Below, piece after piece: positions 1 to 64,000 of a stretch of DNA of 64,000 nt; position 1 is the stretch's first letter; each line of letters starts with the position of its first letter. The DNA is from Cordylochernes scorpioides (taxonomy: Eukaryota > Arthropoda > Arachnida > Pseudoscorpiones > Chernetidae), in the NCBI GenBank assembly GCA_030710605.1, contig CP092874.1, positions 20,344,611 through 20,408,610 on the forward strand. Direction: 5' to 3'. The notes under the pieces were generated by a model. That model did no database searches. It was not told where the DNA came from and was given only the letters and a program-made list of their open reading frames with translations. The position numbers and the translations under genes are program-made.

Positions 1-31
1 AATTTTCTGAAAGCTTTGTTCACGAATGTAG

Positions 32-131
32 NNNNNNNNNNNNNNNNNNNNNNNNNNNNNNNNNNNNNNNNNNNNNNNNNNNNNNNNNNNNNNNNNNNNN
101 NNNNNNNNNNNNNNNNNNNNNNNNNNNNNNN
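32..131. other. Assembly gap (100 N)
   Basis: Exactly 100 N, the same length as the two other gaps in the window, so a fixed-size scaffolding gap and not a measured distance. The 31 bases before it belong to another contig and are too short to classify. Confidence 0.97.
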
Positions 132-155
132 GTTAATAAATAAAATGAAAATATG

Positions 156-334
156 AAGATACACAATAGAACCTTCATAAGAGGACACTCTCACTAGAGG
201 ACCCTTATTTACACAAAGGACAGTTTTATCACCAAGATAACCATTTTTACTAATTAGTAACTTTCTTCAGAGTAAAAGAGGATGTCTAATCTCTGTAACT
301 AGGTGTTGTCCTATAGACAGAGGTGGTTTTACTG
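156..334 (-). repeat. pogo/Tigger-like MITE, degenerate copy
   Basis: The reverse complement begins TACAGTAAAACCACC and continues with the same body (a tract reading GGACAACACCTAGTTACAGAG on the minus strand) as the copies at 24593 and 45446. A TA flank and a CAGTAGAA-type terminus are typical of the pogo branch of Tc1/mariner. There is no coding capacity. The left end is eroded, so that boundary is approximate. Confidence 0.6.
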
Positions 335-336
335 TA

Positions 337-674
337 TACGTTCAAAACATAATCAGGATTCTCCAAAATACTACTTTGTATCAATTTTAAGATGAGAAAA
401 TATCAGAATTCAAAGGTTATAAGTTTCTTTCAAAACATTTATTATCTTTATTTTGACTTAGAGCGCTATATGTCCCACTAGAGACACTTGCACTTTAATA
501 ATAAACAAAAAGTTTGAAAGAAAAGAAAGAAAGATATTTTAAATATGTACAGAATTAGTAAGTAAGTTAGTTAGATGAAAAGATAAAAAAATATCAACAC
601 AATTGATATATTAAAGGTAAAGACTCTTCTAGTAATGTATATCAATTAAGAAGGTTCAGAAGATGAGTTTCTTT
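337..674. other. AT-rich stretch, nothing recognised
   Basis: No coding or repeat signal was recognised. Short runs of A/T and GAAAGAAAGAAAG-like simple sequence are present. Confidence 0.5.
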
Positions 675-812
675 AATTGTAAAAACGCTACAAGCTTTCG
701 GGCAAAATACGTGTATATATTCACTACAACCATCGATATCTTTCTTAGTATAGTTATATTTTGCGTGTCGAAGGGCTTTTGCCCGAAAGCTTGTAGTGTT
801 CTTACAATTGAT
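675..812. repeat. Small foldback with PLE-end motif
   Basis: Arms of about 33 bases (675-707 and 777-809) are inverted copies. Each holds the motif GCTTTCGGGC or its complement GCCCGAAAGC. The same motif sits next to the 3' ends of the Penelope-like element at 48216-50885 and in several other foldbacks of this window. I interpret it as an inverted pair of PLE ends. The 62-codon open frame across it is not credible as a gene. Confidence 0.55.
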
Positions 813-1137
813 ATATGTACAAAGGGTTGCTATGCAAATTTAGTTAAATGAAATCAATTTATAAAGTATTGTGTGTATTCGAGCAAATAAATTTACATTT
901 AAAAAAGTTTTTAAGGAATATTTTATAATGCAAATATGCTAGATATTAGAGAATTATTCAGTTAAAACAATACTAAAAAGAGTTAATTTTAAAATAAAAG
1001 CGTTCCAATGGAATTTAGTAGTTTTTTTTTAAATAAAATTCGAAACATTTTAATTCACAAATCTCTCGTATAATCAAAGGTGTTTATAGTATAGATTCAA
1101 ATTACTATATATAGGCATCCTCTGTATTTGAAGATAT
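813..1137. other. AT-rich stretch, nothing recognised
   Basis: No coding potential. It contains a short sequence (around 1090-1120: TATAGTATAGATTCAAATTA) that recurs at about 1455-1485, on the other side of the LTR-like element. Confidence 0.4.
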
Positions 1138-1428
1138 TGTTGTGGAGATTAATAAAGCAAGGGCAAATTTGGGAATAATTCATTATAAAGGTGGGTATTT
1201 ACCTTTTAGTTCTCCAATAAAATTATATACAAGAGGTATTTATAGGGAGAACAACTTATCCCAAGGTAAAGATAATAATAATGAGAGTGGTCAGCCACCG
1301 AGGCGTTTTCCTTATTTGCAGATAAGATTCCGAAAACCCCTCACACCTGTGGTCCCGCCGGAGTCCAGGGATGATTGACAGGTGTCCCATGGACCTTCTT
1401 GTGACTGGAGTTGTAGAGCTACTTGACA
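1138..1428 (+). repeat. Solo-LTR-like element, copy 1
   Basis: Begins TGTTGTGGAG and ends CTACTTGACA (TG...CA), with a possible 4-bp ATAT duplication at both sides. It shares a body with the copies at 20559 and 44146: AATAAAGCAAGGGCAA near the left end, a GC-rich block with CCCCTCACACCTGTGGTCCC, and GGATGATTGACAGGTGTCCC near the right end. The length (about 290 bp) and termini fit a solo LTR. No internal region or primer-binding site is seen, and a MITE is an alternative. Open frames across it are not real. Confidence 0.5.
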
Positions 1429-1652
1429 ATATAATCAAATACTTAGGATTCTTATAGTATAGATTTAAATTACTATATATAAGCGCCCTATGTATTTGAT
1501 TATATTTTTACTCTTGTCCTATTGGCGAGCTATTATACCGTGTTTTCTCCTATAGAAGGACTTTTATGCATGAAAACTAAGGATTTGTGAATTAAAATGT
1601 TTTAAAATAAATTTATATCCTTTTTGAAGTCTGATATTTTCACCTTAATAAA
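1429..1652. other. AT-rich stretch beside the LTR-like element
   Basis: Holds the second copy of the short TATAGTATAGATT sequence (about 1455). A degenerate PLE-style tract, CTCCTATAGAAGGACTTTTATGC, lies at about 1548-1570. Nothing coding. Confidence 0.35.
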
Positions 1653-1661
1653 CAGGATTAT

Positions 1662-1960
1662 TATGATACATTAGCGCGCCATCTGTTATCAAAATTCGAA
1701 ACTATTATAGATGCTTATGAATATTTTTAAAAATTAAACAATTTCTACTGCCCTTACTGCAATGGAAAAATTAATGGGAAGGCCTAGCGGAAGGAAGGAA
1801 CCCTCCCAGCGGTTTCGTCAGTTTAATCTACCTAATGGTTGGGTTCACCACTGATGAGCCAGGCCCTTCCATTAATTTTTCCATTACAGTAAGGGCAGTA
1901 GAAATTGTTTAATTTTTAAAAGAATCATACTCCTCTATAATAGTTTCTAATTTTCATAAT
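1662..1960. repeat. Foldback MITE, 9-bp target duplication, full inverted form
   Basis: Flanked by the 9-bp direct repeat CAGGATTAT (1653-1661 and 1961-1969). The left end reads GATACATTAGCGCGCCATCT, the complement of the right end of the copy at 19583. Inside are two inverted halves, each with CAATTTCTACTGCCCTTACT or its complement (near 1740 and 1900). Copies of the family lie at 19583, 22925, 42043 and about 55268. No coding capacity. Confidence 0.75.
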
Positions 1961-1969
1961 CAGGATTAT

Positions 1970-2816
1970 ATCTACACAGTATCTACCTGACGCTGCCTTC
2001 AGTTCTAAAGAGTGTAGATCCTTGTAGTTAAGGATTCTACACCAAACCTAACCTTGTGACCTTGTCTACCCACCCAGCTCGCTAATTGTCGCTGGTTTTT
2101 TTAAACTGCATTATTAAATAACTGGGGGAACAATTACAATTTTATGAAGGTCTTGCATAATTCCACTTTTTTGGCATTCTGTTGTTTGGCAGGTCCTTGG
2201 GAACTAGCGAAGTGGAACCTTAGCTTGTCGTGTACATGGTGGACCTTACATTTCAGTGTTGAAGCACGTTGGCTCTCTTGGTTTCCTTCTATGTTTATCC
2301 AATGAAGTTTGCCCTCCCATGTTGTTGATGGCAGAGCCCACACCTTGTTTGATTTCAAAGTAAAACCCCTATAAACTAATCATTCCCCCACAGAGCGTTA
2401 AGTATGTGAATCATGGAGAAACTCCCCCCCCCCTAACTACACCTTTTGTAAAGTTGGATATTTTGGCCCATGTTTATTATTTATGAGTTTTACAATTGTT
2501 TTATCCTAGAAGGTTGGGAGGTAACCAAGAGTGAGGTGTCACTTTGCTGAGGCAAACAGACTCCAGTAATCTCGTTTATTGACATAAATTGACTGACTGC
2601 TGGTAGCTAAAAACTGTCGCTATTTATATACAAAATTCTATGAAAACCATTTTGCAAAACAGGATATTTGCATATCCATAATTCAATATGCAAATACACT
2701 ACAACAATGGAGATAATTCTGAGGAAACACTGGAGTTTTTTCTCATTTCAACAACAGTTCTCCTACCAACCTTTCCTACTGAAATAATATTAGAAGAGTT
2801 ATTGTGTTTTTTTAAT
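1970..2816. other. Unclassified moderately GC-rich sequence
   Basis: Base composition is less AT-rich than the surroundings. A 74-codon open frame on the minus strand (2134-2358) has no family motif that I recognise. The tract 2524-2760 could be old LTR or LINE material, but I see no diagnostic ends. Confidence 0.3.
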
Positions 2817-3115
2817 ATAGTGGGTGCCTGGGTGAAGTAGAATGCGTCTGCCTTTGTCATTAAGACTGGGAGCACTAGTCAGTGGCAGGCTGACTTAGCT
2901 CCAAAATAAATGGCCGCCTCTGACATGAGGAACAGACGCCATGTACAGCTGCTCCTAACACGGAGTACAAAAGCTGCTCATCCTGTATCCCTGGATAAGG
3001 AGCCCTTACAGGGTACTATCAGCCGGGCCAGCTGAGCCCAGGTTTTTTTAGTGAGCTTGTTACTGCTCCCCCTCCTCCTTTTTCATCCGGGCTTGGGACC
3101 GGCAAAGGCGTTAAA
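2817..3115 (-). repeat. Probable LINE-derived relic
   Basis: Markedly GC-richer than its surroundings. On the minus strand it reads CCGGTCCCAAGCCCGG followed by a purine-rich GGAGGAGGGGG tract, a combination I associate with non-LTR retrotransposon relics. Stop codons interrupt every frame. The class is not certain. Confidence 0.3.
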
Positions 3116-3369
3116 AGTAGTATTATATAGAAGTGAATTAGGTAAAAATGAATAGAAAATATTGACGTGTTTTAATATTTATTTATGAACAATTTATGTA
3201 AATAGAGACCAAATAAGTGAAACAACCCTAGGTTATATTCATTCTTAATTAAAGTTTCGTCGATCCTCTTTCACCTTTATCAAGAGATGTGAAGATCCTG
3301 GTTTCTCTCTATATGTTAATATTCCAGTGGGTCATCGAGGACCACACCATCTCCTCAGTGGCGAAGTAC

Positions 3370-3396
3370 GTGATCTACGTATTCTTCGTAGATCAC
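3370..3396. other. Perfect 10-bp hairpin
   Basis: GTGATCTACG at 3370-3379 is followed after 7 bases by its exact complement CGTAGATCAC at 3387-3396. It lies in an unclassified, somewhat GC-rich stretch (3240-3480). No following T run, so it does not look like a Pol III terminator. Function unknown. Confidence 0.5.
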
Positions 3397-3849
3397 GAAA
3401 TAAGTGGTGTCGCTGGAGATCCACTGGTGATTCTCCACCAAACTCTGCAGCGGTGGCGCCATGTTCTTTATACATAGTATGATGCATATATATTTGAATA
3501 TATTTTTTAAATAGTACAGACTGTGAACTTTTGTATGTATTGACAAGATGTCAACAAAATTATTTTAATTGTCAATTGTCTATTCAAATTGATTTTAAAA
3601 AAATAGGAGTTAATATTTATAAATAAATATAGATAAAAAATTTTAACTTATAGAATGTACTTTTTTTGTAAGTTTATTCTTGGTAATGGTGTCTACAGAA
3701 ATGTTTTCTTATATTTGCCATATAAATATATGTCTGTTCATAAATTGACACAATTACATATTTACAAGTTATAACATTTAAAAAATAACATTAAAAAGCT
3801 GCTTTTCAATATTAAAAAAAAACTATTTCAAATTGAGAATTCAGAGATG
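3397..3849. other. AT-rich stretch up to the start of the duplicated segment
   Basis: No genes or known repeats seen. Homology to the middle contig starts at 3850. Confidence 0.4.
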
Positions 3850-4379
3850 GATCTATGTGTTTCAATGATTGGGATAGATTCGGATAATCAGGTGAACGAA
3901 GTCGATCTATAGAGAGATGGAAAAGAATGCGTTGACCAGGTGTAGATATGCAACCATTCTCTATGCAACTTTAATTAAACTCCCGGCTCCTTCTCTCTTG
4001 ATCCCAGATTGACAAATCGATAAGTCACTCGGATGATGACCAATTGATGATGATAAGCGAGAATTTTAGCGCAGAATTGGGAGATTCTCAGATCTTTGTA
4101 CCGTATCATGGCCGCGTGTGTTTACTTATATTTTTTTTCTTGGTATTCTAGTAAACGGAACCTTTTTTTATATAGGATTGTTACATGCCCCTGTTATTTT
4201 CTTATTATTGCTAGAAAACATATCTAATTACGTATATAGTTTAAAAACTAAATTTGAAATATGAATATATATATATTTCTATTTATAAAGTATTTGAAAA
4301 TATACATGTACACACACTTTAATATAGTTTATATTTTTAACAAGAGATGGCGCGCTCTATAATGTATCTAATTTAATTT

Positions 4380-4594
4380 GAACTCATAGACTTAAAGAAG
4401 GGGGAAAGTATTTGATGTTGCAGGTCGTCTGTTTTTTTTTTTTTTTTTTTATGGGGACAGAGGTAATTTTGTTCACACTTGGTTATCTCGTGTGTCTTCA
4501 ATAAAGGTCACTGTAATATATTTCAGAGTTATTGTCGGAATCCCGATATACATGATAAAAGGTACAACTTCCTTAAGTTTTGTCCATGAGTGTG
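4380..4594. repeat. Tc1-type MITE, one copy of the 123-bp unit
   Basis: The right terminus ends CCTTAAGTTTTGTCCATGAG followed by TGTG. The left terminus (ACTCATAGACTTAAAG) is degenerate. It carries a single copy of the internal unit (TCAATAAAGGTCACTG at about 4500). The allelic element at about 29373-29952 has four units. Confidence 0.7.
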
Positions 4595-5227
4595 TATTAC
4601 TGGAGAGATTTTATAGCTAATATAGGCTATAGGTAAAAATAGGATTTTAAATATTTTACAAATTTATATTTAATCAAAAGATTAATTCAAAATTCCAAGA
4701 CCCAAAATTATTCGAATTACTTCAAATAGGCGCCTATCTACATATAGAACGTATGCAACTAAGTTATCAGAGATATTTAGTTATCAAAACATCCGCCAAC
4801 AAAATTCCATCCTTATTTCTCACACCAAATTTGCTATTTACACACCAGATTGGTGCAGCCCTAGCAAATTTTTTAAGTGCCAAATTTTAGATTCCATTTT
4901 TTAAACTATTGATTTTTCTCGTTAAATTTATAATTTTTTTTTCTCTGTCGCCTCCTTACGCTTGCTTAGCTGGAAAATCCATTAGTCGACTAGGGAAAAT
5001 TGTGTTTATGCAAATTTCTTCATTTTTTTTCTATCGGTCTATATATTGCATAAATGTGTGGACCCCTTTTTTATAAGGAATATACGAAGTGTGAAATAAA
5101 ATAATGAAAATATTTTCTCATATTACTACCGTTTAAAAAATAACAAATTTAATTTAATTTGATTTTTTAAAATAGGCTTTAAAATATGTTAATAAAGAGG
5201 GGAAATATGTAACAGAGTTGTTGTTAA

Positions 5228-5451
5228 GAAAAAAGGCATCTCCTTATCGTGCAACTGAAAGTTGCTGATGGCTTGCGCCATCTATCGGAATAAATATAAA
5301 CTATTCTCGTTGTTTTCTAATTATTCCAGAATTGGCCAAATACCCATTCTTGATTAATCAATAAAAGCTAACCACGGACGCGTTATTTATTCCGATAGAT
5401 GGCGTAAGCCATCAGCAACTTTCAGTTGCACAATAAGGAGATGTCTTTTTC
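5228..5451. repeat. TTAA-flanked foldback MITE, haplotype A
   Basis: A 224-bp element with near-complementary arms of about 70 bases: GAAAAAAGGCATCTCCTTAT at the left, the complement at the right. It is flanked by TTAA on both sides (5224-5227 and 5452-5455). The allelic copy is at 30609-30832, an internally deleted one at 59030-59184, and a half copy at 24375-24412. A TTAA duplication is typical of piggyBac, but the ends lack the usual CCC start, so the superfamily is open. Confidence 0.8.
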
Positions 5452-5602
5452 TTAATTTATGCACCTTATCCCAGTACAATAACACATTTGTACTATTTTT
5501 TCACAGAGTTGTTGTTGTTGTGAAAAACAAAAAGAATTCTATACATGGGGTAAATATAAGTAAAAATTATCATGAAACATTTTCCTTATAAAGAACATAA
5601 AG

Positions 5603-6045
5603 AAATGTAAACACAAGGTAACAAATCCAAATAAATAAATTGTGTGTGACGTTTCGTTTGTTTAAAGAAACAAAGATACTAGATTATGAGAAGAAATATT
5701 TTAAGAAACAATTCAAAGAAGCATTTTTCATTCAAAAGAAATGTGTTACAATTAACAGAATGGAAGAAAGAGGAAATATAAATGATATTTATAGATATGC
5801 TTTTAATTATATCTAAAAAAAAGTGGGTTATTTCCACTTTTAATTCTAAGAATAATTATCTGTGTTTCTCAGAAAACTATCTTCTTCTTATCTGTTATCT
5901 TGTTTACACACTTGATAACAGTAACTATTTAAAACATGCTGTGGTAAAATTTCTCATTTAGTACTTTTGTCTGAAGATGGTAACAACGCTGTTACCGAAA
6001 CATCACTCTATTTATTTGGATTTGGTCTTATTACCTTGTGTTTAT
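5603..6045 (+). pseudogene. PLE 3' fragment (GIY-YIG C-terminus) with inverted end, haplotype A
   Basis: Frame-readable residues (about 5660-5815) include KILDYEKKYFKKQFKEAFFI and NRMEERGN. This follows the C-terminal pattern of the GIY-YIG endonuclease region of Penelope-like elements, where an R/K-rich segment and EA..I precede an N-R motif. The rest of the protein is missing, so this is a 5'-truncated relic. The piece is bracketed by inverted copies of the same end: AACACAAGGTAACAAATCC at about 5605 and the complement near 6030. A hairpin CTGAAGAT-GGTAAC...GTTACC-GAAAC lies at about 5971-6000. The allelic copy is at 30982-31475. The PLE assignment is by pattern only. Confidence 0.55.
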
Positions 6046-6427
6046 AATCTATAATCCAAATTGTGCCTTATCATAAAGAAAAGTAAATATAATTGTTTAA
6101 CTTGTGTTCACAATCGAATACATTAATCCCTTATATTTAATTATAAAATATAATTAAACACTATCAAAGGATTAGTTATTTTGAAGAGAGAGTCGACACG
6201 AGAAATAAACTTTTAAACAAAGATTTAAAACATATGTTTATTACTTTTAATCCAATTTTAATATAGTTCTCTACTGTAGAAGGATCTTCTTTAAGCCCGA
6301 AAGCGCGCGCTAGTAAATATATTCTCTAAATAGAAACTCATCCTTGGATGGTTTAATTTTATTTTTAAAAGTAAAAAAAAAAAATATGTAAATATAAAAA
6401 TAAAATCAATTGGTTTGTACACTGTAT

Positions 6428-6669
6428 CTGATATCAGAATATAAAACGTTTATGGAGATAAGTATCTTTATTTTGATCTTCTCAAATATGATTTGATCTT
6501 CTCATAATAGTTTTAGCATCAGGCGGCGTTATATTTTCGCTATATATTGTTTCTCCTGTAGAAGGGCAGACAAGCCCGAAAGCTTGAGAAGATCAAAATA
6601 AAGATACTTATCTCCATAAGCGTTTTATATTCTGATATCAGATATCCAAAGAAGATTTAAATTGATTCA
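6428..6669. repeat. PLE-type foldback insertion, haplotype A only
   Basis: Arms of about 58 bases (from 6428 CTGATATCAGAATATAAAAC to 6487, and 6584-6642) are inverted. The loop carries GTAGAAGGGC...GCCCGAAAGC, the PLE-end motif. The 14-bp repeat TTTGTACACTGTAT precedes (6414-6427) and follows (6670-6683) the insertion. The other allele (around 31840-31850) has one copy of that repeat and no insertion. Confidence 0.75.
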
Positions 6670-6892
6670 TTTGTACACTGTATAACAAAAATTCGACGCA
6701 CCAAGAAGGAGTTGTCAGATTAGGACAAATATTGGTGTATGTAAAGAGCATGTATAGGGGAAAAAAACGATTAAAATTTCAGAACAATTAATTGTTTTAT
6801 TTCAGAGTTTGATTGTCACAAATTGAGAATGTCAATATGTCGTTTGATTTTTTTGTTATAGAGTATATTTGTTTCATATTTAGATTTTACCT

Positions 6893-7460
6893 TGGGGATT
6901 GGTGGGCGAGTGGTCTGTATCGTTGGGTTTCGGCCTGGAATCGAATCTCGCACATTTGGCACCTTTTTTTTCTAATTAAAAAAATGCTCGAAAATTCTTG
7001 AAAAAGTCCGATCCTACCAGTGAATGCACCAAACCAGAATCAAGCACACTTCTAAATATAGATACTTTTATTTTTCCGTTTATCATTACTCTTCACAATT
7101 CATCCTTTCATACTTCATCCCTAAACTTTTAACTTGCCCTCTGACTAATCAAATTGTATGTAGATACTTTGAAACATTACCAAATTCTCTTTGTGTATAT
7201 ACTCTATCTTATGAGAACTTTGTTAAGTTTAGAACTATTTGTACAATAATTTACAAAACACTACTAATCCATCGTGTAAATATTTAATCATATATATGTA
7301 AATAATACTAGCACAGCACAATAGTACTTTGGACTTCGTGCTTTTGTAACAATAAATAAAATAAATAAAAATAAATAAATAAGGTTAGAAATAATCGTTA
7401 TTTCTTCTTTAAAATAAATTTGGATTTTTCATTCAAAAGAAACGTTCGAGATATAATTGT
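6893..7460 (+). mobile_element. tRNA-derived SINE, interrupted by a LINE tail, haplotype A
   Basis: The 5' part has Pol III-like boxes (box A about TGGTGGGCGAGTGG, box B about GGAATCGAATC), followed by a body ACTTTTATTTTTCCGTTTAT and a 3' part TTTTTCATTCAAAAGAAAC. The SINE at 29008-29223 has the same body without interruption, which shows that about 7117-7380 is a nested insertion. The allelic copy is at about 32055-32620. Right boundary approximate. Confidence 0.65.
7117..7380 (+). mobile_element. 5'-truncated LINE 3' end nested in SINE, haplotype A
   Basis: Reads in frame KLLTCPLTNQIVC...YENFVKFRTIC and stops after HRVNI. The LL.CPL pattern and basic/aromatic tail resemble the extreme C-terminus of LINE ORF2 (as at 52214). 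The 3' tail is AATAAATAAAATAAATAAAA. The allelic copy (32301-32565) is nearly identical. No catalytic domain remains. Confidence 0.6.
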
Positions 7461-7540
7461 CAAATTTCGTTCTACAATCATAAGCCGCATTATATTGTAT
7501 TATAAATACTTATAAATGCAAAAGTCGAACTTTTGTTCAC

Positions 7541-7650
7541 GTGTGTAGACATGTGGTGCACTTACAGTAAAAGCATTCGTCAACCCATCATGATTATCAT
7601 GGCTTGTATCACGTGCACTAGAAAGAGGAATGATAATAATAATAATGTTT
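7541..7650 (+). mobile_element. 3' fragment of a second SINE family
   Basis: The tract GACATGTGGTGCACTTACAG and the following CATGATTATCATGGC match the 3' half of the SINE at 22244-22560. It ends in an (ATA)n tail. The allelic copy is at about 32715-32822. Confidence 0.6.
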
Positions 7651-7656
7651 ACCTTT

Positions 7657-7864
7657 ATGTCCCATATACTAGATGACTGCCCGCTGTACAAATTCAATGG
7701 AGGAATCTCCATTCTGTCACCCCGGAAGCCCTGAACTGGCTGAAGGACTTGCCTCTCAGACTTTAGTGACCGATATGTCCTCACTTCTTTTTTCTGGATT
7801 TAATTCATTTTGTCTCCTCTCTAATTGTAAATACGCTGCTGTATCACCTCATAAGCATAAAAAA
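7657..7864 (+). mobile_element. LINE 3' end insertion, haplotype A only
   Basis: Flanked by the 13-bp duplication AATGTTTACCTTT (7644-7656 and 7865-7877). The other allele has this sequence once (around 32818), so the insertion is polymorphic. One frame opens with LDDCPLYKFNGG, which fits the CPL signature near the end of LINE ORF2. It ends CATAAAAAA. It is severely 5'-truncated. Confidence 0.75.
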
Positions 7865-7929
7865 AATGTTTACCTTTCACGATAGGGTTAGGTCTAAAAA
7901 AGTCATTATGATCGTTCCAATCTTGGAAT

Positions 7930-8125
7930 ACGCAAATTAGTTCCGTGACTTTCTAATTTGCATATTTCGTCTTTTTTTTCCCTCGTACGTTTCCACAATA
8001 TTCGACCTATCAGGAAGTGATAATACGACGGAATAAAACGTTAGTTAGGGAAATAGTCATCGTTTTAGATTCGATCCCGCTATATATGCAAATTAGATGT
8101 CTAGTGATTTAATTTGCATATAATT
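7930..8125. repeat. Short hairpins with ATGCAAAT octamers
   Basis: GCAAATTAG at 7932-7940 pairs with CTAATTTGC at 7953-7961. TATGCAAATTA at 8085-8095 pairs with TAATTTGCATA at 8110-8120. A degenerate third pair is near 8940-8975. Related sequence recurs near 26280-26430 and 47490-47660, so this is a dispersed repeat. It is duplicated at about 32888-33085. Confidence 0.5.
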
Positions 8126-8139
8126 AGGATGTAAAAAAA

Positions 8140-8370
8140 AGCTGTGGATGATAGCAATATTATTAAGGCATTCCTATCTTTATTATCATTATTATCTAGA
8201 GCAGATGAGAGAAGGTCGGACAGACATAAACAAAAGTGGATCAAGGCCAATTTTATCGAGGAGCCACCAGGAGAGGCCATAGAAATACTGCTGCAGGACA
8301 TCAGGGGACCATTATCTGCGAAGGTCACAGCGCGCACTGACCAGGAGTCAAGATTGTAAATATCCTTGTT
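8140..8370 (+). other. Unclassified GC-richer block, non-coding
   Basis: An open frame of about 70 codons starts at 8144 (MDDSNIIKAF), but the allelic copy at 33101-33343 has small indels that change the frame, as expected for non-coding repeat DNA. The composition is higher in G+C than the flanks. Possibly an old retroposon body. Confidence 0.35.
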
Positions 8371-8399
8371 TTCTCTCACTGTTATTATTTTGATGTTGA

Positions 8400-8595
8400 A
8401 AATAAAAGTATATTGTAAATATGTAATATTGTAAGTATGTAAATATGTAATATTGTAAGTATGTAAATATGTAATATTGTAAGTATGTAAATATGTAATA
8501 TTTTGTAAGTATATGTAAATATGTAATATTGTAAGTATGTAAATATGTAATATTGTAAGTACGTAAATATGTAATATTGTAAGTATGTAAATACA
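8400..8595. repeat. Minisatellite, about 24-26-bp unit, haplotype A
   Basis: Roughly seven units of GTAAATATGTAATATTGTAAGTAT. The other allele (33355-33412) has about two. The overlapping open frames rich in Thr-Tyr-Leu-His are products of the periodicity, not genes. Confidence 0.85.
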
Positions 8596-8996
8596 ATAAT
8601 CGAAAACCGATGGTTTATATCACTCATCCAACGATCTTCATTAGCGTTTTTACTATCATTTTAAAAATGATTATGCAAATTTCCCAAGATTCGAATGGTC
8701 CGGTTAACAAGATAACTAGATTGATTTGTTGTCGTATTCTAATAAAAACGTTTGTATCTATTTATAACATTGGGTCGCCTATTAAATGGGTATATAATAA
8801 GTAAATAACGATATATTTTTGCGGGTTTTTTTCCTCCGACGTTTCAACAGTACTTGACACCTTTGAATGAAACTTTCGGTTGATACCATAGAGTTGAGTC
8901 TGAAAGGAAAATCGCTGTTTTAGTGTCAAAACCCGATAATATGTAAATTTAATTCGATAACAGACTAATTTTCATATCCAATTGGTTCCACACATA

Positions 8997-9202
8997 CATT
9001 CATGGACAGAACTTACGGAAGTAGAACTTCTTTAATATCTCCGGTAGTCTGTTTTTAATTTAATATTTTTTTAAGGAGACAGTGGCTGTTCACACTTGTT
9101 ATCTCGTGTGTATTCAATAAAGGTCACTGTAATATCTTTCAGAGTTATTGTCCCGTTATACATGGTAAAAGCTACAACCTCCTTAAGTTTTGTCCATGAG
9201 TG
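8997..9202. repeat. Tc1-type MITE (206 bp), haplotype A
   Basis: Flanked by TA. The left end is CATTCATGGACAGAACTTAC and the right end is TTAAGTTTTGTCCATGAGTG, an imperfect terminal inverted repeat. It carries one 123-bp unit region (TCAATAAAGGTCACTG). The allelic copy is at 33826-34021. It is the short, unexpanded form of the family. Confidence 0.8.
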
Positions 9203-9860
9203 TATGTTTAAAAAAGAAAACTGTTCAGATATTCGAAATAACACGTTTTAATTTTTTAAAACCAAGTATGTTTCGAATTAAATACAAAATACCTCTCTCC
9301 ATTGATCATATTTATTCAAAAACACAAAAATTTCCAAACATGAACATATCTCGAAACAAAACCACATAACCATTATATAAAAAACACAAACTTTAAATAA
9401 TTAAGAGGTACACACCTAATTTTAAATAAAAGATATGAAAAAAAAAACACACGAGAGTTTAAAATTTCAACTAATTATTTTTAATAGTTAAAAAGCCACC
9501 CTCATATAGTTAATTATTATTTTTATGGAGATGGAGACTATAAATAAATTTAAATGAAATTTGTGTGCAAGGGGGAGGTCTATATAATAAAAAAGGGTAA
9601 ATATTTTATTAACAAAAATAATCTATGAAATTAATTTAATGGGCAAAGTTATAAATGCCTAGACATTAAGATAATGAAAATTTTAATGATTTCTTTAAAA
9701 CAACCAAATGAAACTTACGGTTAAAAAAATGCCATTTGGGTTAAAGAGAGATCCTTTGTTGTTTTGATATTTAAATTTTTACATTTCGAGGTATAGTTAG
9801 CAGATTTTGAAGAGAAATATTTATCTTATAATGAAGATTCTTCCCTGCTTTTTAACATTT
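9203..9860. other. AT-rich stretch shared by both alleles
   Basis: Well conserved with 34022-34690 but with no coding signal or recognised repeat. It contains a short tract with dispersed A runs. Nothing further to call. Confidence 0.4.
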
Positions 9861-10097
9861 AGATCTAATCTATAAGCCAGGAAAGCGAAGACTAGAACAC
9901 GGCTGATTCCACACTAGCCTGTTCAGTGATTCGCTAACCATGACGTATGTACGGTGTGGCTATTGGACATGTGTCGGACCTGGAGGTTGTTGTTGGGTGC
10001 TGCGCTGCCTGGAGTATAGGAGCTCTATCTAATATTCCTTTCTTCATGTGGTGAATCTGTATAAGACCGATGGTCTTAATAAAGCTTTGTGTGTGTA
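9861..10097 (+). mobile_element. LINE 3' end, (TG)n tail, haplotype A
   Basis: Shares with the insertion at 10124-10670 the motif CACGGCTGATTCCACACTAG and an end of the form AATAAAGCTTTGTGTGTG. The coding part is absent. The allelic copy is at about 34690-34918, so the insertion predates the split of the alleles. Confidence 0.6.
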
Positions 10098-10123
10098 ATC
10101 TATAAGGAATATCTAGGGTTTAT

Positions 10124-10670
10124 ATTATGCATATAATATTTGGATGCTCTTGCTTAGAGAAACAGAGGAAAGAAATTTTGGGTGACTTACCCTGGTCTCA
10201 ACCTGACTGCCAACAAATTTGCAGCTGGATGAACACACTGATGGTTGATCAGGGTCTCTCCCTCGGTTTATATAAATTCTACAAGGCCGCAGTCAATGTC
10301 CGTTGGAGAACAATGGAAGCGCCGAATGTCGTGGTTTGCTTGGAGGAAGAAAACGAAGATTGAATGCGGCTGATTCAACACTAGCCCTCTCAATGATATC
10401 CTAACCTTGACATATTTTAAACATTGGTACTTTAATTTAAATTTTTAATCATGTATGGTTCCTTTTGCTCTGTATGTTTATTTTTTGTATATATGGTTAT
10501 ATTTATTTATTTTTATTTATTTTTTCTTTCTTCTCGCTTTTCTTTTTCCTTATTACTTCCTGTATTCTAGTTTTACTTTCGAAATATCTTCCTTTGCTAA
10601 ATCCTGTAGAGGGTAATCATGTATAGGGCTGGATGCCCCAATAAAAAGGCTTGTGTGTGTGTGTGTGTGT
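10124..10670 (+). mobile_element. 5'-truncated LINE with (GT)n tail, haplotype A only
   Basis: Flanked by the 17-bp duplication GAATATCTAGGGTTTAT (10107-10123 and 10671-10687). The other allele near 34928 has the sequence once. A 78-codon frame (10127-10363) reads HIIFGCSCLEKQRKEILGDL and ends CLEEENED, like the cysteine-containing C-terminal tail of LINE ORF2. It is followed by about 300 bp of 3' UTR and (GT)8-9. The reverse transcriptase domain is missing. The intact duplication marks it as a fairly young insertion. Confidence 0.8.
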
Positions 10671-10700
10671 GAATATCTAGGGTTTATAGTTTCTCATTTC

Positions 10701-10812
10701 TATTATTTCTCGAATTTCGGGCTAATATGCCATTCAACACGGAGATCCAAAAGTAGTACTTCTGAATCTCCGTATTTGTTGAAAGGTATATTAGTCCGAA
10801 AGCTCGATAAAT
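10701..10812. repeat. Small PLE-type foldback, haplotype A
   Basis: Arms of about 45 bases: TTTCGGGCTAATATGCCATT at about 10715 and its near complement ending GTCCGAAAGC at about 10802. The centre reads AAGTAGTACTT. The allelic copy is at about 34958-35068 with the motif GCCCGAAAGC intact. Confidence 0.6.
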
Positions 10813-11596
10813 AAAGGAATTATGAAAAGAAACCAAACTCTATATTTCTTTGAGTCAAAAGGCGATCCATTAATTAAGTATATATAAAAGGACATACCTG
10901 AATCTGTAAAGAAAAAAAATCTCAAAATATTTCGAGATTGTTTCCTCTTTTTTTGTACAAAATCAACACACATACAAAAATCTGTACAATAAATTGATAA
11001 AGACGGAGCAATCTCTGAGTTTTTATAGGGGAAGAGTGACCTCTGGCGGTCGATTTAGCAGAGTATTTGGATCTATGAAATATAATTTTAAATAGAATAA
11101 TATTTTAATATAACATACATATTATATATTACATACCAAATTAAAGAAGAAAATAAAACATTAATTATTTTTTCTTCTAAATACACAAAAATAAAACTTT
11201 TTAATGTTTACAACTCATTCTTATATATATACTAGCCGAATGGCCCGGGCAACGCCCGGGTTTTACCCGACTGGACCCGGCTTCGCCTGGGTAGTGTTCG
11301 AGCGAGGTTTACTCATGAATGAATAGAGGCCCCAACTGTTTGTGAACTCAATGTAATGAATTTTCTTTCAGAAAAATGGAGATAAATTGCAAACAGCAAT
11401 ATCGAAAATGCTTGTAAAAAAATCTGAAATATAGGATCCATTTCACAAACACATCTAATGAAGAGTGCTGTTTGGAGGAGTGGTCTAAACTGTTAGTTTT
11501 TAAAAACCATGACCCGGCATCATCGCATCAAGATGCATAGAAGCTGCTTACAATATAAATGCTAATAAGTATAAACCTATTGCATGGAACAAATAT

Positions 11597-12629
11597 GGAG
11601 CGTTCCCAGTTAAGGGTATATTTGGTAGGCTGCACTGTACGTTGCCACCGCCGTACCTTCGAGGCGTTTTACACGAGTTAAAGATACAATTTCGGTGAAA
11701 TACTTTGAATTTTACCAATTTAAATTATAATTTTTAAAAAGATTTAACAGTTAAAAAAACATTTTTTTAAAATAAAATATTAAACTAATTTTTCTAAAAA
11801 CGAACATTATTTTTAATTATCTGAAACTGACCTAATTCAACTTATATAAAACTAACCTTATTTAGCGATTAAACTAACCTAATTTAACCTATTTGAATCT
11901 AACCTCATATACACTTTTACACTACCTATTTAATTTCAAAATAAATTAAAATACGTTTATATTAAATAATAACATTTTTAAAAAATCGACTTTCTCGTTC
12001 ACACTTTTGTATCTATTCAATTATGTATTTTTTTATTTATCTCTATAAAAAATCTCTGTATAGTTTAGATTAAAATATTTTAAGTGGCATATTTTCAAGT
12101 CGTATATTTATACACAAGTTTTATATTTATTTTACAAATATTGTATAAGATGTGATTAATAAACTTTGTAAAAAAAATAATCTTAATACATTTTTAATAA
12201 CATGACGTTATGTTATATTCTAATAGGTAAAATAGGTTAGTTTCAGACGGCTTATAAATTAGGTTAGTTTAAGGTGTGTTATAAAAAGGTTAGTTTCATT
12301 AATTAAAATCGGTGAGATTCAGATAGGTTATATTAGGTTAGTTTAATCGCTAAATAAGGTTAGTTTTAGATAAGTTGAATTAGGTTAGTTTCAGATAATA
12401 AAAAAAATAATGTTCGTATTTAGAAAAATTAGCTTAATATTTTATATAAAATTTTTTTTAACTGTTAAATTTTTTTTTTAATTATATTTTAAATTAATAT
12501 ATTTAAATTGGTAAAATTCAAAGTATTTCACCGAAATTGTATTTTTAACTCGTGTAAAACGCCTCGAAGGTACGGCGGTGGCAACGTACAGCGCCGCCTA
12601 CCAAATATACCCTTAACTGGGAACACTCC
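11597..12629. mobile_element. Foldback DNA transposon with 8-bp target duplication, nested in Helitron
   Basis: A 1033-bp element flanked by ACAAATAT on both sides (11589-11596 and 12630-12637). Each end reads GGAG(C/T)GTTCCCAGTTAAGG inward and the inverted arms run for several hundred bases, including CGAGGCGTTTTACACGAGTT and the tracts GGTTAGTTT and AAACTAACC. No transposase. The 8-bp duplication and GG start would fit Merlin-like or other 8-bp-duplicating superfamilies. I cannot decide between them. Confidence 0.8.
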
Positions 12630-13165
12630 ACAAATATATATAGTAAAATATATGTAGCAAGCTATACAGCAAAAACATAATTTTTTTCAATAAATATGAA
12701 AAAGAAAAAAATATAGAATATGAGCAGCTATATAATATGAAGCAGATAAATATAAATCCTACCTATACAAATGACAGCAAAACAAAAAATTGAGCCTACC
12801 CCTAAAAAAGCAGTTATTAAAAATGCATAGAAGCTGCTTATAATATAAATGTTAATAAGTATAAAACGATTGCATGGAACAAACATATATAGTAAAATAT
12901 ATGTAGCAAGCTATACAGAAAAACATAATTTTTTGCAATAAATATGAAAAAGAAAAAAATATAGAATACACTGCTCTAAATCGTAAATGATTACATGAAT
13001 ATATAATATAATATGAATATTCCCCTTATGAGAATCAAACAGTATACCTTATCTAAAAAAATGTAGTATCAATTAATTTAGAAATAAATAAATAAATAAT
13101 AAATAATAGAAATAATTAAATAAATATATATAATCTTACTATTTTCAAAACGATTTTAACCAGTT

Positions 13166-13414
13166 TTGGTACCGACGCGCTTCGCCATAGCCAGAACAAT
13201 GGAAAGGCTTAGACTTTCTATCAACAGTTGGAAATTACACTTACATTTTAATCACCAGTGTCTCGCCGCAAACATAATTCCACCTTCTTTAATTTTAAAA
13301 GATCCTGTCCGCACAAATTATTTTAGAAAAATATTATTTGAAACGGGTAAGAAACTTTTAAATGCTAGAAAATTAAGGAATATAATCTTACCTTTTGAAA
13401 AATGCAGCGTGTAA
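13166..13414 (+). pseudogene. Possible PLE-like N-terminal fragment inside Helitron
   Basis: An 82-codon frame antisense to the Helitron reads LHFNHQCLAANIIPPSLILK then FETGKKLLNARK. A pattern of CL..n.iP.sl.lk.p and a following basic helix occurs upstream of the reverse transcriptase core in Penelope-like proteins. The fragment is isolated, has no promoter or partner exons, and may be a captured piece. Not proven. Confidence 0.3.
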
Positions 13415-13669
13415 CTAACAAAATAAGTTTAACCAATCAAATTCATGTATCGTCGCGACCAGTGCGGCGCCAAGCGGCAAAAGGCGGGAACTAATCCATT
13501 TCAGTTAAATAATTTTTTAAAAAAGTACATTAACCTTTGTAGTTTTTTTAATAGCCTATATGTTAAACGAAATCTTCAGCTACCTACATGCGAAATTCCA
13601 TAATGATTGAGTCAGTAGATTTTGCGTGATGCGATAACAAACATCGATTTCGCATTTCATTTTTATAGA

Positions 13670-14915
13670 TATAAGGATAAGGATTACCTCAAAATACACA
13701 AAACAAAAGTATGCAAAACAATAATTTACATTATACAAATTCTAAGGTATATTACATATATTAATATCTTTAAATAAACACATCTCATCATATATAATGT
13801 TTACTATAAAATATTTATCAACACGTAAATAAATTTATCCAAACGTTGTTTGAAAGGCTGAGTAAACCTGACCATGGATCTGTGAAAATGTATTTAATTG
13901 AATTCAATTACGGTGTGGAATTGAATTAAATCAATTTAAAATCCATTAAGCTAATATGAGAAGTGATTTTGATGTAAATTGATGATAAATTAGCTCGAAG
14001 CAATATTAGACAAGACTTTTTAAAAATCTATTGTTTGGATTTTTTTTTTCTGACCAAGCGACTTTAGATAAATTATCAAACGATGCTGGTTAAACGTACG
14101 GTTTCCTTTCATCTTTTTACTTCATTAAGTGGTTTCTATTTATTTTTTTAAAGTTATAATTCTCTTCTTTTGAAAATTATTTTAAAATTGATTTTTCTTC
14201 TCAAGAAATTTGGGTAATTATTTTAAAGTTAATATTAGCTAATTTATATGTTAAAATTATGCAAGTTTTAGATACCTAAATTTATTCTATTAAAATATAT
14301 TTTTCCATATCAAAATTTTCATTCGTTATTTTAAGCTGTATATTTTAACTTTTTTTTTAAAATTATGAATATTAATTTATTTAAATTTTGTTATAATATC
14401 ATTTATTAAGATTATTTAAAAAAATAGAATGACGCTTTTAGAGAATGTATTAAAAAAACTAACAAAATTTGAGATTATATTCTTTGGAACAAATTTAAAG
14501 TATTTTATCACAAAAAAAAGTGAGAAAATACATTCATTTATGAAATATAAGAGGGTAACTTAATTATATAATTTTAATAAATTAATTTGTTTTAAATCCT
14601 CTTTTTTATTTGATAAAAAACATAAACCACTCGAATAATTCGTATCAAAATAGATTATATATATTTCTATAATTCAACAAAAGAATTCCAATTTAAAATT
14701 CAAATTTATTTTATCATATATTTAAAATAATATAAATATATATATATATATAAAATGGTTATGTTATATATATTTCAGGGTTTTACGTTTGCATTTTTAT
14801 AATACTTTTATTCGTTTTTATTAAGAAAATGTTCAAATTTATATGAAAATATGTTTTTATAAACATAATTAATAATAATAATAAAAAAATTACTAATAAT
14901 ATATAAAACAAAATA
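13670..14915. other. AT-rich stretch shared with 37450-38552
   Basis: Very AT-rich and closely matched by the other allele. No coding frame, RNA gene or defined repeat is seen apart from A/T runs and an (AT)n tract near 14740. The counterpart in the other allele begins after an (AT)n run at 37396-37449. Confidence 0.45.
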
Positions 14916-15119
14916 CACTCATGGACAAAACTTGAGGAAGTTATACCTTTTAGTATATATATCGGGAGTCAGACAATAACTCTGAAAGATATTACAGTGA
15001 CCTTTATTGAAGACATACGAAATAACCAAGTGTGAACAGCCTCTGTTTCCTTTAAAATAAAAACAGACGACCGGCGACATCCAAAGGTTTTCCACTTCCT
15101 TAAGTTTTGTCCATAAGTG
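14916..15119. repeat. Tc1-type MITE, near-consensus copy (204 bp), haplotype A
   Basis: Flanked by TA. Terminal inverted repeats are CACTCATGGACAAAACTTGA at the left and the complement of CACTTATGGACAAAACTTAA at the right (about 26 bp). The middle holds one unit (GATATTACAGTGACC) and the tract AACAGACGACCGGCGACATC. The allelic copy is at 38553-38756. It is the best representative of the parent element of the 123-bp arrays. Confidence 0.85.
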
Positions 15120-15236
15120 TATAGAATTGATAAAATTGTGTAGTTTGGATTATATTTTAGAGAAGGGGAAAGATATATATATTTATATATATATGTGTGC
15201 ATTTAAACAAATATATTAATTTATTTAAATCAAACT

Positions 15237-15500
15237 CGATATCCTTCTTCTAGGGATATTTGTGCATTTATATTGTAGCACCAAGTTGCAGCTTTGCAGG
15301 GTCGTCGACCCTGGTTTCTTGGTGTTATACACGTTTCCCGAGCGGGTTTCCATATTCAAAACAAATAAAGAAAAGTAAATAAAAATAAATTACCTTTTAA
15401 AGTTATTGTGTTTATTTATTCGTCGTCTTCCTCGTAGGTCTTGATCCGCAGTCTTCCTCTACCGTCCTCCCTCGCTCCAATAAGCAATCAAGATATATAT
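15237..15500 (-). mobile_element. LINE 3' end (C-terminal codons plus 3' UTR), haplotype A
   Basis: On the minus strand the frame reads GRGRLRIKTYEEDDE then stop, an acidic C-terminus like that of the LINE at 10124. It is followed by a 3' UTR with the palindrome CAGGGTCGACGACCCTG and a near-repeat of ATATCCCTAG. The allelic copy is at about 38867-39125. No other coding part remains. Confidence 0.5.
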
Positions 15501-15787
15501 ACAATAAAATATTACAAAAGGAATGAAACTATAAAAAGGAATGATGATAATCTAAATAATCTGTTTTAAATAAATATTAAATATCATAGAATATTTTGAA
15601 TAAATGTAGGGGGTATTGATGCAACAATATACAAATATTAACAATTATATGCATTTACAATTCAAAAAAAAAAGAAGAAGAAGAAGGTTGAAGAAGTTTA
15701 AAAATTATCAATTTTTATGCATTTTCCTTTCGATATACGTATTTACCGATTAGTATACCATCAATATCACTCAACCAAATTAGTTTA

Positions 15788-17323
15788 CACTCATGGACAA
15801 AACCAAAGGAAGTGTAAAGTCTTTGATGTCACCAGCCCGTCTGTTTTTTTTTTGAAGGAGATAGAAGAAATTTTGTTAACCCTTGTTTATCTCGTGAGTC
15901 TTCAATAAAGGTCACTGTAATATCTTTCAGAGTTATTGTCTGAATCCTGATATTTATTCTAAAATGTACAACTTCCTTAAGTTTTGTCTATAAGTGTATA
16001 TACACTTGGTTATCTCCTGTGTCTTCAATAAAGGTCACTGTAATATCTTTCAGAGTTATTTTCTGAATCCCGATATACATGTTAAAAGGTATAACTTCCT
16101 TAAGTTTTGTCTATAAGTGTATATACACTTGGTTATCTCGTGTGTCTTCAATAAAGGTCACTGTAATATCTTTCAGAGTTATTGTCTGAATCCCGATATA
16201 CATGCTGAAAGGTACAACTTCCTTAAGTTTTGTCCATGAGTGTATAAACACTTGGTTATCTCGTGTGTCTTCAATAAAGGTCACTGTAATATCTTTCAGA
16301 GTTATTGTCTGAATCCCGATATACATGTTAAAAGGTATAACTTCCTTAAGTTTTGTCTATAAGTGTATATACACTTGGTTATCTCGTGTGTCTTAAATAA
16401 AGGACACTGTAATATCTTTCAGAGTTATTGTCTGAATCCCGATATACATGTTAAAAGGTACAACTTCCTTAAGTTTTGTCCATGAGTGTATATACACTTG
16501 GTTATCTCGTGTGTCTTCAATAAAGGTCACTGTAATATCTTTCAGAGTTATTGTCTGAATCCCGATATACATGCTGAAAGGTACAACTTCCTTAAGTTTT
16601 GTCTATAAGTGTATATACACTTGGTTATCTCGTGTGTCTTCAATAAAGGTCACTGTAATATCTTTCAGAGTTATTGTCTGAATCCCAATATACATGCTGA
16701 AAAGTACAACTTCCTTAAGTTTTGTCCATGAGTGTATATACACTTGGTTATCTCGTGTGTATTCAATAAAGATCACTGTAATATCTTTCAGAGTTATTGT
16801 CTGAATCCCGATATACATGCTGAAAGGTACAACTTCCTTAAGTTTTGTCCATGAGTGTATATACACTTGGTTATCTCGTGTGTCTTCAATAAAGGTCACT
16901 GTAATATCTTTCAGAGTTATTGTCTGAATCCCTATATACATGCTGAAAGGTACAACTTCCTTAAGTTTTGTCCATGAGTGTATATACACTTGGTTATCTC
17001 GTGTGTCTTCAATAAAGGTCACTGTAATATCTTTCAGAGTTATTGTCTGAATCCCGATATACATGCTGAAAGGTACAACTTCCTTAAGTTTTGTCCATGA
17101 GTGTATATACACTTGGTTATCTCGTGTGTCTTCAATAAAGGTCACTGTAATATCTTTCAGAGTTATTGTCTGAATCCCGATATACATGCTGAAAGGTACA
17201 ACTTCCTTAAGTTTTGTCCATGAGTGTATATACACTTGGTTATCTCGTGTGTCTTCAATAAAGGTCACTGTAATATCTTTCAGAGTTATTGTCTGAATCC
17301 CGATATACATGCTAAAAGGTACA
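15788..17323. repeat. Tc1-type MITE expanded to twelve 123-bp units, haplotype A
   Basis: Starts as a normal MITE (TA then CACTCATGGACAAAACC), but the part between the CACTTGGTTATC and TCCATGAGTG boundaries is repeated in tandem. TCAATAAAGGTCACTG or a close variant recurs 12 times at a 122-124-bp spacing (about 15903 to 17254). Neighbouring units are joined by TATATA, so every unit looks TA-flanked. The allele at 39413-39863 has 3 units. Because 123 is divisible by 3, one minus-strand frame stays open for 252 codons at 16603-17361. I do not regard that as a gene. Confidence 0.9.
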
Positions 17324-17861
17324 AAACTTCTAAACCCTTTCTGAAAATGCTGTAATCCCAATAGAGAGAATGAATATTTCTTTTTAACTGAAAGCCAAAA
17401 ACATAGCGCACTCTGTATTTAAAAGATGGAACATTAAACATTATTGATTTTAAATAATGGACGATATTTAAGCATCATTAAATAGGAGTAGAAAAAGAGA
17501 ATTGGTGGTAAGGCTTGGCTCATCACTGGTGAACCTTCCCACCTATTTCCTCACTTTGATATACCAGATCTCTACTGCCATTATATATTTATTCTACCTA
17601 TATAATTTGTACTTATACTTAATTTTCATATTCAGTTCTCAATAAATTCGTCTATCATGAAAAAATCGATTAGAATTAATGTTTCCATCCTCTCTATTTT
17701 TTCTCTTTCACGAGAAACGAATATTCGATATCTTCAAATTTCTAAAAGCGAAAGCCTAATTCCCAGTTTGAAAACCCCGCAAAGCATTACAAGATTCTTA
17801 ACCAACCATTGGATAACTAAACTTGTCACGTGACTAGACATTAGCTCGACAGATGAGTCGA
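17324..17861. other. AT-rich stretch with a decayed MITE relic
   Basis: Around 17505-17580 is a diverged relative of the 9-bp-duplication MITE (AGGCTTGGCTCATCACTGGT, then TTCCCACC). A CACGTG E-box lies at about 17827. Otherwise nothing. The allelic stretch is 39864-40390. Confidence 0.4.
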
Positions 17862-18050
17862 CGATCAGCTAGGCCTTTTCCTTCCAAACGATATTTTTAG
17901 AAATCTTCTGCGTGTCTGATATTAATTTTTTTATAAGAAAAAAATTATGATTTAAATATTAAGGTTTTTTTCCATTGTTAAATATCTTTTGGGTTTTTTC
18001 AATAACCATTTTAAAATATTGACATAGGAATTTTACATATATTTGATAAA
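17862..18050 (+). repeat. Dispersed direct repeat, copy 1
   Basis: GATCAGCTAGGCCTTTTCCT followed by TCCAAACGAT and an AT-rich body with ATATCTTTTGGG. A second, diverged copy starts at about 19197 (GACGACCAGCTAGCCCTTTT) and runs to about 19375. Both are present in the other allele (about 40400 and 41660). Class unknown. Confidence 0.5.
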
Positions 18051-18214
18051 TCTCAAAATGTATTGATTATAGTATATATATACACAAATTACCAATAAGA
18101 ATAATATATTGTCAAACATGATATTCTATGAAACTAAAATCTATATATGCAAATATTATACATATTACATATATAAAGAGATAATGTACAAATACAAGGC
18201 TAATTGACCAAACG

Positions 18215-18337
18215 ATGGTTGAAATGAAGCCAGCAGACGAAGTCAACTCGCCCCCAACAGTGCCAGATGTCATTAACAAAAAGAAACTTTCACTCACAGA
18301 ACTAATTCCATTTATTGTGACAAATCCATCACCGGTT
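18215..18337 (+). CDS. Candidate 5' coding exon of an unknown host gene, haplotype A
   Basis: An ATG in good context (ACGATGG) opens MVEMKPADEVNSPPTVPDVI then NKKKLSLTELIPFIVTNPSP, about 40 codons. A GT (CACCG|GTTTTTATGG) follows and could be a splice donor, although it is far from the GTAAGT consensus. The block is clearly less AT-rich than its flanks and appears identical at 40749-40871 while the sequence around it differs by substitutions and indels. That is what a constrained exon would show. I do not recognise the protein, and no following exon can be identified. Reading on past the donor gives a low-complexity Phe-rich tail that is unlikely to be real. Confidence 0.35.
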
Positions 18338-19196
18338 TTTATGGTCTTCTTTCTTTTTTTTTTCTCTTTTATTTATTTTTTTCCTAAAAAAAAAAACAAT
18401 ATAACTTTTTAAGGAAAACCTAATTAGGGCTAATGTGTTTATTTTATTTCAAGAATGTTTTATATTGTGTGTGTATGTGAATATATATCCGCCTATATGA
18501 AATTATTTTTTAAATTTCGTTTGATTAAAATACATCATATTTACATAAACAATGTTCTAAAAAACCTATTGAATACGTAGGCTAGGAACGTTCGAAGATT
18601 TTTTTAATGCCGAATTTTAAAAATATAACATTTATTTTGAGTCAAAAGGCGATCCATTAATTATATAACATTTTTATACAAACAATTTTATATAACATTT
18701 ATTGTCCTTAAAAAACTAACGTATTGATTTGAGATTAAGAATCAAATGAACTAATAATTTTAATATTTATTTCCTATTTGACATATTCCCAAACATATTT
18801 GCAAAACCCGCATTTCTATATTCGTATTCCGATCTACAAAATCCTTTGTATTTGTTAGTTAGTGCTATTATTTTCAGTAAAAACAGATTGTTGAAATCAT
18901 TAATTTAATATCCCTGTATTTTTAATATAAACCAATAAAAATAAGTATCTGAAATAAATGTAAAATATATATATATACAACATATATTTTGTCTCGCAAA
19001 AATTTTTCTTAGGTATTAAATTTCAAGTTGCATATATAAAATGGATGTAAAAAAGAATAACGTTAGGAAAATTGCATATAGACAACATAAATGTAAAAAT
19101 AAGATGCGCACTCCTAAGTTATTTCGGCCCATTTTATTGCTCCAACGTGAATTTTACATTATTTAAATATCAGCCTGGGTCGCCTGAATTTTAAAG
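18338..19196. other. AT-rich stretch, nothing coding
   Basis: Shared with 40872-41659. It contains a short copy (about 18638-18662) of AGTCAAAAGGCGATCCATTA, which also occurs near 10855 and 35108. That copy is missing at the matching place in haplotype B, so it is a small polymorphic duplication. Confidence 0.45.
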
Positions 19197-19582
19197 CAGA
19201 CGACCAGCTAGCCCTTTTGCTTCCAAACGATTTTTTAGAATCTTCTGCGTCCTATATTAATTTTTTATAATGAAATTTATGGATTAAATATTAAATCTAT
19301 TGTATAATATCTTTTTGGTTATTTTCAATAACCACTTTAAAATATATTGACGTAAGAATTATACATGAAATACTGTGTGATTTATAGTTTAAAATTTAAA
19401 TATTAAAATTATGGAGGATACACACACATATAACATGAATACATCGAGGTAAATATTTCAATTAAAATTATAAAACGATATTCATATACACTCTTCTGTG
19501 ATTAAAAAGAAAATTTAAACGTCTTGAACCATCAAAGCTGAATCCTAAATCAATTTTGCCAGTTAATATATGTAATATGTAA

Positions 19583-19938
19583 ATTCGAAACTATTATAGA
19601 CTCGTATGATTTTTAAAAAATATATAAAACAATTTCTACTGCCCTTACTGCAATGGAAAAATTAATGGGAGGGCCTAACTCATCAGGGGTGAACCCTCCC
19701 AGCGGTTTCGCCAGTTTAATCTACCATACCGCTGTTTTATTGTATTTTTTCGATATTCCCTTTATAGGGATACTGATACTAAGACTCTTGGAATGGGTAT
19801 TTTAGATAACTATGGACATAAGCTTTGAGGACAGCAGAATTACATACAATTATAAATATATGATTATATAATATCATACGTGTCTATAATAGTTTCGAAT
19901 TTTCATAACAGATGGCGCGCTAATGCATCATAATATGC
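19583..19938. repeat. MITE with 9-bp target duplication, haplotype A
   Basis: Flanked by AATATGTAA (19574-19582 and 19939-19947). Ends contain ATTCGAAACTATTATAGA and its complement (about 19895), then GATGGCGCGCTAATGCATCA. The middle has CAATTTCTACTGCCCTTACT and, on the minus strand, CTGGC-GAAA and CTGATGA-GTTAG. The allelic copy is at 42043-42399. No coding capacity. A 9-bp duplication hints at a Mutator-like origin, but the transposase is unknown. Confidence 0.75.
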
Positions 19939-19947
19939 AATATGTAA

Positions 19948-20360
19948 ATATATAGTATGTAATTAACATATGTAATTATTTTCTCTAAATATAAAGACAG
20001 AAACATCAGTCCTACGCACGTATACGAAGAAAAACGTCAAGAATAAATAAAACTTGAAAAGGGTCAGTGTATTAAAATCGAACCTTTCTTATGCCGCTAA
20101 AATTATAATTCAAAAATCAACTCATATCTTTAGTACAAGGCTTTCAAAAACTTTATAACAATAAGACACTTATAAATATACTCATGAAATAAAAATGTTT
20201 CAAAAAAGTTTAAAAAAAAAAAGAGTTGAAATTTTTAAAAAATGAAAGTATTTTCAGTGTGCAACATCAACAAAAAAGGAAATTCTTATATTAACGGTCG
20301 TTTATATATTATATAACACATCGATATATGTAACCATTGAGATAAGGTACCACATATTCA
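19948..20360. other. AT-rich stretch; insertion site on the other allele
   Basis: No gene. At about 20235-20245 (TTTTTAAAAAATGAAAG) lies the empty site for the 1.1-kb element found at about 42704-43840 in haplotype B. Confidence 0.5.
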
Positions 20361-20363
20361 ACG

Positions 20364-20470
20364 TAGCTGATTGGCTGCTATAGATCATGTGACAGTAGAG
20401 AACCAATCAGCGGATGGATAAACACAATACCCTATATGTATATACCTATATAAACCTGTTAAGATATATT
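20364..20470 (+). promoter_or_regulatory. CCAAT/TATA-like promoter cluster, haplotype A
   Basis: An inverted CCAAT box (TGATTGGCTGC, about 20368) and a direct one (ACCAATCAGCGG, about 20401) stand some 30 bases apart, followed by CCTATATAAACC at about 20447. This arrangement resembles a Pol II promoter and is well conserved at 43950-44050. No open frame or exon follows before the LTR-like repeat at 20559, so the transcript, if any, is unknown. Confidence 0.35.
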
Positions 20471-20558
20471 CAATTGTGACTTACGAGTACTTAAAAATGA
20501 ACTAATTGAAACCAGTAATTGAGTAATTGCAAAATAGCTATGATATATATATATATAT

Positions 20559-20802
20559 TGTCGCGGAGATAAATAAAGAAAGGGCAAGTTTGGGAATAAT
20601 TAATTGATTATAAGGGGTATTTATAGGGAGAGAGAGAGTACAACTTACCCCAAGTTAAAAGGATAATCCTAATGAGCGGCGTCAGCCACCGTCCCGTTTT
20701 CCTTATTTACAGATCAGCTTCCGAGAATCCCTCACACCTGTGGTCCCCCCCAGGGTCCATGGATGATTGACAGGTGTCCCATCTGGATGGAGCTTCTTGA
20801 CA
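20559..20802 (+). repeat. Solo-LTR-like element, copy 2, haplotype A
   Basis: TGTCGCGGAGATAAATAAAG at the left, CTTCTTGACA at the right, flanked by (AT)n. It shares CCTCACACCTGTGGTCCC and GATTGACAGGTGTCCC with the copy at 1138. The allelic copy is at 44146-44391. Confidence 0.55.
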
Positions 20803-21091
20803 ATATATAGCGCTTGAGGTAAATTATTTATATAATATTTATCACAAGGATATTATAATCCCCCGAAATCGCCGATTTATTTCAAATCAAGCCGTTATTT
20901 TGATATTGATATAAGAATAAACAGAGCTTTCTAATTAAGTTTTTCCAGCATTTGGGTTTAGATATCCTTTAATTTCTCCGTCGCATATACGTCGGGCTAT
21001 ATAGTCTAGTTGCAAATTATTTCTGTGCGCCTTTTAGATACCAAACGATTTTTTAAATCATATTTTTTAATGTAAATTGATCGAAATATTA
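20803..21091. other. AT-rich stretch, nothing recognised
   Basis: Shared with 44392-44690. It holds a short remnant (TTTTAGATACCAAACGATTT) related to the dispersed repeat at 17862. Confidence 0.4.
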
Positions 21092-21757
21092 TATATATAT
21101 ATATATAATTGCCTTAATCTGTCTGAAGCTCACGGATAGAATGCGCGCCCATTGGCTGCCGGCGAACACGTGTCCTCCCTGCCCCCCTCTAGACAACCCT
21201 GTTATCAGCTGTGTGATACATACACCTGTCTATAGCGGCCATTCTAGACAACCCTGTTATCAGCAGTGTGTTACATCCACCTGTCTATACAGACCACCCT
21301 GTCTATAGCGACCACTGATCACCCTGCCTATAGCGACCACTCTAGACAACCCTGTTATCAGCTGTGTGATACATCCACCTGTCTTTACAGACCACCCTGT
21401 ATATAGCGGCCATTCTAGATAACCCTGCTATCAGCTGTGTGATACATACACCTGTCTATAGCGGCCACTCTAGACAACCCTGTTATCAGCTGTGTGATAC
21501 ATCCACCTGTCTATACAGTCCACCCTGTCTATAGCGGTCACATTAGGCAACCCTGATATCAGCAGTGTGTTACATACACCTGTCTATACAGACCACCCTG
21601 TCTATAGCGGCCACTCCAGACAACCCTGTTATCAGCTGTGTGATACATACACCTGTCTATACAGTCCACACTGTCTATAGCGACCACCCAAGACAACGTT
21701 CTTAAAATATATTCGCACTCGGGTAAAACCCGGGCGTTGCCCGGGCCATTCGTCTAG
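21092..21757 (+). mobile_element. Helitron with internal minisatellite, haplotype A only
   Basis: The 3' end reads CGGGCCATTCGTCTAG then T, preceded by the hairpin CCCGGGCGTTGCCCGGG. It is the same 3' family as the element at 11232. The interior (21180-21700) is made of repeats built on CCTGTTATCAGCTGTGTGAT and CACCTGTCTATA, far more GC-rich than the surroundings. The left end is buried in (AT)n, so the start is approximate. The other allele (about 44690) lacks the element. Internal tandem repeats are common in non-autonomous Helitrons. Confidence 0.75.
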
Positions 21758-22243
21758 TATATATATATTGTGTTTACCATATTTGTATATTTACCTAAAT
21801 AATATATATTCTATATACAAGATTGTGTGTTAGATATCGTGTGTAGATGTATAAAAGGAATACAGGCAGCCAAATAATGGGCAAATTATGCAAATAATAT
21901 ACACTCTGAGACAAAATGATAAACCATCGTCTGCAATAAATTTATTTAAATGGAGTAAACCACCGGCGAGTCTACCTTGGTCCTGATGTACAATTAAATG
22001 TGAATAAAATGAAACTTTAAAATATAAAGAGAGAGCGTAATAGAAAAATTAATAATAACTAAAATATAAAATAAAATCCATAGCTATAAATGGAAATTTT
22101 ACTAAAAAGAATTTGATCTTAACGAATCTCTTTCATATAAAAAAAGACACAAAAACTAAAGCGCCATCTTTTTATCGTCTCTAAAATCTAGAAGACTGGT
22201 AGCCTACTTTTCAAGAATTCCTCCCGGTAAACTGTTCATCTAT

Positions 22244-22560
22244 AGTTTGGTCATTGGGGGTCTATGGAAGGGTGGTCTAAACCATTGGTTTTCAACCACT
22301 ACGACCCAGGATCAAATCCCGCATTGGGCACTTTTTCTAATTCATAAAAAAATGCTCCAATTTCCCCCGATTCTTGCAAAAGTCCAACCTCATCAGCAAG
22401 TGCAAGTAACCAAACGGGGCTCTGGCATATTTACAAGTGCAAAGTCAAATTGCTTTTCACATTTGTAGGCATGTGGTGCACTTACAGTAAAATCAGTCGC
22501 TATATACCAACCATGATTATCATGTCCTGTATCAAGTGTACTAGGGATAATAATAAAAAA
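22244..22560 (+). mobile_element. tRNA-derived SINE, full length, haplotype A only
   Basis: The 5' tRNA-like head includes AAGGGTGGTCTAAACC and the box-B-like GGATCAAATCC. A body follows with ACCAAACGGGGCTCTGGCAT and GGTGCACTTACAG, then an (ATA)n-like tail. Truncated relatives lie at 7541, about 56195, 57617-57803 and 59330. It sits in a 2.3-kb block (about 22050-24375) that haplotype B does not have. Confidence 0.7.
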
Positions 22561-22924
22561 GTTTGATCATTGAAATGACCAAGTAACATTCCCATCTAAA
22601 TCTCTCTTTAGTATCTTCTGAACATTCCATGATTCCTCATGGAATTCAATAAACTACAGCCCGCCGTGGACTGTCAAAGAACGACACCATAATATTCTTT
22701 ATTACGGAATTGAGGATTTCGACAAATTACAAAAAAAAATTCAAAAGACACCGTAACTTATTTTATTTACTTGATTAAAGGAAGCTTTCGAACAAGCCCT
22801 TCTTCAACTAACTAAAACGTATCATAAAGATATATAAGTAAATTAAATTTAATTGCCATCTATCGTTAAAATTTTACACGAATAAATTTACTGGCAATGT
22901 GCTTCTTTTAAATATCATCAAATA

Positions 22925-23125
22925 TTATCTCTACAGACCTTACTGCAATGATATGATTTATTGAATGAGAGGGCTTGGCTCATCAGTAGTGAACCCTCTC
23001 AGCGGTTTCGCCAAATTAATCTCTAGACCGCTCTACTATTGTATTGGACTTGTTTTGTTATATACCCTGCATTTTCTATGGAAGGCAGCTTAGGGGTGTT
23101 TAGTGAACTATGGACATAAGCATAA
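22925..23125. repeat. Partial copy of the 9-bp-duplication MITE
   Basis: Contains GGCTTGGCTCATCAGTAGTG and CAGCGGTTTCGCCAAATTAA. On the minus strand these give TTGGC-GAAA and CTGATGA-GCCAA, a paired change relative to CTGGC/GCCAG in the copy at about 55268. Confidence 0.6.
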
Positions 23126-23400
23126 AAAAGGCATATCCTGACCAAGACACATGTGCTTTTCAGAAGTCCGAGCGTCATCTGGTGGAACAGAAATCAACTA
23201 AACATTGATTTAGCCTGTTCCCTGATATTTGGCCAACCCATTTCTTGATAAATCAAGAAAAGTCATCCATGAACGCGTTTCGCGCTGTTGGCGCTCGTCA
23301 GCATGGAGTAGGCTGTACCACTGCGACCATATATATATAACCAGTAAAAGGAGTATAACTTTGATTTAGAGAAAAATCCAATGATATTCAAAATACGGTT
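23126..23400. other. Unclassified stretch
   Basis: Contains AGCGTCATCTGGTGGAACAG and a short GC-richer tract, AACGCGTTTCGCGCTGTTGG. No gene. Confidence 0.3.
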
Positions 23401-23447
23401 TATTATTGGTTTAATTCAAATTATAGATTGCACTAATTATATATATA

Positions 23448-23792
23448 TATAATTATAAAAATAAATAGTTGTATAGTTTTATAGTTAAGTATTCTATTAA
23501 AATTATCTTCATTATTTTGATTATTTAAATTTAAATTATAAAATTTGTAAATTGTTATTATTTAGTATAGATAGAGAGAGAAAAAAAAAGCCTTTACTTC
23601 TAAAACATCATCTAGTTAATTATATATTTAATTAGAGAAGTAAAGGATTTTTTTTTTCTCTCTATCTATACTAAATAATAACAATTTACAAATTTTATAA
23701 TTTAAATTTAAATAATCAAAATAATGAAGATAATTTTAATAGAATACTTAACTATAAAACTATACAACTATTTATTTTTATAATTAATTTAG
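23448..23792. repeat. Long foldback (palindrome), haplotype A only
   Basis: Two arms of about 165 bases are near-exact complements. The left includes GTTGTATAGTTTTATAGTTA and TAGATAGAGAGAG. The right includes CTCTCTATCTA and TAACTATAAAACTATACAAC. The loop around 23605-23635 reads TAGTTAATTATATATTTAAT. No coding capacity. Probably a foldback MITE. Confidence 0.75.
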
Positions 23793-24374
23793 ATTTAGCT
23801 TGCTAATCTAACCAAATCTACTTGATATGATTTATCATTATGATCAGTTTGCTCCTTAAGTTTTAAATGTAGTATCACTGTCATATTTTTATTATATAGT
23901 TTTTACACTATATATATATATATATATACATCGTATATGTGTGTATGTGAAGAAGCAAGAAAAAAAAAAGAAATCAGATGTTGAGTATAAACGTATGTAA
24001 GCGGTAAAGATATGCATTTTTTTTACAATATATATATGTTATATATATATATATATATATATAAAGATTTTCCGCTGATTTTGGAAAATTTTGAAATATA
24101 CAGAATTAGCTGTTGCTTGATTTTGGTATCCATGAGTATTTACGATATTATTTTGCAGTCGTGGCAATAATCAATATTAATAAAAATAGTTATTAAAAAT
24201 AGCTTTAATTGAGCTTAAGGAATATAGAAAAACATAATTTGAGAAAGGTATTTATTACCATACCAAAATCAAGCAAAATATAATATTTCTATATAAATAA
24301 CAATAAAAATACAACAGAAATATATTTTTTATATATAACATATATAATTGTTAGAGAAAGAAAACATATATATT
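23793..24374. other. AT-rich stretch with microsatellites
   Basis: (AT)n runs near 23910 and 24040. Short inverted sequence around CTTGATTTTGGTA (24117) and TACCAAAATCAAG (24262) suggests another decayed foldback of about 160 bp. Confidence 0.4.
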
Positions 24375-24412
24375 CAGTTGCACGATAAGGAGATGCCTTT
24401 TTCTTAATTTAT
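24375..24412 (-). repeat. Half copy of the TTAA-flanked foldback MITE
   Basis: CAGTTGCACGATAAGGAGAT followed by GCCTTTTTC and TTAA matches the right end of the element at 5228-5451. The left arm is missing. Confidence 0.7.
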
Positions 24413-24441
24413 ATATATTTAATAACTATTAAAGTCAATAT

Positions 24442-24529
24442 CCCTCGATAGCTCAGTTGGCAGAGCGGAGGACTGTAGATGTTATCAACGGTGATCCTTA
24501 GGTCGCTGGTTCAAGTCCGGCTCGAGGGA
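24442..24529 (+). tRNA. tRNA-Tyr (GTA) with 15-nt intron, haplotype A
   Basis: The cloverleaf is complete. The 7-bp acceptor stem is CCCTCGA/TCGAGGG, the D arm GCTC/GAGC, the anticodon arm GAGGA/TCCTT with loop CTGTAGA (anticodon GTA), the T arm GCTGG/CCGGC with loop TTCAAGT, and the discriminator A. A 15-nt intron (24479-24493) sits one base after the anticodon, at the canonical position for eukaryotic tRNA-Tyr. Mature length 73. A T run from 24530 serves as Pol III terminator. All stems are intact, so it is probably functional. Confidence 0.93.
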
Positions 24530-24592
24530 TTTTTTTTTATTATTAATAAATTTTTATAAATTATACTTCATCAAATTAAATTCAATAAAATA

Positions 24593-24774
24593 CAGTAGAA
24601 TCTCCATGTAAAGAACAACACCTAGTTACAGAGACAAAGTGTCCTTTAGGGAGAGATATCCTCTTACTTGATAGTTACTAAATAGTAAAAAATGGTAATT
24701 TTGCAAATGAAAACTGTCCTTTGTAGAGAGAAGTCCTCTAGCACGAATGTCATCTCATTGAGTATGTTCTACTG
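24593..24774 (+). repeat. pogo-like MITE, haplotype A
   Basis: TA-flanked, with ends CAGTAGAATCTCC and the inverse GTTCTACTG. The body contains ACAACACCTAGTTACAGAG. 182 bp, no coding capacity. The allelic copy is at 45446-45628 and a reversed, decayed copy at 156-334. Confidence 0.75.
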
Positions 24775-25631
24775 TATAAAAATCATTGATGAAATATATA
24801 TATTATATGAAAGAGTTAAGTTCTTTTTTTTTTTTAAACAAAAACTAAGTGAATAACCCATGTTTCTGTCGCCCAAACACAGATTTCTGTGACTACAGGA
24901 AATAAATACATACACAATCACATTATCTTTTAGTGGATATTTCAATATTCTGAATATACTTCCCCTTCTTCTTTTTAAATATCCTGGCCGGGAGGGAAGT
25001 TTGGATTGATATCTTATGTCAGAGAAATACCACTTTACATATTTGTATATCTGCATACTTTAAATGTGAAATATTAAAATATATCAGAGTAAAAAAAGTT
25101 ATTCAGAGTTCCGAGAGTGTGTTTTCAGAAAGAATTATATATTATATAAATTGATATATATTATATAAAAATATATTTTAAATAAAAACACCTACAATTT
25201 TGAAAAATAAAGATAAAATGGCGGGAAAAATATCGTTGGTCAGAGACGTGTGACCAAATTTAAGTCAGTGTGACCAAATAAATCCTAGAAATGTAATTTA
25301 CGAGCCGTTTGCACCATAAAAATGTGCTCACAGAAGGTAGAAGCTTTTCACATCTGGTCCTCCTGTAATATCGTAAATTTTGACCCCAGACGCCAAATAA
25401 TACGCTACCTCTCTTATAATTTATGATGATAGCTCATCATTTTTGGAGCATCCAATTTCCCTTTTGGTCGTTCTTTCTATTGTTATATTCTTATTCGTCT
25501 GCAAATAAATACGACTTAATCTTCTGTTTGAAATATGAAACCTATTTATTTCATTGTTTTTATCTAAAATGAATCCCCGATACCAAATAGACTAAATAAA
25601 ATCTCATTTCTCTCTCGTAAATATTAGTATA
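24775..25631. other. Shared AT-rich stretch, nothing coding
   Basis: Closely matched by 46005-46838. Around 24800 lies the empty site of the Helitron inserted at 45651 in haplotype B. A conserved block, GAGCCGTTTGCACCATAAAA, near 25302 is of unknown nature. Confidence 0.45.
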
Positions 25632-25988
25632 CTAGACGGGTGACCCGGGCTTCGCCCCGGGATTGACCCGTGTGCATATCTACCCGAGTGATATATATTT
25701 AGATAAGATTTTTTTAATAATTGTTTGTTATTAGCATTATCTATTTGTTTGAATCAGCATAATTTAATCGTTGATAGAGGGCGCTGTTCGTGAGCTAAGT
25801 AGAATAATTTGTATAGTTTTAATAATTGATTTATATATATTTTTAAAATAGCCTATCGTCTTCCCCGTATTTTCTTTTACCTATGAATGGAAATTTTGGT
25901 TTGAATTAGTGAACTACTGCGAATTTGTATACCGGACATACAAACAAACAAACAAACATACAAACATTCATTTTTATATATATATAGA
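25632..25988 (-). mobile_element. Short non-autonomous Helitron, haplotype A copy
   Basis: On the minus strand it starts TCTATATATATATAAAAATG (edge 25988) and ends GGGTCACCCGTCTAG (edge 25632), with the hairpin CCCGGGGCGAAGCCCGGG just before. It sits between A and T. 357 bp. The allelic copy is at 46839-47195. An inverted, polymorphic relative is at 45651-46004. Confidence 0.8.
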
Positions 25989-27104
25989 TTTCTCAATGTT
26001 GAAAATAACGTATAGCCTTAATTCTTTAAAACTCGGTTTATATATTTATTTTTTTATGAATCTGGGTGGAATTTAGAAAGGGAGAGCTTTTTTTACTATA
26101 TCTTATACTCTTTCTTTCAATAATAAAAATTATCTTTGCATATTTAAGATACAAAAATAAGTGAAATTTTCTTGAATATCATCTATTTTTAATGAAAACT
26201 TTCGGAAGTATCTCTATATCAATTTCAACGCAACCCTATATATGTAAATAAAATCTAAAAATATATTTGTATGTTTGTTCTTCATACCTTTCCGCAATAC
26301 TTGACCTATCTTAGATAAAATTGTGGCACGATATAAAGAGATCTCTGGAAAGAGTCATTGCTTCAAGCTTGTAATATGTAAATTAGTTCGATAATAAACG
26401 AAAATGGACATTTTTTGTAAAACGCAAATAAAAGCCTGAGCTGTTTCTGTTGCTTAATTGACGGTAACATTCCTGGAGAGCGAGAGAGATTGAAATTACT
26501 TTACTACAACGTCCATTTAAGTTTATATATAATGTTAAAATAAATATGTAAATAAGATTATATAATGATATGTAAATAAAAAATTGGCATATCCTGCCGG
26601 CTCACATGAGCATTTTAGTTGGCAGAGCGCCATCTAGAGGAAAATATTTGTCTATTTTTTCTTATTTTTTCACATAATGATATGTGTGTGTTTTTTGCAT
26701 AAATATATATGTATATATATGTTATAATAAGAAATATTATTTTGAGATAGAAATTATTTGCTGGTTCTTTTGAGTACATGAGTACCTAATGGTATCGTTT
26801 GCAGTCGTGTCATTTTGAAAGAAAAGCAGAAAAATAACTATTTACTATCAAGTAGTTTTATTTTAAATTACTTGAAGAAAATTACAATAAGACATTTTTC
26901 ACAGTCATATAGAATTTATTAAATGAATTCTATATTGTGAATTTCAAAAATAGGTTAGATAACTACATATTTACAACAAGTATTAAAAGTCGGCGTGTTC
27001 TAAAACTATGGTCAAAAACAAGTAGTACTATCAATGAATGAAAATAAAATATATTTTTTAAATTATAGAATATTTTTATATTTAGATTATATAATATATA
27101 TATA
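25989..27104. other. AT-rich stretch, part shared, part haplotype A only
   Basis: Up to about 26720 it matches 47196-47925. It includes a copy of the dispersed repeat with CAATACTTGACCTATCT (about 26297) and ATATGTAAATTAGTTCGATA (about 26374). From about 26720 to 27104 the other allele has no counterpart. That part holds a short inverted pair, ATAGAATTTATTAAATGAATTCTAT, near 26910. No gene. Confidence 0.45.
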
Positions 27105-27409
27105 TGTGACAATATAGTGGTAATAATGTGGTGAGGAGAGAAATAATCACACGACGAGTTGGAAGAGGAATCTGGAAGCCATCCGAGAGAGAGAGGGAGC
27201 GCGAGCGATGTCCCCTGAACGACCGTCTTGTGTGGTCACCACCCCCCGACTACTGTCCCAAAAATAGTCCTCAGGTGTTAACGGGCGGGCCCCTTTTGCC
27301 GCCCCTTTGGAATGTCGTGATGTCTAAAGTGACTCCCTTTAGCTACCCATCTCTCTCTGGCTGACTCTAGGTTTGTTTTATTAATCCTGGAAGAGCATAT
27401 ATTATGACA
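27105..27409 (+). repeat. Solo-LTR-like element, haplotype A only
   Basis: Begins TGTGACAATATAGTGG and ends ATATTATGACA, within (AT)n on both sides. The middle is GC-rich (CTCAGGTGTTAACGGGCGGG) with a GAGAGAGAGAGG tract. The TG...CA ends and 305-bp length fit a solo LTR. The target duplication cannot be read in the AT flank. Confidence 0.45.
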
Positions 27410-28527
27410 TATATATATATAATAACTGATGAATAATCAAATATGCGGTCTCTATTGATGCACACAATATACAATTAAAATACACATATAACAAAAGAAA
27501 ATCGACACACACCAAGAAGTAATTGTCAGATTTATATGTAAATACGAATACAAAGACGTTTCGAACAAACATGTAAATTATGTTATTTAGAAACCTATTT
27601 ATGCAAATCAAGAGCTCCAGCGCAATCAGACCTGCGCATCCAGCACAGGTATTCTAAACTCTATATACGGCGCGACACGAGCTGATTTTCAAAATTTCCG
27701 TTCAAATATTTTTGCAATAAGTCTATTTCTACTGTATCAATGCCTCTCCGAAAGATTCATGCTCATTACTGTTTAATCCTTTTTGCAGACAACTCTCATA
27801 TTTATAAAATTAATTTATTAAACTTTAAACATTTTTATATAGAGAGAGAGTTAATTACCTCGTATTTAAGGCAACAAAAATGATCTTATTTACAACATCG
27901 TTCTAACCAAATTAAACTTATGCAAAAAACAGATATAAGAAAAATAAACAAATCAATGGTAGAGGGTAAGTTCCTATTTTTAATAAGCTTTCATACTCAA
28001 AGAATAATCATTTTCTTGATTCAATTACGAACATATGTTGACTATTTGCCCCGACAGTTGGAGACAGTTCAGCAAGAAACCTCTTTATTTTATTGAGGTT
28101 TACAAAGTTGATATTTTTAGCCGTTACCAAGATTACAATATTTTTTAGTGAATTAATACATTTGATCACCCTTGGGCTCAATACTATTGGACCCGTCTGA
28201 TCTCCGCGGATCACCACCCTGATCCTCCTCTACATCCCGGCTCTCCTGGCCTCACCCGGCGATGATCCCCTGGCCACCCTTCCCCCTCCAACAGTACAAT
28301 GTATATAGTGCTTTGTATATATTCCGCTTTTGGGGCTCAAAAATCATCCATTCTGGTTAGCAACCCCGTAAATAGAGATATTTCCAGCATTAATACATAT
28401 ATTAAGGCAAATAGAGGTTCAGATTTAAATTAAAAACTTTCGACAACATCTCTTTATCAGTTTAAACTGATATGTAAATAAGTTAACCAACATTCCTGTG
28501 TGGAGCGTACAAGAGATATATCGACAA
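27410..28527. other. Shared sequence up to the contig end, no gene found
   Basis: Matched by 50951-52100. It contains a GC-rich block (28190-28290, TCCTCCTCTACATCCCGGCT) without a coding frame and a PLE-style motif on the minus strand near 28430-28465 (AAACTGATAAAGAGATG...GTCGAAAG). It ends at the N gap. Confidence 0.45.
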
Positions 28528-28627
28528 NNNNNNNNNNNNNNNNNNNNNNNNNNNNNNNNNNNNNNNNNNNNNNNNNNNNNNNNNNNNNNNNNNNNNNNNN
28601 NNNNNNNNNNNNNNNNNNNNNNNNNNN
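28528..28627. other. Assembly gap (100 N)
   Basis: Fixed-length gap between contigs. The sequence before it continues, by homology to 52100-52101, with 53798 and not with 28628. Confidence 0.97.
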
Positions 28628-29007
28628 GATCTATGTGTTTCAAAGAATGGGATAGATTCGGATAATCAGATGAACGAAGTCGTTCTATAGAGAGATGGAA
28701 AAGAATGCGTTGACCAGGTGTAGATATGCAACAATTCTCTATGCAACTTTAATTAAACTCCCTTCTCTCTTGATCCCAGATTGACAAATCGATATGTCAC
28801 ACGGATGATGACCAATTGATGATGATAAGGGAGAATTTTAGCGCGGAATTGGGAGCTTCTCAGATCTTTGTACCGTATCATGGCTGCGCGTGTTTTACTT
28901 AAATTCTTTTTCTTGCTATCATAGTAAACGGAGCCTTTTTTATGAAGTGATTCTTATAGGCACCTGTTATTTTCTTATTATTGCTAGAAAACATATTCAA
29001 TTGCGTA

Positions 29008-29223
29008 GCCTAGTGGACATGGCATCTGCCCGGTAAGCGGAACATTGTGGGTTCGATTCCCATCCCTGGACACTTTTATTTTTCCGTTCATCATTACTCT
29101 TCATAATTCACCCTTTCATACCTCACCCAAAAAGGTTAGAAATAGTCAATATTTCACCTTGAAATAAATTTTGATTTTTCATTGAAAAGAAACTCATGCG
29201 GTGTAACTTCAAGTGTTGTTTTA
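29008..29223 (+). mobile_element. tRNA-derived SINE, haplotype B only
   Basis: Flanked by CAATTGCGTA (28998-29007) and CAATTACGTA (29224-29233), a 10-bp duplication with one change. The head GCCTAGTGGACATGGC is box-A-like and GGTTCGATTCC is a perfect box B. The body and tail match the SINE at 6893. The other allele (about 4230) has the single site. No T run is present right after the head, as expected for a SINE and not a tRNA gene. Confidence 0.8.
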
Positions 29224-29372
29224 CAATTACGTATACAGTTCAATAGCTAAATTTAGAATATGTATTTCTATTTATAAAGTTATTTTATTTGAAAATATAC
29301 ATGAACACACACTTTAATATAGTTTATATTTTTAACAACAGATGGCGCGCTCTATAATGTATCTAATTTAAT

Positions 29373-29952
29373 TTGAACTCATAGACTTAAAGAAGGGGAA
29401 AGTATTTGATGTTGCCGGTCGTCTATTATTATTTTTTTTTTTTGAAGGGGACAGAGGTAATTTTGTTCACACTTGGTTATCTCGTGTGTCTTCAATAAAG
29501 GTCACTGTAATATCTTTCAGAGTTATTGTCTGAATACCGATATACATGCTAAAATGTACAACTTCCTTAAGTTTTGTCCATGAGTGTATATACACTTGGT
29601 TATCTCGTATGTCTTCAATAAAGGTTACTATAATATCTTTCAGAGTTATTGTCTGAATACCGATATACATGCTAAAATGTACAACTTCCTTAAGTTTTGT
29701 CCATGAGTGTATATACACTTGGTTATCTCGTATGTCTTCAATAAAGGTTACTGTAATATCTTTCAGAGTTATTGTCTGAATACCGATATACATGCTAAAA
29801 TGTACAACTTCCTTAAGTTTTGTCCATGAGTGTATATACACTTGGTTATCTCGTGTGTCTTCAATAAAGATCACTGTAATATCTTTCAGAGTTATTGTCT
29901 CAATCCCGATATACATGCTAAAAGGTACAACTTCCTTAAGTTTTGTCCATGA
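29373..29952. repeat. Tc1-type MITE with four 123-bp units, haplotype B
   Basis: The TCAATAAAGGTCACTG-type core recurs at about 29490, 29613, 29736 and 29859, with unit junctions GTATATACAC. The right end reads TTTTGTCCATGATAGTG. Haplotype A has one unit at 4380-4594. A 149-codon open frame on the minus strand is due to the period being a multiple of three. Confidence 0.88.
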
Positions 29953-30608
29953 TAGTGTATTACTGGAGAGATGTTAAACTGGAGAGATTTTATAGGCAAT
30001 AGGCTATAGGTAAAAATAGAATTATAAATATTTTACAAATTTATATTTAATCAAAAGATTAATTCAAAATCACAAGACCCAAAATTATTCAAATTACTTC
30101 AAATAGGCGCCTATCTACATATAGAACGTATGCAACTAAGTTATCAGAGATATTTAGTTATCAAAACATCCGCCAACAAAATTCCATTCCTATTTCTCAC
30201 ACCAAATTTGCTATTTACACAACAGATTGGTGCAGCCCTAGCAAATTTTTTAAGTGCCAAATTTTAGATTCCATTTTTTAAACTATTGATTTTTCTCGTT
30301 AAATTTATAATTTTTTTTTCTCTGTCGCCTCCTTACGCTTGCTTAGCTGGAAAATCCATTAGTCGACTAGGGAAAATTGTGTTTATGCAAATTTCTTCAT
30401 TTTTTTTTTCTATCGGTCTATATATTGCTTAAATGTGTGGACCCTTTTTTTTATAGGGAATATACGAAGTGTGAAATAAAATAATGAAAAATATTTTCCC
30501 ATATTACTACCATTTAAAAAATACAAATTTAATTTAATTTGATTTTTAAAAAATAGGTTTTAAAATATGTTAATAAAGAGGGGAAATATGCAACAGAGTT
30601 GTTGTTAA

Positions 30609-30832
30609 GAAAAAAGGCATCTCCTTATCGTGCAACTGAAAGTTGCTGATAGCTTGCGCCATCTATCGGAATAAATATCAACTATTATCGTTGATTTTTA
30701 ATTATTCCAGAATTGGCCAAATACCCATTCTTGATTAATCAAGAAAAGCTAACCCCGGACGCGTTATTTATTCCGATAGATGGCGTAAGCCATCAGCAAC
30801 TTTCAGTTGCACGATAAGGAGATGCCTTTTTC
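30609..30832. repeat. TTAA-flanked foldback MITE, haplotype B
   Basis: 224 bp, same length as the allele at 5228. TTAA at 30605-30608 and 30833-30836. Arms contain GCAACTGAAAGTTGCTGAT and its complement. Confidence 0.8.
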
Positions 30833-30981
30833 TTAATTTATGCCCCTTATCCCAGTACAATAACACATTTGTACTATTTTTTCACAGAGTTGTTGTTGTT
30901 GTGAAAAACAAAAAGAATTCTATACATGGGGTAAATATAAGTAAAAATTATCATGAAACATTTCCCTTATAAAGAACATAA

Positions 30982-31475
30982 AGAAAAGTAAACACAAGGT
31001 AAAAAATCCAAATAAATAAATTGTGTGTGACGTTTCGTTCGTTCAAAGAAACAAAGATACTAGATTGTGAGAAAAATTATTTTAAGAGACAATTTAAAGA
31101 AGCCTTTTACATTCAAAAGAAATGTGCTACAATTAACAGAATGGAAGAAAGAGGAAATATAAATGATATTTATAGATATACTTTTAATTATATCTTTAAA
31201 AAAGTGGGTTATTTCCACTTTTAATTCTAAGAATAATTATCTGTGTTTCTCAGAAAACTATCTTCTTCTTATCTGCTATCTTGTTTACACATTTGATAAC
31301 AGTAACTATTTAAACCATGCTGTGGTAAAATATTCATTATGGCCAATTATAGTCTCAACAACAACAACAACAAATATTCATTTAGTACTTTTGTCTGAAG
31401 ATGGTAACAACGCTATTACTGAAACGTCACACACTATTTATTTATTTGGATTTGGTCTTATTACCTTGTGTTTAT
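30982..31475 (+). pseudogene. PLE 3' fragment (GIY-YIG C-terminus) with inverted end, haplotype B
   Basis: The frame 31021-31224 reads FKETKILDCEKNYFKRQFKE then AFYIQKKC and NRMEERGN, the C-terminal part of a GIY-YIG type PLE endonuclease by pattern. The frame ends with KKVGYFHF. Outside it lie inverted copies of one terminus (ACACAAGGTA near 30995, TACCTTGTGT near 31463). The end hairpin near 31396 (CTGAAGATGGTAAC...ATTACTGAAAC) has lost pairing in this allele. Confidence 0.55.
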
Positions 31476-32054
31476 AATCTATAATCCAAATTGTGCCTTA
31501 TCATAAAGAAAAGTGAATATAATTGTTTAACTTGTGTTTACAATCGAATAAATTAATCCCTTGTATTTAATTACAAAATATAATTAAACTATCAAAGGAT
31601 AAGTTATTTTGAAGAGAGTCGACACGAGAAATCAAATTTCAAACAAAGAGTTGAAACATATGTTTATTATTTTTAATCCAATTGTATTATAGTTCTCTCC
31701 TGTAAAAGAACCTTCTTTAAGCCCGAAAGCTAGTAAATATATTCTCTTAATAGAAACTCATCCCTGGTTTGTTTAATTTTATTTTTAAAAGTAAATAAAA
31801 TGTATTTATATATAAAAATAAAATCAATTGGTTTGTACACTGTATAACAAAAAAATCGACGCACCAAGAAGGAGTTGTCAGATTAGGACAAAAATTGGTG
31901 TATGTAAAGAGCATGTATAGGGGGAAAAAACGATTAAAATTTCAGAACAATTAATTGTTTTATTTCAGAGTTTGATCGTCACAAATTGAGAATGTCAATA
32001 TGTCGTTTGGTTTTTGTTATAGAGTATATTTGTTTCGTATTTAGATTTTACCTT

Positions 32055-32620
32055 GGGGATCGGTGGATGAGTTGTCTGAACCGTTGGCTATCTGCCGCTA
32101 CGGCCCGGAATAGAATCCCGCACATTTGGTACTTTTTTTCTAATTAAAAAAATGCTCGTATATTCTTGAAAAAGTCCGATCTTACCAGTCAGTGTAAGTT
32201 ACCAAACGAGAATCAAGCACACTTATAAATCTAGAAACTTTTATTTTTCCGTTTATCATTACTCTTCACAATTCATCCTTTCATACTTCATCCCTAAACT
32301 TTTAACTTGCCCTCTGACTAATCAAATTGTATGTAGATACTTTGAAACATTACCAAATTCTCTTTGTGTATATACTCTATCTTATGAGAACTTTGTTAAG
32401 TTTAGAACTATTTGTACAATAATTTACAAAACACTACTAATCCATCGTGTAAATATTTAATCATATATATGTAAATAATACTAGCACAGCACAATAGTAC
32501 TTTGGACTTCGTGCTTTTGTAACAATAAATAAAATAAATAAAAATAAATAAATAAGGTTAGAAATAATCGTTATTTCTACTTGAAATAAATATCGATTTT
32601 TCATTCAAAAGAAACGTTCG
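32055..32620 (+). mobile_element. SINE with nested LINE tail, haplotype B
   Basis: Allele of 6893-7460. The head has GGAATAGAATCCC as box B remnant. The nested LINE tail occupies about 32301-32565 and ends AATAAATAAATAAGG. Both alleles share the nesting, so both insertions are old. Confidence 0.6.
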
Positions 32621-32714
32621 AGGTATAATTGTCAAATTTCGTTCTACAATCATAAGCCGCATTATATTGTATTATAAATACTTCTAAATGCAAAAGTCGA
32701 ACTTTTGTTCACAT

Positions 32715-33415
32715 GCGTAGCCATGTGGTGCACTTACAGTAAAAACAGTCGCCAACCCATCATGATTATCATGGCTTGTATCACGTGCACTAGAAAGAGG
32801 AATGATAATAATAATAATAATGTTTACCTTTCACGATAGGGTTAGGTCTGAAAAAAGTCATTATGATCGTTCCAATCTTGGAATACGCAAATTAGTTCCG
32901 TGACTATCTAATTTGCATATTTCGTCTTTTTTTTCCTCGTACGTTTCCACAATATTCGACCTATCAGGGAGTAATAATACGACGGAATAAGACGTTAGTT
33001 CGGGAAATAGTCATCGTTTTAGATTCAATCCCGGTATATATGCAAATTAGATGTCTAGTGATTTAATTTGCATATTATTAGGATGTAAAAAAAAAAAAAG
33101 ATGGATGATAGCAATATTATTAAGACATTCCTATCTTTATTATTATTATCTAGAGCAGATGAGAGAAGGTCGGACAGACATAAACAAAAGTGGATCAAGG
33201 CCAATTTTATCGAGGAGCCACCAGGAGAGGCCATAGAAAGACGGGACATCAGGGGACCATTATCTGCGAAGGTCACAGCGCGCGCACTGACCAGGAGTCA
33301 AGATTGTAAATATCGCTGTTTTCTTTCACTGTTATTATTTTGATGTTGTAAATAAGAGTATGTAAATATGTAATATTGTAAATATGTATATGTAATATTG
33401 TAAGTATGTAAATAC
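32715..33415. repeat. Shared repeat block: SINE fragment, octamer hairpins, GC-richer block, short minisatellite
   Basis: Alleles of 7541-8595 without the LINE insertion at 7657. The hairpin GCAAATTAG/CTAATTTGC is near 32888-32917. TATGCAAATTA/TAATTTGCATA is near 33039-33074. The minisatellite has only about two units. Confidence 0.6.
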
Positions 33416-33825
33416 AATAATCGAAAACCGATGGTTTATACCACTTGTCCAACGATCTCCATTAGCGTCTTTACTATCATTTAAAAAATGATTATGCAAA
33501 TTTTCCGGGATTCGAAAGGTCCGGTTAACAAGATAACTGGATTGATTTGTTGAAAGATACTAATAAAAACGTTTGTATCTATTTATAACATTGGGTCGCC
33601 TATTAAATGGGTATATAATATGTAAAGAACGATATATTTTTGCGGGTATTTTTCCTCCGACGCTTCAACAGTACTTGACACATTCGAATGAAACTTTCGG
33701 TTGATACTATAGAGTTGAGTCTGAAAGAAAAATTGCTGTTTTAGTGTCAACCCGCTAATATGTAAATTTAATTTGGTAACAGACTAATTTGCATATCAAA
33801 TTGGTTCCACACATACATTCATGGA

Positions 33826-34021
33826 CAGAACTTACGGAAATGGAACTTCATTAATATCTCCGGTAGTCTGTTTTTAATTTAATATTTTTTTAAGGAGACA
33901 GAGGCTGTTCACACTTGTTATCTCGTGTGTCTTCAATAAAGGTCACTGTAATATCTTTCAGAGTCATTGTCCCGATATACATGGTAAAAGCTGCAACTTC
34001 CTTAAGTTTTGTACATGAATG
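33826..34021. repeat. Tc1-type MITE, haplotype B
   Basis: TA-flanked allele of 8997-9202. The left end is CATTCATGGACAGAACTTAC. The right end is TTAAGTTTTGTACATGAATG with two changes. Confidence 0.78.
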
Positions 34022-34689
34022 TATGTTTAAAAAAGAAAACTGTTCAGATTTTCGAAATATCACGTTTTTAATTTTTAAAAACAAAGTGTATTTTCGAATT
34101 AAATACAAAATACCTCTCTCCATTGATCATATTTATTCAAAAACACAAAAATTTCCAAACATGAACATATCTCGAAACAAACCAACACATAACCATTATA
34201 AAAAAAAACACAAACTTTAAATAATTAAGAGGTACACACCTAATTTTAAATAAAAGATATGAAAAAAAAGAACACACCAGAGTTTAAAATTTCAACTAAT
34301 TATTTTTAATAGTTAAAAAGCCACCCTCATATAGTTAATTATTATTTTTATGGAGATGGAGACTATAAATAAATTTAAATGGAATTTGTGTGCAAGGGGA
34401 GGTCTATATAATAAAAAAGGGTAAATATTTTATTAACAAAAATAATCTATGAAATTAATTTAATGGGCAAAGTTATAAATGCCTAGACATTAAGATAATG
34501 AAAATTTTAATGATTTCTTTAAAACAACCAAATGAAACTTACGGTTAAAAAAATGTCATTTGGGTTAAAGAGAGATCCTTTGTTGTTTTGATATTTAAAT
34601 TTTACATTTCGAGGGAATGGTTAGAAAATTTTGGAGACAAATATTTATCTTATAATGAAGATTCCTTCATGCTTTTACATTTTGATATA
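34022..34689. other. AT-rich stretch shared by both alleles
   Basis: Matches 9203-9860. No gene or repeat recognised. Confidence 0.4.
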
Positions 34690-34918
34690 GTCTATAAGCC
34701 AGGAAAGTGAAGACTAGAACACGGCTGATTCCACACTAGCCTGTTCAGTGATTCGCTAACCATGACGTATGTACGGTGTGGCTATTGGACATGTGTCGGA
34801 CCTGGAGGCTGTTGTTGGATGCTGCGCTGCCTGGAGTATAGGAGCTCTATCTAATATTCCTTTCTTCATGTGGTGAATCTGTATAAGACCGCTGGTCTTA
34901 ATAAAGCTTTGTGTGTGT
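34690..34918 (+). mobile_element. LINE 3' end, (TG)n tail, haplotype B
   Basis: Allele of 9861-10097. The end reads AATAAAGCTTTGTGTGTG. Directly after it is the empty site (GAATATCTAGGGTTTA) of the LINE at 10124. Confidence 0.6.
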
Positions 34919-34957
34919 AATCTATAAGGAATATCTAGGGTTTAGTTTCTCATTTAT

Positions 34958-35068
34958 ATTATTTCTCGAATTTCGGGCTAATATGCCATTCAACACGGAG
35001 ATCCAAAAGTACTACTTTTGAATCTCCGTATTTGTTGAAAGGTATATTAGCCCGAAAGCCCGAGAAAT
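34958..35068. repeat. Small PLE-type foldback, haplotype B
   Basis: Allele of 10701-10812, with arms TTTCGGGCTAATATGCCATT and a right arm ending GCCCGAAAGC. Confidence 0.6.
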
Positions 35069-35273
35069 AAAGGAATAATGAAAAGAAACCAAACTCTATA
35101 TTTCTTTGAGTCAAAAGTCGATCCATTAAGTTTATATAAAAAGACATACCTGGATCTGTAAAGAAAAAAAATCTCAAAATATATATTTCGAGAGATTGTT
35201 TCCTCTTTATCAATTTATTGTACAAAATCAACACACATACAAAAATCTGTACAATAAATTGATAAAGACGGAG

Positions 35274-35385
35274 AGAGAAAATAAGAATAACCCGGGCCCC
35301 TGTAATACACGCTTGTTCGGCGGTACATATACTAAAATCGGAACGATACAGAGAAGATTTGCATGGCCCCTGCGCAAGGGCAAAA
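35274..35385 (+). pseudogene. Truncated U6 snRNA retro-pseudogene, haplotype B only
   Basis: From about 35308 the sequence follows U6 snRNA: CTTGTTCGGCGGTACATATA, ACTAAAAT, GAACGATACAGAGAAGATT, GCATGGCCCCTGCGCAAGG. It stops at the point where U6 would continue with its 3' stem, and ends in CAAAA. About 35 unrelated bases (35274-35307, containing CCCGGGCCCCTG) precede it. The 13-bp duplication GATAAAGACGGAG flanks the insert (35261-35273 and 35386-35398) and occurs once in haplotype A (about 10996). This is a retroposed U6 copy, probably moved by a LINE. With the 3' part missing it is not a functional gene. Confidence 0.92.
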
Positions 35386-35389
35386 GATA

Positions 35390-35525
35390 AAGACGGAGCA
35401 ATCTCTGAGTTTTTATAGGGGAAGAGTGACCTCTGGCGGTCGATTTAGCAGAGTATTTGGATCTATGAAATATAATTTTAAATAGAATAATATTTTAATA
35501 TAACATACATATTATATATTACATA
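35390..35525. repeat. Left arm of a large foldback
   Basis: AGTTTTTATAGGGGAAGAGT, GACCTCTGGCGGTCGATTTA and the following AT-rich part are found inverted at about 37262-37378, beyond the Tc1/mariner element. In haplotype A only the left arm exists (about 11000-11115). Confidence 0.65.
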
Positions 35526-35947
35526 CCAAATTAAAGAAGAAAATAAAACATTAATTATTTTTTCTTCTAAATACACAAAAATAAAACTCAGTTCTTTAAT
35601 TTTTACAATTCTTTTCTTTCTTCCTATATATATTACCTCAAAATACACAAAACAAAAGTATGCAAAACAATAATTTACATTATACCAATTCTGAATATAG
35701 AGCAATCCATAGTATATGTTCGCCCAATAAGCTTGGAAGACATCTGGTGGCTCACCTGAGGCACGCGACCTGCTGCGTACTTCACGGCAAAATACCTCGT
35801 AAAAGATGGAAGATTGGTCAATCGAAATATCGGATTAATAAATTATCTTATTACAATCCAAAATAAGCCTTATTTTTTAAAATTATACAAATTCTAAGGC
35901 ATATTACATATATTAATATCTTTAAATAAACACATCATATATATATA
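35526..35947. other. AT-rich stretch with a short GC-richer insert
   Basis: Around 35695-35865 haplotype B carries extra sequence (TGTTCGCCCAATAAGCTTGG ... CGACCTGCTGCGTACTTCAC) missing from haplotype A near 13740. Both sides show TATAC(C/A)AATTCT or ATACAAATTCTAAGG, suggesting an inserted retroposon fragment. No product assigned. Confidence 0.4.
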
Positions 35948-37252
35948 CAGGGTGTACCAGGTAAATTGGGAATTTCAACAATGGTATTTTAACTGAAATT
36001 TTTTGCAAGTAAAAATTAAAATATCCGAATGAAATTTGACACAGTAGTAGATAAAAGGAAATAGTTTTTATTTATTCAATGTAGTTTCCATTATTAGCTA
36101 CAACAGTCTCGAGGCGAGTGCGGAATGAAGCACAGGCCTTGGCGACGATGACCTTGTCCATTTGGGTCATCACCGTGTGAACTGCTTTCTTGACAGACTG
36201 GATGGTGGTATGAGGAGCTTTGTTGACATCTCTCTCAACAACGCCCCATACATAGTAGTCGAGGGGATTGCAATCTGGAGAATTAGGGGGCCAAATATCA
36301 GGACCCCAGTGACTAGAGACGTTAAGTGTCAGCCACGATTGTGTCTTTTTTGCCTTATGGGCTGGAGCTGAGTCCTGTTGGAAGACATACTTCCTTCCTG
36401 CGGCCACCATGTCCATCCAAGGCTTCACAACGGTCTCCAGAACATTGATATAGGTGTCAGCGTTCATCCTAAGGCCCTTCTCAAAGAAATGGGGAGGCAT
36501 GACATCACCTTCACTGCTGATAACGCCAAGAACCATTACGGAGGCAGGAAATTTCGTGTGCATCACGACAGGTATATCTGAGGGGTCTTTACAGATCCAG
36601 CGATCATTCCTGGGATTTACCTTTTGGTCCACGTCAAAGTTCTTTTCGTCAGAGAAGAACCTTAGCATGCCAAAAGAGTCGTGTTTCAGGTTGTTGAGGA
36701 GGGCAGCAGCCTTTCCTTTTCTGTTATTCTTCATATTCTCAGTCAGCAACTGACCTTTCCGAAGGGCATAAGACTTGAGACCAAGGTCCTCATGGATAGT
36801 TCTGACAATTGTCATAGAGCCAACGTCCATTTCCTTGGCTATGGCCCTCATGCTCTTCCCAGGGTTTCCATCAATCTTCTCCTTGACATTTTTGACAAAT
36901 TCTTCGCCTCTTACCCTGTCCGATCGACGCGAGTGCTTTTTCCTTGTAGCTATCCCCTCTTTGTTACTGTCGGCCTCATCAAACTGCTTCTTGACACGAT
37001 AAATAGTGGTTTTGGGCAACTTAAGAAAATCCACTATCTCTTTGGGGCTCCTTCCGGCGCGCAGAGCAACGATGATGGCAGCTCGATTTTCAAATTCTCG
37101 GTTACTCTTCATCACTACACTGCGCACACATGTACTGTTGCATTTTACATGAATATGGCTACGTAATGAAAAAAAAAAACAAGTTTTTAATCTCAAGTAG
37201 TTTTTGTTTTATGGACTGTCAAAGTTAGTCCCAATTTACCTGGTATACCCTG
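35948..37252 (-). mobile_element. Complete DD37D Tc1/mariner element, haplotype B only
   Basis: Flanked by TA on both sides. Terminal inverted repeats read CAGGGTGTACCAGGTAAATT and, from the other end, CAGGGTATACCAGGTAAATT (about 24 bp). 1305 bp long with one uninterrupted transposase frame on the minus strand. The haplotype A counterpart (about 13790) has no such element. Intact frame plus matched ends suggest recent mobility. Confidence 0.93.
36072..37196 (-). CDS. Tc1/mariner transposase, DD37D type, intact
   Basis: Cut-and-paste transposase acting in the nucleus on the ends of its own element and inserting at TA. The longest frame is 374 codons. Met29 (37112; MKSNREFENRAAI) is the likelier start and gives 346 residues, the usual size. 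Residues 36-70 form a helix-turn-helix (SPKEIVDFLKL, TTIYRVKKQF), with a second predicted DNA-binding helix set near 100-140 after a basic stretch (KKHSRRSDRVRG). The catalytic triad is D183 in FFSDEKNF, D275 in QQDSAPAH and D313 in SPDCNPLDYYVW. The second and third are separated by 37 residues, which defines DD37D (maT/ITmD37D-like) elements. All three acids are present and no stop interrupts the frame. It ends NNGNYIE, 124 bases inside the element. There is no host promoter signal. Potentially active. Confidence 0.92.
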   Translation of the reverse strand: MRLKTCFFFSLRSHIHVKCNSTCVRSVVMKSNREFENRAAIIVALRAGRSPKEIVDFLKLPKTTIYRVKKQFDEADSNKEGIATRKKHSRRSDRVRGEEFVKNVKEKIDGNPGKSMRAIAKEMDVGSMTIVRTIHEDLGLKSYALRKGQLLTENMKNNRKGKAAALLNNLKHDSFGMLRFFSDEKNFDVDQKVNPRNDRWICKDPSDIPVVMHTKFPASVMVLGVISSEGDVMPPHFFEKGLRMNADTYINVLETVVKPWMDMVAAGRKYVFQQDSAPAHKAKKTQSWLTLNVSSHWGPDIWPPNSPDCNPLDYYVWGVVERDVNKAPHTTIQSVKKAVHTVMTQMDKVIVAKACASFRTRLETVVANNGNYIE

Positions 37253-37261
37253 TATATGTTA

Positions 37262-37378
37262 TATAAAGGTATTATTTAAAATGTTATATTAAAATATTAT
37301 TTTATTTAAAAATATATTTCATAGATACAAATATTCTGTTAAATCGACCGCCAGAGGTCACGCTTTGCATATAAAAAC
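37262..37378. repeat. Right arm of the large foldback
   Basis: The inverse of 35390-35525, containing AAATCGACCGCCAGAGGTCA. It is missing from haplotype A, where only an ACACATC(AT)n junction is left, so a deletion between AT-rich repeats is likely. Confidence 0.6.
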
Positions 37379-37394
37379 TAAACTATTGTAAACA

Positions 37395-37395
<1 letters not shown>

Positions 37396-37449
<54 letters not shown>
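37396..37449. repeat. (AT)n microsatellite
   Basis: About 27 AT dinucleotides following AACACATC. Haplotype A has only CATCATATATAA at the matching position (about 13790). Confidence 0.9.
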
Positions 37450-37451
<2 letters not shown>

Positions 37452-38552
37452 GTTTACTATAAAATATTTATCAACACGTAAATAAATTTATCCAAACGTT
37501 GTTTGAAAGGCTGAGTAAACCTGACCATGGATCTGTGAAAATGTATTTAATTGAATTCAATTACGGTGTGGAATTGAATTAAATCAATTTAAAATCCATT
37601 AAGCTAATATGAGAAGTGATTTTGATGTAAATTGATGATAAATTAGCTCGAAGCAATATTAGACAAGACTTTTTAAAAATCTATTGTTTGGATTTTTTTT
37701 TTCTGACCAAGCGACTTTAGATAAATTATCAAACGATGCTGGTTAAACGTACGGTTTCCTTTCATCTTTTTACTTCATTAAGTGGTTTCTATTTTTTTTA
37801 AAGTTATAATTCTCTTCTTTTGAAAATAATTTTAAAATTGATTTTTCTTCTCAAGAAATTTGGGTAATTATTTTAAAGTTAATATTAGCTAATTTATATG
37901 TTAAAATTATGCAAGTTTTAGATACCTAAATTTATTCTATTAAAATATATTTTTCCATATCAAAATTTTCATTCGTTATTTTAAGCTGTATATTTTAACT
38001 TTTTTTTTTAAATTATGAATATTAATTTATTTAAATTTTGTTATAATATCATTTATTAAGATTATTTAAAAAAAAATAGAATGACGCTTTTAGAATGTAT
38101 TAAAAAAATTAACAAAATTTGAGATTATATTCTTTGGAACAAATTTAAAGTATTTTATCACAAAAAAAAGTGAGAAAATACATTCATTTATGAAATATAA
38201 GAGATTAACTTAATTATATAATTTTAATAAATTAATTTATTTTAAATCTTCTATTTTATTTAATAAAAAACATAAACCACTCTAATAAATCGTATCAAAA
38301 TAGATTATATATATTTCTATAATTCAACAAATGAATTCCAATTTAAAATTCAAATTTATTTTATAATGTATTCAAAATAATATAAATATAAAATGGTTAT
38401 GTTATATATATTTCAGAGCTTTACGTTTGCATATTTATAATCCTTTTATTCGTTTTTATAAAGAAAATGTTCAAATTTATATGAAAATATGTTTTTATAA
38501 ACATAATTAATAATAATAATAAAAAATTACTAATAATATATAAAACAAAATA
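37450..38552. other. AT-rich stretch, allele of 13800-14915
   Basis: Closely matched to haplotype A, no gene or repeat recognised. Confidence 0.45.
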
Positions 38553-38756
38553 CACTCATGGACAAAACTTGAGGAATTTATACCTTTTAGTATATATATT
38601 GGGATTCAGACAATAACTCTGAAAGATATTACAGTGACCTTTATTGAAGACACACGAGATAACCAAGTGTGAACAGCCTCTGTTTCCTTTAAAATAAAAA
38701 CAGACGACAGGCGACATCCAAAGGTTTTCCACTTCCTTAAGTTTCGTCCATAAGTG
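38553..38756. repeat. Tc1-type MITE, haplotype B
   Basis: Allele of 14916-15119, TA-flanked, with ends CACTCATGGACAAAACTTGA and the complement of CACTTATGGACGAAACTTAA. Confidence 0.83.
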
Positions 38757-38866
38757 TATATAATTGATAAAATTGTGTGGTTTGGATTATATTCTAGAGA
38801 AGGGGAAGATATGTATATATATATGTGTGTGTGCATTTAAACAAATATATTAATTTATTTAAATCA

Positions 38867-39125
38867 AAATCGATATCCCTCTGCTAGGGATATTTGTGCA
38901 TTTATATTGTTGTACCAAGTTGCAGCTTTGCAGGGTCGTCGACCCTGGTTTCTTGGTGTTATACACGTTTCCCGAGCGGGTTTCCATACTCAAATCAAAT
39001 AAAGAAAAGTAAATAAAAATAAATTACCATTTAAAGTATTGTGTTTATTTCTTCGTCGTCTTCCTCGTAGGTCTTGATCCGCAGTCTTCCTCTACCATCC
39101 TCCCTCGCTCCAATAAGCAATCAAG
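38867..39125 (-). mobile_element. LINE 3' end, haplotype B
   Basis: Allele of 15237-15500. The minus-strand frame reads RLRIKTYEEDDE and the 3' UTR palindrome CAGGGTCGACGACCCTG is intact. Confidence 0.5.
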
Positions 39126-39412
39126 ATATATGTACAATAAAATATTACAAAAGGAATGAAACTATAAAAATAAATGATGATAATCTAAATATTCTGTTTT
39201 AAATAAATATTAAATATCATAGAATATTTTGAATAAATGTAGGGGAAATTGATGCAACAATATACAAATATTAACAATTATATGCATTTACAATTAAAAA
39301 AAAAAAAAGAAAAAAGTTGAAGAAGTTTAAAAATTATCAATCTTTATGCATTTTCTTTCTGATATATCTACCGATTAGTATACCATCAATATCACCCAAC
39401 CAAATTAGTTTA

Positions 39413-39863
39413 CACTCATGGACAAAACCAAAGGAAGTGTGAAGTCTTTGATGTCACCAGCCCGTCTGTTTTTTGAAGGAGATAGAAGAAATTTTGTTCA
39501 CCCTTGTTTATCTCGTGAGTCTTCAATAAAGGTCATTGTAATATCTTTCAGAGTTATTGTCTGAATCCTTATATTTATTCTAAAATGTACAACTTCCTTA
39601 AGTTTTGTCTATAAGTGTATATACACTTGGTTATCTCGTGTATCTTCAATAAAGGTCACTGTAATATCTTTCAAAATTATTGTCTAAATCCTGATATTTA
39701 TTCTAAAATGTACAACTTCCTTAAGTTTTGTCTATGAGTGTATATACACTTGGTTATCTCGTGTGTCTTCAATAAAGGTCACTGTAATATCTTTCAGAGT
39801 TATTGTCTGAATCCCGATATACATGCTAAAAGGTACAACTTCCTTAAGTTTTGTCCATGAGTG
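39413..39863. repeat. Tc1-type MITE with three 123-bp units, haplotype B
   Basis: TA-flanked, with ends CACTCATGGACAAAACC and TTTTGTCCATGAGTG. Units are near 39522, 39645 and 39768. The allele in haplotype A (15788-17323) has 12 units, so this locus differs by about 1.1 kb between the two copies. Confidence 0.9.
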
Positions 39864-40748
39864 TAGATGTTCTAAAACCTTTCTGAAAATGCTGTAATCC
39901 CAATAGAGAGAATGAATATTTCTTTTTAACTGAAAACCATACACATAGCGCACTCTGTATTTAAAAGATGGAACATTAAATATTATTGGTTTTAAATAAT
40001 GGACGATATTTAAGCATCATTAAATAGGAGTAGAAAAAGAGAATTGGTGGTAAGGCTTGGCTCATCACTGGTGAACCTTCCCACACATTTCCTCACTTTT
40101 ATATACCAGATCTCTACCGCTACTATATGTTTATTCTACCTATATAATTTGTACTTATACTTAATTTTCATATTCAATTCTCAATAAATTCGTCTATCAT
40201 GAAAAAATCGATTAGAATTAATGTTTCCATCCTCTCTATTTTTTCCCTTTCACGAGAAACGAATATTCGATCTCTTCAAAATTTCTGAAAGCGAAAACCT
40301 AATTCCCAGTTTGAAAACCCAGTAAAGCATTACACGATTCTTAACCAACCATTGGATAACTAAACTTGTCACGTGACTAGACATTAGCTCGACAGATGAG
40401 TCGACGATCAGCTAGGCCTTTTCCTTCCAAACGAATTTTTTAGAAATCTTCTGCGTGTCTGATATTAATTTTTTTTTATAAGAAAATTTATGATTTAAAT
40501 ATTAAGGTTTTTTTCCATTGTAAAATATCTTTTTGGTTATTTTCAATACCCATTTTAAAATATTGACATAGAAATTTTACATATATTTGATAAATCTCAA
40601 GATGTATTGATTATATACACAAATTACCAATAAGAATAATATATTGTCAAACATGATATCTATGAAACTAAAATCTATATATGCAAATATTATACATATT
40701 ACATATATAAAGAGATAATGTACAAATACAAGGCTAATTGACCAAACG
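39864..40748. other. AT-rich stretch, allele of 17324-18214
   Basis: Contains the decayed MITE relic (about 40045) and copy 1 of the dispersed direct repeat (about 40405). No gene. Confidence 0.45.
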
Positions 40749-40871
40749 ATGGTTGAAATGAAGCCAGCAGACGAAGTCAACTCGCCCCCAACAGTGCCAG
40801 ATGTCATTAACAAAAAGAAACTTTCACTCACAGAACTAATTCCATTTATTGTGACAAATCCATCACCGGTT
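40749..40871 (+). CDS. Candidate 5' coding exon, haplotype B
   Basis: The same 40 codons as at 18215-18337 (MVEMKPADEVNSPPTVPDVI ...), with no substitution that I can find, inside a region where introns and repeats differ. The possible donor CACCG|GTTTTTATGG is also retained. Gene identity unknown. Not coding is a serious alternative, because there is no second exon to point to. Confidence 0.35.
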
Positions 40872-42042
40872 TTTATGGTCTTCTTTCTTTTTTCTCTTTT
40901 ATTTATTTTTTTTCCTAAAAAAAAAAAAACAATATAACTTTTTAAGGAAAACCTAATTAGGGCTAATGTGTTTATTTTATTTCAAGAATGTTTTATATTG
41001 TGTGTGTGTAAATATATACCCGCCTATATGCAATTATTTTTAGAATTTCGTTTGATTAAAATATATCATATTTACATAAACAATGTTCTAAAAACCTATT
41101 AAATACATAGACTAGGAACGTTCGAAGATTTTTTTTAATGCCGAATTTTGAAAATATAACATTTATTGTCCTTAAAAAATATCGTATTGATTGGAGATTA
41201 AGAATCAAATGAACTAAGAACTTTAATATTTATTTCCTATTTGACATATTTCCAAACATATTTGCAAAACCTGCATTTCTATATTCGTATTCCGATCTAC
41301 AAAATCCTTAGTATTTGTTAGTTTGTGCTATTATTTTCAGTGAAAAACAGATTGTTAAAATCATTAATTTAGTATCCCTGTATTTTTAATATACACCAAT
41401 AAAAATAAGTACCTGAAATAAATGTAAACAAATATATATATACAACATATATTTTGTCTCGCTAAAAATATTCTTAGGTATTAAATTTCAAGTTGCATAT
41501 ATAAAATGGATCTAAAAAAGAATAACGTTAGGAAAATTGCATATAGACAACATAAATGTAAAAATAAGATGCGCACTCCTAAGTTATTTCGGCCCGTTTT
41601 ATTGCTTCAACGTGAATTTTACATTATTTAAATATCAGCCTGGGTCGCCTGAATTTTAAAGCAGACGACCAGCTAGCCCTTTTGCTTCCAAACGATTTTT
41701 TTTAGAAATCTTCTGCGTCCTATATTAATTTTTTATAATGAAATTTATGGATTAAATATTAAATCTATTGTATAATATCTTAATATTTTCAATAACCATT
41801 TTAAAATATATTGACATAAGAATTATACATGAAATACTGTGTGATTTATAGTTTAAAATTTAAATATTGAAATTATGGAGGATACACACACATAACATGA
41901 ATACATCGAGGTAAATATTTTAATTTTAATTATAAAAATATATTCATATACACTCTTCTGTGATTAAAAAGAAAGTTTAAATGTCTTGAACCATCAAAGC
42001 TGAATCCTAAATCAATTTTGCCAGTACATATGTAATATGTAA
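40872..42042. other. AT-rich stretch, allele of 18338-19582
   Basis: Holds copy 2 of the dispersed direct repeat (about 41660-41830, GACGACCAGCTAGCCCTTTT). No gene. Confidence 0.45.
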
Positions 42043-42399
42043 ATTCGAAACTATTATAGACACTCGTATGATTTTTTAAAAATATATAAAACAATTTATA
42101 CTGCCCTTACTTCAATGGAAAAAATAATGGGAGGGCCTGGCTCATCAGTGATGAACCCTCCCAGCGGTTTCGTCAGTTTAATCTACCATACAGCTGTTTT
42201 ATTGTATTTTTTCGATATTCCTTTTATAGGGATACTGATACTAGACTATTGGAATGGGTATTTTAGATGAACTATGTACATAAGCTTTGAAGACAGTAGA
42301 ATTACATACAATTATAAATATATGATTATATAATATCATACGTGTCTATAATAGTTTCGAAATTCATAACAGATTGCGCGCTAATGCATCATAATATGC
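42043..42399. repeat. MITE with 9-bp target duplication, haplotype B
   Basis: Allele of 19583-19938, flanked by AATATGTAA on both sides (42034-42042 and 42400-42408). The minus-strand core reads CTGAC-GAAA and CTGATGA-GCCAG, with one mismatch in the stem. Confidence 0.75.
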
Positions 42400-42703
42400 A
42401 ATATGTAATTATACAGTATGTAATTAACATATGTAATTATTTGCTTTAAATATAAAGACAGAAACATCAGTCCGACCTACGTATACGAACGAAAATGACA
42501 AGAATAAATTAAACTTGAAAAGGGTCAGTGTATTAAAATCGAACCTTTCTTATGCCGCTAAATTTACAATTAAAAATATCAATTCATATCTTTAGTACAA
42601 GGATTTTAAAAACTTAATAACAATAAGACACTTATAAATATACTCATGAAATTAAAACGTTTTTTAAAAAGTTACAAAAAAAAGAGAGTTGAAATTAAAA
42701 AAA

Positions 42704-43840
42704 CAATGGTTGCCTGTAAAGTCGGTTTTACGGGCGAAGATTTTACGTGACAACGGTAGAATATTTATTGATATGAATATAATTAAATTGCACAATAGGA
42801 ACAAGGAATTGAATGAAAATAAGAATTGCACAAATTTTAACTATAGAAATATATTTTGTTTACTAAAACATTGTACATGTAAACTTAAACTTAACTAATA
42901 CTAATACTAATACTAATAATAGGGTACTGCAGGTACTGCAGACGTTGACGGCACGATATCCTCCGTCTCCATTGAAGTACTGGAAGTTGAAGGCACCGTT
43001 TCCATTGTTTTGAGAGTGGTGATTCCTGTTGAACATTTGAAATTGAATGGATGAATTTTTAATTTTAAAGAATCAATTTGAAAATCAAAACACTTATTCA
43101 GATCGAAGGTTCAAATTTTTGCTAAATAAATTTGAAATTAAATAAAATTTGTAATTGTAAATGATGAAGTTGAAAATTAAAACATTTACTTATATTAGAT
43201 GTTAAAATTCTTGCTCAACACAGTTTAAATAAAGTTTTCTTATATCTGCCACTTTTTCTTAATATTTGTAATTTTAAATAATCAATTCGGAAATCAAAAC
43301 ATTTATTCAGATCGAAGGTTCAAATTTTTGCTAAATAAATTTGAAACTATTTAAAATTTGTAAAATAATAATTAATTAATTAATTAATTTTAAACTAATA
43401 ATTTACTTAACACTATCAACATTTATCAATAGTATGACATAACCTATAAACTCAGTTTCTCAACTTTTGTGTCAATCTAACAATTAATCAATCAATCATA
43501 GTTTACGATAATGAAATATCAGTGTACAATTATTTACCTTTATTGTTGTAGTTGTTGTAAATGACGAATCTAAGCACTCCACATTTTCACTACAGACACA
43601 GCTGACGATACTTTAACCACACGTGTGAACTTGTATTATGACGCTTTCTTGTTTTTCCAACGCCAAGAACGTTCGAGAAAGACAAAGACAGAGACAAGCA
43701 TGCGCCGATTCAATGCGCCTAATTCTCTAGCGCTGCGCGCGCAGCACTCTCGTTCGGTGACTCATCGTAACGTTACCGGGCGTTACACTTTTTCATAAGT
43801 GACTCCCAGCCGCAACCTAATTTAAGACGTTGTCACGTCA
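42704..43840. mobile_element. Unclassified DNA transposon relic, haplotype B only
   Basis: An insertion of about 1.14 kb relative to 20240 in haplotype A, bounded by A runs. The left end has GTTTTACGGGCGAAGATTTT and ACGTGACAACGG. The right end has a GC-rich block (GCTGCGCGCGCAGCACTC) and closes GACGTTGTCACGTC, so ACGTGACAAC is present near both ends in opposite orientation. On the minus strand METVPSTSSTSMETED could be an N-terminal exon (42925-43000) and CAG acceptor-like sites are nearby, but no catalytic domain remains. Three long direct repeats with GATCGAAGGTTCAAATTTTT are visible (43099, 43311). Class unknown. Confidence 0.55.
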
Positions 43841-43949
43841 AAAAATGAAAGTATTTTCAGTGCAACATCAACAAAAAAGAAATTCTTATATTAACGGTCG
43901 TTTATATAACACTTCGATATATGTAACCATTGAGATAAGGTACCACATA

Positions 43950-44050
43950 TTCAACGTAGCTGATTGGCTGCTATAGATCATGTGACAGTAGAGAACCAAT
44001 CAGCGGATGGATAAACACAATACCCTATATGTATATACCTATATAAACCT
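43950..44050 (+). promoter_or_regulatory. CCAAT/TATA-like promoter cluster, haplotype B
   Basis: Allele of 20364-20470, with TGATTGGCTGC, ACCAATCAGCGG and CCTATATAAACC all conserved. No downstream exon recognised. Confidence 0.35.
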
Positions 44051-44145
44051 GTTAAGATATATACAATTGTGACTTACGGGTATTCAAAAATGAACTAATT
44101 GAAACCAGTAATTGAGTAATTGCAAAATAGCTATGATATATATAT

Positions 44146-44391
44146 TGTCGCGGAGATAAATAAAGCAAGGGCAAGTTTGGGAATAATTAATTTATTATAA
44201 GGGGTATTTATAGGGAGAGAGAGAGAAAGCACAACTTACCCCAAGTTAAAGATAATCCTAATGAACGGCGTCAGCCACCGTCCCGTTTTCCTTATTTACA
44301 GATCAGCTTCCGAGAACCCCTCACACCTGTGGTCCCTCCCAGGGTCCAGGGATGATTGACAGGTGTCCCATCTGGATGGAGCTTCTTGACA
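44146..44391 (+). repeat. Solo-LTR-like element, haplotype B
   Basis: Allele of 20559-20802. Ends TGTCGCGGAGATAAATAAAG and CTTCTTGACA. Confidence 0.55.
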
Positions 44392-44965
44392 ATATATAGC
44401 GCTTAAGGTAAATTATTTATATAATATTTATCACAAGGATTTTATAATCCCCCCGAAATCGCCGATTTATTTCAAATCAAGCCGTTATTTTGATATTGAT
44501 ATAAGGATAAACAGAGCTTTCTAATTAAGTTTTTCCAGCATTTGGGTTTAGATATCCTTTAATTTCTCCGTCGCATATACGTCGGGCTATATAGTCTAGT
44601 TGCAAATTATTTCTGTGCGCCTTTTAGATACCAAACGATTTTTTAAAATCATAAGTTTTTATGCAAATTGATCAAATTTTTATGTATATATATATATTGT
44701 ATTTACCATATTTGTATATTTACCTAAATAATATTTATTCTATCTACAAGATTGTGTGTTAGATATCGTGTGTAGATGTATAAAAGGAATACAGGCAGCC
44801 AAATAATGGGTGAATTATGCAAATAATATACACTCTGAGACAAAATAATAAACCATCGTCTGCAATAAATTTATTTTAATGGAGTAAACCACCGGCGAGT
44901 CTACCTCGGGCCTTATGTGCAATTAAATGTGAATAAAATAAAACTTTAAAATATAAAGAGAGAGC
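44392..44965. other. AT-rich stretch, empty site of a Helitron
   Basis: Matches 20803-21091 and 21758-22045. The Helitron of haplotype A (21092-21757) is missing at about 44690. Confidence 0.5.
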
Positions 44966-44977
44966 GTAATAGAGAAA

Positions 44978-45226
44978 GTAAGTAATAGAGGAAAGCTGGG
45001 CGTCCTGCATGAAGCAGAGAGGAGCCAAAACGGCGGCCACGAGGGCCGCCGTGAGACCTAGCACTGAGCGGGCCCTGTCCGAAAATATCCACTGTAACCT
45101 AGCTAACTGTCAACATTCGGACCAAGGCCCCTTTTTTGTCCCTCTCTGGATCCCCCGGGTGTCCAGTGGCAAGCTGATGTCACTTTGAGACGACTAGAAA
45201 AGACGTCATACTTTATTACTTACATA
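44978..45226. mobile_element. GC-rich insertion, haplotype B only, unclassified
   Basis: Replaces the 2.3-kb block of haplotype A. It starts near GTAAGTAATAGAGG and ends CTTTATTACTTAC, so the ends form a short inverted repeat. The interior is GC-rich (AACGGCGGCCACGAGGGCCG). The 62-codon frame reading MLGLTAALVAAVLAPLCFMQ is more likely chance than a secreted peptide. Confidence 0.45.
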
Positions 45227-45276
45227 TTACATTGTTTAAATTACGATATATATATTTAATAACCCTAAAAGTATAT

Positions 45277-45363
45277 TCATCGATAGCTCAGTTGGCAGAG
45301 CGGAGGGCTGTAGATGTTTCAACTGTGATCCTTAGGCCGCTGGTTCAAATCCGGCTCGAGGGA
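45277..45363 (+). tRNA. tRNA-Tyr (GTA) with 14-nt intron, haplotype B, altered acceptor stem
   Basis: Allele of 24442-24529. The anticodon loop CTGTAGA, intron (14 nt after CTGTAG), T arm GCTGG/CCGGC and T run are retained. The acceptor 5' strand is TCATCGA opposite TCGAGGG, which gives an A-G mismatch at pair 3 and a weak first pair. It may be a decaying allele or pseudogene. Confidence 0.8.
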
Positions 45364-45445
45364 CTTTTTTTAAAATTATAGTTCAAAATATATTTATTTT
45401 TTTTTGCTAGGCTTCATACTTCATCAAATTAAATTCAATAAAATA

Positions 45446-45628
45446 CAGTAGAACTACCTCCCTGTAAAGGACAACACCTAGTTACAGAGCCAAAGTGTCC
45501 TTTAGGGAGAGATATCCTTTTATGGAGAGTTACTAAATAGTAAAAATGGAAATTTTGCAAATGAAAACTGTCCTTTGTAGAGAGAAGTCCTCTAGCGCGA
45601 GTGTCCTCTCATTGAGTATGTTCTACTC
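45446..45628 (+). repeat. pogo-like MITE, haplotype B
   Basis: Allele of 24593-24774. Ends CAGTAGAACTACC and GTTCTACTC. Confidence 0.7.
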
Positions 45629-45650
45629 TATAAAATATTTGATGGATATA

Positions 45651-46004
45651 TCTATATATATAAAAATCAATGTTTGTATGTTTGTTTGTTTGTATGTCCG
45701 GTATACAAATTCGCAGTAGTTCACTAATTCAAACCAAAATTTCCATACATAGGTAAAAAAATACGGGGAAGACGATAGGCTATTTTAAAAAATATATAAA
45801 TCAATTATTAAAACTATATATTCAAATTATTCTACTTAGCTCACGAACAGCGCCCTCTATCAATTAGATTAAATTATGCTGATGCAAACAAATAGATAAT
45901 GCTAATAACAAACAATTATAAAAAAAATCTTATCTAAATATATATCACTCGGGTAGATATGCACACGGGTCAATCCCGAGGCGAAGCCCGGGTCACTCGT
46001 CTAG
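45651..46004 (+). mobile_element. Short non-autonomous Helitron, haplotype B only
   Basis: Starts TCTATATATATAAAAATCAA after A and ends GGTCACTCGTCTAG before T. The hairpin near the 3' end has CCCGAGGCGAAGCCCGGG with one mismatch. 354 bp, the same family as 25632 (opposite strand). Haplotype A has an uninterrupted ATATAT at about 24795, without a target duplication, as expected for a Helitron. Confidence 0.87.
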
Positions 46005-46838
46005 TATTATATATGAAAGAGTTGCAATCTTTTTTAAAACAAAACTAAATGAATAACACAGGTTTCAGCAGTGTAGCACAGATTTCTGACTACATAGGAA
46101 ATAAATACATACACAACACATTATATTTTAGTGGATATTTCAATATTCTGAATATACCCCCCCCCCCCCCCCCTATTCTTTTTAAATATCCTTGCCGGGA
46201 GGGAAGTTTGGATTGATATCTTATGCCAGAAATACCACTTTACATATTTGTATATCAGCATACTTTAAATGTGAAATATTAAAATATATCGGAGTAAAAA
46301 AAGGTTATTCAGAGAGAGAGAGAGAGTGTATTTTCATAAAGAATTATTAAATAAATTGATATATATTATTTTAAAAATATATTTTAAATAAAAACGCCTA
46401 CAATTTTGAAAAATAAAAAATAAAATGGCGGGAAAAATATTGTTGGTCAGAGACGTGTGACCAAATTTAAGTCAGTGTGACCAAATAAATCCTAGAAATG
46501 TAATTTACGAGCCGTTTGCACCATAAAAATATGCTCACAGAAGGTAGAAGCTTTTCACATCTGGTCCTCCTGTAATATCGTAAATTTTGACCCCAGACGC
46601 CAAATAATACGCTACCTCTCTTATAATTTATGATGATAGCTCATCATTTTTGGAGCATCCAATTTCCCTTTTGGTCGTTCTTTCTATTGTTATCTTCTTA
46701 TTCGTCTGCAAATAAATACGACTTAATCTTCTGTTTGAAATATAAAACCTATTTATTTCATTGTTTTTATCTAAAATGAATCCCCGATACCAAATAGACT
46801 AAATAAAAACTCATTTCTCTCTTGTAAATATTAGTATA
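46005..46838. other. Shared AT-rich stretch with a 17-C run
   Basis: Allele of 24800-25631. Seventeen C at 46157-46173 replace a TTCCCC tract in haplotype A. A GAGAGAGAGAGAGAG run at about 46313 is also longer here. No gene. Confidence 0.5.
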
Positions 46839-47195
46839 CTAGACGGGTGACCCAGGCTTCGCCCCGGGATTGACCCATGTGCATATCTACCCGAGTGATA
46901 TATATTTAGATAAATATTTTTTTTAGAATTGTTTGTTATTAGCATTATCTATTTGTTTGAATCAGCATAATTTAATCGTTGATAGAGGGCGCTGTTCGTG
47001 AGCTAAGTGAATAATATGAATATATAGTTTTAATAATTGATTTATATATTTTTTAAAATAGCCTATCGTTTTTCCCCGTATTATTTTACCTATGTATGGA
47101 AATTTTGGTTTGAATTAGTGAACTACTGCGAATTTGTATACCGGACATACATACAAACAAGCAAACATAAAAACATTGATTTTTATATATATAGA
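46839..47195 (-). mobile_element. Short non-autonomous Helitron, haplotype B copy
   Basis: Allele of 25632-25988, with the minus-strand start TCTATATATATAAAAATCAA and end GGGTCACCCGTCTAG. Confidence 0.8.
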
Positions 47196-47925
47196 TTTCT
47201 CAAAGTTGAAAATGACGTATAGCCTTAATTCTTTAAAACTCGGTTTATATATTTATATTTATTTTTTATCTATCTGTGTAGAATAGAGAAAGGGAGAGTT
47301 TTTTTAAAACTATATCTTATACTCTTTCTTTCAATAATAAAAATTATCTTTGCATATTTTAGATACAAAAATAAATGAAATTATTTTGAATATCATCTAT
47401 TTTTAATGACACGAGCTTTCGGAAGCATCTCTATATCAATTTTAACGCAGTCCTATATATGCAAATAAAATCTAAAAATATATTTGATTGTTAGTTCTTC
47501 ATACCTTTCCACAATACTTGACCTATCTAGATAAAATTGTGGCACGATATAGAGAGAGCTCTGGAAAGAGTCATTGCATCGAGCTTACGATATGTAAATT
47601 AGTTCGATAATAGACGAATATGGATATTTTATTTGTAAAGCGCAAATAAAAGCCTGAGCTGTTTCTGTTGCTTAATTGACGGTAACATTCCTGGAGAGCG
47701 AGATAGATTGAAATTACTTTACTACAACGTCCATATATACTATTATTGTGCCTTCTATATATATATTTATATATTATGTTAAAATAAATATGTAAATAAG
47801 ATTATATAATGATATGTAAAAATAAAATTTGCATATCCTGACCTCTCACATGAGTATTTTAGTTGGCAGAGCGCCATCTAGTGGAACACATTTATTTATT
47901 TTTATTTTTTTACATAATGATATGT
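47196..47925. other. AT-rich stretch shared with 25989-26720
   Basis: Includes the dispersed repeat with CAATACTTGACCTATCT (about 47512) and ATATGTAAATTAGTTCGATA (about 47590), and AGAGCGCCATCTAGTGGAAC near 47869. No gene. Confidence 0.45.
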
Positions 47926-47962
47926 TTTTAAAATAGAGCAATCCATATTTATTTCATTAGAT

Positions 47963-48213
47963 AATAAAAAGGCATATATTGGATTTAATAGAAGATTTAT
48001 TTTGCCAATATTTCGGCTGGTTGAACGCCAACCTTTATCGAGGCATTACATTTTTGTATACACAAACTCAGCGCCGCATAGTGTTATAATATCCATTGTG
48101 TATTGCTGAGTTTGTGTATACAAAAATGTAATGCCTCGATAAAGGTTGGCGTTCAGCCAGCCGAAATATTGGCAAAATAAATATTTTATTAAATCCAATA
48201 TATGCCTTTTTAT
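47963..48213. repeat. Foldback of PLE-end sequence within the insertion
   Basis: Two arms of about 107 bases (GGCATATATTGGATTTAATA ... ACACAAACTCAGC and complement) around a 31-base loop. The arms contain CAATATTTCGGCTGG and GAACGCCAACCTTTATCGAG. A relative stands alone at 55636-56011. It is inferred to be an inverted pair of PLE termini. Confidence 0.65.
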
Positions 48214-48215
48214 AT

Positions 48216-49518
48216 ACTATAAAATAAAGTGCCTGGAGAAAATGATTTTTTATTAATCGACTACACGAGCTTTCGGGCAGTCACGCCCTTCAACTGGTAA
48301 TGATACATGATGGCAATAGGCCTTAAATAGGATTCCGTTTTTAAAGAGATATTTTTACATATGAGAAAAATAATATAGGACGGCTAAAAAACAATTTAGT
48401 TAAAAAATATTTGCAAATCTAAGCTATTATATAATATATTTATGTAACTATGCTAATCCTGTAATGCCGGTTGACAAATAAATGGTAGGTTTGTAATTGG
48501 CTAAAACATGTGACTATATAATGAAGAGAGACTAGTATTAGGATATCGACTGTTCAACCCGCCATCAGCGGCCATATTGGAACTATACTGGGGGAGGGGG
48601 GGGGGGTTAACGGTTATTCAAGTTACTACATATATCCTGATATTGTGCAGGTAAATCTATATGTCGGTTAATGCTATTTTTTGATATGGATACTATGGCT
48701 TCTATGATCAGTCTTTGGTATTTATTGGAGATGTTATTGTATAATGTGGTGGGTGAAGTTAAATCGAAAGAGTGGCCTGTGTCAAGAATATGGTTGTAGA
48801 TGAGGGACCTGTTGTCTTTGTTATTGACGCACCTGCCATGCTCAGTCATCCTGATGGCCACGGACCTACCAGTCTCACCTATATAGGTTGCACTACAATC
48901 GTTGCATGAGACTGAGTAGACCGAGCCACCCGATGACTGAACACTGGCAGGTCTCGGCAATCGGGTAATTGGATGTCTAAGAATGGTGGCCAGGCTTCTA
49001 TTGTTTGTATAGTAGGTGTTAATGCCATGAGGCTTAAGAAGGTGAGATATTGCAGCGGATTGTGTTGAGTACGGTAAGATGCAGGTATTTCTATGGGGTA
49101 AATTGGGTTTCATATGGGCCGGGTTGTATTGATATTTATATATGAACTGGTGTGGATATTGGGAGAGGGCAAGTTGTTTCTTAATGTTAGCGAACTCTAT
49201 TGATCTGAAAATGGGCAGGGAGCAATGTGTAACCAATCTCTTGGTAAGCGTTCTAACTGTATTAATTTTATGGGATAAGGGACAGAAAGACTTGAAATTG
49301 GTGTAGAAAGTTGGGTTATTGATTTTATGGTATACTGTTGTGTGGTAGTGTGATGGGGTACGGATGATCAGTATGTCCAGGAAAGGTATTACATTATTGG
49401 CTTCTGATTCAAAACTGAAGGAAATGTCTGGGTGGAAGGAGTTTAGAACAGATAAGATACTGTTCTCCTGTCCGGTTTCACATATACAGAGGATATCATC
49501 AATATATCTCCTCCATAT
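48216..49518 (-). repeat. Left arm of the 1303-bp PLE palindrome
   Basis: Every position p checked pairs with 99101-p in the right arm, for instance the stop codon edges 48607 and 50494 and the outer edges 48216 and 50885. There is no net indel, so the arms are equal in length. Their proteins are identical. Confidence 0.92.
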
Positions 49519-49582
49519 GTGAATGCCCGGTGTGAATTGCTGTTGGATCCAGGTGTCAAGTGTAGACATGACTATCTCGGCC
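48607..49582 (-). pseudogene. 5'-truncated PLE reverse transcriptase/GIY-YIG endonuclease, left copy
   Basis: Reverse transcriptase-endonuclease of a Penelope-like retroelement, carboxyl half only. It begins in the palm with VMSTLDTWIQQQFTPG, followed by WRRYIDDILCI, where YIDD is the catalytic motif C of the reverse transcriptase. Thumb-like sequence and a linker follow, then a GIY-YIG endonuclease: VYSVSCNDC, TYIGETGRS, an R.TEHG motif and a conserved E in EAIVSISK. It ends with SNLNNR. Motifs A and B and the amino half are missing, so it cannot work alone. It extends 64 bp further upstream than the right copy, through the spacer. The open frame that continues to 49737 beyond 49582 only reads antisense through the opposite arm and is not PLE sequence. 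Confidence 0.88.
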
Positions 49583-50494
49583 ATATGGAGGAGATATATT
49601 GATGATATCCTCTGTATATGTGAAACCGGACAGGAGAACAGTATCTTATCTGTTCTAAACTCCTTCCACCCAGACATTTCCTTCAGTTTTGAATCAGAAG
49701 CCAATAATGTAATACCTTTCCTGGACATACTGATCATCCGTACCCCATCACACTACCACACAACAGTATACCATAAAATCAATAACCCAACTTTCTACAC
49801 CAATTTCAAGTCTTTCTGTCCCTTATCCCATAAAATTAATACAGTTAGAACGCTTACCAAGAGATTGGTTACACATTGCTCCCTGCCCATTTTCAGATCA
49901 ATAGAGTTCGCTAACATTAAGAAACAACTTGCCCTCTCCCAATATCCACACCAGTTCATATATAAATATCAATACAACCCGGCCCATATGAAACCCAATT
50001 TACCCCATAGAAATACCTGCATCTTACCGTACTCAACACAATCCGCTGCAATATCTCACCTTCTTAAGCCTCATGGCATTAACACCTACTATACAAACAA
50101 TAGAAGCCTGGCCACCATTCTTAGACATCCAATTACCCGATTGCCGAGACCTGCCAGTGTTCAGTCATCGGGTGGCTCGGTCTACTCAGTCTCATGCAAC
50201 GATTGTAGTGCAACCTATATAGGTGAGACTGGTAGGTCCGTGGCCATCAGGATGACTGAGCATGGCAGGTGCGTCAATAACAAAGACAACAGGTCCCTCA
50301 TCTACAACCATATTCTTGACACAGGCCACTCTTTCGATTTAACTTCACCCACCACATTATACAATAACATCTCCAATAAATACCAAAGACTGATCATAGA
50401 AGCCATAGTATCCATATCAAAAAATAGCATTAACCGACATATAGATTTACCTGCACAATATCAGGATATATGTAGTAACTTGAATAACCGTTAA
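49583..50494 (+). pseudogene. 5'-truncated PLE reverse transcriptase/GIY-YIG endonuclease, right copy
   Basis: Identical in protein to the left copy from WRRYIDD to the end. In a frame opened at 49523 (323 codons), YIDD lies at residues 25-28, the GIY-like VYS at 220-222, YIG at 232-234, R238, R243 and H247 follow, and the conserved E is at 293. Residues before about 21 come from the spacer in antisense and are not PLE. The frame is undisturbed although the copy lacks the amino half, in line with a very recent insertion. There is no cysteine-rich or CCHH motif between the two domains that I can point to. A cellular function is not expected. Confidence 0.88.
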
Positions 50495-50885
50495 CCCCCC
50501 CCCCTCCCCCAGTATAGTTCCAATATGGCCGCTGATGGCGGGTTGAACAGTCGATATCCTAATACTAGTCTCTCTTCATTATATAGTCACATGTTTTAGC
50601 CAATTACTAACCTACCATTTATTTGTCAACCGGCATTACAGGATTAGCATAGTTACATAAATATATTATATAATAGCTTAGATTTGCAAATATTTTTAAC
50701 TAAATTGTTTTTTAGCCGTCCTATATTATTTTTCTCATATGTAAAAATATCTCTTTAAAAACGGAATCCTATTTAAGGCCTATTGCCATCATGTATCATT
50801 ACCAGTTGAAGGGCGTGACTGCCCGAAAGCTCGTGTAGTCGATTAATAAAAAATCATTTTCTCCAGGCACTTTATTTTATAGTAT
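49583..50885 (+). repeat. Right arm of the 1303-bp PLE palindrome
   Basis: Inverse of 48216-49518 across a 64-bp spacer (49519-49582). The spacer is the continuation of the left copy (it encodes part of TLDTWIQQQ on the minus strand). After 50885 the two arms diverge at once. Confidence 0.92.
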
Positions 50886-50950
50886 TTATATTCCAAGGAG
50901 AAAGTGTTCTATGTTTAAATATGCCTTTTTATTATCTAATAATGATATGT

Positions 50951-52100
50951 GTGTGTTTTTTCATTAATAAATAAATATATATATATATAAAATAACTGAT
51001 GAATAATCAAATATACGGTCTCCATTGATGCACACAATAATTAAAATACACATATAAAATAAAATCGACACACACCAAAAAGTAGTTGTCAGATTTATAT
51101 GAAAATACGTATACAAAGACGTTTCGAACAAACATGAAAATGATGTAATTTAGAAGCCGATTTATGCAAATCAAGAGCTCCAGCGCAATTTGAACTGCGC
51201 ATCCAGCACAGGTATTCTAGACTCAAAATTCGGAGCGATACAAGCTGATTCTCAAAATTTCCGTTTAATAATTTTTGCAGTAAGTCTATTTCTACTGTAT
51301 CAATGCCTCTCCGAAAGATTCGTGCTCATTACTGTTGGATCGTTTTTGCAGACAACTCTCAGATTTATAAAATTAATTTATTAAACTTTAAACATTTTTA
51401 GATATAGAGAGAGAAACGAGTTGATTACCTCGTATTTAAGGCAGCAAAAAAATTATCTTATTTACAACATCGTTCTAACCAAATTAAACTTATGCAAAAA
51501 ACAGATATAAGAAAAATAAACAAATCAATGGTAGAGGGTAAGTTCCTATTTTTTATAAGCTTTCATACTCAAAGAATAATCATTTTCTTGATTCAATTAC
51601 GAACATATGTTGACTATTTGATCCGACAGTTGGAGACAGTTTAGCAAGAAATCTCTTTATTTTATTGAGGTTTACAAATTTGATATTTTTCGCCGTTACC
51701 AAGATTACAATATTTTTTAGTGAATTAATACATTTGATCACCCTTGGGCTCAATACTCATACTATTGGACCCGTCTGATCTCTGCGGATCACCACCCTGA
51801 TCCTCCTCTACATCCCGGCTCTCCTGGCCTCACCCGGCGATGATCCCCTGGCCACCCATCCCCTTCCAACAGTACAATGTATATATTGCTTTGCTTCCGT
51901 TTTTGGGGCTCAAAAATCATCCATTCTGGTTAGCAACCCCGTAAATAGAGATATTTCCAGCATTAATACATATATTAAGGCAAATAGAGGTTCGGATTTC
52001 AATTAAAAACTTTCGACAGCATCTCTTTATCAGTTTAAACTGATATGTAGAGAAGTTAACCAACATTCCTGTGTGGAGCGTACAATATATATATCGACAA
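50951..52100. other. Shared sequence, allele of 27410-28527, no gene
   Basis: GC-rich block at about 51770-51870 (TCCTCCTCTACATCCCGGCT) as in haplotype A. No coding frame. Confidence 0.45.
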
Positions 52101-52213
52101 CTACCCCAATTTACTTATTTTAAAAGATGTTAGAGAATTTAGAACAATAACTTATAATTAGGTTCGGTTCGGTTCCAAAATCACTTTATTAGGTACCGCT
52201 CAACAAGAGCAAC

Positions 52214-52548
52214 GAATTTTGGCAACGAATTCCAGGACTCGAGACACCTACTGCTGGAATGTCCACTCTTCTTCACCGCTAGACAACAGACAATAAATAA
52301 TGTTGTAGATCTATATCAATTTGTAAATAGCAGAGAGAATTATCATAAGTTTAATTATTTTTGTAAATATATTCATGATTTTCTTTCAAACCTGAAAGGT
52401 TCAGGTTCCTAATATATATATATATATTCTCTTTTTATTTCGATTACTTTTTTTTTGTAAAAATTTTATAACTGTTTCTGTTTAAAAAATGTAAATCGAC
52501 GTAATTATCCCTAGCCGGGATATCGCGTTTGTGTGTTGAAATAAATAA
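52214..52548 (+). mobile_element. LINE 3' end insertion, haplotype B only
   Basis: Flanked by AAGAGCAAC (52205-52213 and 52549-52557). Contig 3 has it once (about 53907). The frame reads DSRHLLLECPLFFTARQQT then YFCKYIHDFLSNLKGSGS and stop. HLLLECPLF is the typical cysteine motif near the end of LINE ORF2. The 3' end has CCCTAGCCGGGATATCGCG, then GAAATAAATAAA. No reverse transcriptase part is left. Confidence 0.85.
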
Positions 52549-52786
52549 AAGAGCAACCTAGTTCATGATATTTACAAAAATGAATAATATATGATGGTTA
52601 TTCACATATTAAACAATTTTTAACGCAGGATTTAATCCCAGTTCATGACTGTCGGGAATCGAGGTTGTTACCCACTTGTCCACCGACTTCTTATTGCGTA
52701 TAATTAGTGCACAATAATGTATATATATAAGATAATATAAATTAATATAAAAAACAATATAAGTTTAATTTATTTTTGTAATAAAA

Positions 52787-52985
52787 GCTTTCGAAAACGT
52801 CCATTTATCTGTTTAAAATAGTGCGATAGATTCCCGCCTGGGTGAAAGCAATTCAGTGTAAGAAAGGAAGAGTATCGGAATGTGCTGCCGTTATTGGTAA
52901 CACCTGTCGGAGTTCCTTTCTTTTCCAGCCAAACGATTCTATCTCACTTCGTCTGTATCCTTTAACACCTCGCTGAAGAGGTGAT
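52787..52985. repeat. PLE-style end motif and following unclassified block
   Basis: AAAAGCTTTCGAAAACGTCC at about 52787 reads on the minus strand CTGATAAATGGACGTTTTCGAAAGC or close to it, the PLE-end pattern. The following block (TGAAAGCAATTCAGTGTAAG ...) is GC-richer and repeated at 54150-54345. Confidence 0.45.
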
Positions 52986-53320
52986 GTCGCTTCTTCTTTC
53001 ATCCTCTTTTTTTAGAATAATATCACATTATTCTTTGTTCTTCAACAAATATTATAGAAACCAACAAACGAAATCTTATGAAAAATAAGAATTTTAAAAG
53101 AATTTTACGACTTTATAAGAATGTTATATGTTGTGGCTTTTTAAATTATGAATTTTCTATGTTGGTTATTACTTTCTAAACTTTCTACAAAATCTGGATC
53201 TCTAATGTTTTCATGCGTTGAATAATGTAAATAACTTATGTAAATAAACTTTTCTACTTGTTTGGTGCAAGTATCCCTTGCGGGATATAGCGCTTTGGAA
53301 ATAAAATAATAATAATAATA
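52986..53320 (+). mobile_element. LINE 3' end, haplotype B
   Basis: A partial frame contains FKRILRLYKNVICCGFL, similar in pattern to the tail of the LINE at 52214. The 3' end GTGCAAGTATCCCTTGCGGG, then ATATAGCGC and an (AAT)n tail, matches the related end CCCTAGCCGGGATATCGCG. The allele is at 54350-54690. Confidence 0.5.
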
Positions 53321-53369
53321 ATATTAATATAGTTCATGTAAGCAATAGTTATCCAGAAATTATTTTTGA

Positions 53370-53640
53370 AAAATAAAAATCAGGTTAAAAAGTTTCTTTT
53401 AATTTTAAATTTTTAAGCTTTCGAGTAAATATACTGTTCTTCAACGGGCTAATACTCTATGTACAATCTCTAAATAATATTTATACAGAATAATTGAAAA
53501 CCTTTGTTATTGGCATGTGTGGGCGTGCATCAGACTGTTTACAGCTAAAGTAATAGATATTCGATAAAGAACAATATACAGTATTTTGCTCGAAAGCTTG
53601 AAAATTTAAAATTAAAAGAAACTTTTTACCTGATATTTAT
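53370..53640. repeat. PLE-type foldback, haplotype B
   Basis: Arms of about 75 bases: AAAAATCAGGTTAAAAAGTT ... AAGCTTTCGAGTAAATATAC, and the complement ending TTTTTACCTGATATTTATTT. The motif GTTCTTCAACGGG lies in the left arm. The allele is at 54735-55012. Confidence 0.6.
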
Positions 53641-53697
53641 TTTTACTTTTCAAATTATGTAGTTTGATATTTTTATACTCTTTTGTCTTATTGATTT

Positions 53698-53797
53698 NNN
53701 NNNNNNNNNNNNNNNNNNNNNNNNNNNNNNNNNNNNNNNNNNNNNNNNNNNNNNNNNNNNNNNNNNNNNNNNNNNNNNNNNNNNNNNNNNNNNNNNN
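53698..53797. other. Assembly gap (100 N)
   Basis: Fixed-size gap. The sequence after it (CTAACCTAATTT) is the direct continuation of the end of contig 1 at 28527. Confidence 0.97.
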
Positions 53798-55065
53798 CTA
53801 ACCTAATTTACTTATTTTAAAAGATGTTAGAGAATTTAGAACAATAACTTATAATTAGGTTCGGTTCGGTTCCAAAATCACTTTATTAGGTACCGCTCAA
53901 CAAGAGCAACCTAGTTTATGATATTTACAACAATGAATGTGAAGATTATTCACATATTAAACAAATTTTTAACGTAGGATTTAATCCCGGTTCATGACTG
54001 TCGGGAATCGAGGGTGCTACCCGCTCATCCATCGACTTCTTATGCATATAATTAGCGCACAATAGCTTATATATATATATATATATATATATATAAGATA
54101 ATATAAATTAATAAAATCAATATAAGTTAAATTTGTTTTTGGAATAAAAGCTTTCGAAAACGTCCATTTATCAGTTTAAAATAGTGCGATAGATTCCCGC
54201 CTGGGTGAAAGCAATTCAGTGTAAGAAAGGAAGAGTATCGGAATGTGCTGCCGTTATTGCCAACACCTGTCGGAGTTCCTTTCTTTTCCAGCCAAACGAT
54301 TCTATCTTACTTCGTCTGTATCCTTTAACACCTCGCTGAAGAGGTGATGTCGCTTCTTCTTTCATCCTTTTTTTTTTTAGAATAATATCACACTATTCTT
54401 TGTTCTTCAACAAATTATATAAAAACCAACAAACGAAATCTTATGAAAAATAAGAATTTTAAAATAATTTTACGACTTTATAAGAATGTTATATGTTGTG
54501 GCTTTTTAAATTATGAATTTTCTATGTTGGTTATTACTTTCTAAACTTTCTACAAAATCTGGATCTCTAATGTTTTCATGCGTTGAATAATGTAAATAAC
54601 TTATGTAAATAAACTTTTCTACTTGTTTGGTGCAAGTATCCCTTGCGGGATATAGCGCTTTGGAAATAAAATAAAAATAATAATAATGATAATATAGTTC
54701 ATGTAAGCAATAGTTATCCAGAAATTATTTGAAAAATAAAAATCAGGTTAAAAAGTTTATTTTAATTTTAAATTTGCAAGTTTTCGAGTAAAATATACTG
54801 TTCTTCAACGGGCTGATACTCTATGTACAATCTCTAAATAATATTTATACAAAATAATTGAAAAACCTTTGTTATATTGGCATGTGTGGGCGTGCATCAG
54901 ACTGTTTCCAGCTAAAGTAATAGATATTATACTGGGATAAAGAGCAATATATTTTGCTCGAAAGCTTGAAAATTTAAAATTAAAAGAAACTTTTTACCTG
55001 ATATTTATTTTTACTTTTCAAATTATATAGTTTGATATTTTTATACTCTTTTGTCTTATTGATTT
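53798..55065 (+). repeat. Haplotype A copy of 52101-53697
   Basis: Holds the empty site of the LINE at 52214, the LINE 3' end (about 54350-54690) and the foldback (about 54735-55012). An (AT)n at about 54069 is expanded relative to haplotype B. Confidence 0.9.
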
Positions 55066-55267
55066 GATTATTTAACTAAACACTTCAAAAATATATTGTG
55101 TGATCTATTTAAGAAACCTTTTACAGTCACTTTAAGTATTTGATTAGTGATAGAGACAGTATGTAAATATAGGGTAATATATAGTTAATTTTAGTAACAT
55201 TTCAGTAACATATACGTACTTTTTAATATCCATAATTCATCTGAATAAATATATACTTATATATTTA

Positions 55268-55624
55268 ATTACGAAACTATTTTAGACACGTAATATTCTT
55301 TTTGATATTAAACAATTTCTACTGCCCTTACTGCAATGGAAAAATTAAAGGAAAGGCCTGGCTCATCAGTAGTGAACCCTCCCAGCGGTTTCGCCAGTTC
55401 AATCTACCATACCGCTATTATATTGCATTTTTGGAACTTCTTTTTATAGTGATACTGATGCTTGACTCTTCGAATGGGTATTTTAGATGAACTATGGACA
55501 TAAGCCTTTAGGACAGCAGAATTACATATAATTATAAATATATATTGTTTTATTTTAAAAATAATATTACGCGTCTAAATAGTTTTGTAATTTGATAACA
55601 GATGGCGCGCTTGTGCATCGTAAT
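55268..55624. repeat. 9-bp-duplication MITE, another locus
   Basis: Ends ACGAAACTATTTTAGACACG and the inverse, then GATGGCGCGCTTGTGCATCG. The minus-strand core reads CTGGC-GAAA ... CTGATGA-GCCAG with perfect stem pairing. An open frame (YCPYCNGKIKGKAWLISSEP) across it is not supported by the other copies. Confidence 0.7.
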
Positions 55625-55635
55625 ATATTTAAATA

Positions 55636-56011
55636 AAAAGACATATATTGAATCAAAATATCATTTATTTTACCAATATTTCAGTTGGCTGAACGTCAAC
55701 TTTTATCAAGGTATTATAACATATTGCCACGTGGAAAATTAGGGAAAACCAACTTCGGGATGAGACAACAATTTATTTCAGGCAAGAACAAACTATGAGT
55801 GATAAACAAAAGATAAGCAAAAGAGGGAAGTTAACAGAGTAGTAAAATATAAACATAAAAAATAACATTCTGTTAATAAAATAATAAATGTTATAATATC
55901 ATTTTCCTTTTACACATATATAACACACATTAATATGTTATAATACCTTGATAAAGGTTCAGCCAACTGAAATATTGGTAAAATAAATGATATTTTGATT
56001 CAATATATGCT
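55636..56011. repeat. PLE-type foldback with a nested insertion
   Basis: Arms of about 90 bases: AAGACATATATTGAATCAAA and CAATATTTCAGTTGGCTGAA at the left, with the complements at the right (55955-56005). It is related to the foldback at 47963. About 55730-55885 is an extra segment beginning GCCACGTGGAAAATTAGGG, whose relative is found inverted at 57540-57873. Confidence 0.6.
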
Positions 56012-56194
56012 TTTTAAATAAAGATTTATTTATGGGTTTCTCTATTTTCAAAACAATACTTATATATATAATAATCAATTTATTGAAATTGAACTATTTT
56101 TTTTTTTTTATTTTAACAATCAGTTATATAAAATAAGTTTTAAAACTTAAAACAGAGAGGTACTTCGATCTTTTTTTTTTCATTAATCTCAAGA

Positions 56195-56310
56195 TAATAA
56201 ATATAGTACAGACCATGATATTCATGGTGGGTAGAGGGTTATGATAGCTTGTACTGTGAATACGCCACATGTCTACACATGTAGTACCAGGCCATGATAT
56301 TCATGAAACC
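56195..56310 (-). mobile_element. Degenerate SINE fragment
   Basis: CATGATATTCATGGTGGGTA and CGCCACATGTCTACACATGT match the 3' half of the SINE at 22244 on the minus strand. Confidence 0.5.
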
Positions 56311-56474
56311 TTGAACGCTTTAGGGTTGTATATATCAAAATTAGTAATTGTGTTCGATTTGAAAGAAAAGCGAGTCAAATGAATAACGGTACAGACACAA
56401 AGGGAAACATTTTCTTAACATTTATCTAAATTTATCACGTGTAACAAGCTGCATTTACAAGTAGCATGCGGTTA

Positions 56475-57545
56475 CACTCATGGACAATACTTAAGGAAGT
56501 TGTACCTTTTAGTATGTATATCGGGATTCAGACAATAACTCTGAAAGATATTACAGTGACCTTTATTGAAGACACACGAGATAACCAAGTGTATATACAC
56601 TCATGGACAATACTTAAGGAAGTTGTACCTTTTAGTATGTATATCGGGATTCAGACAATAACTCTGAAAGATATTACAGTGACCTTTATTGAAGACACAC
56701 GAGATAACCAAGTGTATATACACTCATGGACAATACTTAAGGAAGTTGTACCTTTTAGTATGTATATCGGGATTCAGACAATAACTCTGAAAGATATTAC
56801 AGTGACCTTTATTGAAGACACACGAGATAACCAAGTGTATATACACTCATGAATAACACTTAAGGAAGTTGTACCTTTTACCATTTATATCGGGATTCAG
56901 ACAATAACTCTGAAATATATTACAGTGACTTTCATTGAAGACACACGAGATAACCAAGAGTATATACACTCATGGACAACACTTAAGGAAGTTGTACCTT
57001 TTAGCATGTTTATCGGGATTCAGACAATAACTCTGAAAGATATTACAGTGACCTTTATTGAAGACACACGAGATAACCAAGTGTATATACACTCATGGAC
57101 AACACTTAAGGAAGTTGTACCTTTTAGCATGTATATCGGGATTCATACAATAACTCTGAAAGATATTACAGTGATCTTTATTGAAGACACACGAGATAAC
57201 CAAGTGTATATACACTCATGGACAAAACTTAAGGAAGTTGTACCATCTAGCATGTATATCGGGATTCATACAATAACTCTGAAAGATATTACAGTGACCT
57301 TTATTGAAGACACACGAGATAACCAAGTGTATATACACTCATGGACAAAACTTAAGGAAGTTGTACCATCTAGCATGTATATCGGGATTCATACAATAAC
57401 TCTGAAAGATATTACAGTGACCTTTATTGAAGACACACGAGATAACCAAGTGTATATACACTCATGAACAAAACTTAAGGAAATTGTACCTTTTAACATG
57501 TATATCGGGATTCAAACAATAATTCTGAAAGATATTAAAGTGATT
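56475..57545. repeat. Array of 123-bp units (8 and a partial)
   Basis: Starts with TA then CACTCATGGACAATACTTAA. Units recur at about 56556, 56679, 56802, 56925, 57048, 57171, 57294 and 57417, joined by GTGTATATACAC. The last is cut at about 57545. The two long plus-strand frames (128 and 180 codons) come from the multiple-of-three period and share the 41-residue repeat MYIGIQTITLKDITV.... Confidence 0.9.
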
Positions 57546-57873
57546 TACATTTTGCTATTCTGTAAACTTCTTCCTTCTTTTGTTTATCACTCATAGTTTG
57601 TTCTTTTTTTTTTTTTTTTGCTTATCCCTAGTAAACGTGGTACAGGCCATGATGATCATGGTGGGTAGAAGAAGGCAAATGTTTTTACTGTAAGTGCACC
57701 ACATATCTACACATGTGAAAAGCAATTTGACTTTTGCACTTACAAATATGCCAGAGCCCCGTTTGGTTTCTTGCACTCGCTGGTGGGGTTAGACTTTTGC
57801 AAGAAGTTTGTTCTTGCCTTAAATAAATTGCTGTGTCATCCTGAAGTTTGTCTTCCCTAATTTTCCACGTGGT
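57546..57873 (-). repeat. Unclassified repeat relic split by a SINE
   Basis: The end CCCTAATTTTCCACGTGG and CTTGCCTTAAATAAATTG on the right, with TTTGTTTATCACTCATAGTT on the left, are the inverse of the segment at 55730-55885. The SINE at 57601-57803 interrupts it. Confidence 0.5.
57601..57803 (-). mobile_element. 5'-truncated SINE with poly-A tail
   Basis: The minus strand reads CTTGCAAAAGTCTAACCCCA through CCAAACGGGGCTCTGGCAT and GGTGCACTTACAG to an A run (T16 at about 57604). The flanks repeat AGTTTGTTCTT (about 57595 and 57804), a probable target duplication. The tRNA-like head is missing. Confidence 0.7.
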
Positions 57874-58979
57874 ATAATCTACTCTTACACGCACTCATTG
57901 TGTCAACCATCCTCCCCACTCTATCCATTTATTTATTTATAGAGAAAGATTGCGAGGATAGAAATACTTGCCAAGGAAAGATTTCCGCCAAAGGAAAAAT
58001 GACAGATAACATGTCGTAAGAAGATTGTTGTTTAGGGAAAGAAAGTGATTGGATAAGAGGTATTACATAATTTAGTATAGTACCACGTAACAACATCAAT
58101 AATTCCCAATCCTCTTTCTTAGAGGTAAACCAAAACATTTTCTGGTAACATTCTGCCTTTTATCTTCTATTGATATACCCTTTTTTAAGAATACCAAAAA
58201 TACATTTATATCTAAAAAACACTAATCATTAGATAGAATTCAATTACAAAACGCAACCAATCTCAGATAATATCTTCATATTATTTCTTATACAAACGAA
58301 ACAGTTAAAAATTGCCAAACGATAATTTGAAAAAACCCAAACGACTGTTTTTTTTTTTTATCTCTCGAGTCGGCATATTAACTTAATTGGAAAAATCGAT
58401 TGAAAAGCCATAAATTCCCCAGTATTTTATAGCTCGTGTTTGCTTTCGAGTGATTAAGTTGCACTTAGAATTTCACACCAGACGCTAAGTAAATCATCGT
58501 CTGCCTAGAGATACGGTAGCCATTCGTTAAATGCCAAAAGATTGACCAGACCTTTATTTTTCTCTGTTTTCCATAATGGCACTATTGATCCAAACCATTT
58601 ATCTTCTGCTAAAGAATAAATTATTTCCCCTTATTTCTATACCCCCCTCCCTCCATTACATTTCCTTTTTATTTATTTTTATTTTATGGCTTCTATAGCT
58701 TTTATATTCTTCCAAGACAAATGTGTTTTTTTTTTTGACGTCAAATAAGTTTTCGTTTTTGAATGATTAATATATATTTTCCTGTGTTAAGTATGTTGAA
58801 GTTGAGTTTTTTATTAAGTTTTATTTTTGAGAAGAAAAAGAGATTTTCTAGAAAAAAAAAATATTTTGATAATTCTCTATATGTCATAAAGAAACAAATT
58901 TAAACTTTGTTTTAAGATTTCATCAATTTAAAAGAAAAAATATTTTAAAATATATTTTTATAGATATTATATTAGATGA
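57874..58979. other. Unclassified stretch, no gene found
   Basis: Less repetitive by eye. Contains CAGACGCTAAGTAAATCATC and the T-rich stretch at 58340. The 69-codon minus-strand frame at 57929-58138 has no recognisable family features. Confidence 0.4.
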
Positions 58980-59029
58980 AAAAAATTGTACAAATGTGAT
59001 GTTGTACCTGGATAAGGTGCATAAATTAA

Positions 59030-59184
59030 GAAAAAGGCATCTCATTATCGTGTAACTGAAAGTTGTTGATGGCTTGCGCCATCTATCGGAATAAATATCA
59101 ACTATTCTCGTTGATTTCTAATTATTCCAGAATGACGCAAGCCATCAGCAACTTTCAGTTGCACGATAAGGAGATGCCTTTTTC
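59030..59184. repeat. TTAA-flanked foldback MITE, internally deleted
   Basis: TTAA at 59026-59029 and 59185-59188. Arms GAAAAAGGCATCTCATTATC and complement. About 70 bp of the middle is missing relative to 5228. The flank TGCATAA before it repeats the sequence that follows the copies at 5228 and 30609, in opposite orientation. Confidence 0.7.
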
Positions 59185-59329
59185 TTAATTATATTAGATA
59201 TATTTTAAAACTTTCAATAAATAATTAACCTTTTGAATATTATCTTCAAATTTATATGGTTTTTGCTTAGATATATTTTTGCATCTAGTTTTTTGATACC
59301 TTTTTACTTTAAGCATATACATGAGAGAT

Positions 59330-59485
59330 GTTGCAAGCCACAATAATCAGTGTGAGTGAGGTTTTTACTCTACGTAAACCCCCACATGTCTACACATGTA
59401 TAAAACAGTTTAGAGTTTTGTGCATTAACAAGATGACAGAGTCCCGTTTGGTTATTTGTATTCTCTAGTAGGGTTGGATTTGACC
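59330..59485 (-). mobile_element. Degenerate SINE fragment
   Basis: CCCACATGTCTACACATGTA, then GACAGAGTCCCGTTTGGTTA and GTAGGGTTGGATTTGACC follow the SINE at 22244 in reverse. Confidence 0.55.
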
Positions 59486-59589
59486 GTTGATCGGGGACCA
59501 TCATATCAATTTTTTCATTAATATTAAAAATGTATATATTATATAATCTAAAAACTCAAATATTTTTATATTTTTAAAAAATATATATA

Positions 59590-60875
59590 CCAGGTCTATT
59601 AGTATGAAACGCGAAAATGGGCGCCAGAGGCCGCTGTGCAACTTTATTTGAGCCGACGGTGGCGCTGTTGTAGGCGTTTTGTTCTTTGACTCACATGGCA
59701 TCAGCATGCGTGCAGTTTTAGAAAAATTCAAATCGTGAAAATTTTCTGGAGCCCGTGGAAAATGGCGACTTCCGAGCCAAAAAGTGCCCATTTGCGGGAA
59801 GTTTTGTTGTTTGCCTTCAACTGGAAGAAAAGTGCCACTGAAGCCCACCGAATGCTCGAGGAAGTTTACAGCGACCACGCTCTGAGCAAATCGCAGTGTT
59901 ACAGGTGGTTTAAAAAATTCCAAAGTGGCGATTTTGAACTTGATAATGAACCACATGGAAAACCGCCCCAAAAGTTCGAGGACGCTGAACTGCAAGCTTT
60001 GTTGGATGAGGACAGAACCCAAATGCAGGAGAAACTCGCAAAACAGCTCCAGGTGTCTCAAGGTGTTGTTTCTCTACGTTTAAATAGCCTCGGAATGACC
60101 CAAAAGCTTTCCAGATGGGTCCCCCACGAGTTGAGCGAAAGGCAGCAATAACGGCGTCTGGTAACCTGCGAAGGGCTGCTCGCCAGGCATGAAAAGAAGT
60201 CATTTTTTAACCGAATCGTAACTTCTGATGAGAAATGGATCCACTTCAGCAATCCTACGCGCCAAAAGTCGTGGGGCCTGCTCGGCCAATTTCCAAAACA
60301 GACGCCTAGGACCAATCGCTTCGGAAAAAAGGCAATGCTTTGCATATGGTGGGACCAGACCGGCGTAGTATATTTCGAGCTCCTGAAACCTGGCAAAATG
60401 GTCAATATTAGTCGCTACGAACAACAAATGCACAGTTTGAGAGAGGTGTTGAATGAAAAAAGACCGGAATGGCGTGAAAAGCACAACAACCTGATACTGC
60501 AGCATGACAACGCTCCAGCCCACAACGCTACGGTGGTCAAAAACACCATAAAAGACTTGGGCTGGGGACTCTTACCCCACCCGCCGTACTCACCAGACTT
60601 AGCGCCGTCGAACTACCACCTTTTCACATCTTTAAGACACGCCCTAAAAAAACAGGAATTTTCGAACTCAGACATACTCCGAAAATGACTTGTTGACTGG
60701 TTCGACTCAAAAGGAATAGAAATTTTCAGACAAGGAATTCGAAAATTGCCTGAAAAGTGGTCCGAGTGTATAGCTAATCAGGGCAGTTACTTTGAATAAA
60801 AAATCTTTTGTTGTATGGAATTGGTGAACTTTTGAATTCACTGAAAATTTTCGCGTTTCACACTAATAGACCTGG
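59590..60875 (+). mobile_element. Full-length mariner element, inactive
   Basis: 1286 bp between TA flanks. Ends CCAGGTCTATTAGTATGAAA and, from the right, CCAGGTCTATTAGTGTGAAA (about 28-bp inverted repeats with one or two changes). One transposase frame with two stops. Confidence 0.92.
59762..60799 (+). pseudogene. mariner transposase (DD34D family) with stops and lost catalytic Asp
   Basis: Starts MATSEPKSAHLREVLLF. The amino half has two helix-turn-helix regions (TEAHRMLEEVY..., EKLAKQLQVSQGVVS) and the mariner hallmark WVPHELSERQ. A stop (60149-60151) follows QQ. The frame then goes on with VTSDEKWIHF (first catalytic D), LQHDNAPAH (second D) and SPDLAPSNYHLF. In the last, the third catalytic residue is N where mariners have D, 34 residues after the second. 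A second stop interrupts LRK*LVDWFDSKG near 60686. The C-terminus ends ANQGSYFE. Both stops and the D-to-N change each would abolish activity. No frameshift is seen over about 346 codons. Confidence 0.92.
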
Positions 60876-61402
60876 TATATAATTTTTATTCATTGATATT
60901 TCTACTTTTTGGGTATCATCGTTTTTAGAATGACTTTCAGTTTTGTTGTAAATATGCGTATTTATCTTTTTGAATCACTAATATATAAGATTAACTTTAT
61001 AAATTCTATATAATGTGAAAATAACTAATGTGTAATATTTTCCTCAAGTAATTGAAAATAAAAGCTACTTGATGGTAAATAATTATCTTTTTCTTATCAC
61101 GACTGCACCTTTAACCCTTTATCTTATCGATTCTTTGTCTTATCAACCCTTTCTCTAACAACAACAAAATGATTAATAACATATATATAGTCACTGCAGG
61201 ATTTGATACCGGCTCGTGGTTTTCGATAATTGAGAGTGTCCAGCATTTTTTTTACGCCATTTAATCGTAATAACAAATAAACAAAGGAGTATTTCTCTAT
61301 ATAGGACATCATTTAAAATGAAGCTGTGCATGTTCAACTGAAAGGTTTAAAGAAAAACAGAATAGTGTTTGCGCTAAAATAGATTAATATATTTAGAACA
61401 TA
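60876..61402. other. AT-rich stretch, nothing recognised
   Basis: No gene. The 62-codon minus-strand frame at 61124 lacks support. Confidence 0.4.
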
Positions 61403-62330
61403 CATGTATGGACAAAACATAAGGAAGTTATACCTTTTACCATGTATATCGGGATTCAGACAATAACTCTGAAAGATATTACAGTGACCTTTATTGAAGA
61501 CACACGAGATAACCAAGTGTATATACTCTCATGGACAAAACTTAAGGAAGTTGTACCTTTTAGCATATATATCGGGATTCAGACAATAACTCTGAAAGAT
61601 ATTACAGTGACCTTTATTGAAGACATACGAGATAACCAAGTGTATGTACACTCATGGACAAAACATAAGGAAGTTGTACCTTTTAGTATGTATATCGGGA
61701 TTCAGACAATAACTCTGAAAGATATTACAGTGACCTTTATTGAAGACACACGAGATAACCAAGTGTATATACTCTCATGGACAAAACTTAAGGAAGTTGT
61801 ACCTTTTAGCATATATATCGGGATTCAGACAATAACTCTGAAATATATTACAGTGACCTTTATTGAAGACACACGAGATAACCAAGTGTATGTACACTCA
61901 TGGACAAAACATAAGGAAGTTGTACCTTTTAGCATGTATATCGGGATTCAGACAATAACTCTGAAAGATATTACAGTGACCTTTATTGAAGACACACGAG
62001 ATAACCAAGTGTATGTACACTCATGGACAAAACATAAGGAAGTTGTACCTTTTAGCATGTATATCGGGATTCAGACAATAACTCTGAAAGATATTACAGT
62101 GACCTTTATTGAAGACACACGAGATAACCAAGTGTATGTACACTCATGGACAAAACATAAGGAAGTTGTACCTTTTACCATGTATATCGGGATTCAGACA
62201 ATAACTCTGAAAGATATTACAGTGACCTTTATTGAAGACACACGAGATAACTAAGTGTAAATAATATTGTCTCTGTTTTCTTAAAATATATATATATATA
62301 TGACCGGCGACATCAAGTTTTGTCCATGTG
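61403..62330. repeat. Tc1-type MITE expanded to seven 123-bp units
   Basis: Both ends of a MITE are visible: CATGTATGGACAAAACATAA at the left after TA, and GGCGACATCAAGTTTTGTCC at the right. Between them are seven units (about 61490 to 62228) with junctions such as GTGTATGTACACTCATGG. It shows that the arrays arise inside a MITE. The 270-codon frame is a periodicity effect. Confidence 0.9.
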
Positions 62331-64000
62331 GAACATACCTTAATATCACTTTGGTAATCTTTAAAATCTCTCTCCGAGTAAAAATTCACAACTTTATTTA
62401 TAGATATATTAATGAAATATAAGCTCTACAACATTAGCCAATTTAGTTTTTCTTAACCTATCTGAATCTAGGACTACATTTTTAATGAAACTAATCTATA
62501 TATTATGGAGTCAAACACATCAACACTACGATACACGCTTGAGATTTTCCATAACATTCAAAATCCCTGAACCTAGTATGTAACATTGCACTTAACGCAT
62601 AACACCTTTTGTATGAACACCCACCTCACATAACTGATGACTACCTTTGTTAAAATCCACAATGTGACCTGACATAACTGTACCTCCATTAGGAGACAAC
62701 CTCCTGAAGAGACCAGGGGTATTGCCTTTTTTTTCAAACTCATTGAAAGTTCTCTCATTGAAAGTTCTAATGTTAAAATATAATTGGGCGTCTTTCCATA
62801 AATAAGGTAGAAAAAAGTTGAATCTCACTTTATAAAAGAATTTTTTATAAAACAATACTCTTTGCTATATAATTATACTCAATGAAGATATCGTATTGCA
62901 ACTCAAACATCACTGGAATAGTTGGAAATGACTTTTAACTTAATAAAAATAATTAATGATTGACATTTTACTCTTCACTCATATACTATAAGAAAATATT
63001 ACAGGAGTTCCATCTTATAATTTATAAGAAGTTAGATATAATAGTAAGAATTAAGTCGCTATGTAAACACATTTAAATCCAAACTACGCACCAATCATAG
63101 GCGATATGCATCTTTTATTTTGTTTCCCAGCAAACGATTCATCGAAAAGACTGGAGACGCTATAAAGCCTGATAAGCTATGCAAATTTATATAGTCGTAA
63201 TATATATTTACATATCTCCCAGATAAAGTTAGGCTTTCAAAACAACGGTTTGTTTAAATGAATTATTTAAATCGATATTCGTTATATATCTTAATTTAAT
63301 ATCGAATGATAAATATTTCCAAACTATAATTAAAAATCAACAAAAGTTTTTATAAAAAAATATATAAACGGACATAAATATAAATATTTTAAACTTAATT
63401 TTATAAAATTAATCTCAATGAAAGAGATATAATAAAAAAAGGCAAAGTGTATAGATAATTTCAAAATAGTATTCTTTTTTTAGTATAATAAAAACGCTAG
63501 TGAGTACAAAAATTATATTACAAAGGATTAGATATCAATAAAAATCAAATACGTAACAAATGGGGAAAAAATCTCAAATATAAAGAGAAAGAAAAAAGCG
63601 TATAAATAAATTAAAAAGGACAAGTATAGCGTGAAATACAATTTTAAAATAACAATAACACGATCAATAACTTCCTACTGATCAATATTGAGTGTTTATT
63701 GATGACATGAATATATTGCCGAGAGACACCAAAAGAAAATAAAAAAGCCCGCCATTTTTGAAAATATCGTTTGCTCAACATTTATTATTTATCGCTTGGC
63801 AAGCATTTATTGAAATTAATGATTTTTTTTTTTCGTTTTGATACAAGTTGTAATTATGTTTGACACGTGTATTGATTAACTTGTATTTATATCTCCATTT
63901 CTAAATAGATTGGTAAATATTTGAGAAGGTTTAACAAGATGTTTATAAATAACTTATCATCTATAGACGTATATATATATATTAATAAGGCTTATAATTT
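62331..64000. other. AT-rich stretch, no gene found
   Basis: A minus-strand frame near 62573-62855 (TPGLFRRLSPNGGTVMSGHI) is slightly GC-richer than the flanks, and a decayed coding fragment cannot be excluded. I recognise no family. The rest is A/T-rich with short simple repeats. Confidence 0.4.

Follow-up and report, generated by a model that had tools for sequence, protein, structure and literature searches.

Interleaved contigs of two haplotypes as the probable source of a repeated block in a Cordylochernes scorpioides scaffold

Does the long direct repeat found in this scaffold exist in the chromosome of the pseudoscorpion Cordylochernes scorpioides, or was it produced during assembly? 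We analyzed the window, that is, the whole stretch of 64,000 nucleotides at C12:20344611-20408610, together with 100 kb on each side, and searched the genome (2,619,359,433 bases in 24 records). Three 100-N gaps divide the window into contigs A (132-28527), B (28628-53697) and C (from 53798 on). The preliminary description had proposed that the middle contig is the other haplotype placed in series. Our results support this proposal: A plus C together span the whole of B, and on B the two adjoin to the base. In the chromosome itself the stretch is most probably not duplicated; the sequence would instead be counted twice through a known type of assembly fault. The layout, with the haplotypes named according to the explanation that we favor, is as follows.

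32-131: 100-N gap.
132-3849, plus strand: first part of contig A; its allelic counterpart is the final 4.6 kb of contig 1 (C12:20325329-20329901), which lies outside the window.
3850-28527, plus strand: remainder of contig A, haplotype Y, allelic to B 28628-52100 (17-piece chain, 92.7%).
28528-28627: 100-N gap between haplotypes (A to B).
28628-53697, plus strand: contig B, haplotype X, a haplotig of 25,070 bp that lies wholly within A plus C.
53698-53797: 100-N gap between haplotypes (B to C).
53798-55065, plus strand: start of contig C, haplotype Y, continuing A 28527 directly and allelic to B 52101-53697.
55066-64000, plus strand: remainder of contig C in the window; the allelic counterpart is contig 6, which starts outside the window and runs from C12:20416584 onward.

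The comparison of A with B yielded a colinear plus-strand chain that links 3850-28527 to 28628-52100 and comprises 15,494 aligned columns; the identity of its single pieces ranges from 84.7 to 98.4%. A second plus-strand chain, of 2 pieces and 1,293 columns at 92.9%, links B 52101-53697 to C 53798-55065. The remainder of both spans is sequence found on one side only. Both repeats had been described beforehand, the first with its order and orientation kept, and their borders proved correct to the base. The accompanying statement that the duplicated blocks stop at the 100-N gaps also stood, in the sense that both chains start and end at a gap-adjoining base on one of their two sides (28628 and 28527 for the first chain, 53798 and 53697 for the second).

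A and C showed only scattered matches to each other, the best chain having 447 columns. In the coordinates of B, the final base of A corresponds to 52100 and the first base of C to 52101, so that the two are neighbors there. When the last 301 bases of A were joined to the first 503 bases of C and the resulting probe was aligned to B, one piece spanned the join (query 1-414, 95%), and its 5 gap positions all lay away from the join. The remainder of the probe aligned farther along B, beyond a B-only stretch. Because A and C adjoin to the base on B, they would be consecutive pieces of one haplotype, and B would be the other. There is no reason for a real duplication to yield this base-exact adjacency. 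In each genome search the 40 best candidates were scored. Among these, a probe from 18690-20240 had two full-length matches genome-wide, itself and, at a distance of 22 kb, the B copy (94%); a probe from 29000-31000, beyond its 123-bp repeat part, had its sole other long match in A (95%), plus short matches.

The window and its flanks, 264 kb in all, hold 9 contigs, numbered 0 to 8 (A being 3, B 4 and C 5; the first and last are truncated at the limits of the region), and 8 gaps, each of 100 N. Every one of the 9 contigs paired with another across 100-N gaps, and two (contigs 2 and 8) did so in inverted orientation. The comparison retained chains scoring over 1,200, and the partner chains scored as follows.

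Same strand: contigs 0/1, 20,347; 3/4, 23,343; 5/6, 15,086; 1/3, 5,040; 4/5, 1,882.
Inverted: contigs 7/8, 20,378; 1/2, 7,991.

The four strongest partner chains (15,086-23,343) compare with at most 3,097 for non-partner contigs, and a reverse-strand chain inside the 0/1 pair reaches 3,414; these non-partner chains and the reverse-strand 0/1 chain are derived from repeats. The 4/5 overlap has a score within the non-partner range and rests on its placement at contig ends. Within the window, 62,262 of the 63,700 non-N bases lie inside partner chains, with 45,062 homologous columns; most of the unpaired bases are those at 55066-56472, which were omitted from that tally, yet were aligned to contig 6 by the joined-end probes. 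Over the 264 kb, 216,798 of 263,200 bases lie inside pairings, with 131,873 homologous columns.

Contig ends also met on the opposite haplotype. Bases 1-3718 of contig 3 align on bases 49671-54243 of contig 1, the latter being its final base; the end of contig 1 corresponds to base 3718 of contig 3 and the start of contig 4 to base 3719. Likewise, the end of contig 4 corresponds to base 1268 of contig 5, and base 1 of contig 6 to base 1269, which is window position 55066. Nine probes made from joined contig ends were aligned to the other haplotype, and 5 of them aligned through the join (1 and 4 on 3; 3 and 5 on 4; 4 and 6 on 5; 0 and reverse-complemented 2 on 1; reverse-complemented 2 and 3 on 1). 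The last of these did so with a 97-base stretch without counterpart right before the join, in contig 2. The other 4 of the 9, around contigs 7 and 8 (5 and 7; 6 and 7; 6 and reverse-complemented 8; 5 and reverse-complemented 8), gave no alignment through the join. From these alignments, the order of haplotype Y would be 0, 2 (inverted), 3, 5, and that of haplotype X would be 1, 4, 6. Contigs 7 and 8 pair together, but these probes joined them to neither haplotype. The ends of contigs 5 and 6 fall at one homologous position, as do those of 7 and 8, and the initial 26 kb of contig 7 had no partner inside the 264 kb.

The SNP divergence over seven comparisons was 4.8% (3,175 of 65,872 ungapped sites), with a range of 3.1-6.0% per comparison, and the A and B copies differed at 4.59% of 16,697 sites. 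A divergence of 4.8% is high for alleles. One-sided jumps of at least 50 bp numbered 53, split 25 to 28 between the two sides; some of them, with large overlaps, reflect tandem repeats and not insertions. Four B-side sites were inspected by eye, and target-site duplications were seen at 3 of the 4.

29008-29224, plus strand: B-only SINE-like insertion with a tRNA-like part; target-site duplication of about 9 bp.
35274-35398, plus strand: B-only insertion (including one target-site copy) with a U6 snRNA copy; 13-bp target-site duplication.
36075-37208, minus strand: transposase ORF with DDE_3 and HTH_23 matches, inside the B stretch 35693-37401, which has no counterpart in A.
47926-50938, no strand assigned: B-only 3-kb palindromic insertion; target-site duplication of about 12 bp.

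The Rfam U6 match (35309-35414) extends past the insertion into the flank. The transposase is probably of the Tc1/mariner type, and inspection by eye of its region, 35693-37401, found no clear target-site duplication. The 3-kb insertion contains a 2.7-kb palindrome (48211-50888) with arms that are 98.4% identical and an ORF in both orientations, which gave a weak GIY-YIG match below the cut-off and no match up to E 0.01 in a PDB search; we take this palindrome to be possibly a Penelope-like element. Filled-site/empty-site differences of this kind would fit alleles or any two long-separated copies. Because they come with target-site duplications, read error is excluded as their source.

At other loci, the informative probes had 2, 3 and 1 copies among the best 40 candidates scored for each. 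The part of the C15:80.47 Mb probe that is not common repeat occurs in two copies, 17 kb apart, at 91% identity. The C12:18.28 Mb probe has three full-length copies (100, 95 and 94%), which start within 219 kb at C12:18280207, 18369302 and 18498960. This triple may represent a third haplotype, a pooled sample, or a real duplication plus an allele. The C15:80.65 Mb probe (around C15:80654040) has one full-length copy. A further probe, L006 1-1500 (C1:131677499-131678998), is a satellite that carries no word on copy number and was omitted from the probe tally; among the matches listed, it has many copies at 93-98% identity, mostly on C1, C8 and C22, and also on C21, C12, C11 and C7.

Repeat copies away from the probed loci formed 21 pairs no more than 200 kb apart, compared with about 0.43 expected under uniform placement, which is too easy a null since repeats cluster; one of the pairs is just 1.5 kb apart, and three come from a single triple. 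The count used four match lists with 38, 38, 37 and 39 main off-locus rows, drawn from the best 40 candidates each, and left out the own locus and full copies (2, 2, 3 and 1 rows), the shorter secondary rows (33, 6, 5 and 29) and the lists of the tandem-repeat (29000-31000) and satellite probes. The pairs lie on 11 chromosomes; 11 are same-strand and 10 opposite, an even split as expected from misoriented small contigs. Duplication elsewhere is common, not uniform. Given one three-copy and one single-copy probe, the description "two haplotypes everywhere" is too simple.

These observations point to a haplotypic (heterotype) false duplication, in which A and C would belong to haplotype Y and B, from haplotype X, would have been placed between them; we put the probability of this explanation at about 0.93. 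The sample would carry two strongly diverged haplotypes at the locus, the assembler would have built each of them as its own series of contigs, about 15-55 kb long, and the scaffolder would have put the contigs of both into one linear scaffold with 100-N gaps between them, so that the second haplotype was kept. We favor false duplication because B is contained in A plus C with borders at gaps, and A and C adjoin to the base on B; because 5 of 9 joins align through on the other haplotype and 9 of 9 contigs have a partner; because the divergence is of one order over all seven comparisons, with jumps on both sides; and because the window probe has two full-length matches, while the 21 off-locus pairs are spread over 11 chromosomes. 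Against it stand the three-copy and single-copy probes elsewhere, the 4 joins that did not align through, the partnerless first 26 kb of contig 7 and the divergence of 4.8%. In addition, false duplication leaves unaccounted for that same-haplotype contigs adjoin without gap or overlap.

A real tandem (segmental) duplication whose borders coincide with contig breaks, since assemblers stop at repeats, would also give two adjacent copies in the same orientation, as A and B are at 93% identity, and long repeats do break assemblies. However, separate events would be needed for A/B, B/C, C/6, 1/3 and 0/1, with borders on contig ends. A true tandem duplication would place the copy junction inside a contig, with borders independent of contig ends, and new sequence past the second copy, whereas the A/B and B/C borders are the contig ends, at scaffolding gaps, and C begins, in B coordinates, where A stops. 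Furthermore, on B no base separates A from C, contigs 2 and 8 are inverted relative to their neighboring partners, and elsewhere some pairs of repeat copies are on the same strand and others on opposite strands. We rejected this explanation because of the contig borders and the abutment, and assign it a negligible probability. The same weight falls to a homotype false duplication, one sequence copied via read errors or a gap-filling error, which would likewise stop at gaps. Target-site duplications at 3 of the 4 inspected B-side insertions, including the 13 bp around the U6 copy, speak against it, and copying through read errors is ruled out, since errors make no target-site duplications.

The divergence itself and the many one-sided insertions raise another explanation: the scaffolder would likewise have interleaved two versions, but these would be homeologs in a lineage that is hybrid, allopolyploid or long asexual, or else haplotypes of pooled individuals. 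The three full-length copies at C12:18.28-18.50 Mb agree with it, but the window probe has two copies and no more among the best 40 candidates, one locus has a single copy, and such divergence may be attained in very diverse sexual species. We consider this explanation quite improbable and infer that the relation between the two versions is allelic and not homeologous. It seems to us unlikely that the genome contains haplotypes with an unusual degree of separation (some 5% SNPs and, in addition, heavy insertion differences), and locally more than two of them, as a mark of a hybrid, polyploid or long-asexual lineage; if it were true, the assembly fault would be a visible trace of such haplotypes.

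For false duplication, the consequences reach beyond the middle contig. About 25 kb had been thought to be counted twice, with the fault lying in B; the repeat is confirmed and B fits as a haplotig, but the extent is larger, since contigs just outside the window duplicate A 132-3849 and C 55066-64000 as well and the whole neighborhood is affected. Almost the entire window, and the greater part of the 264 kb around it, falls in regions present twice in the assembly. The segment 55100-64000 had been suggested as a single-copy control for read depth; such a comparison would mislead because contig 6 duplicates this segment. If the duplication is equally widespread, which the pairs on 11 chromosomes suggest, the genome is smaller than the 2.62 Gb of the assembly, and gene counts and results on copy number, duplication age and synteny would be unreliable until the second haplotype is removed.

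The locus can be compared with published descriptions, here taken from excerpts of two papers. According to Ko et al. 2022 (PMC9516828), the hallmarks of false duplication are half depth, discordant pairs, 1-copy k-mers and gaps that separate the two members of a duplicated pair on one scaffold. Such gaps are present here at 28528-28627 and 53698-53797, and the partner chains lie between contigs. The purge_dups paper (PMC7203741) describes haplotigs and heterozygous overlaps, and the program uses read depth as well as similarity; with respect to similarity, B is contained in A plus C, and the end of contig 1 overlaps the start of A. The locus resembles false heterotype duplication (PMC9516828, PMC7203741) in having two diverged copies on one scaffold with assembly gaps between them, and the contained haplotig B and the overlapping ends of contigs 1 and A and of B and C are sequence-level counterparts of the two classes in PMC7203741. 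Unlike the totals of Ko et al. 2022 (PMC9516828), where false duplication makes up to 15.9% of an assembly, it is denser in this stretch, with 216,798 of 263,200 bases paired. Unlike the false duplications described in the excerpts of either paper (PMC9516828, PMC7203741), several same-haplotype contigs here adjoin to the base.

Several minor features accompany the locus. Contig B starts with GATC, as none of the other contig starts in the 264 kb does, and contig 5 ends with GATC; we considered a Hi-C restriction site and took both occurrences as chance. A 123-bp tandem repeat of varying copy number lies in five places (15878-17324, 29469-29960, 39500-39868, 56473-57543 and 61400-62263) and has matches on many chromosomes. 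Pfam scans of 18 different ORFs returned transposase domains, the GIY-YIG match below the cut-off and matches in the 123-bp array. Read as protein, this array matched 15 unrelated Pfam families, four of them above the curated score, with no single stretch passing; we rejected these as real domains and took them as chance matches from repeats. A Mos1-type mariner transposase with one in-frame stop lies at 59690-60685. Finally, both haplotypes carry a tRNA-Tyr-like gene, at 24441-24530 in A and 45277-45364 in B, which in both copies looks like it has a GTA anticodon and an intron; ARAGORN called the A copy Leu(tag), and the acceptor stem begins differently in the B copy.
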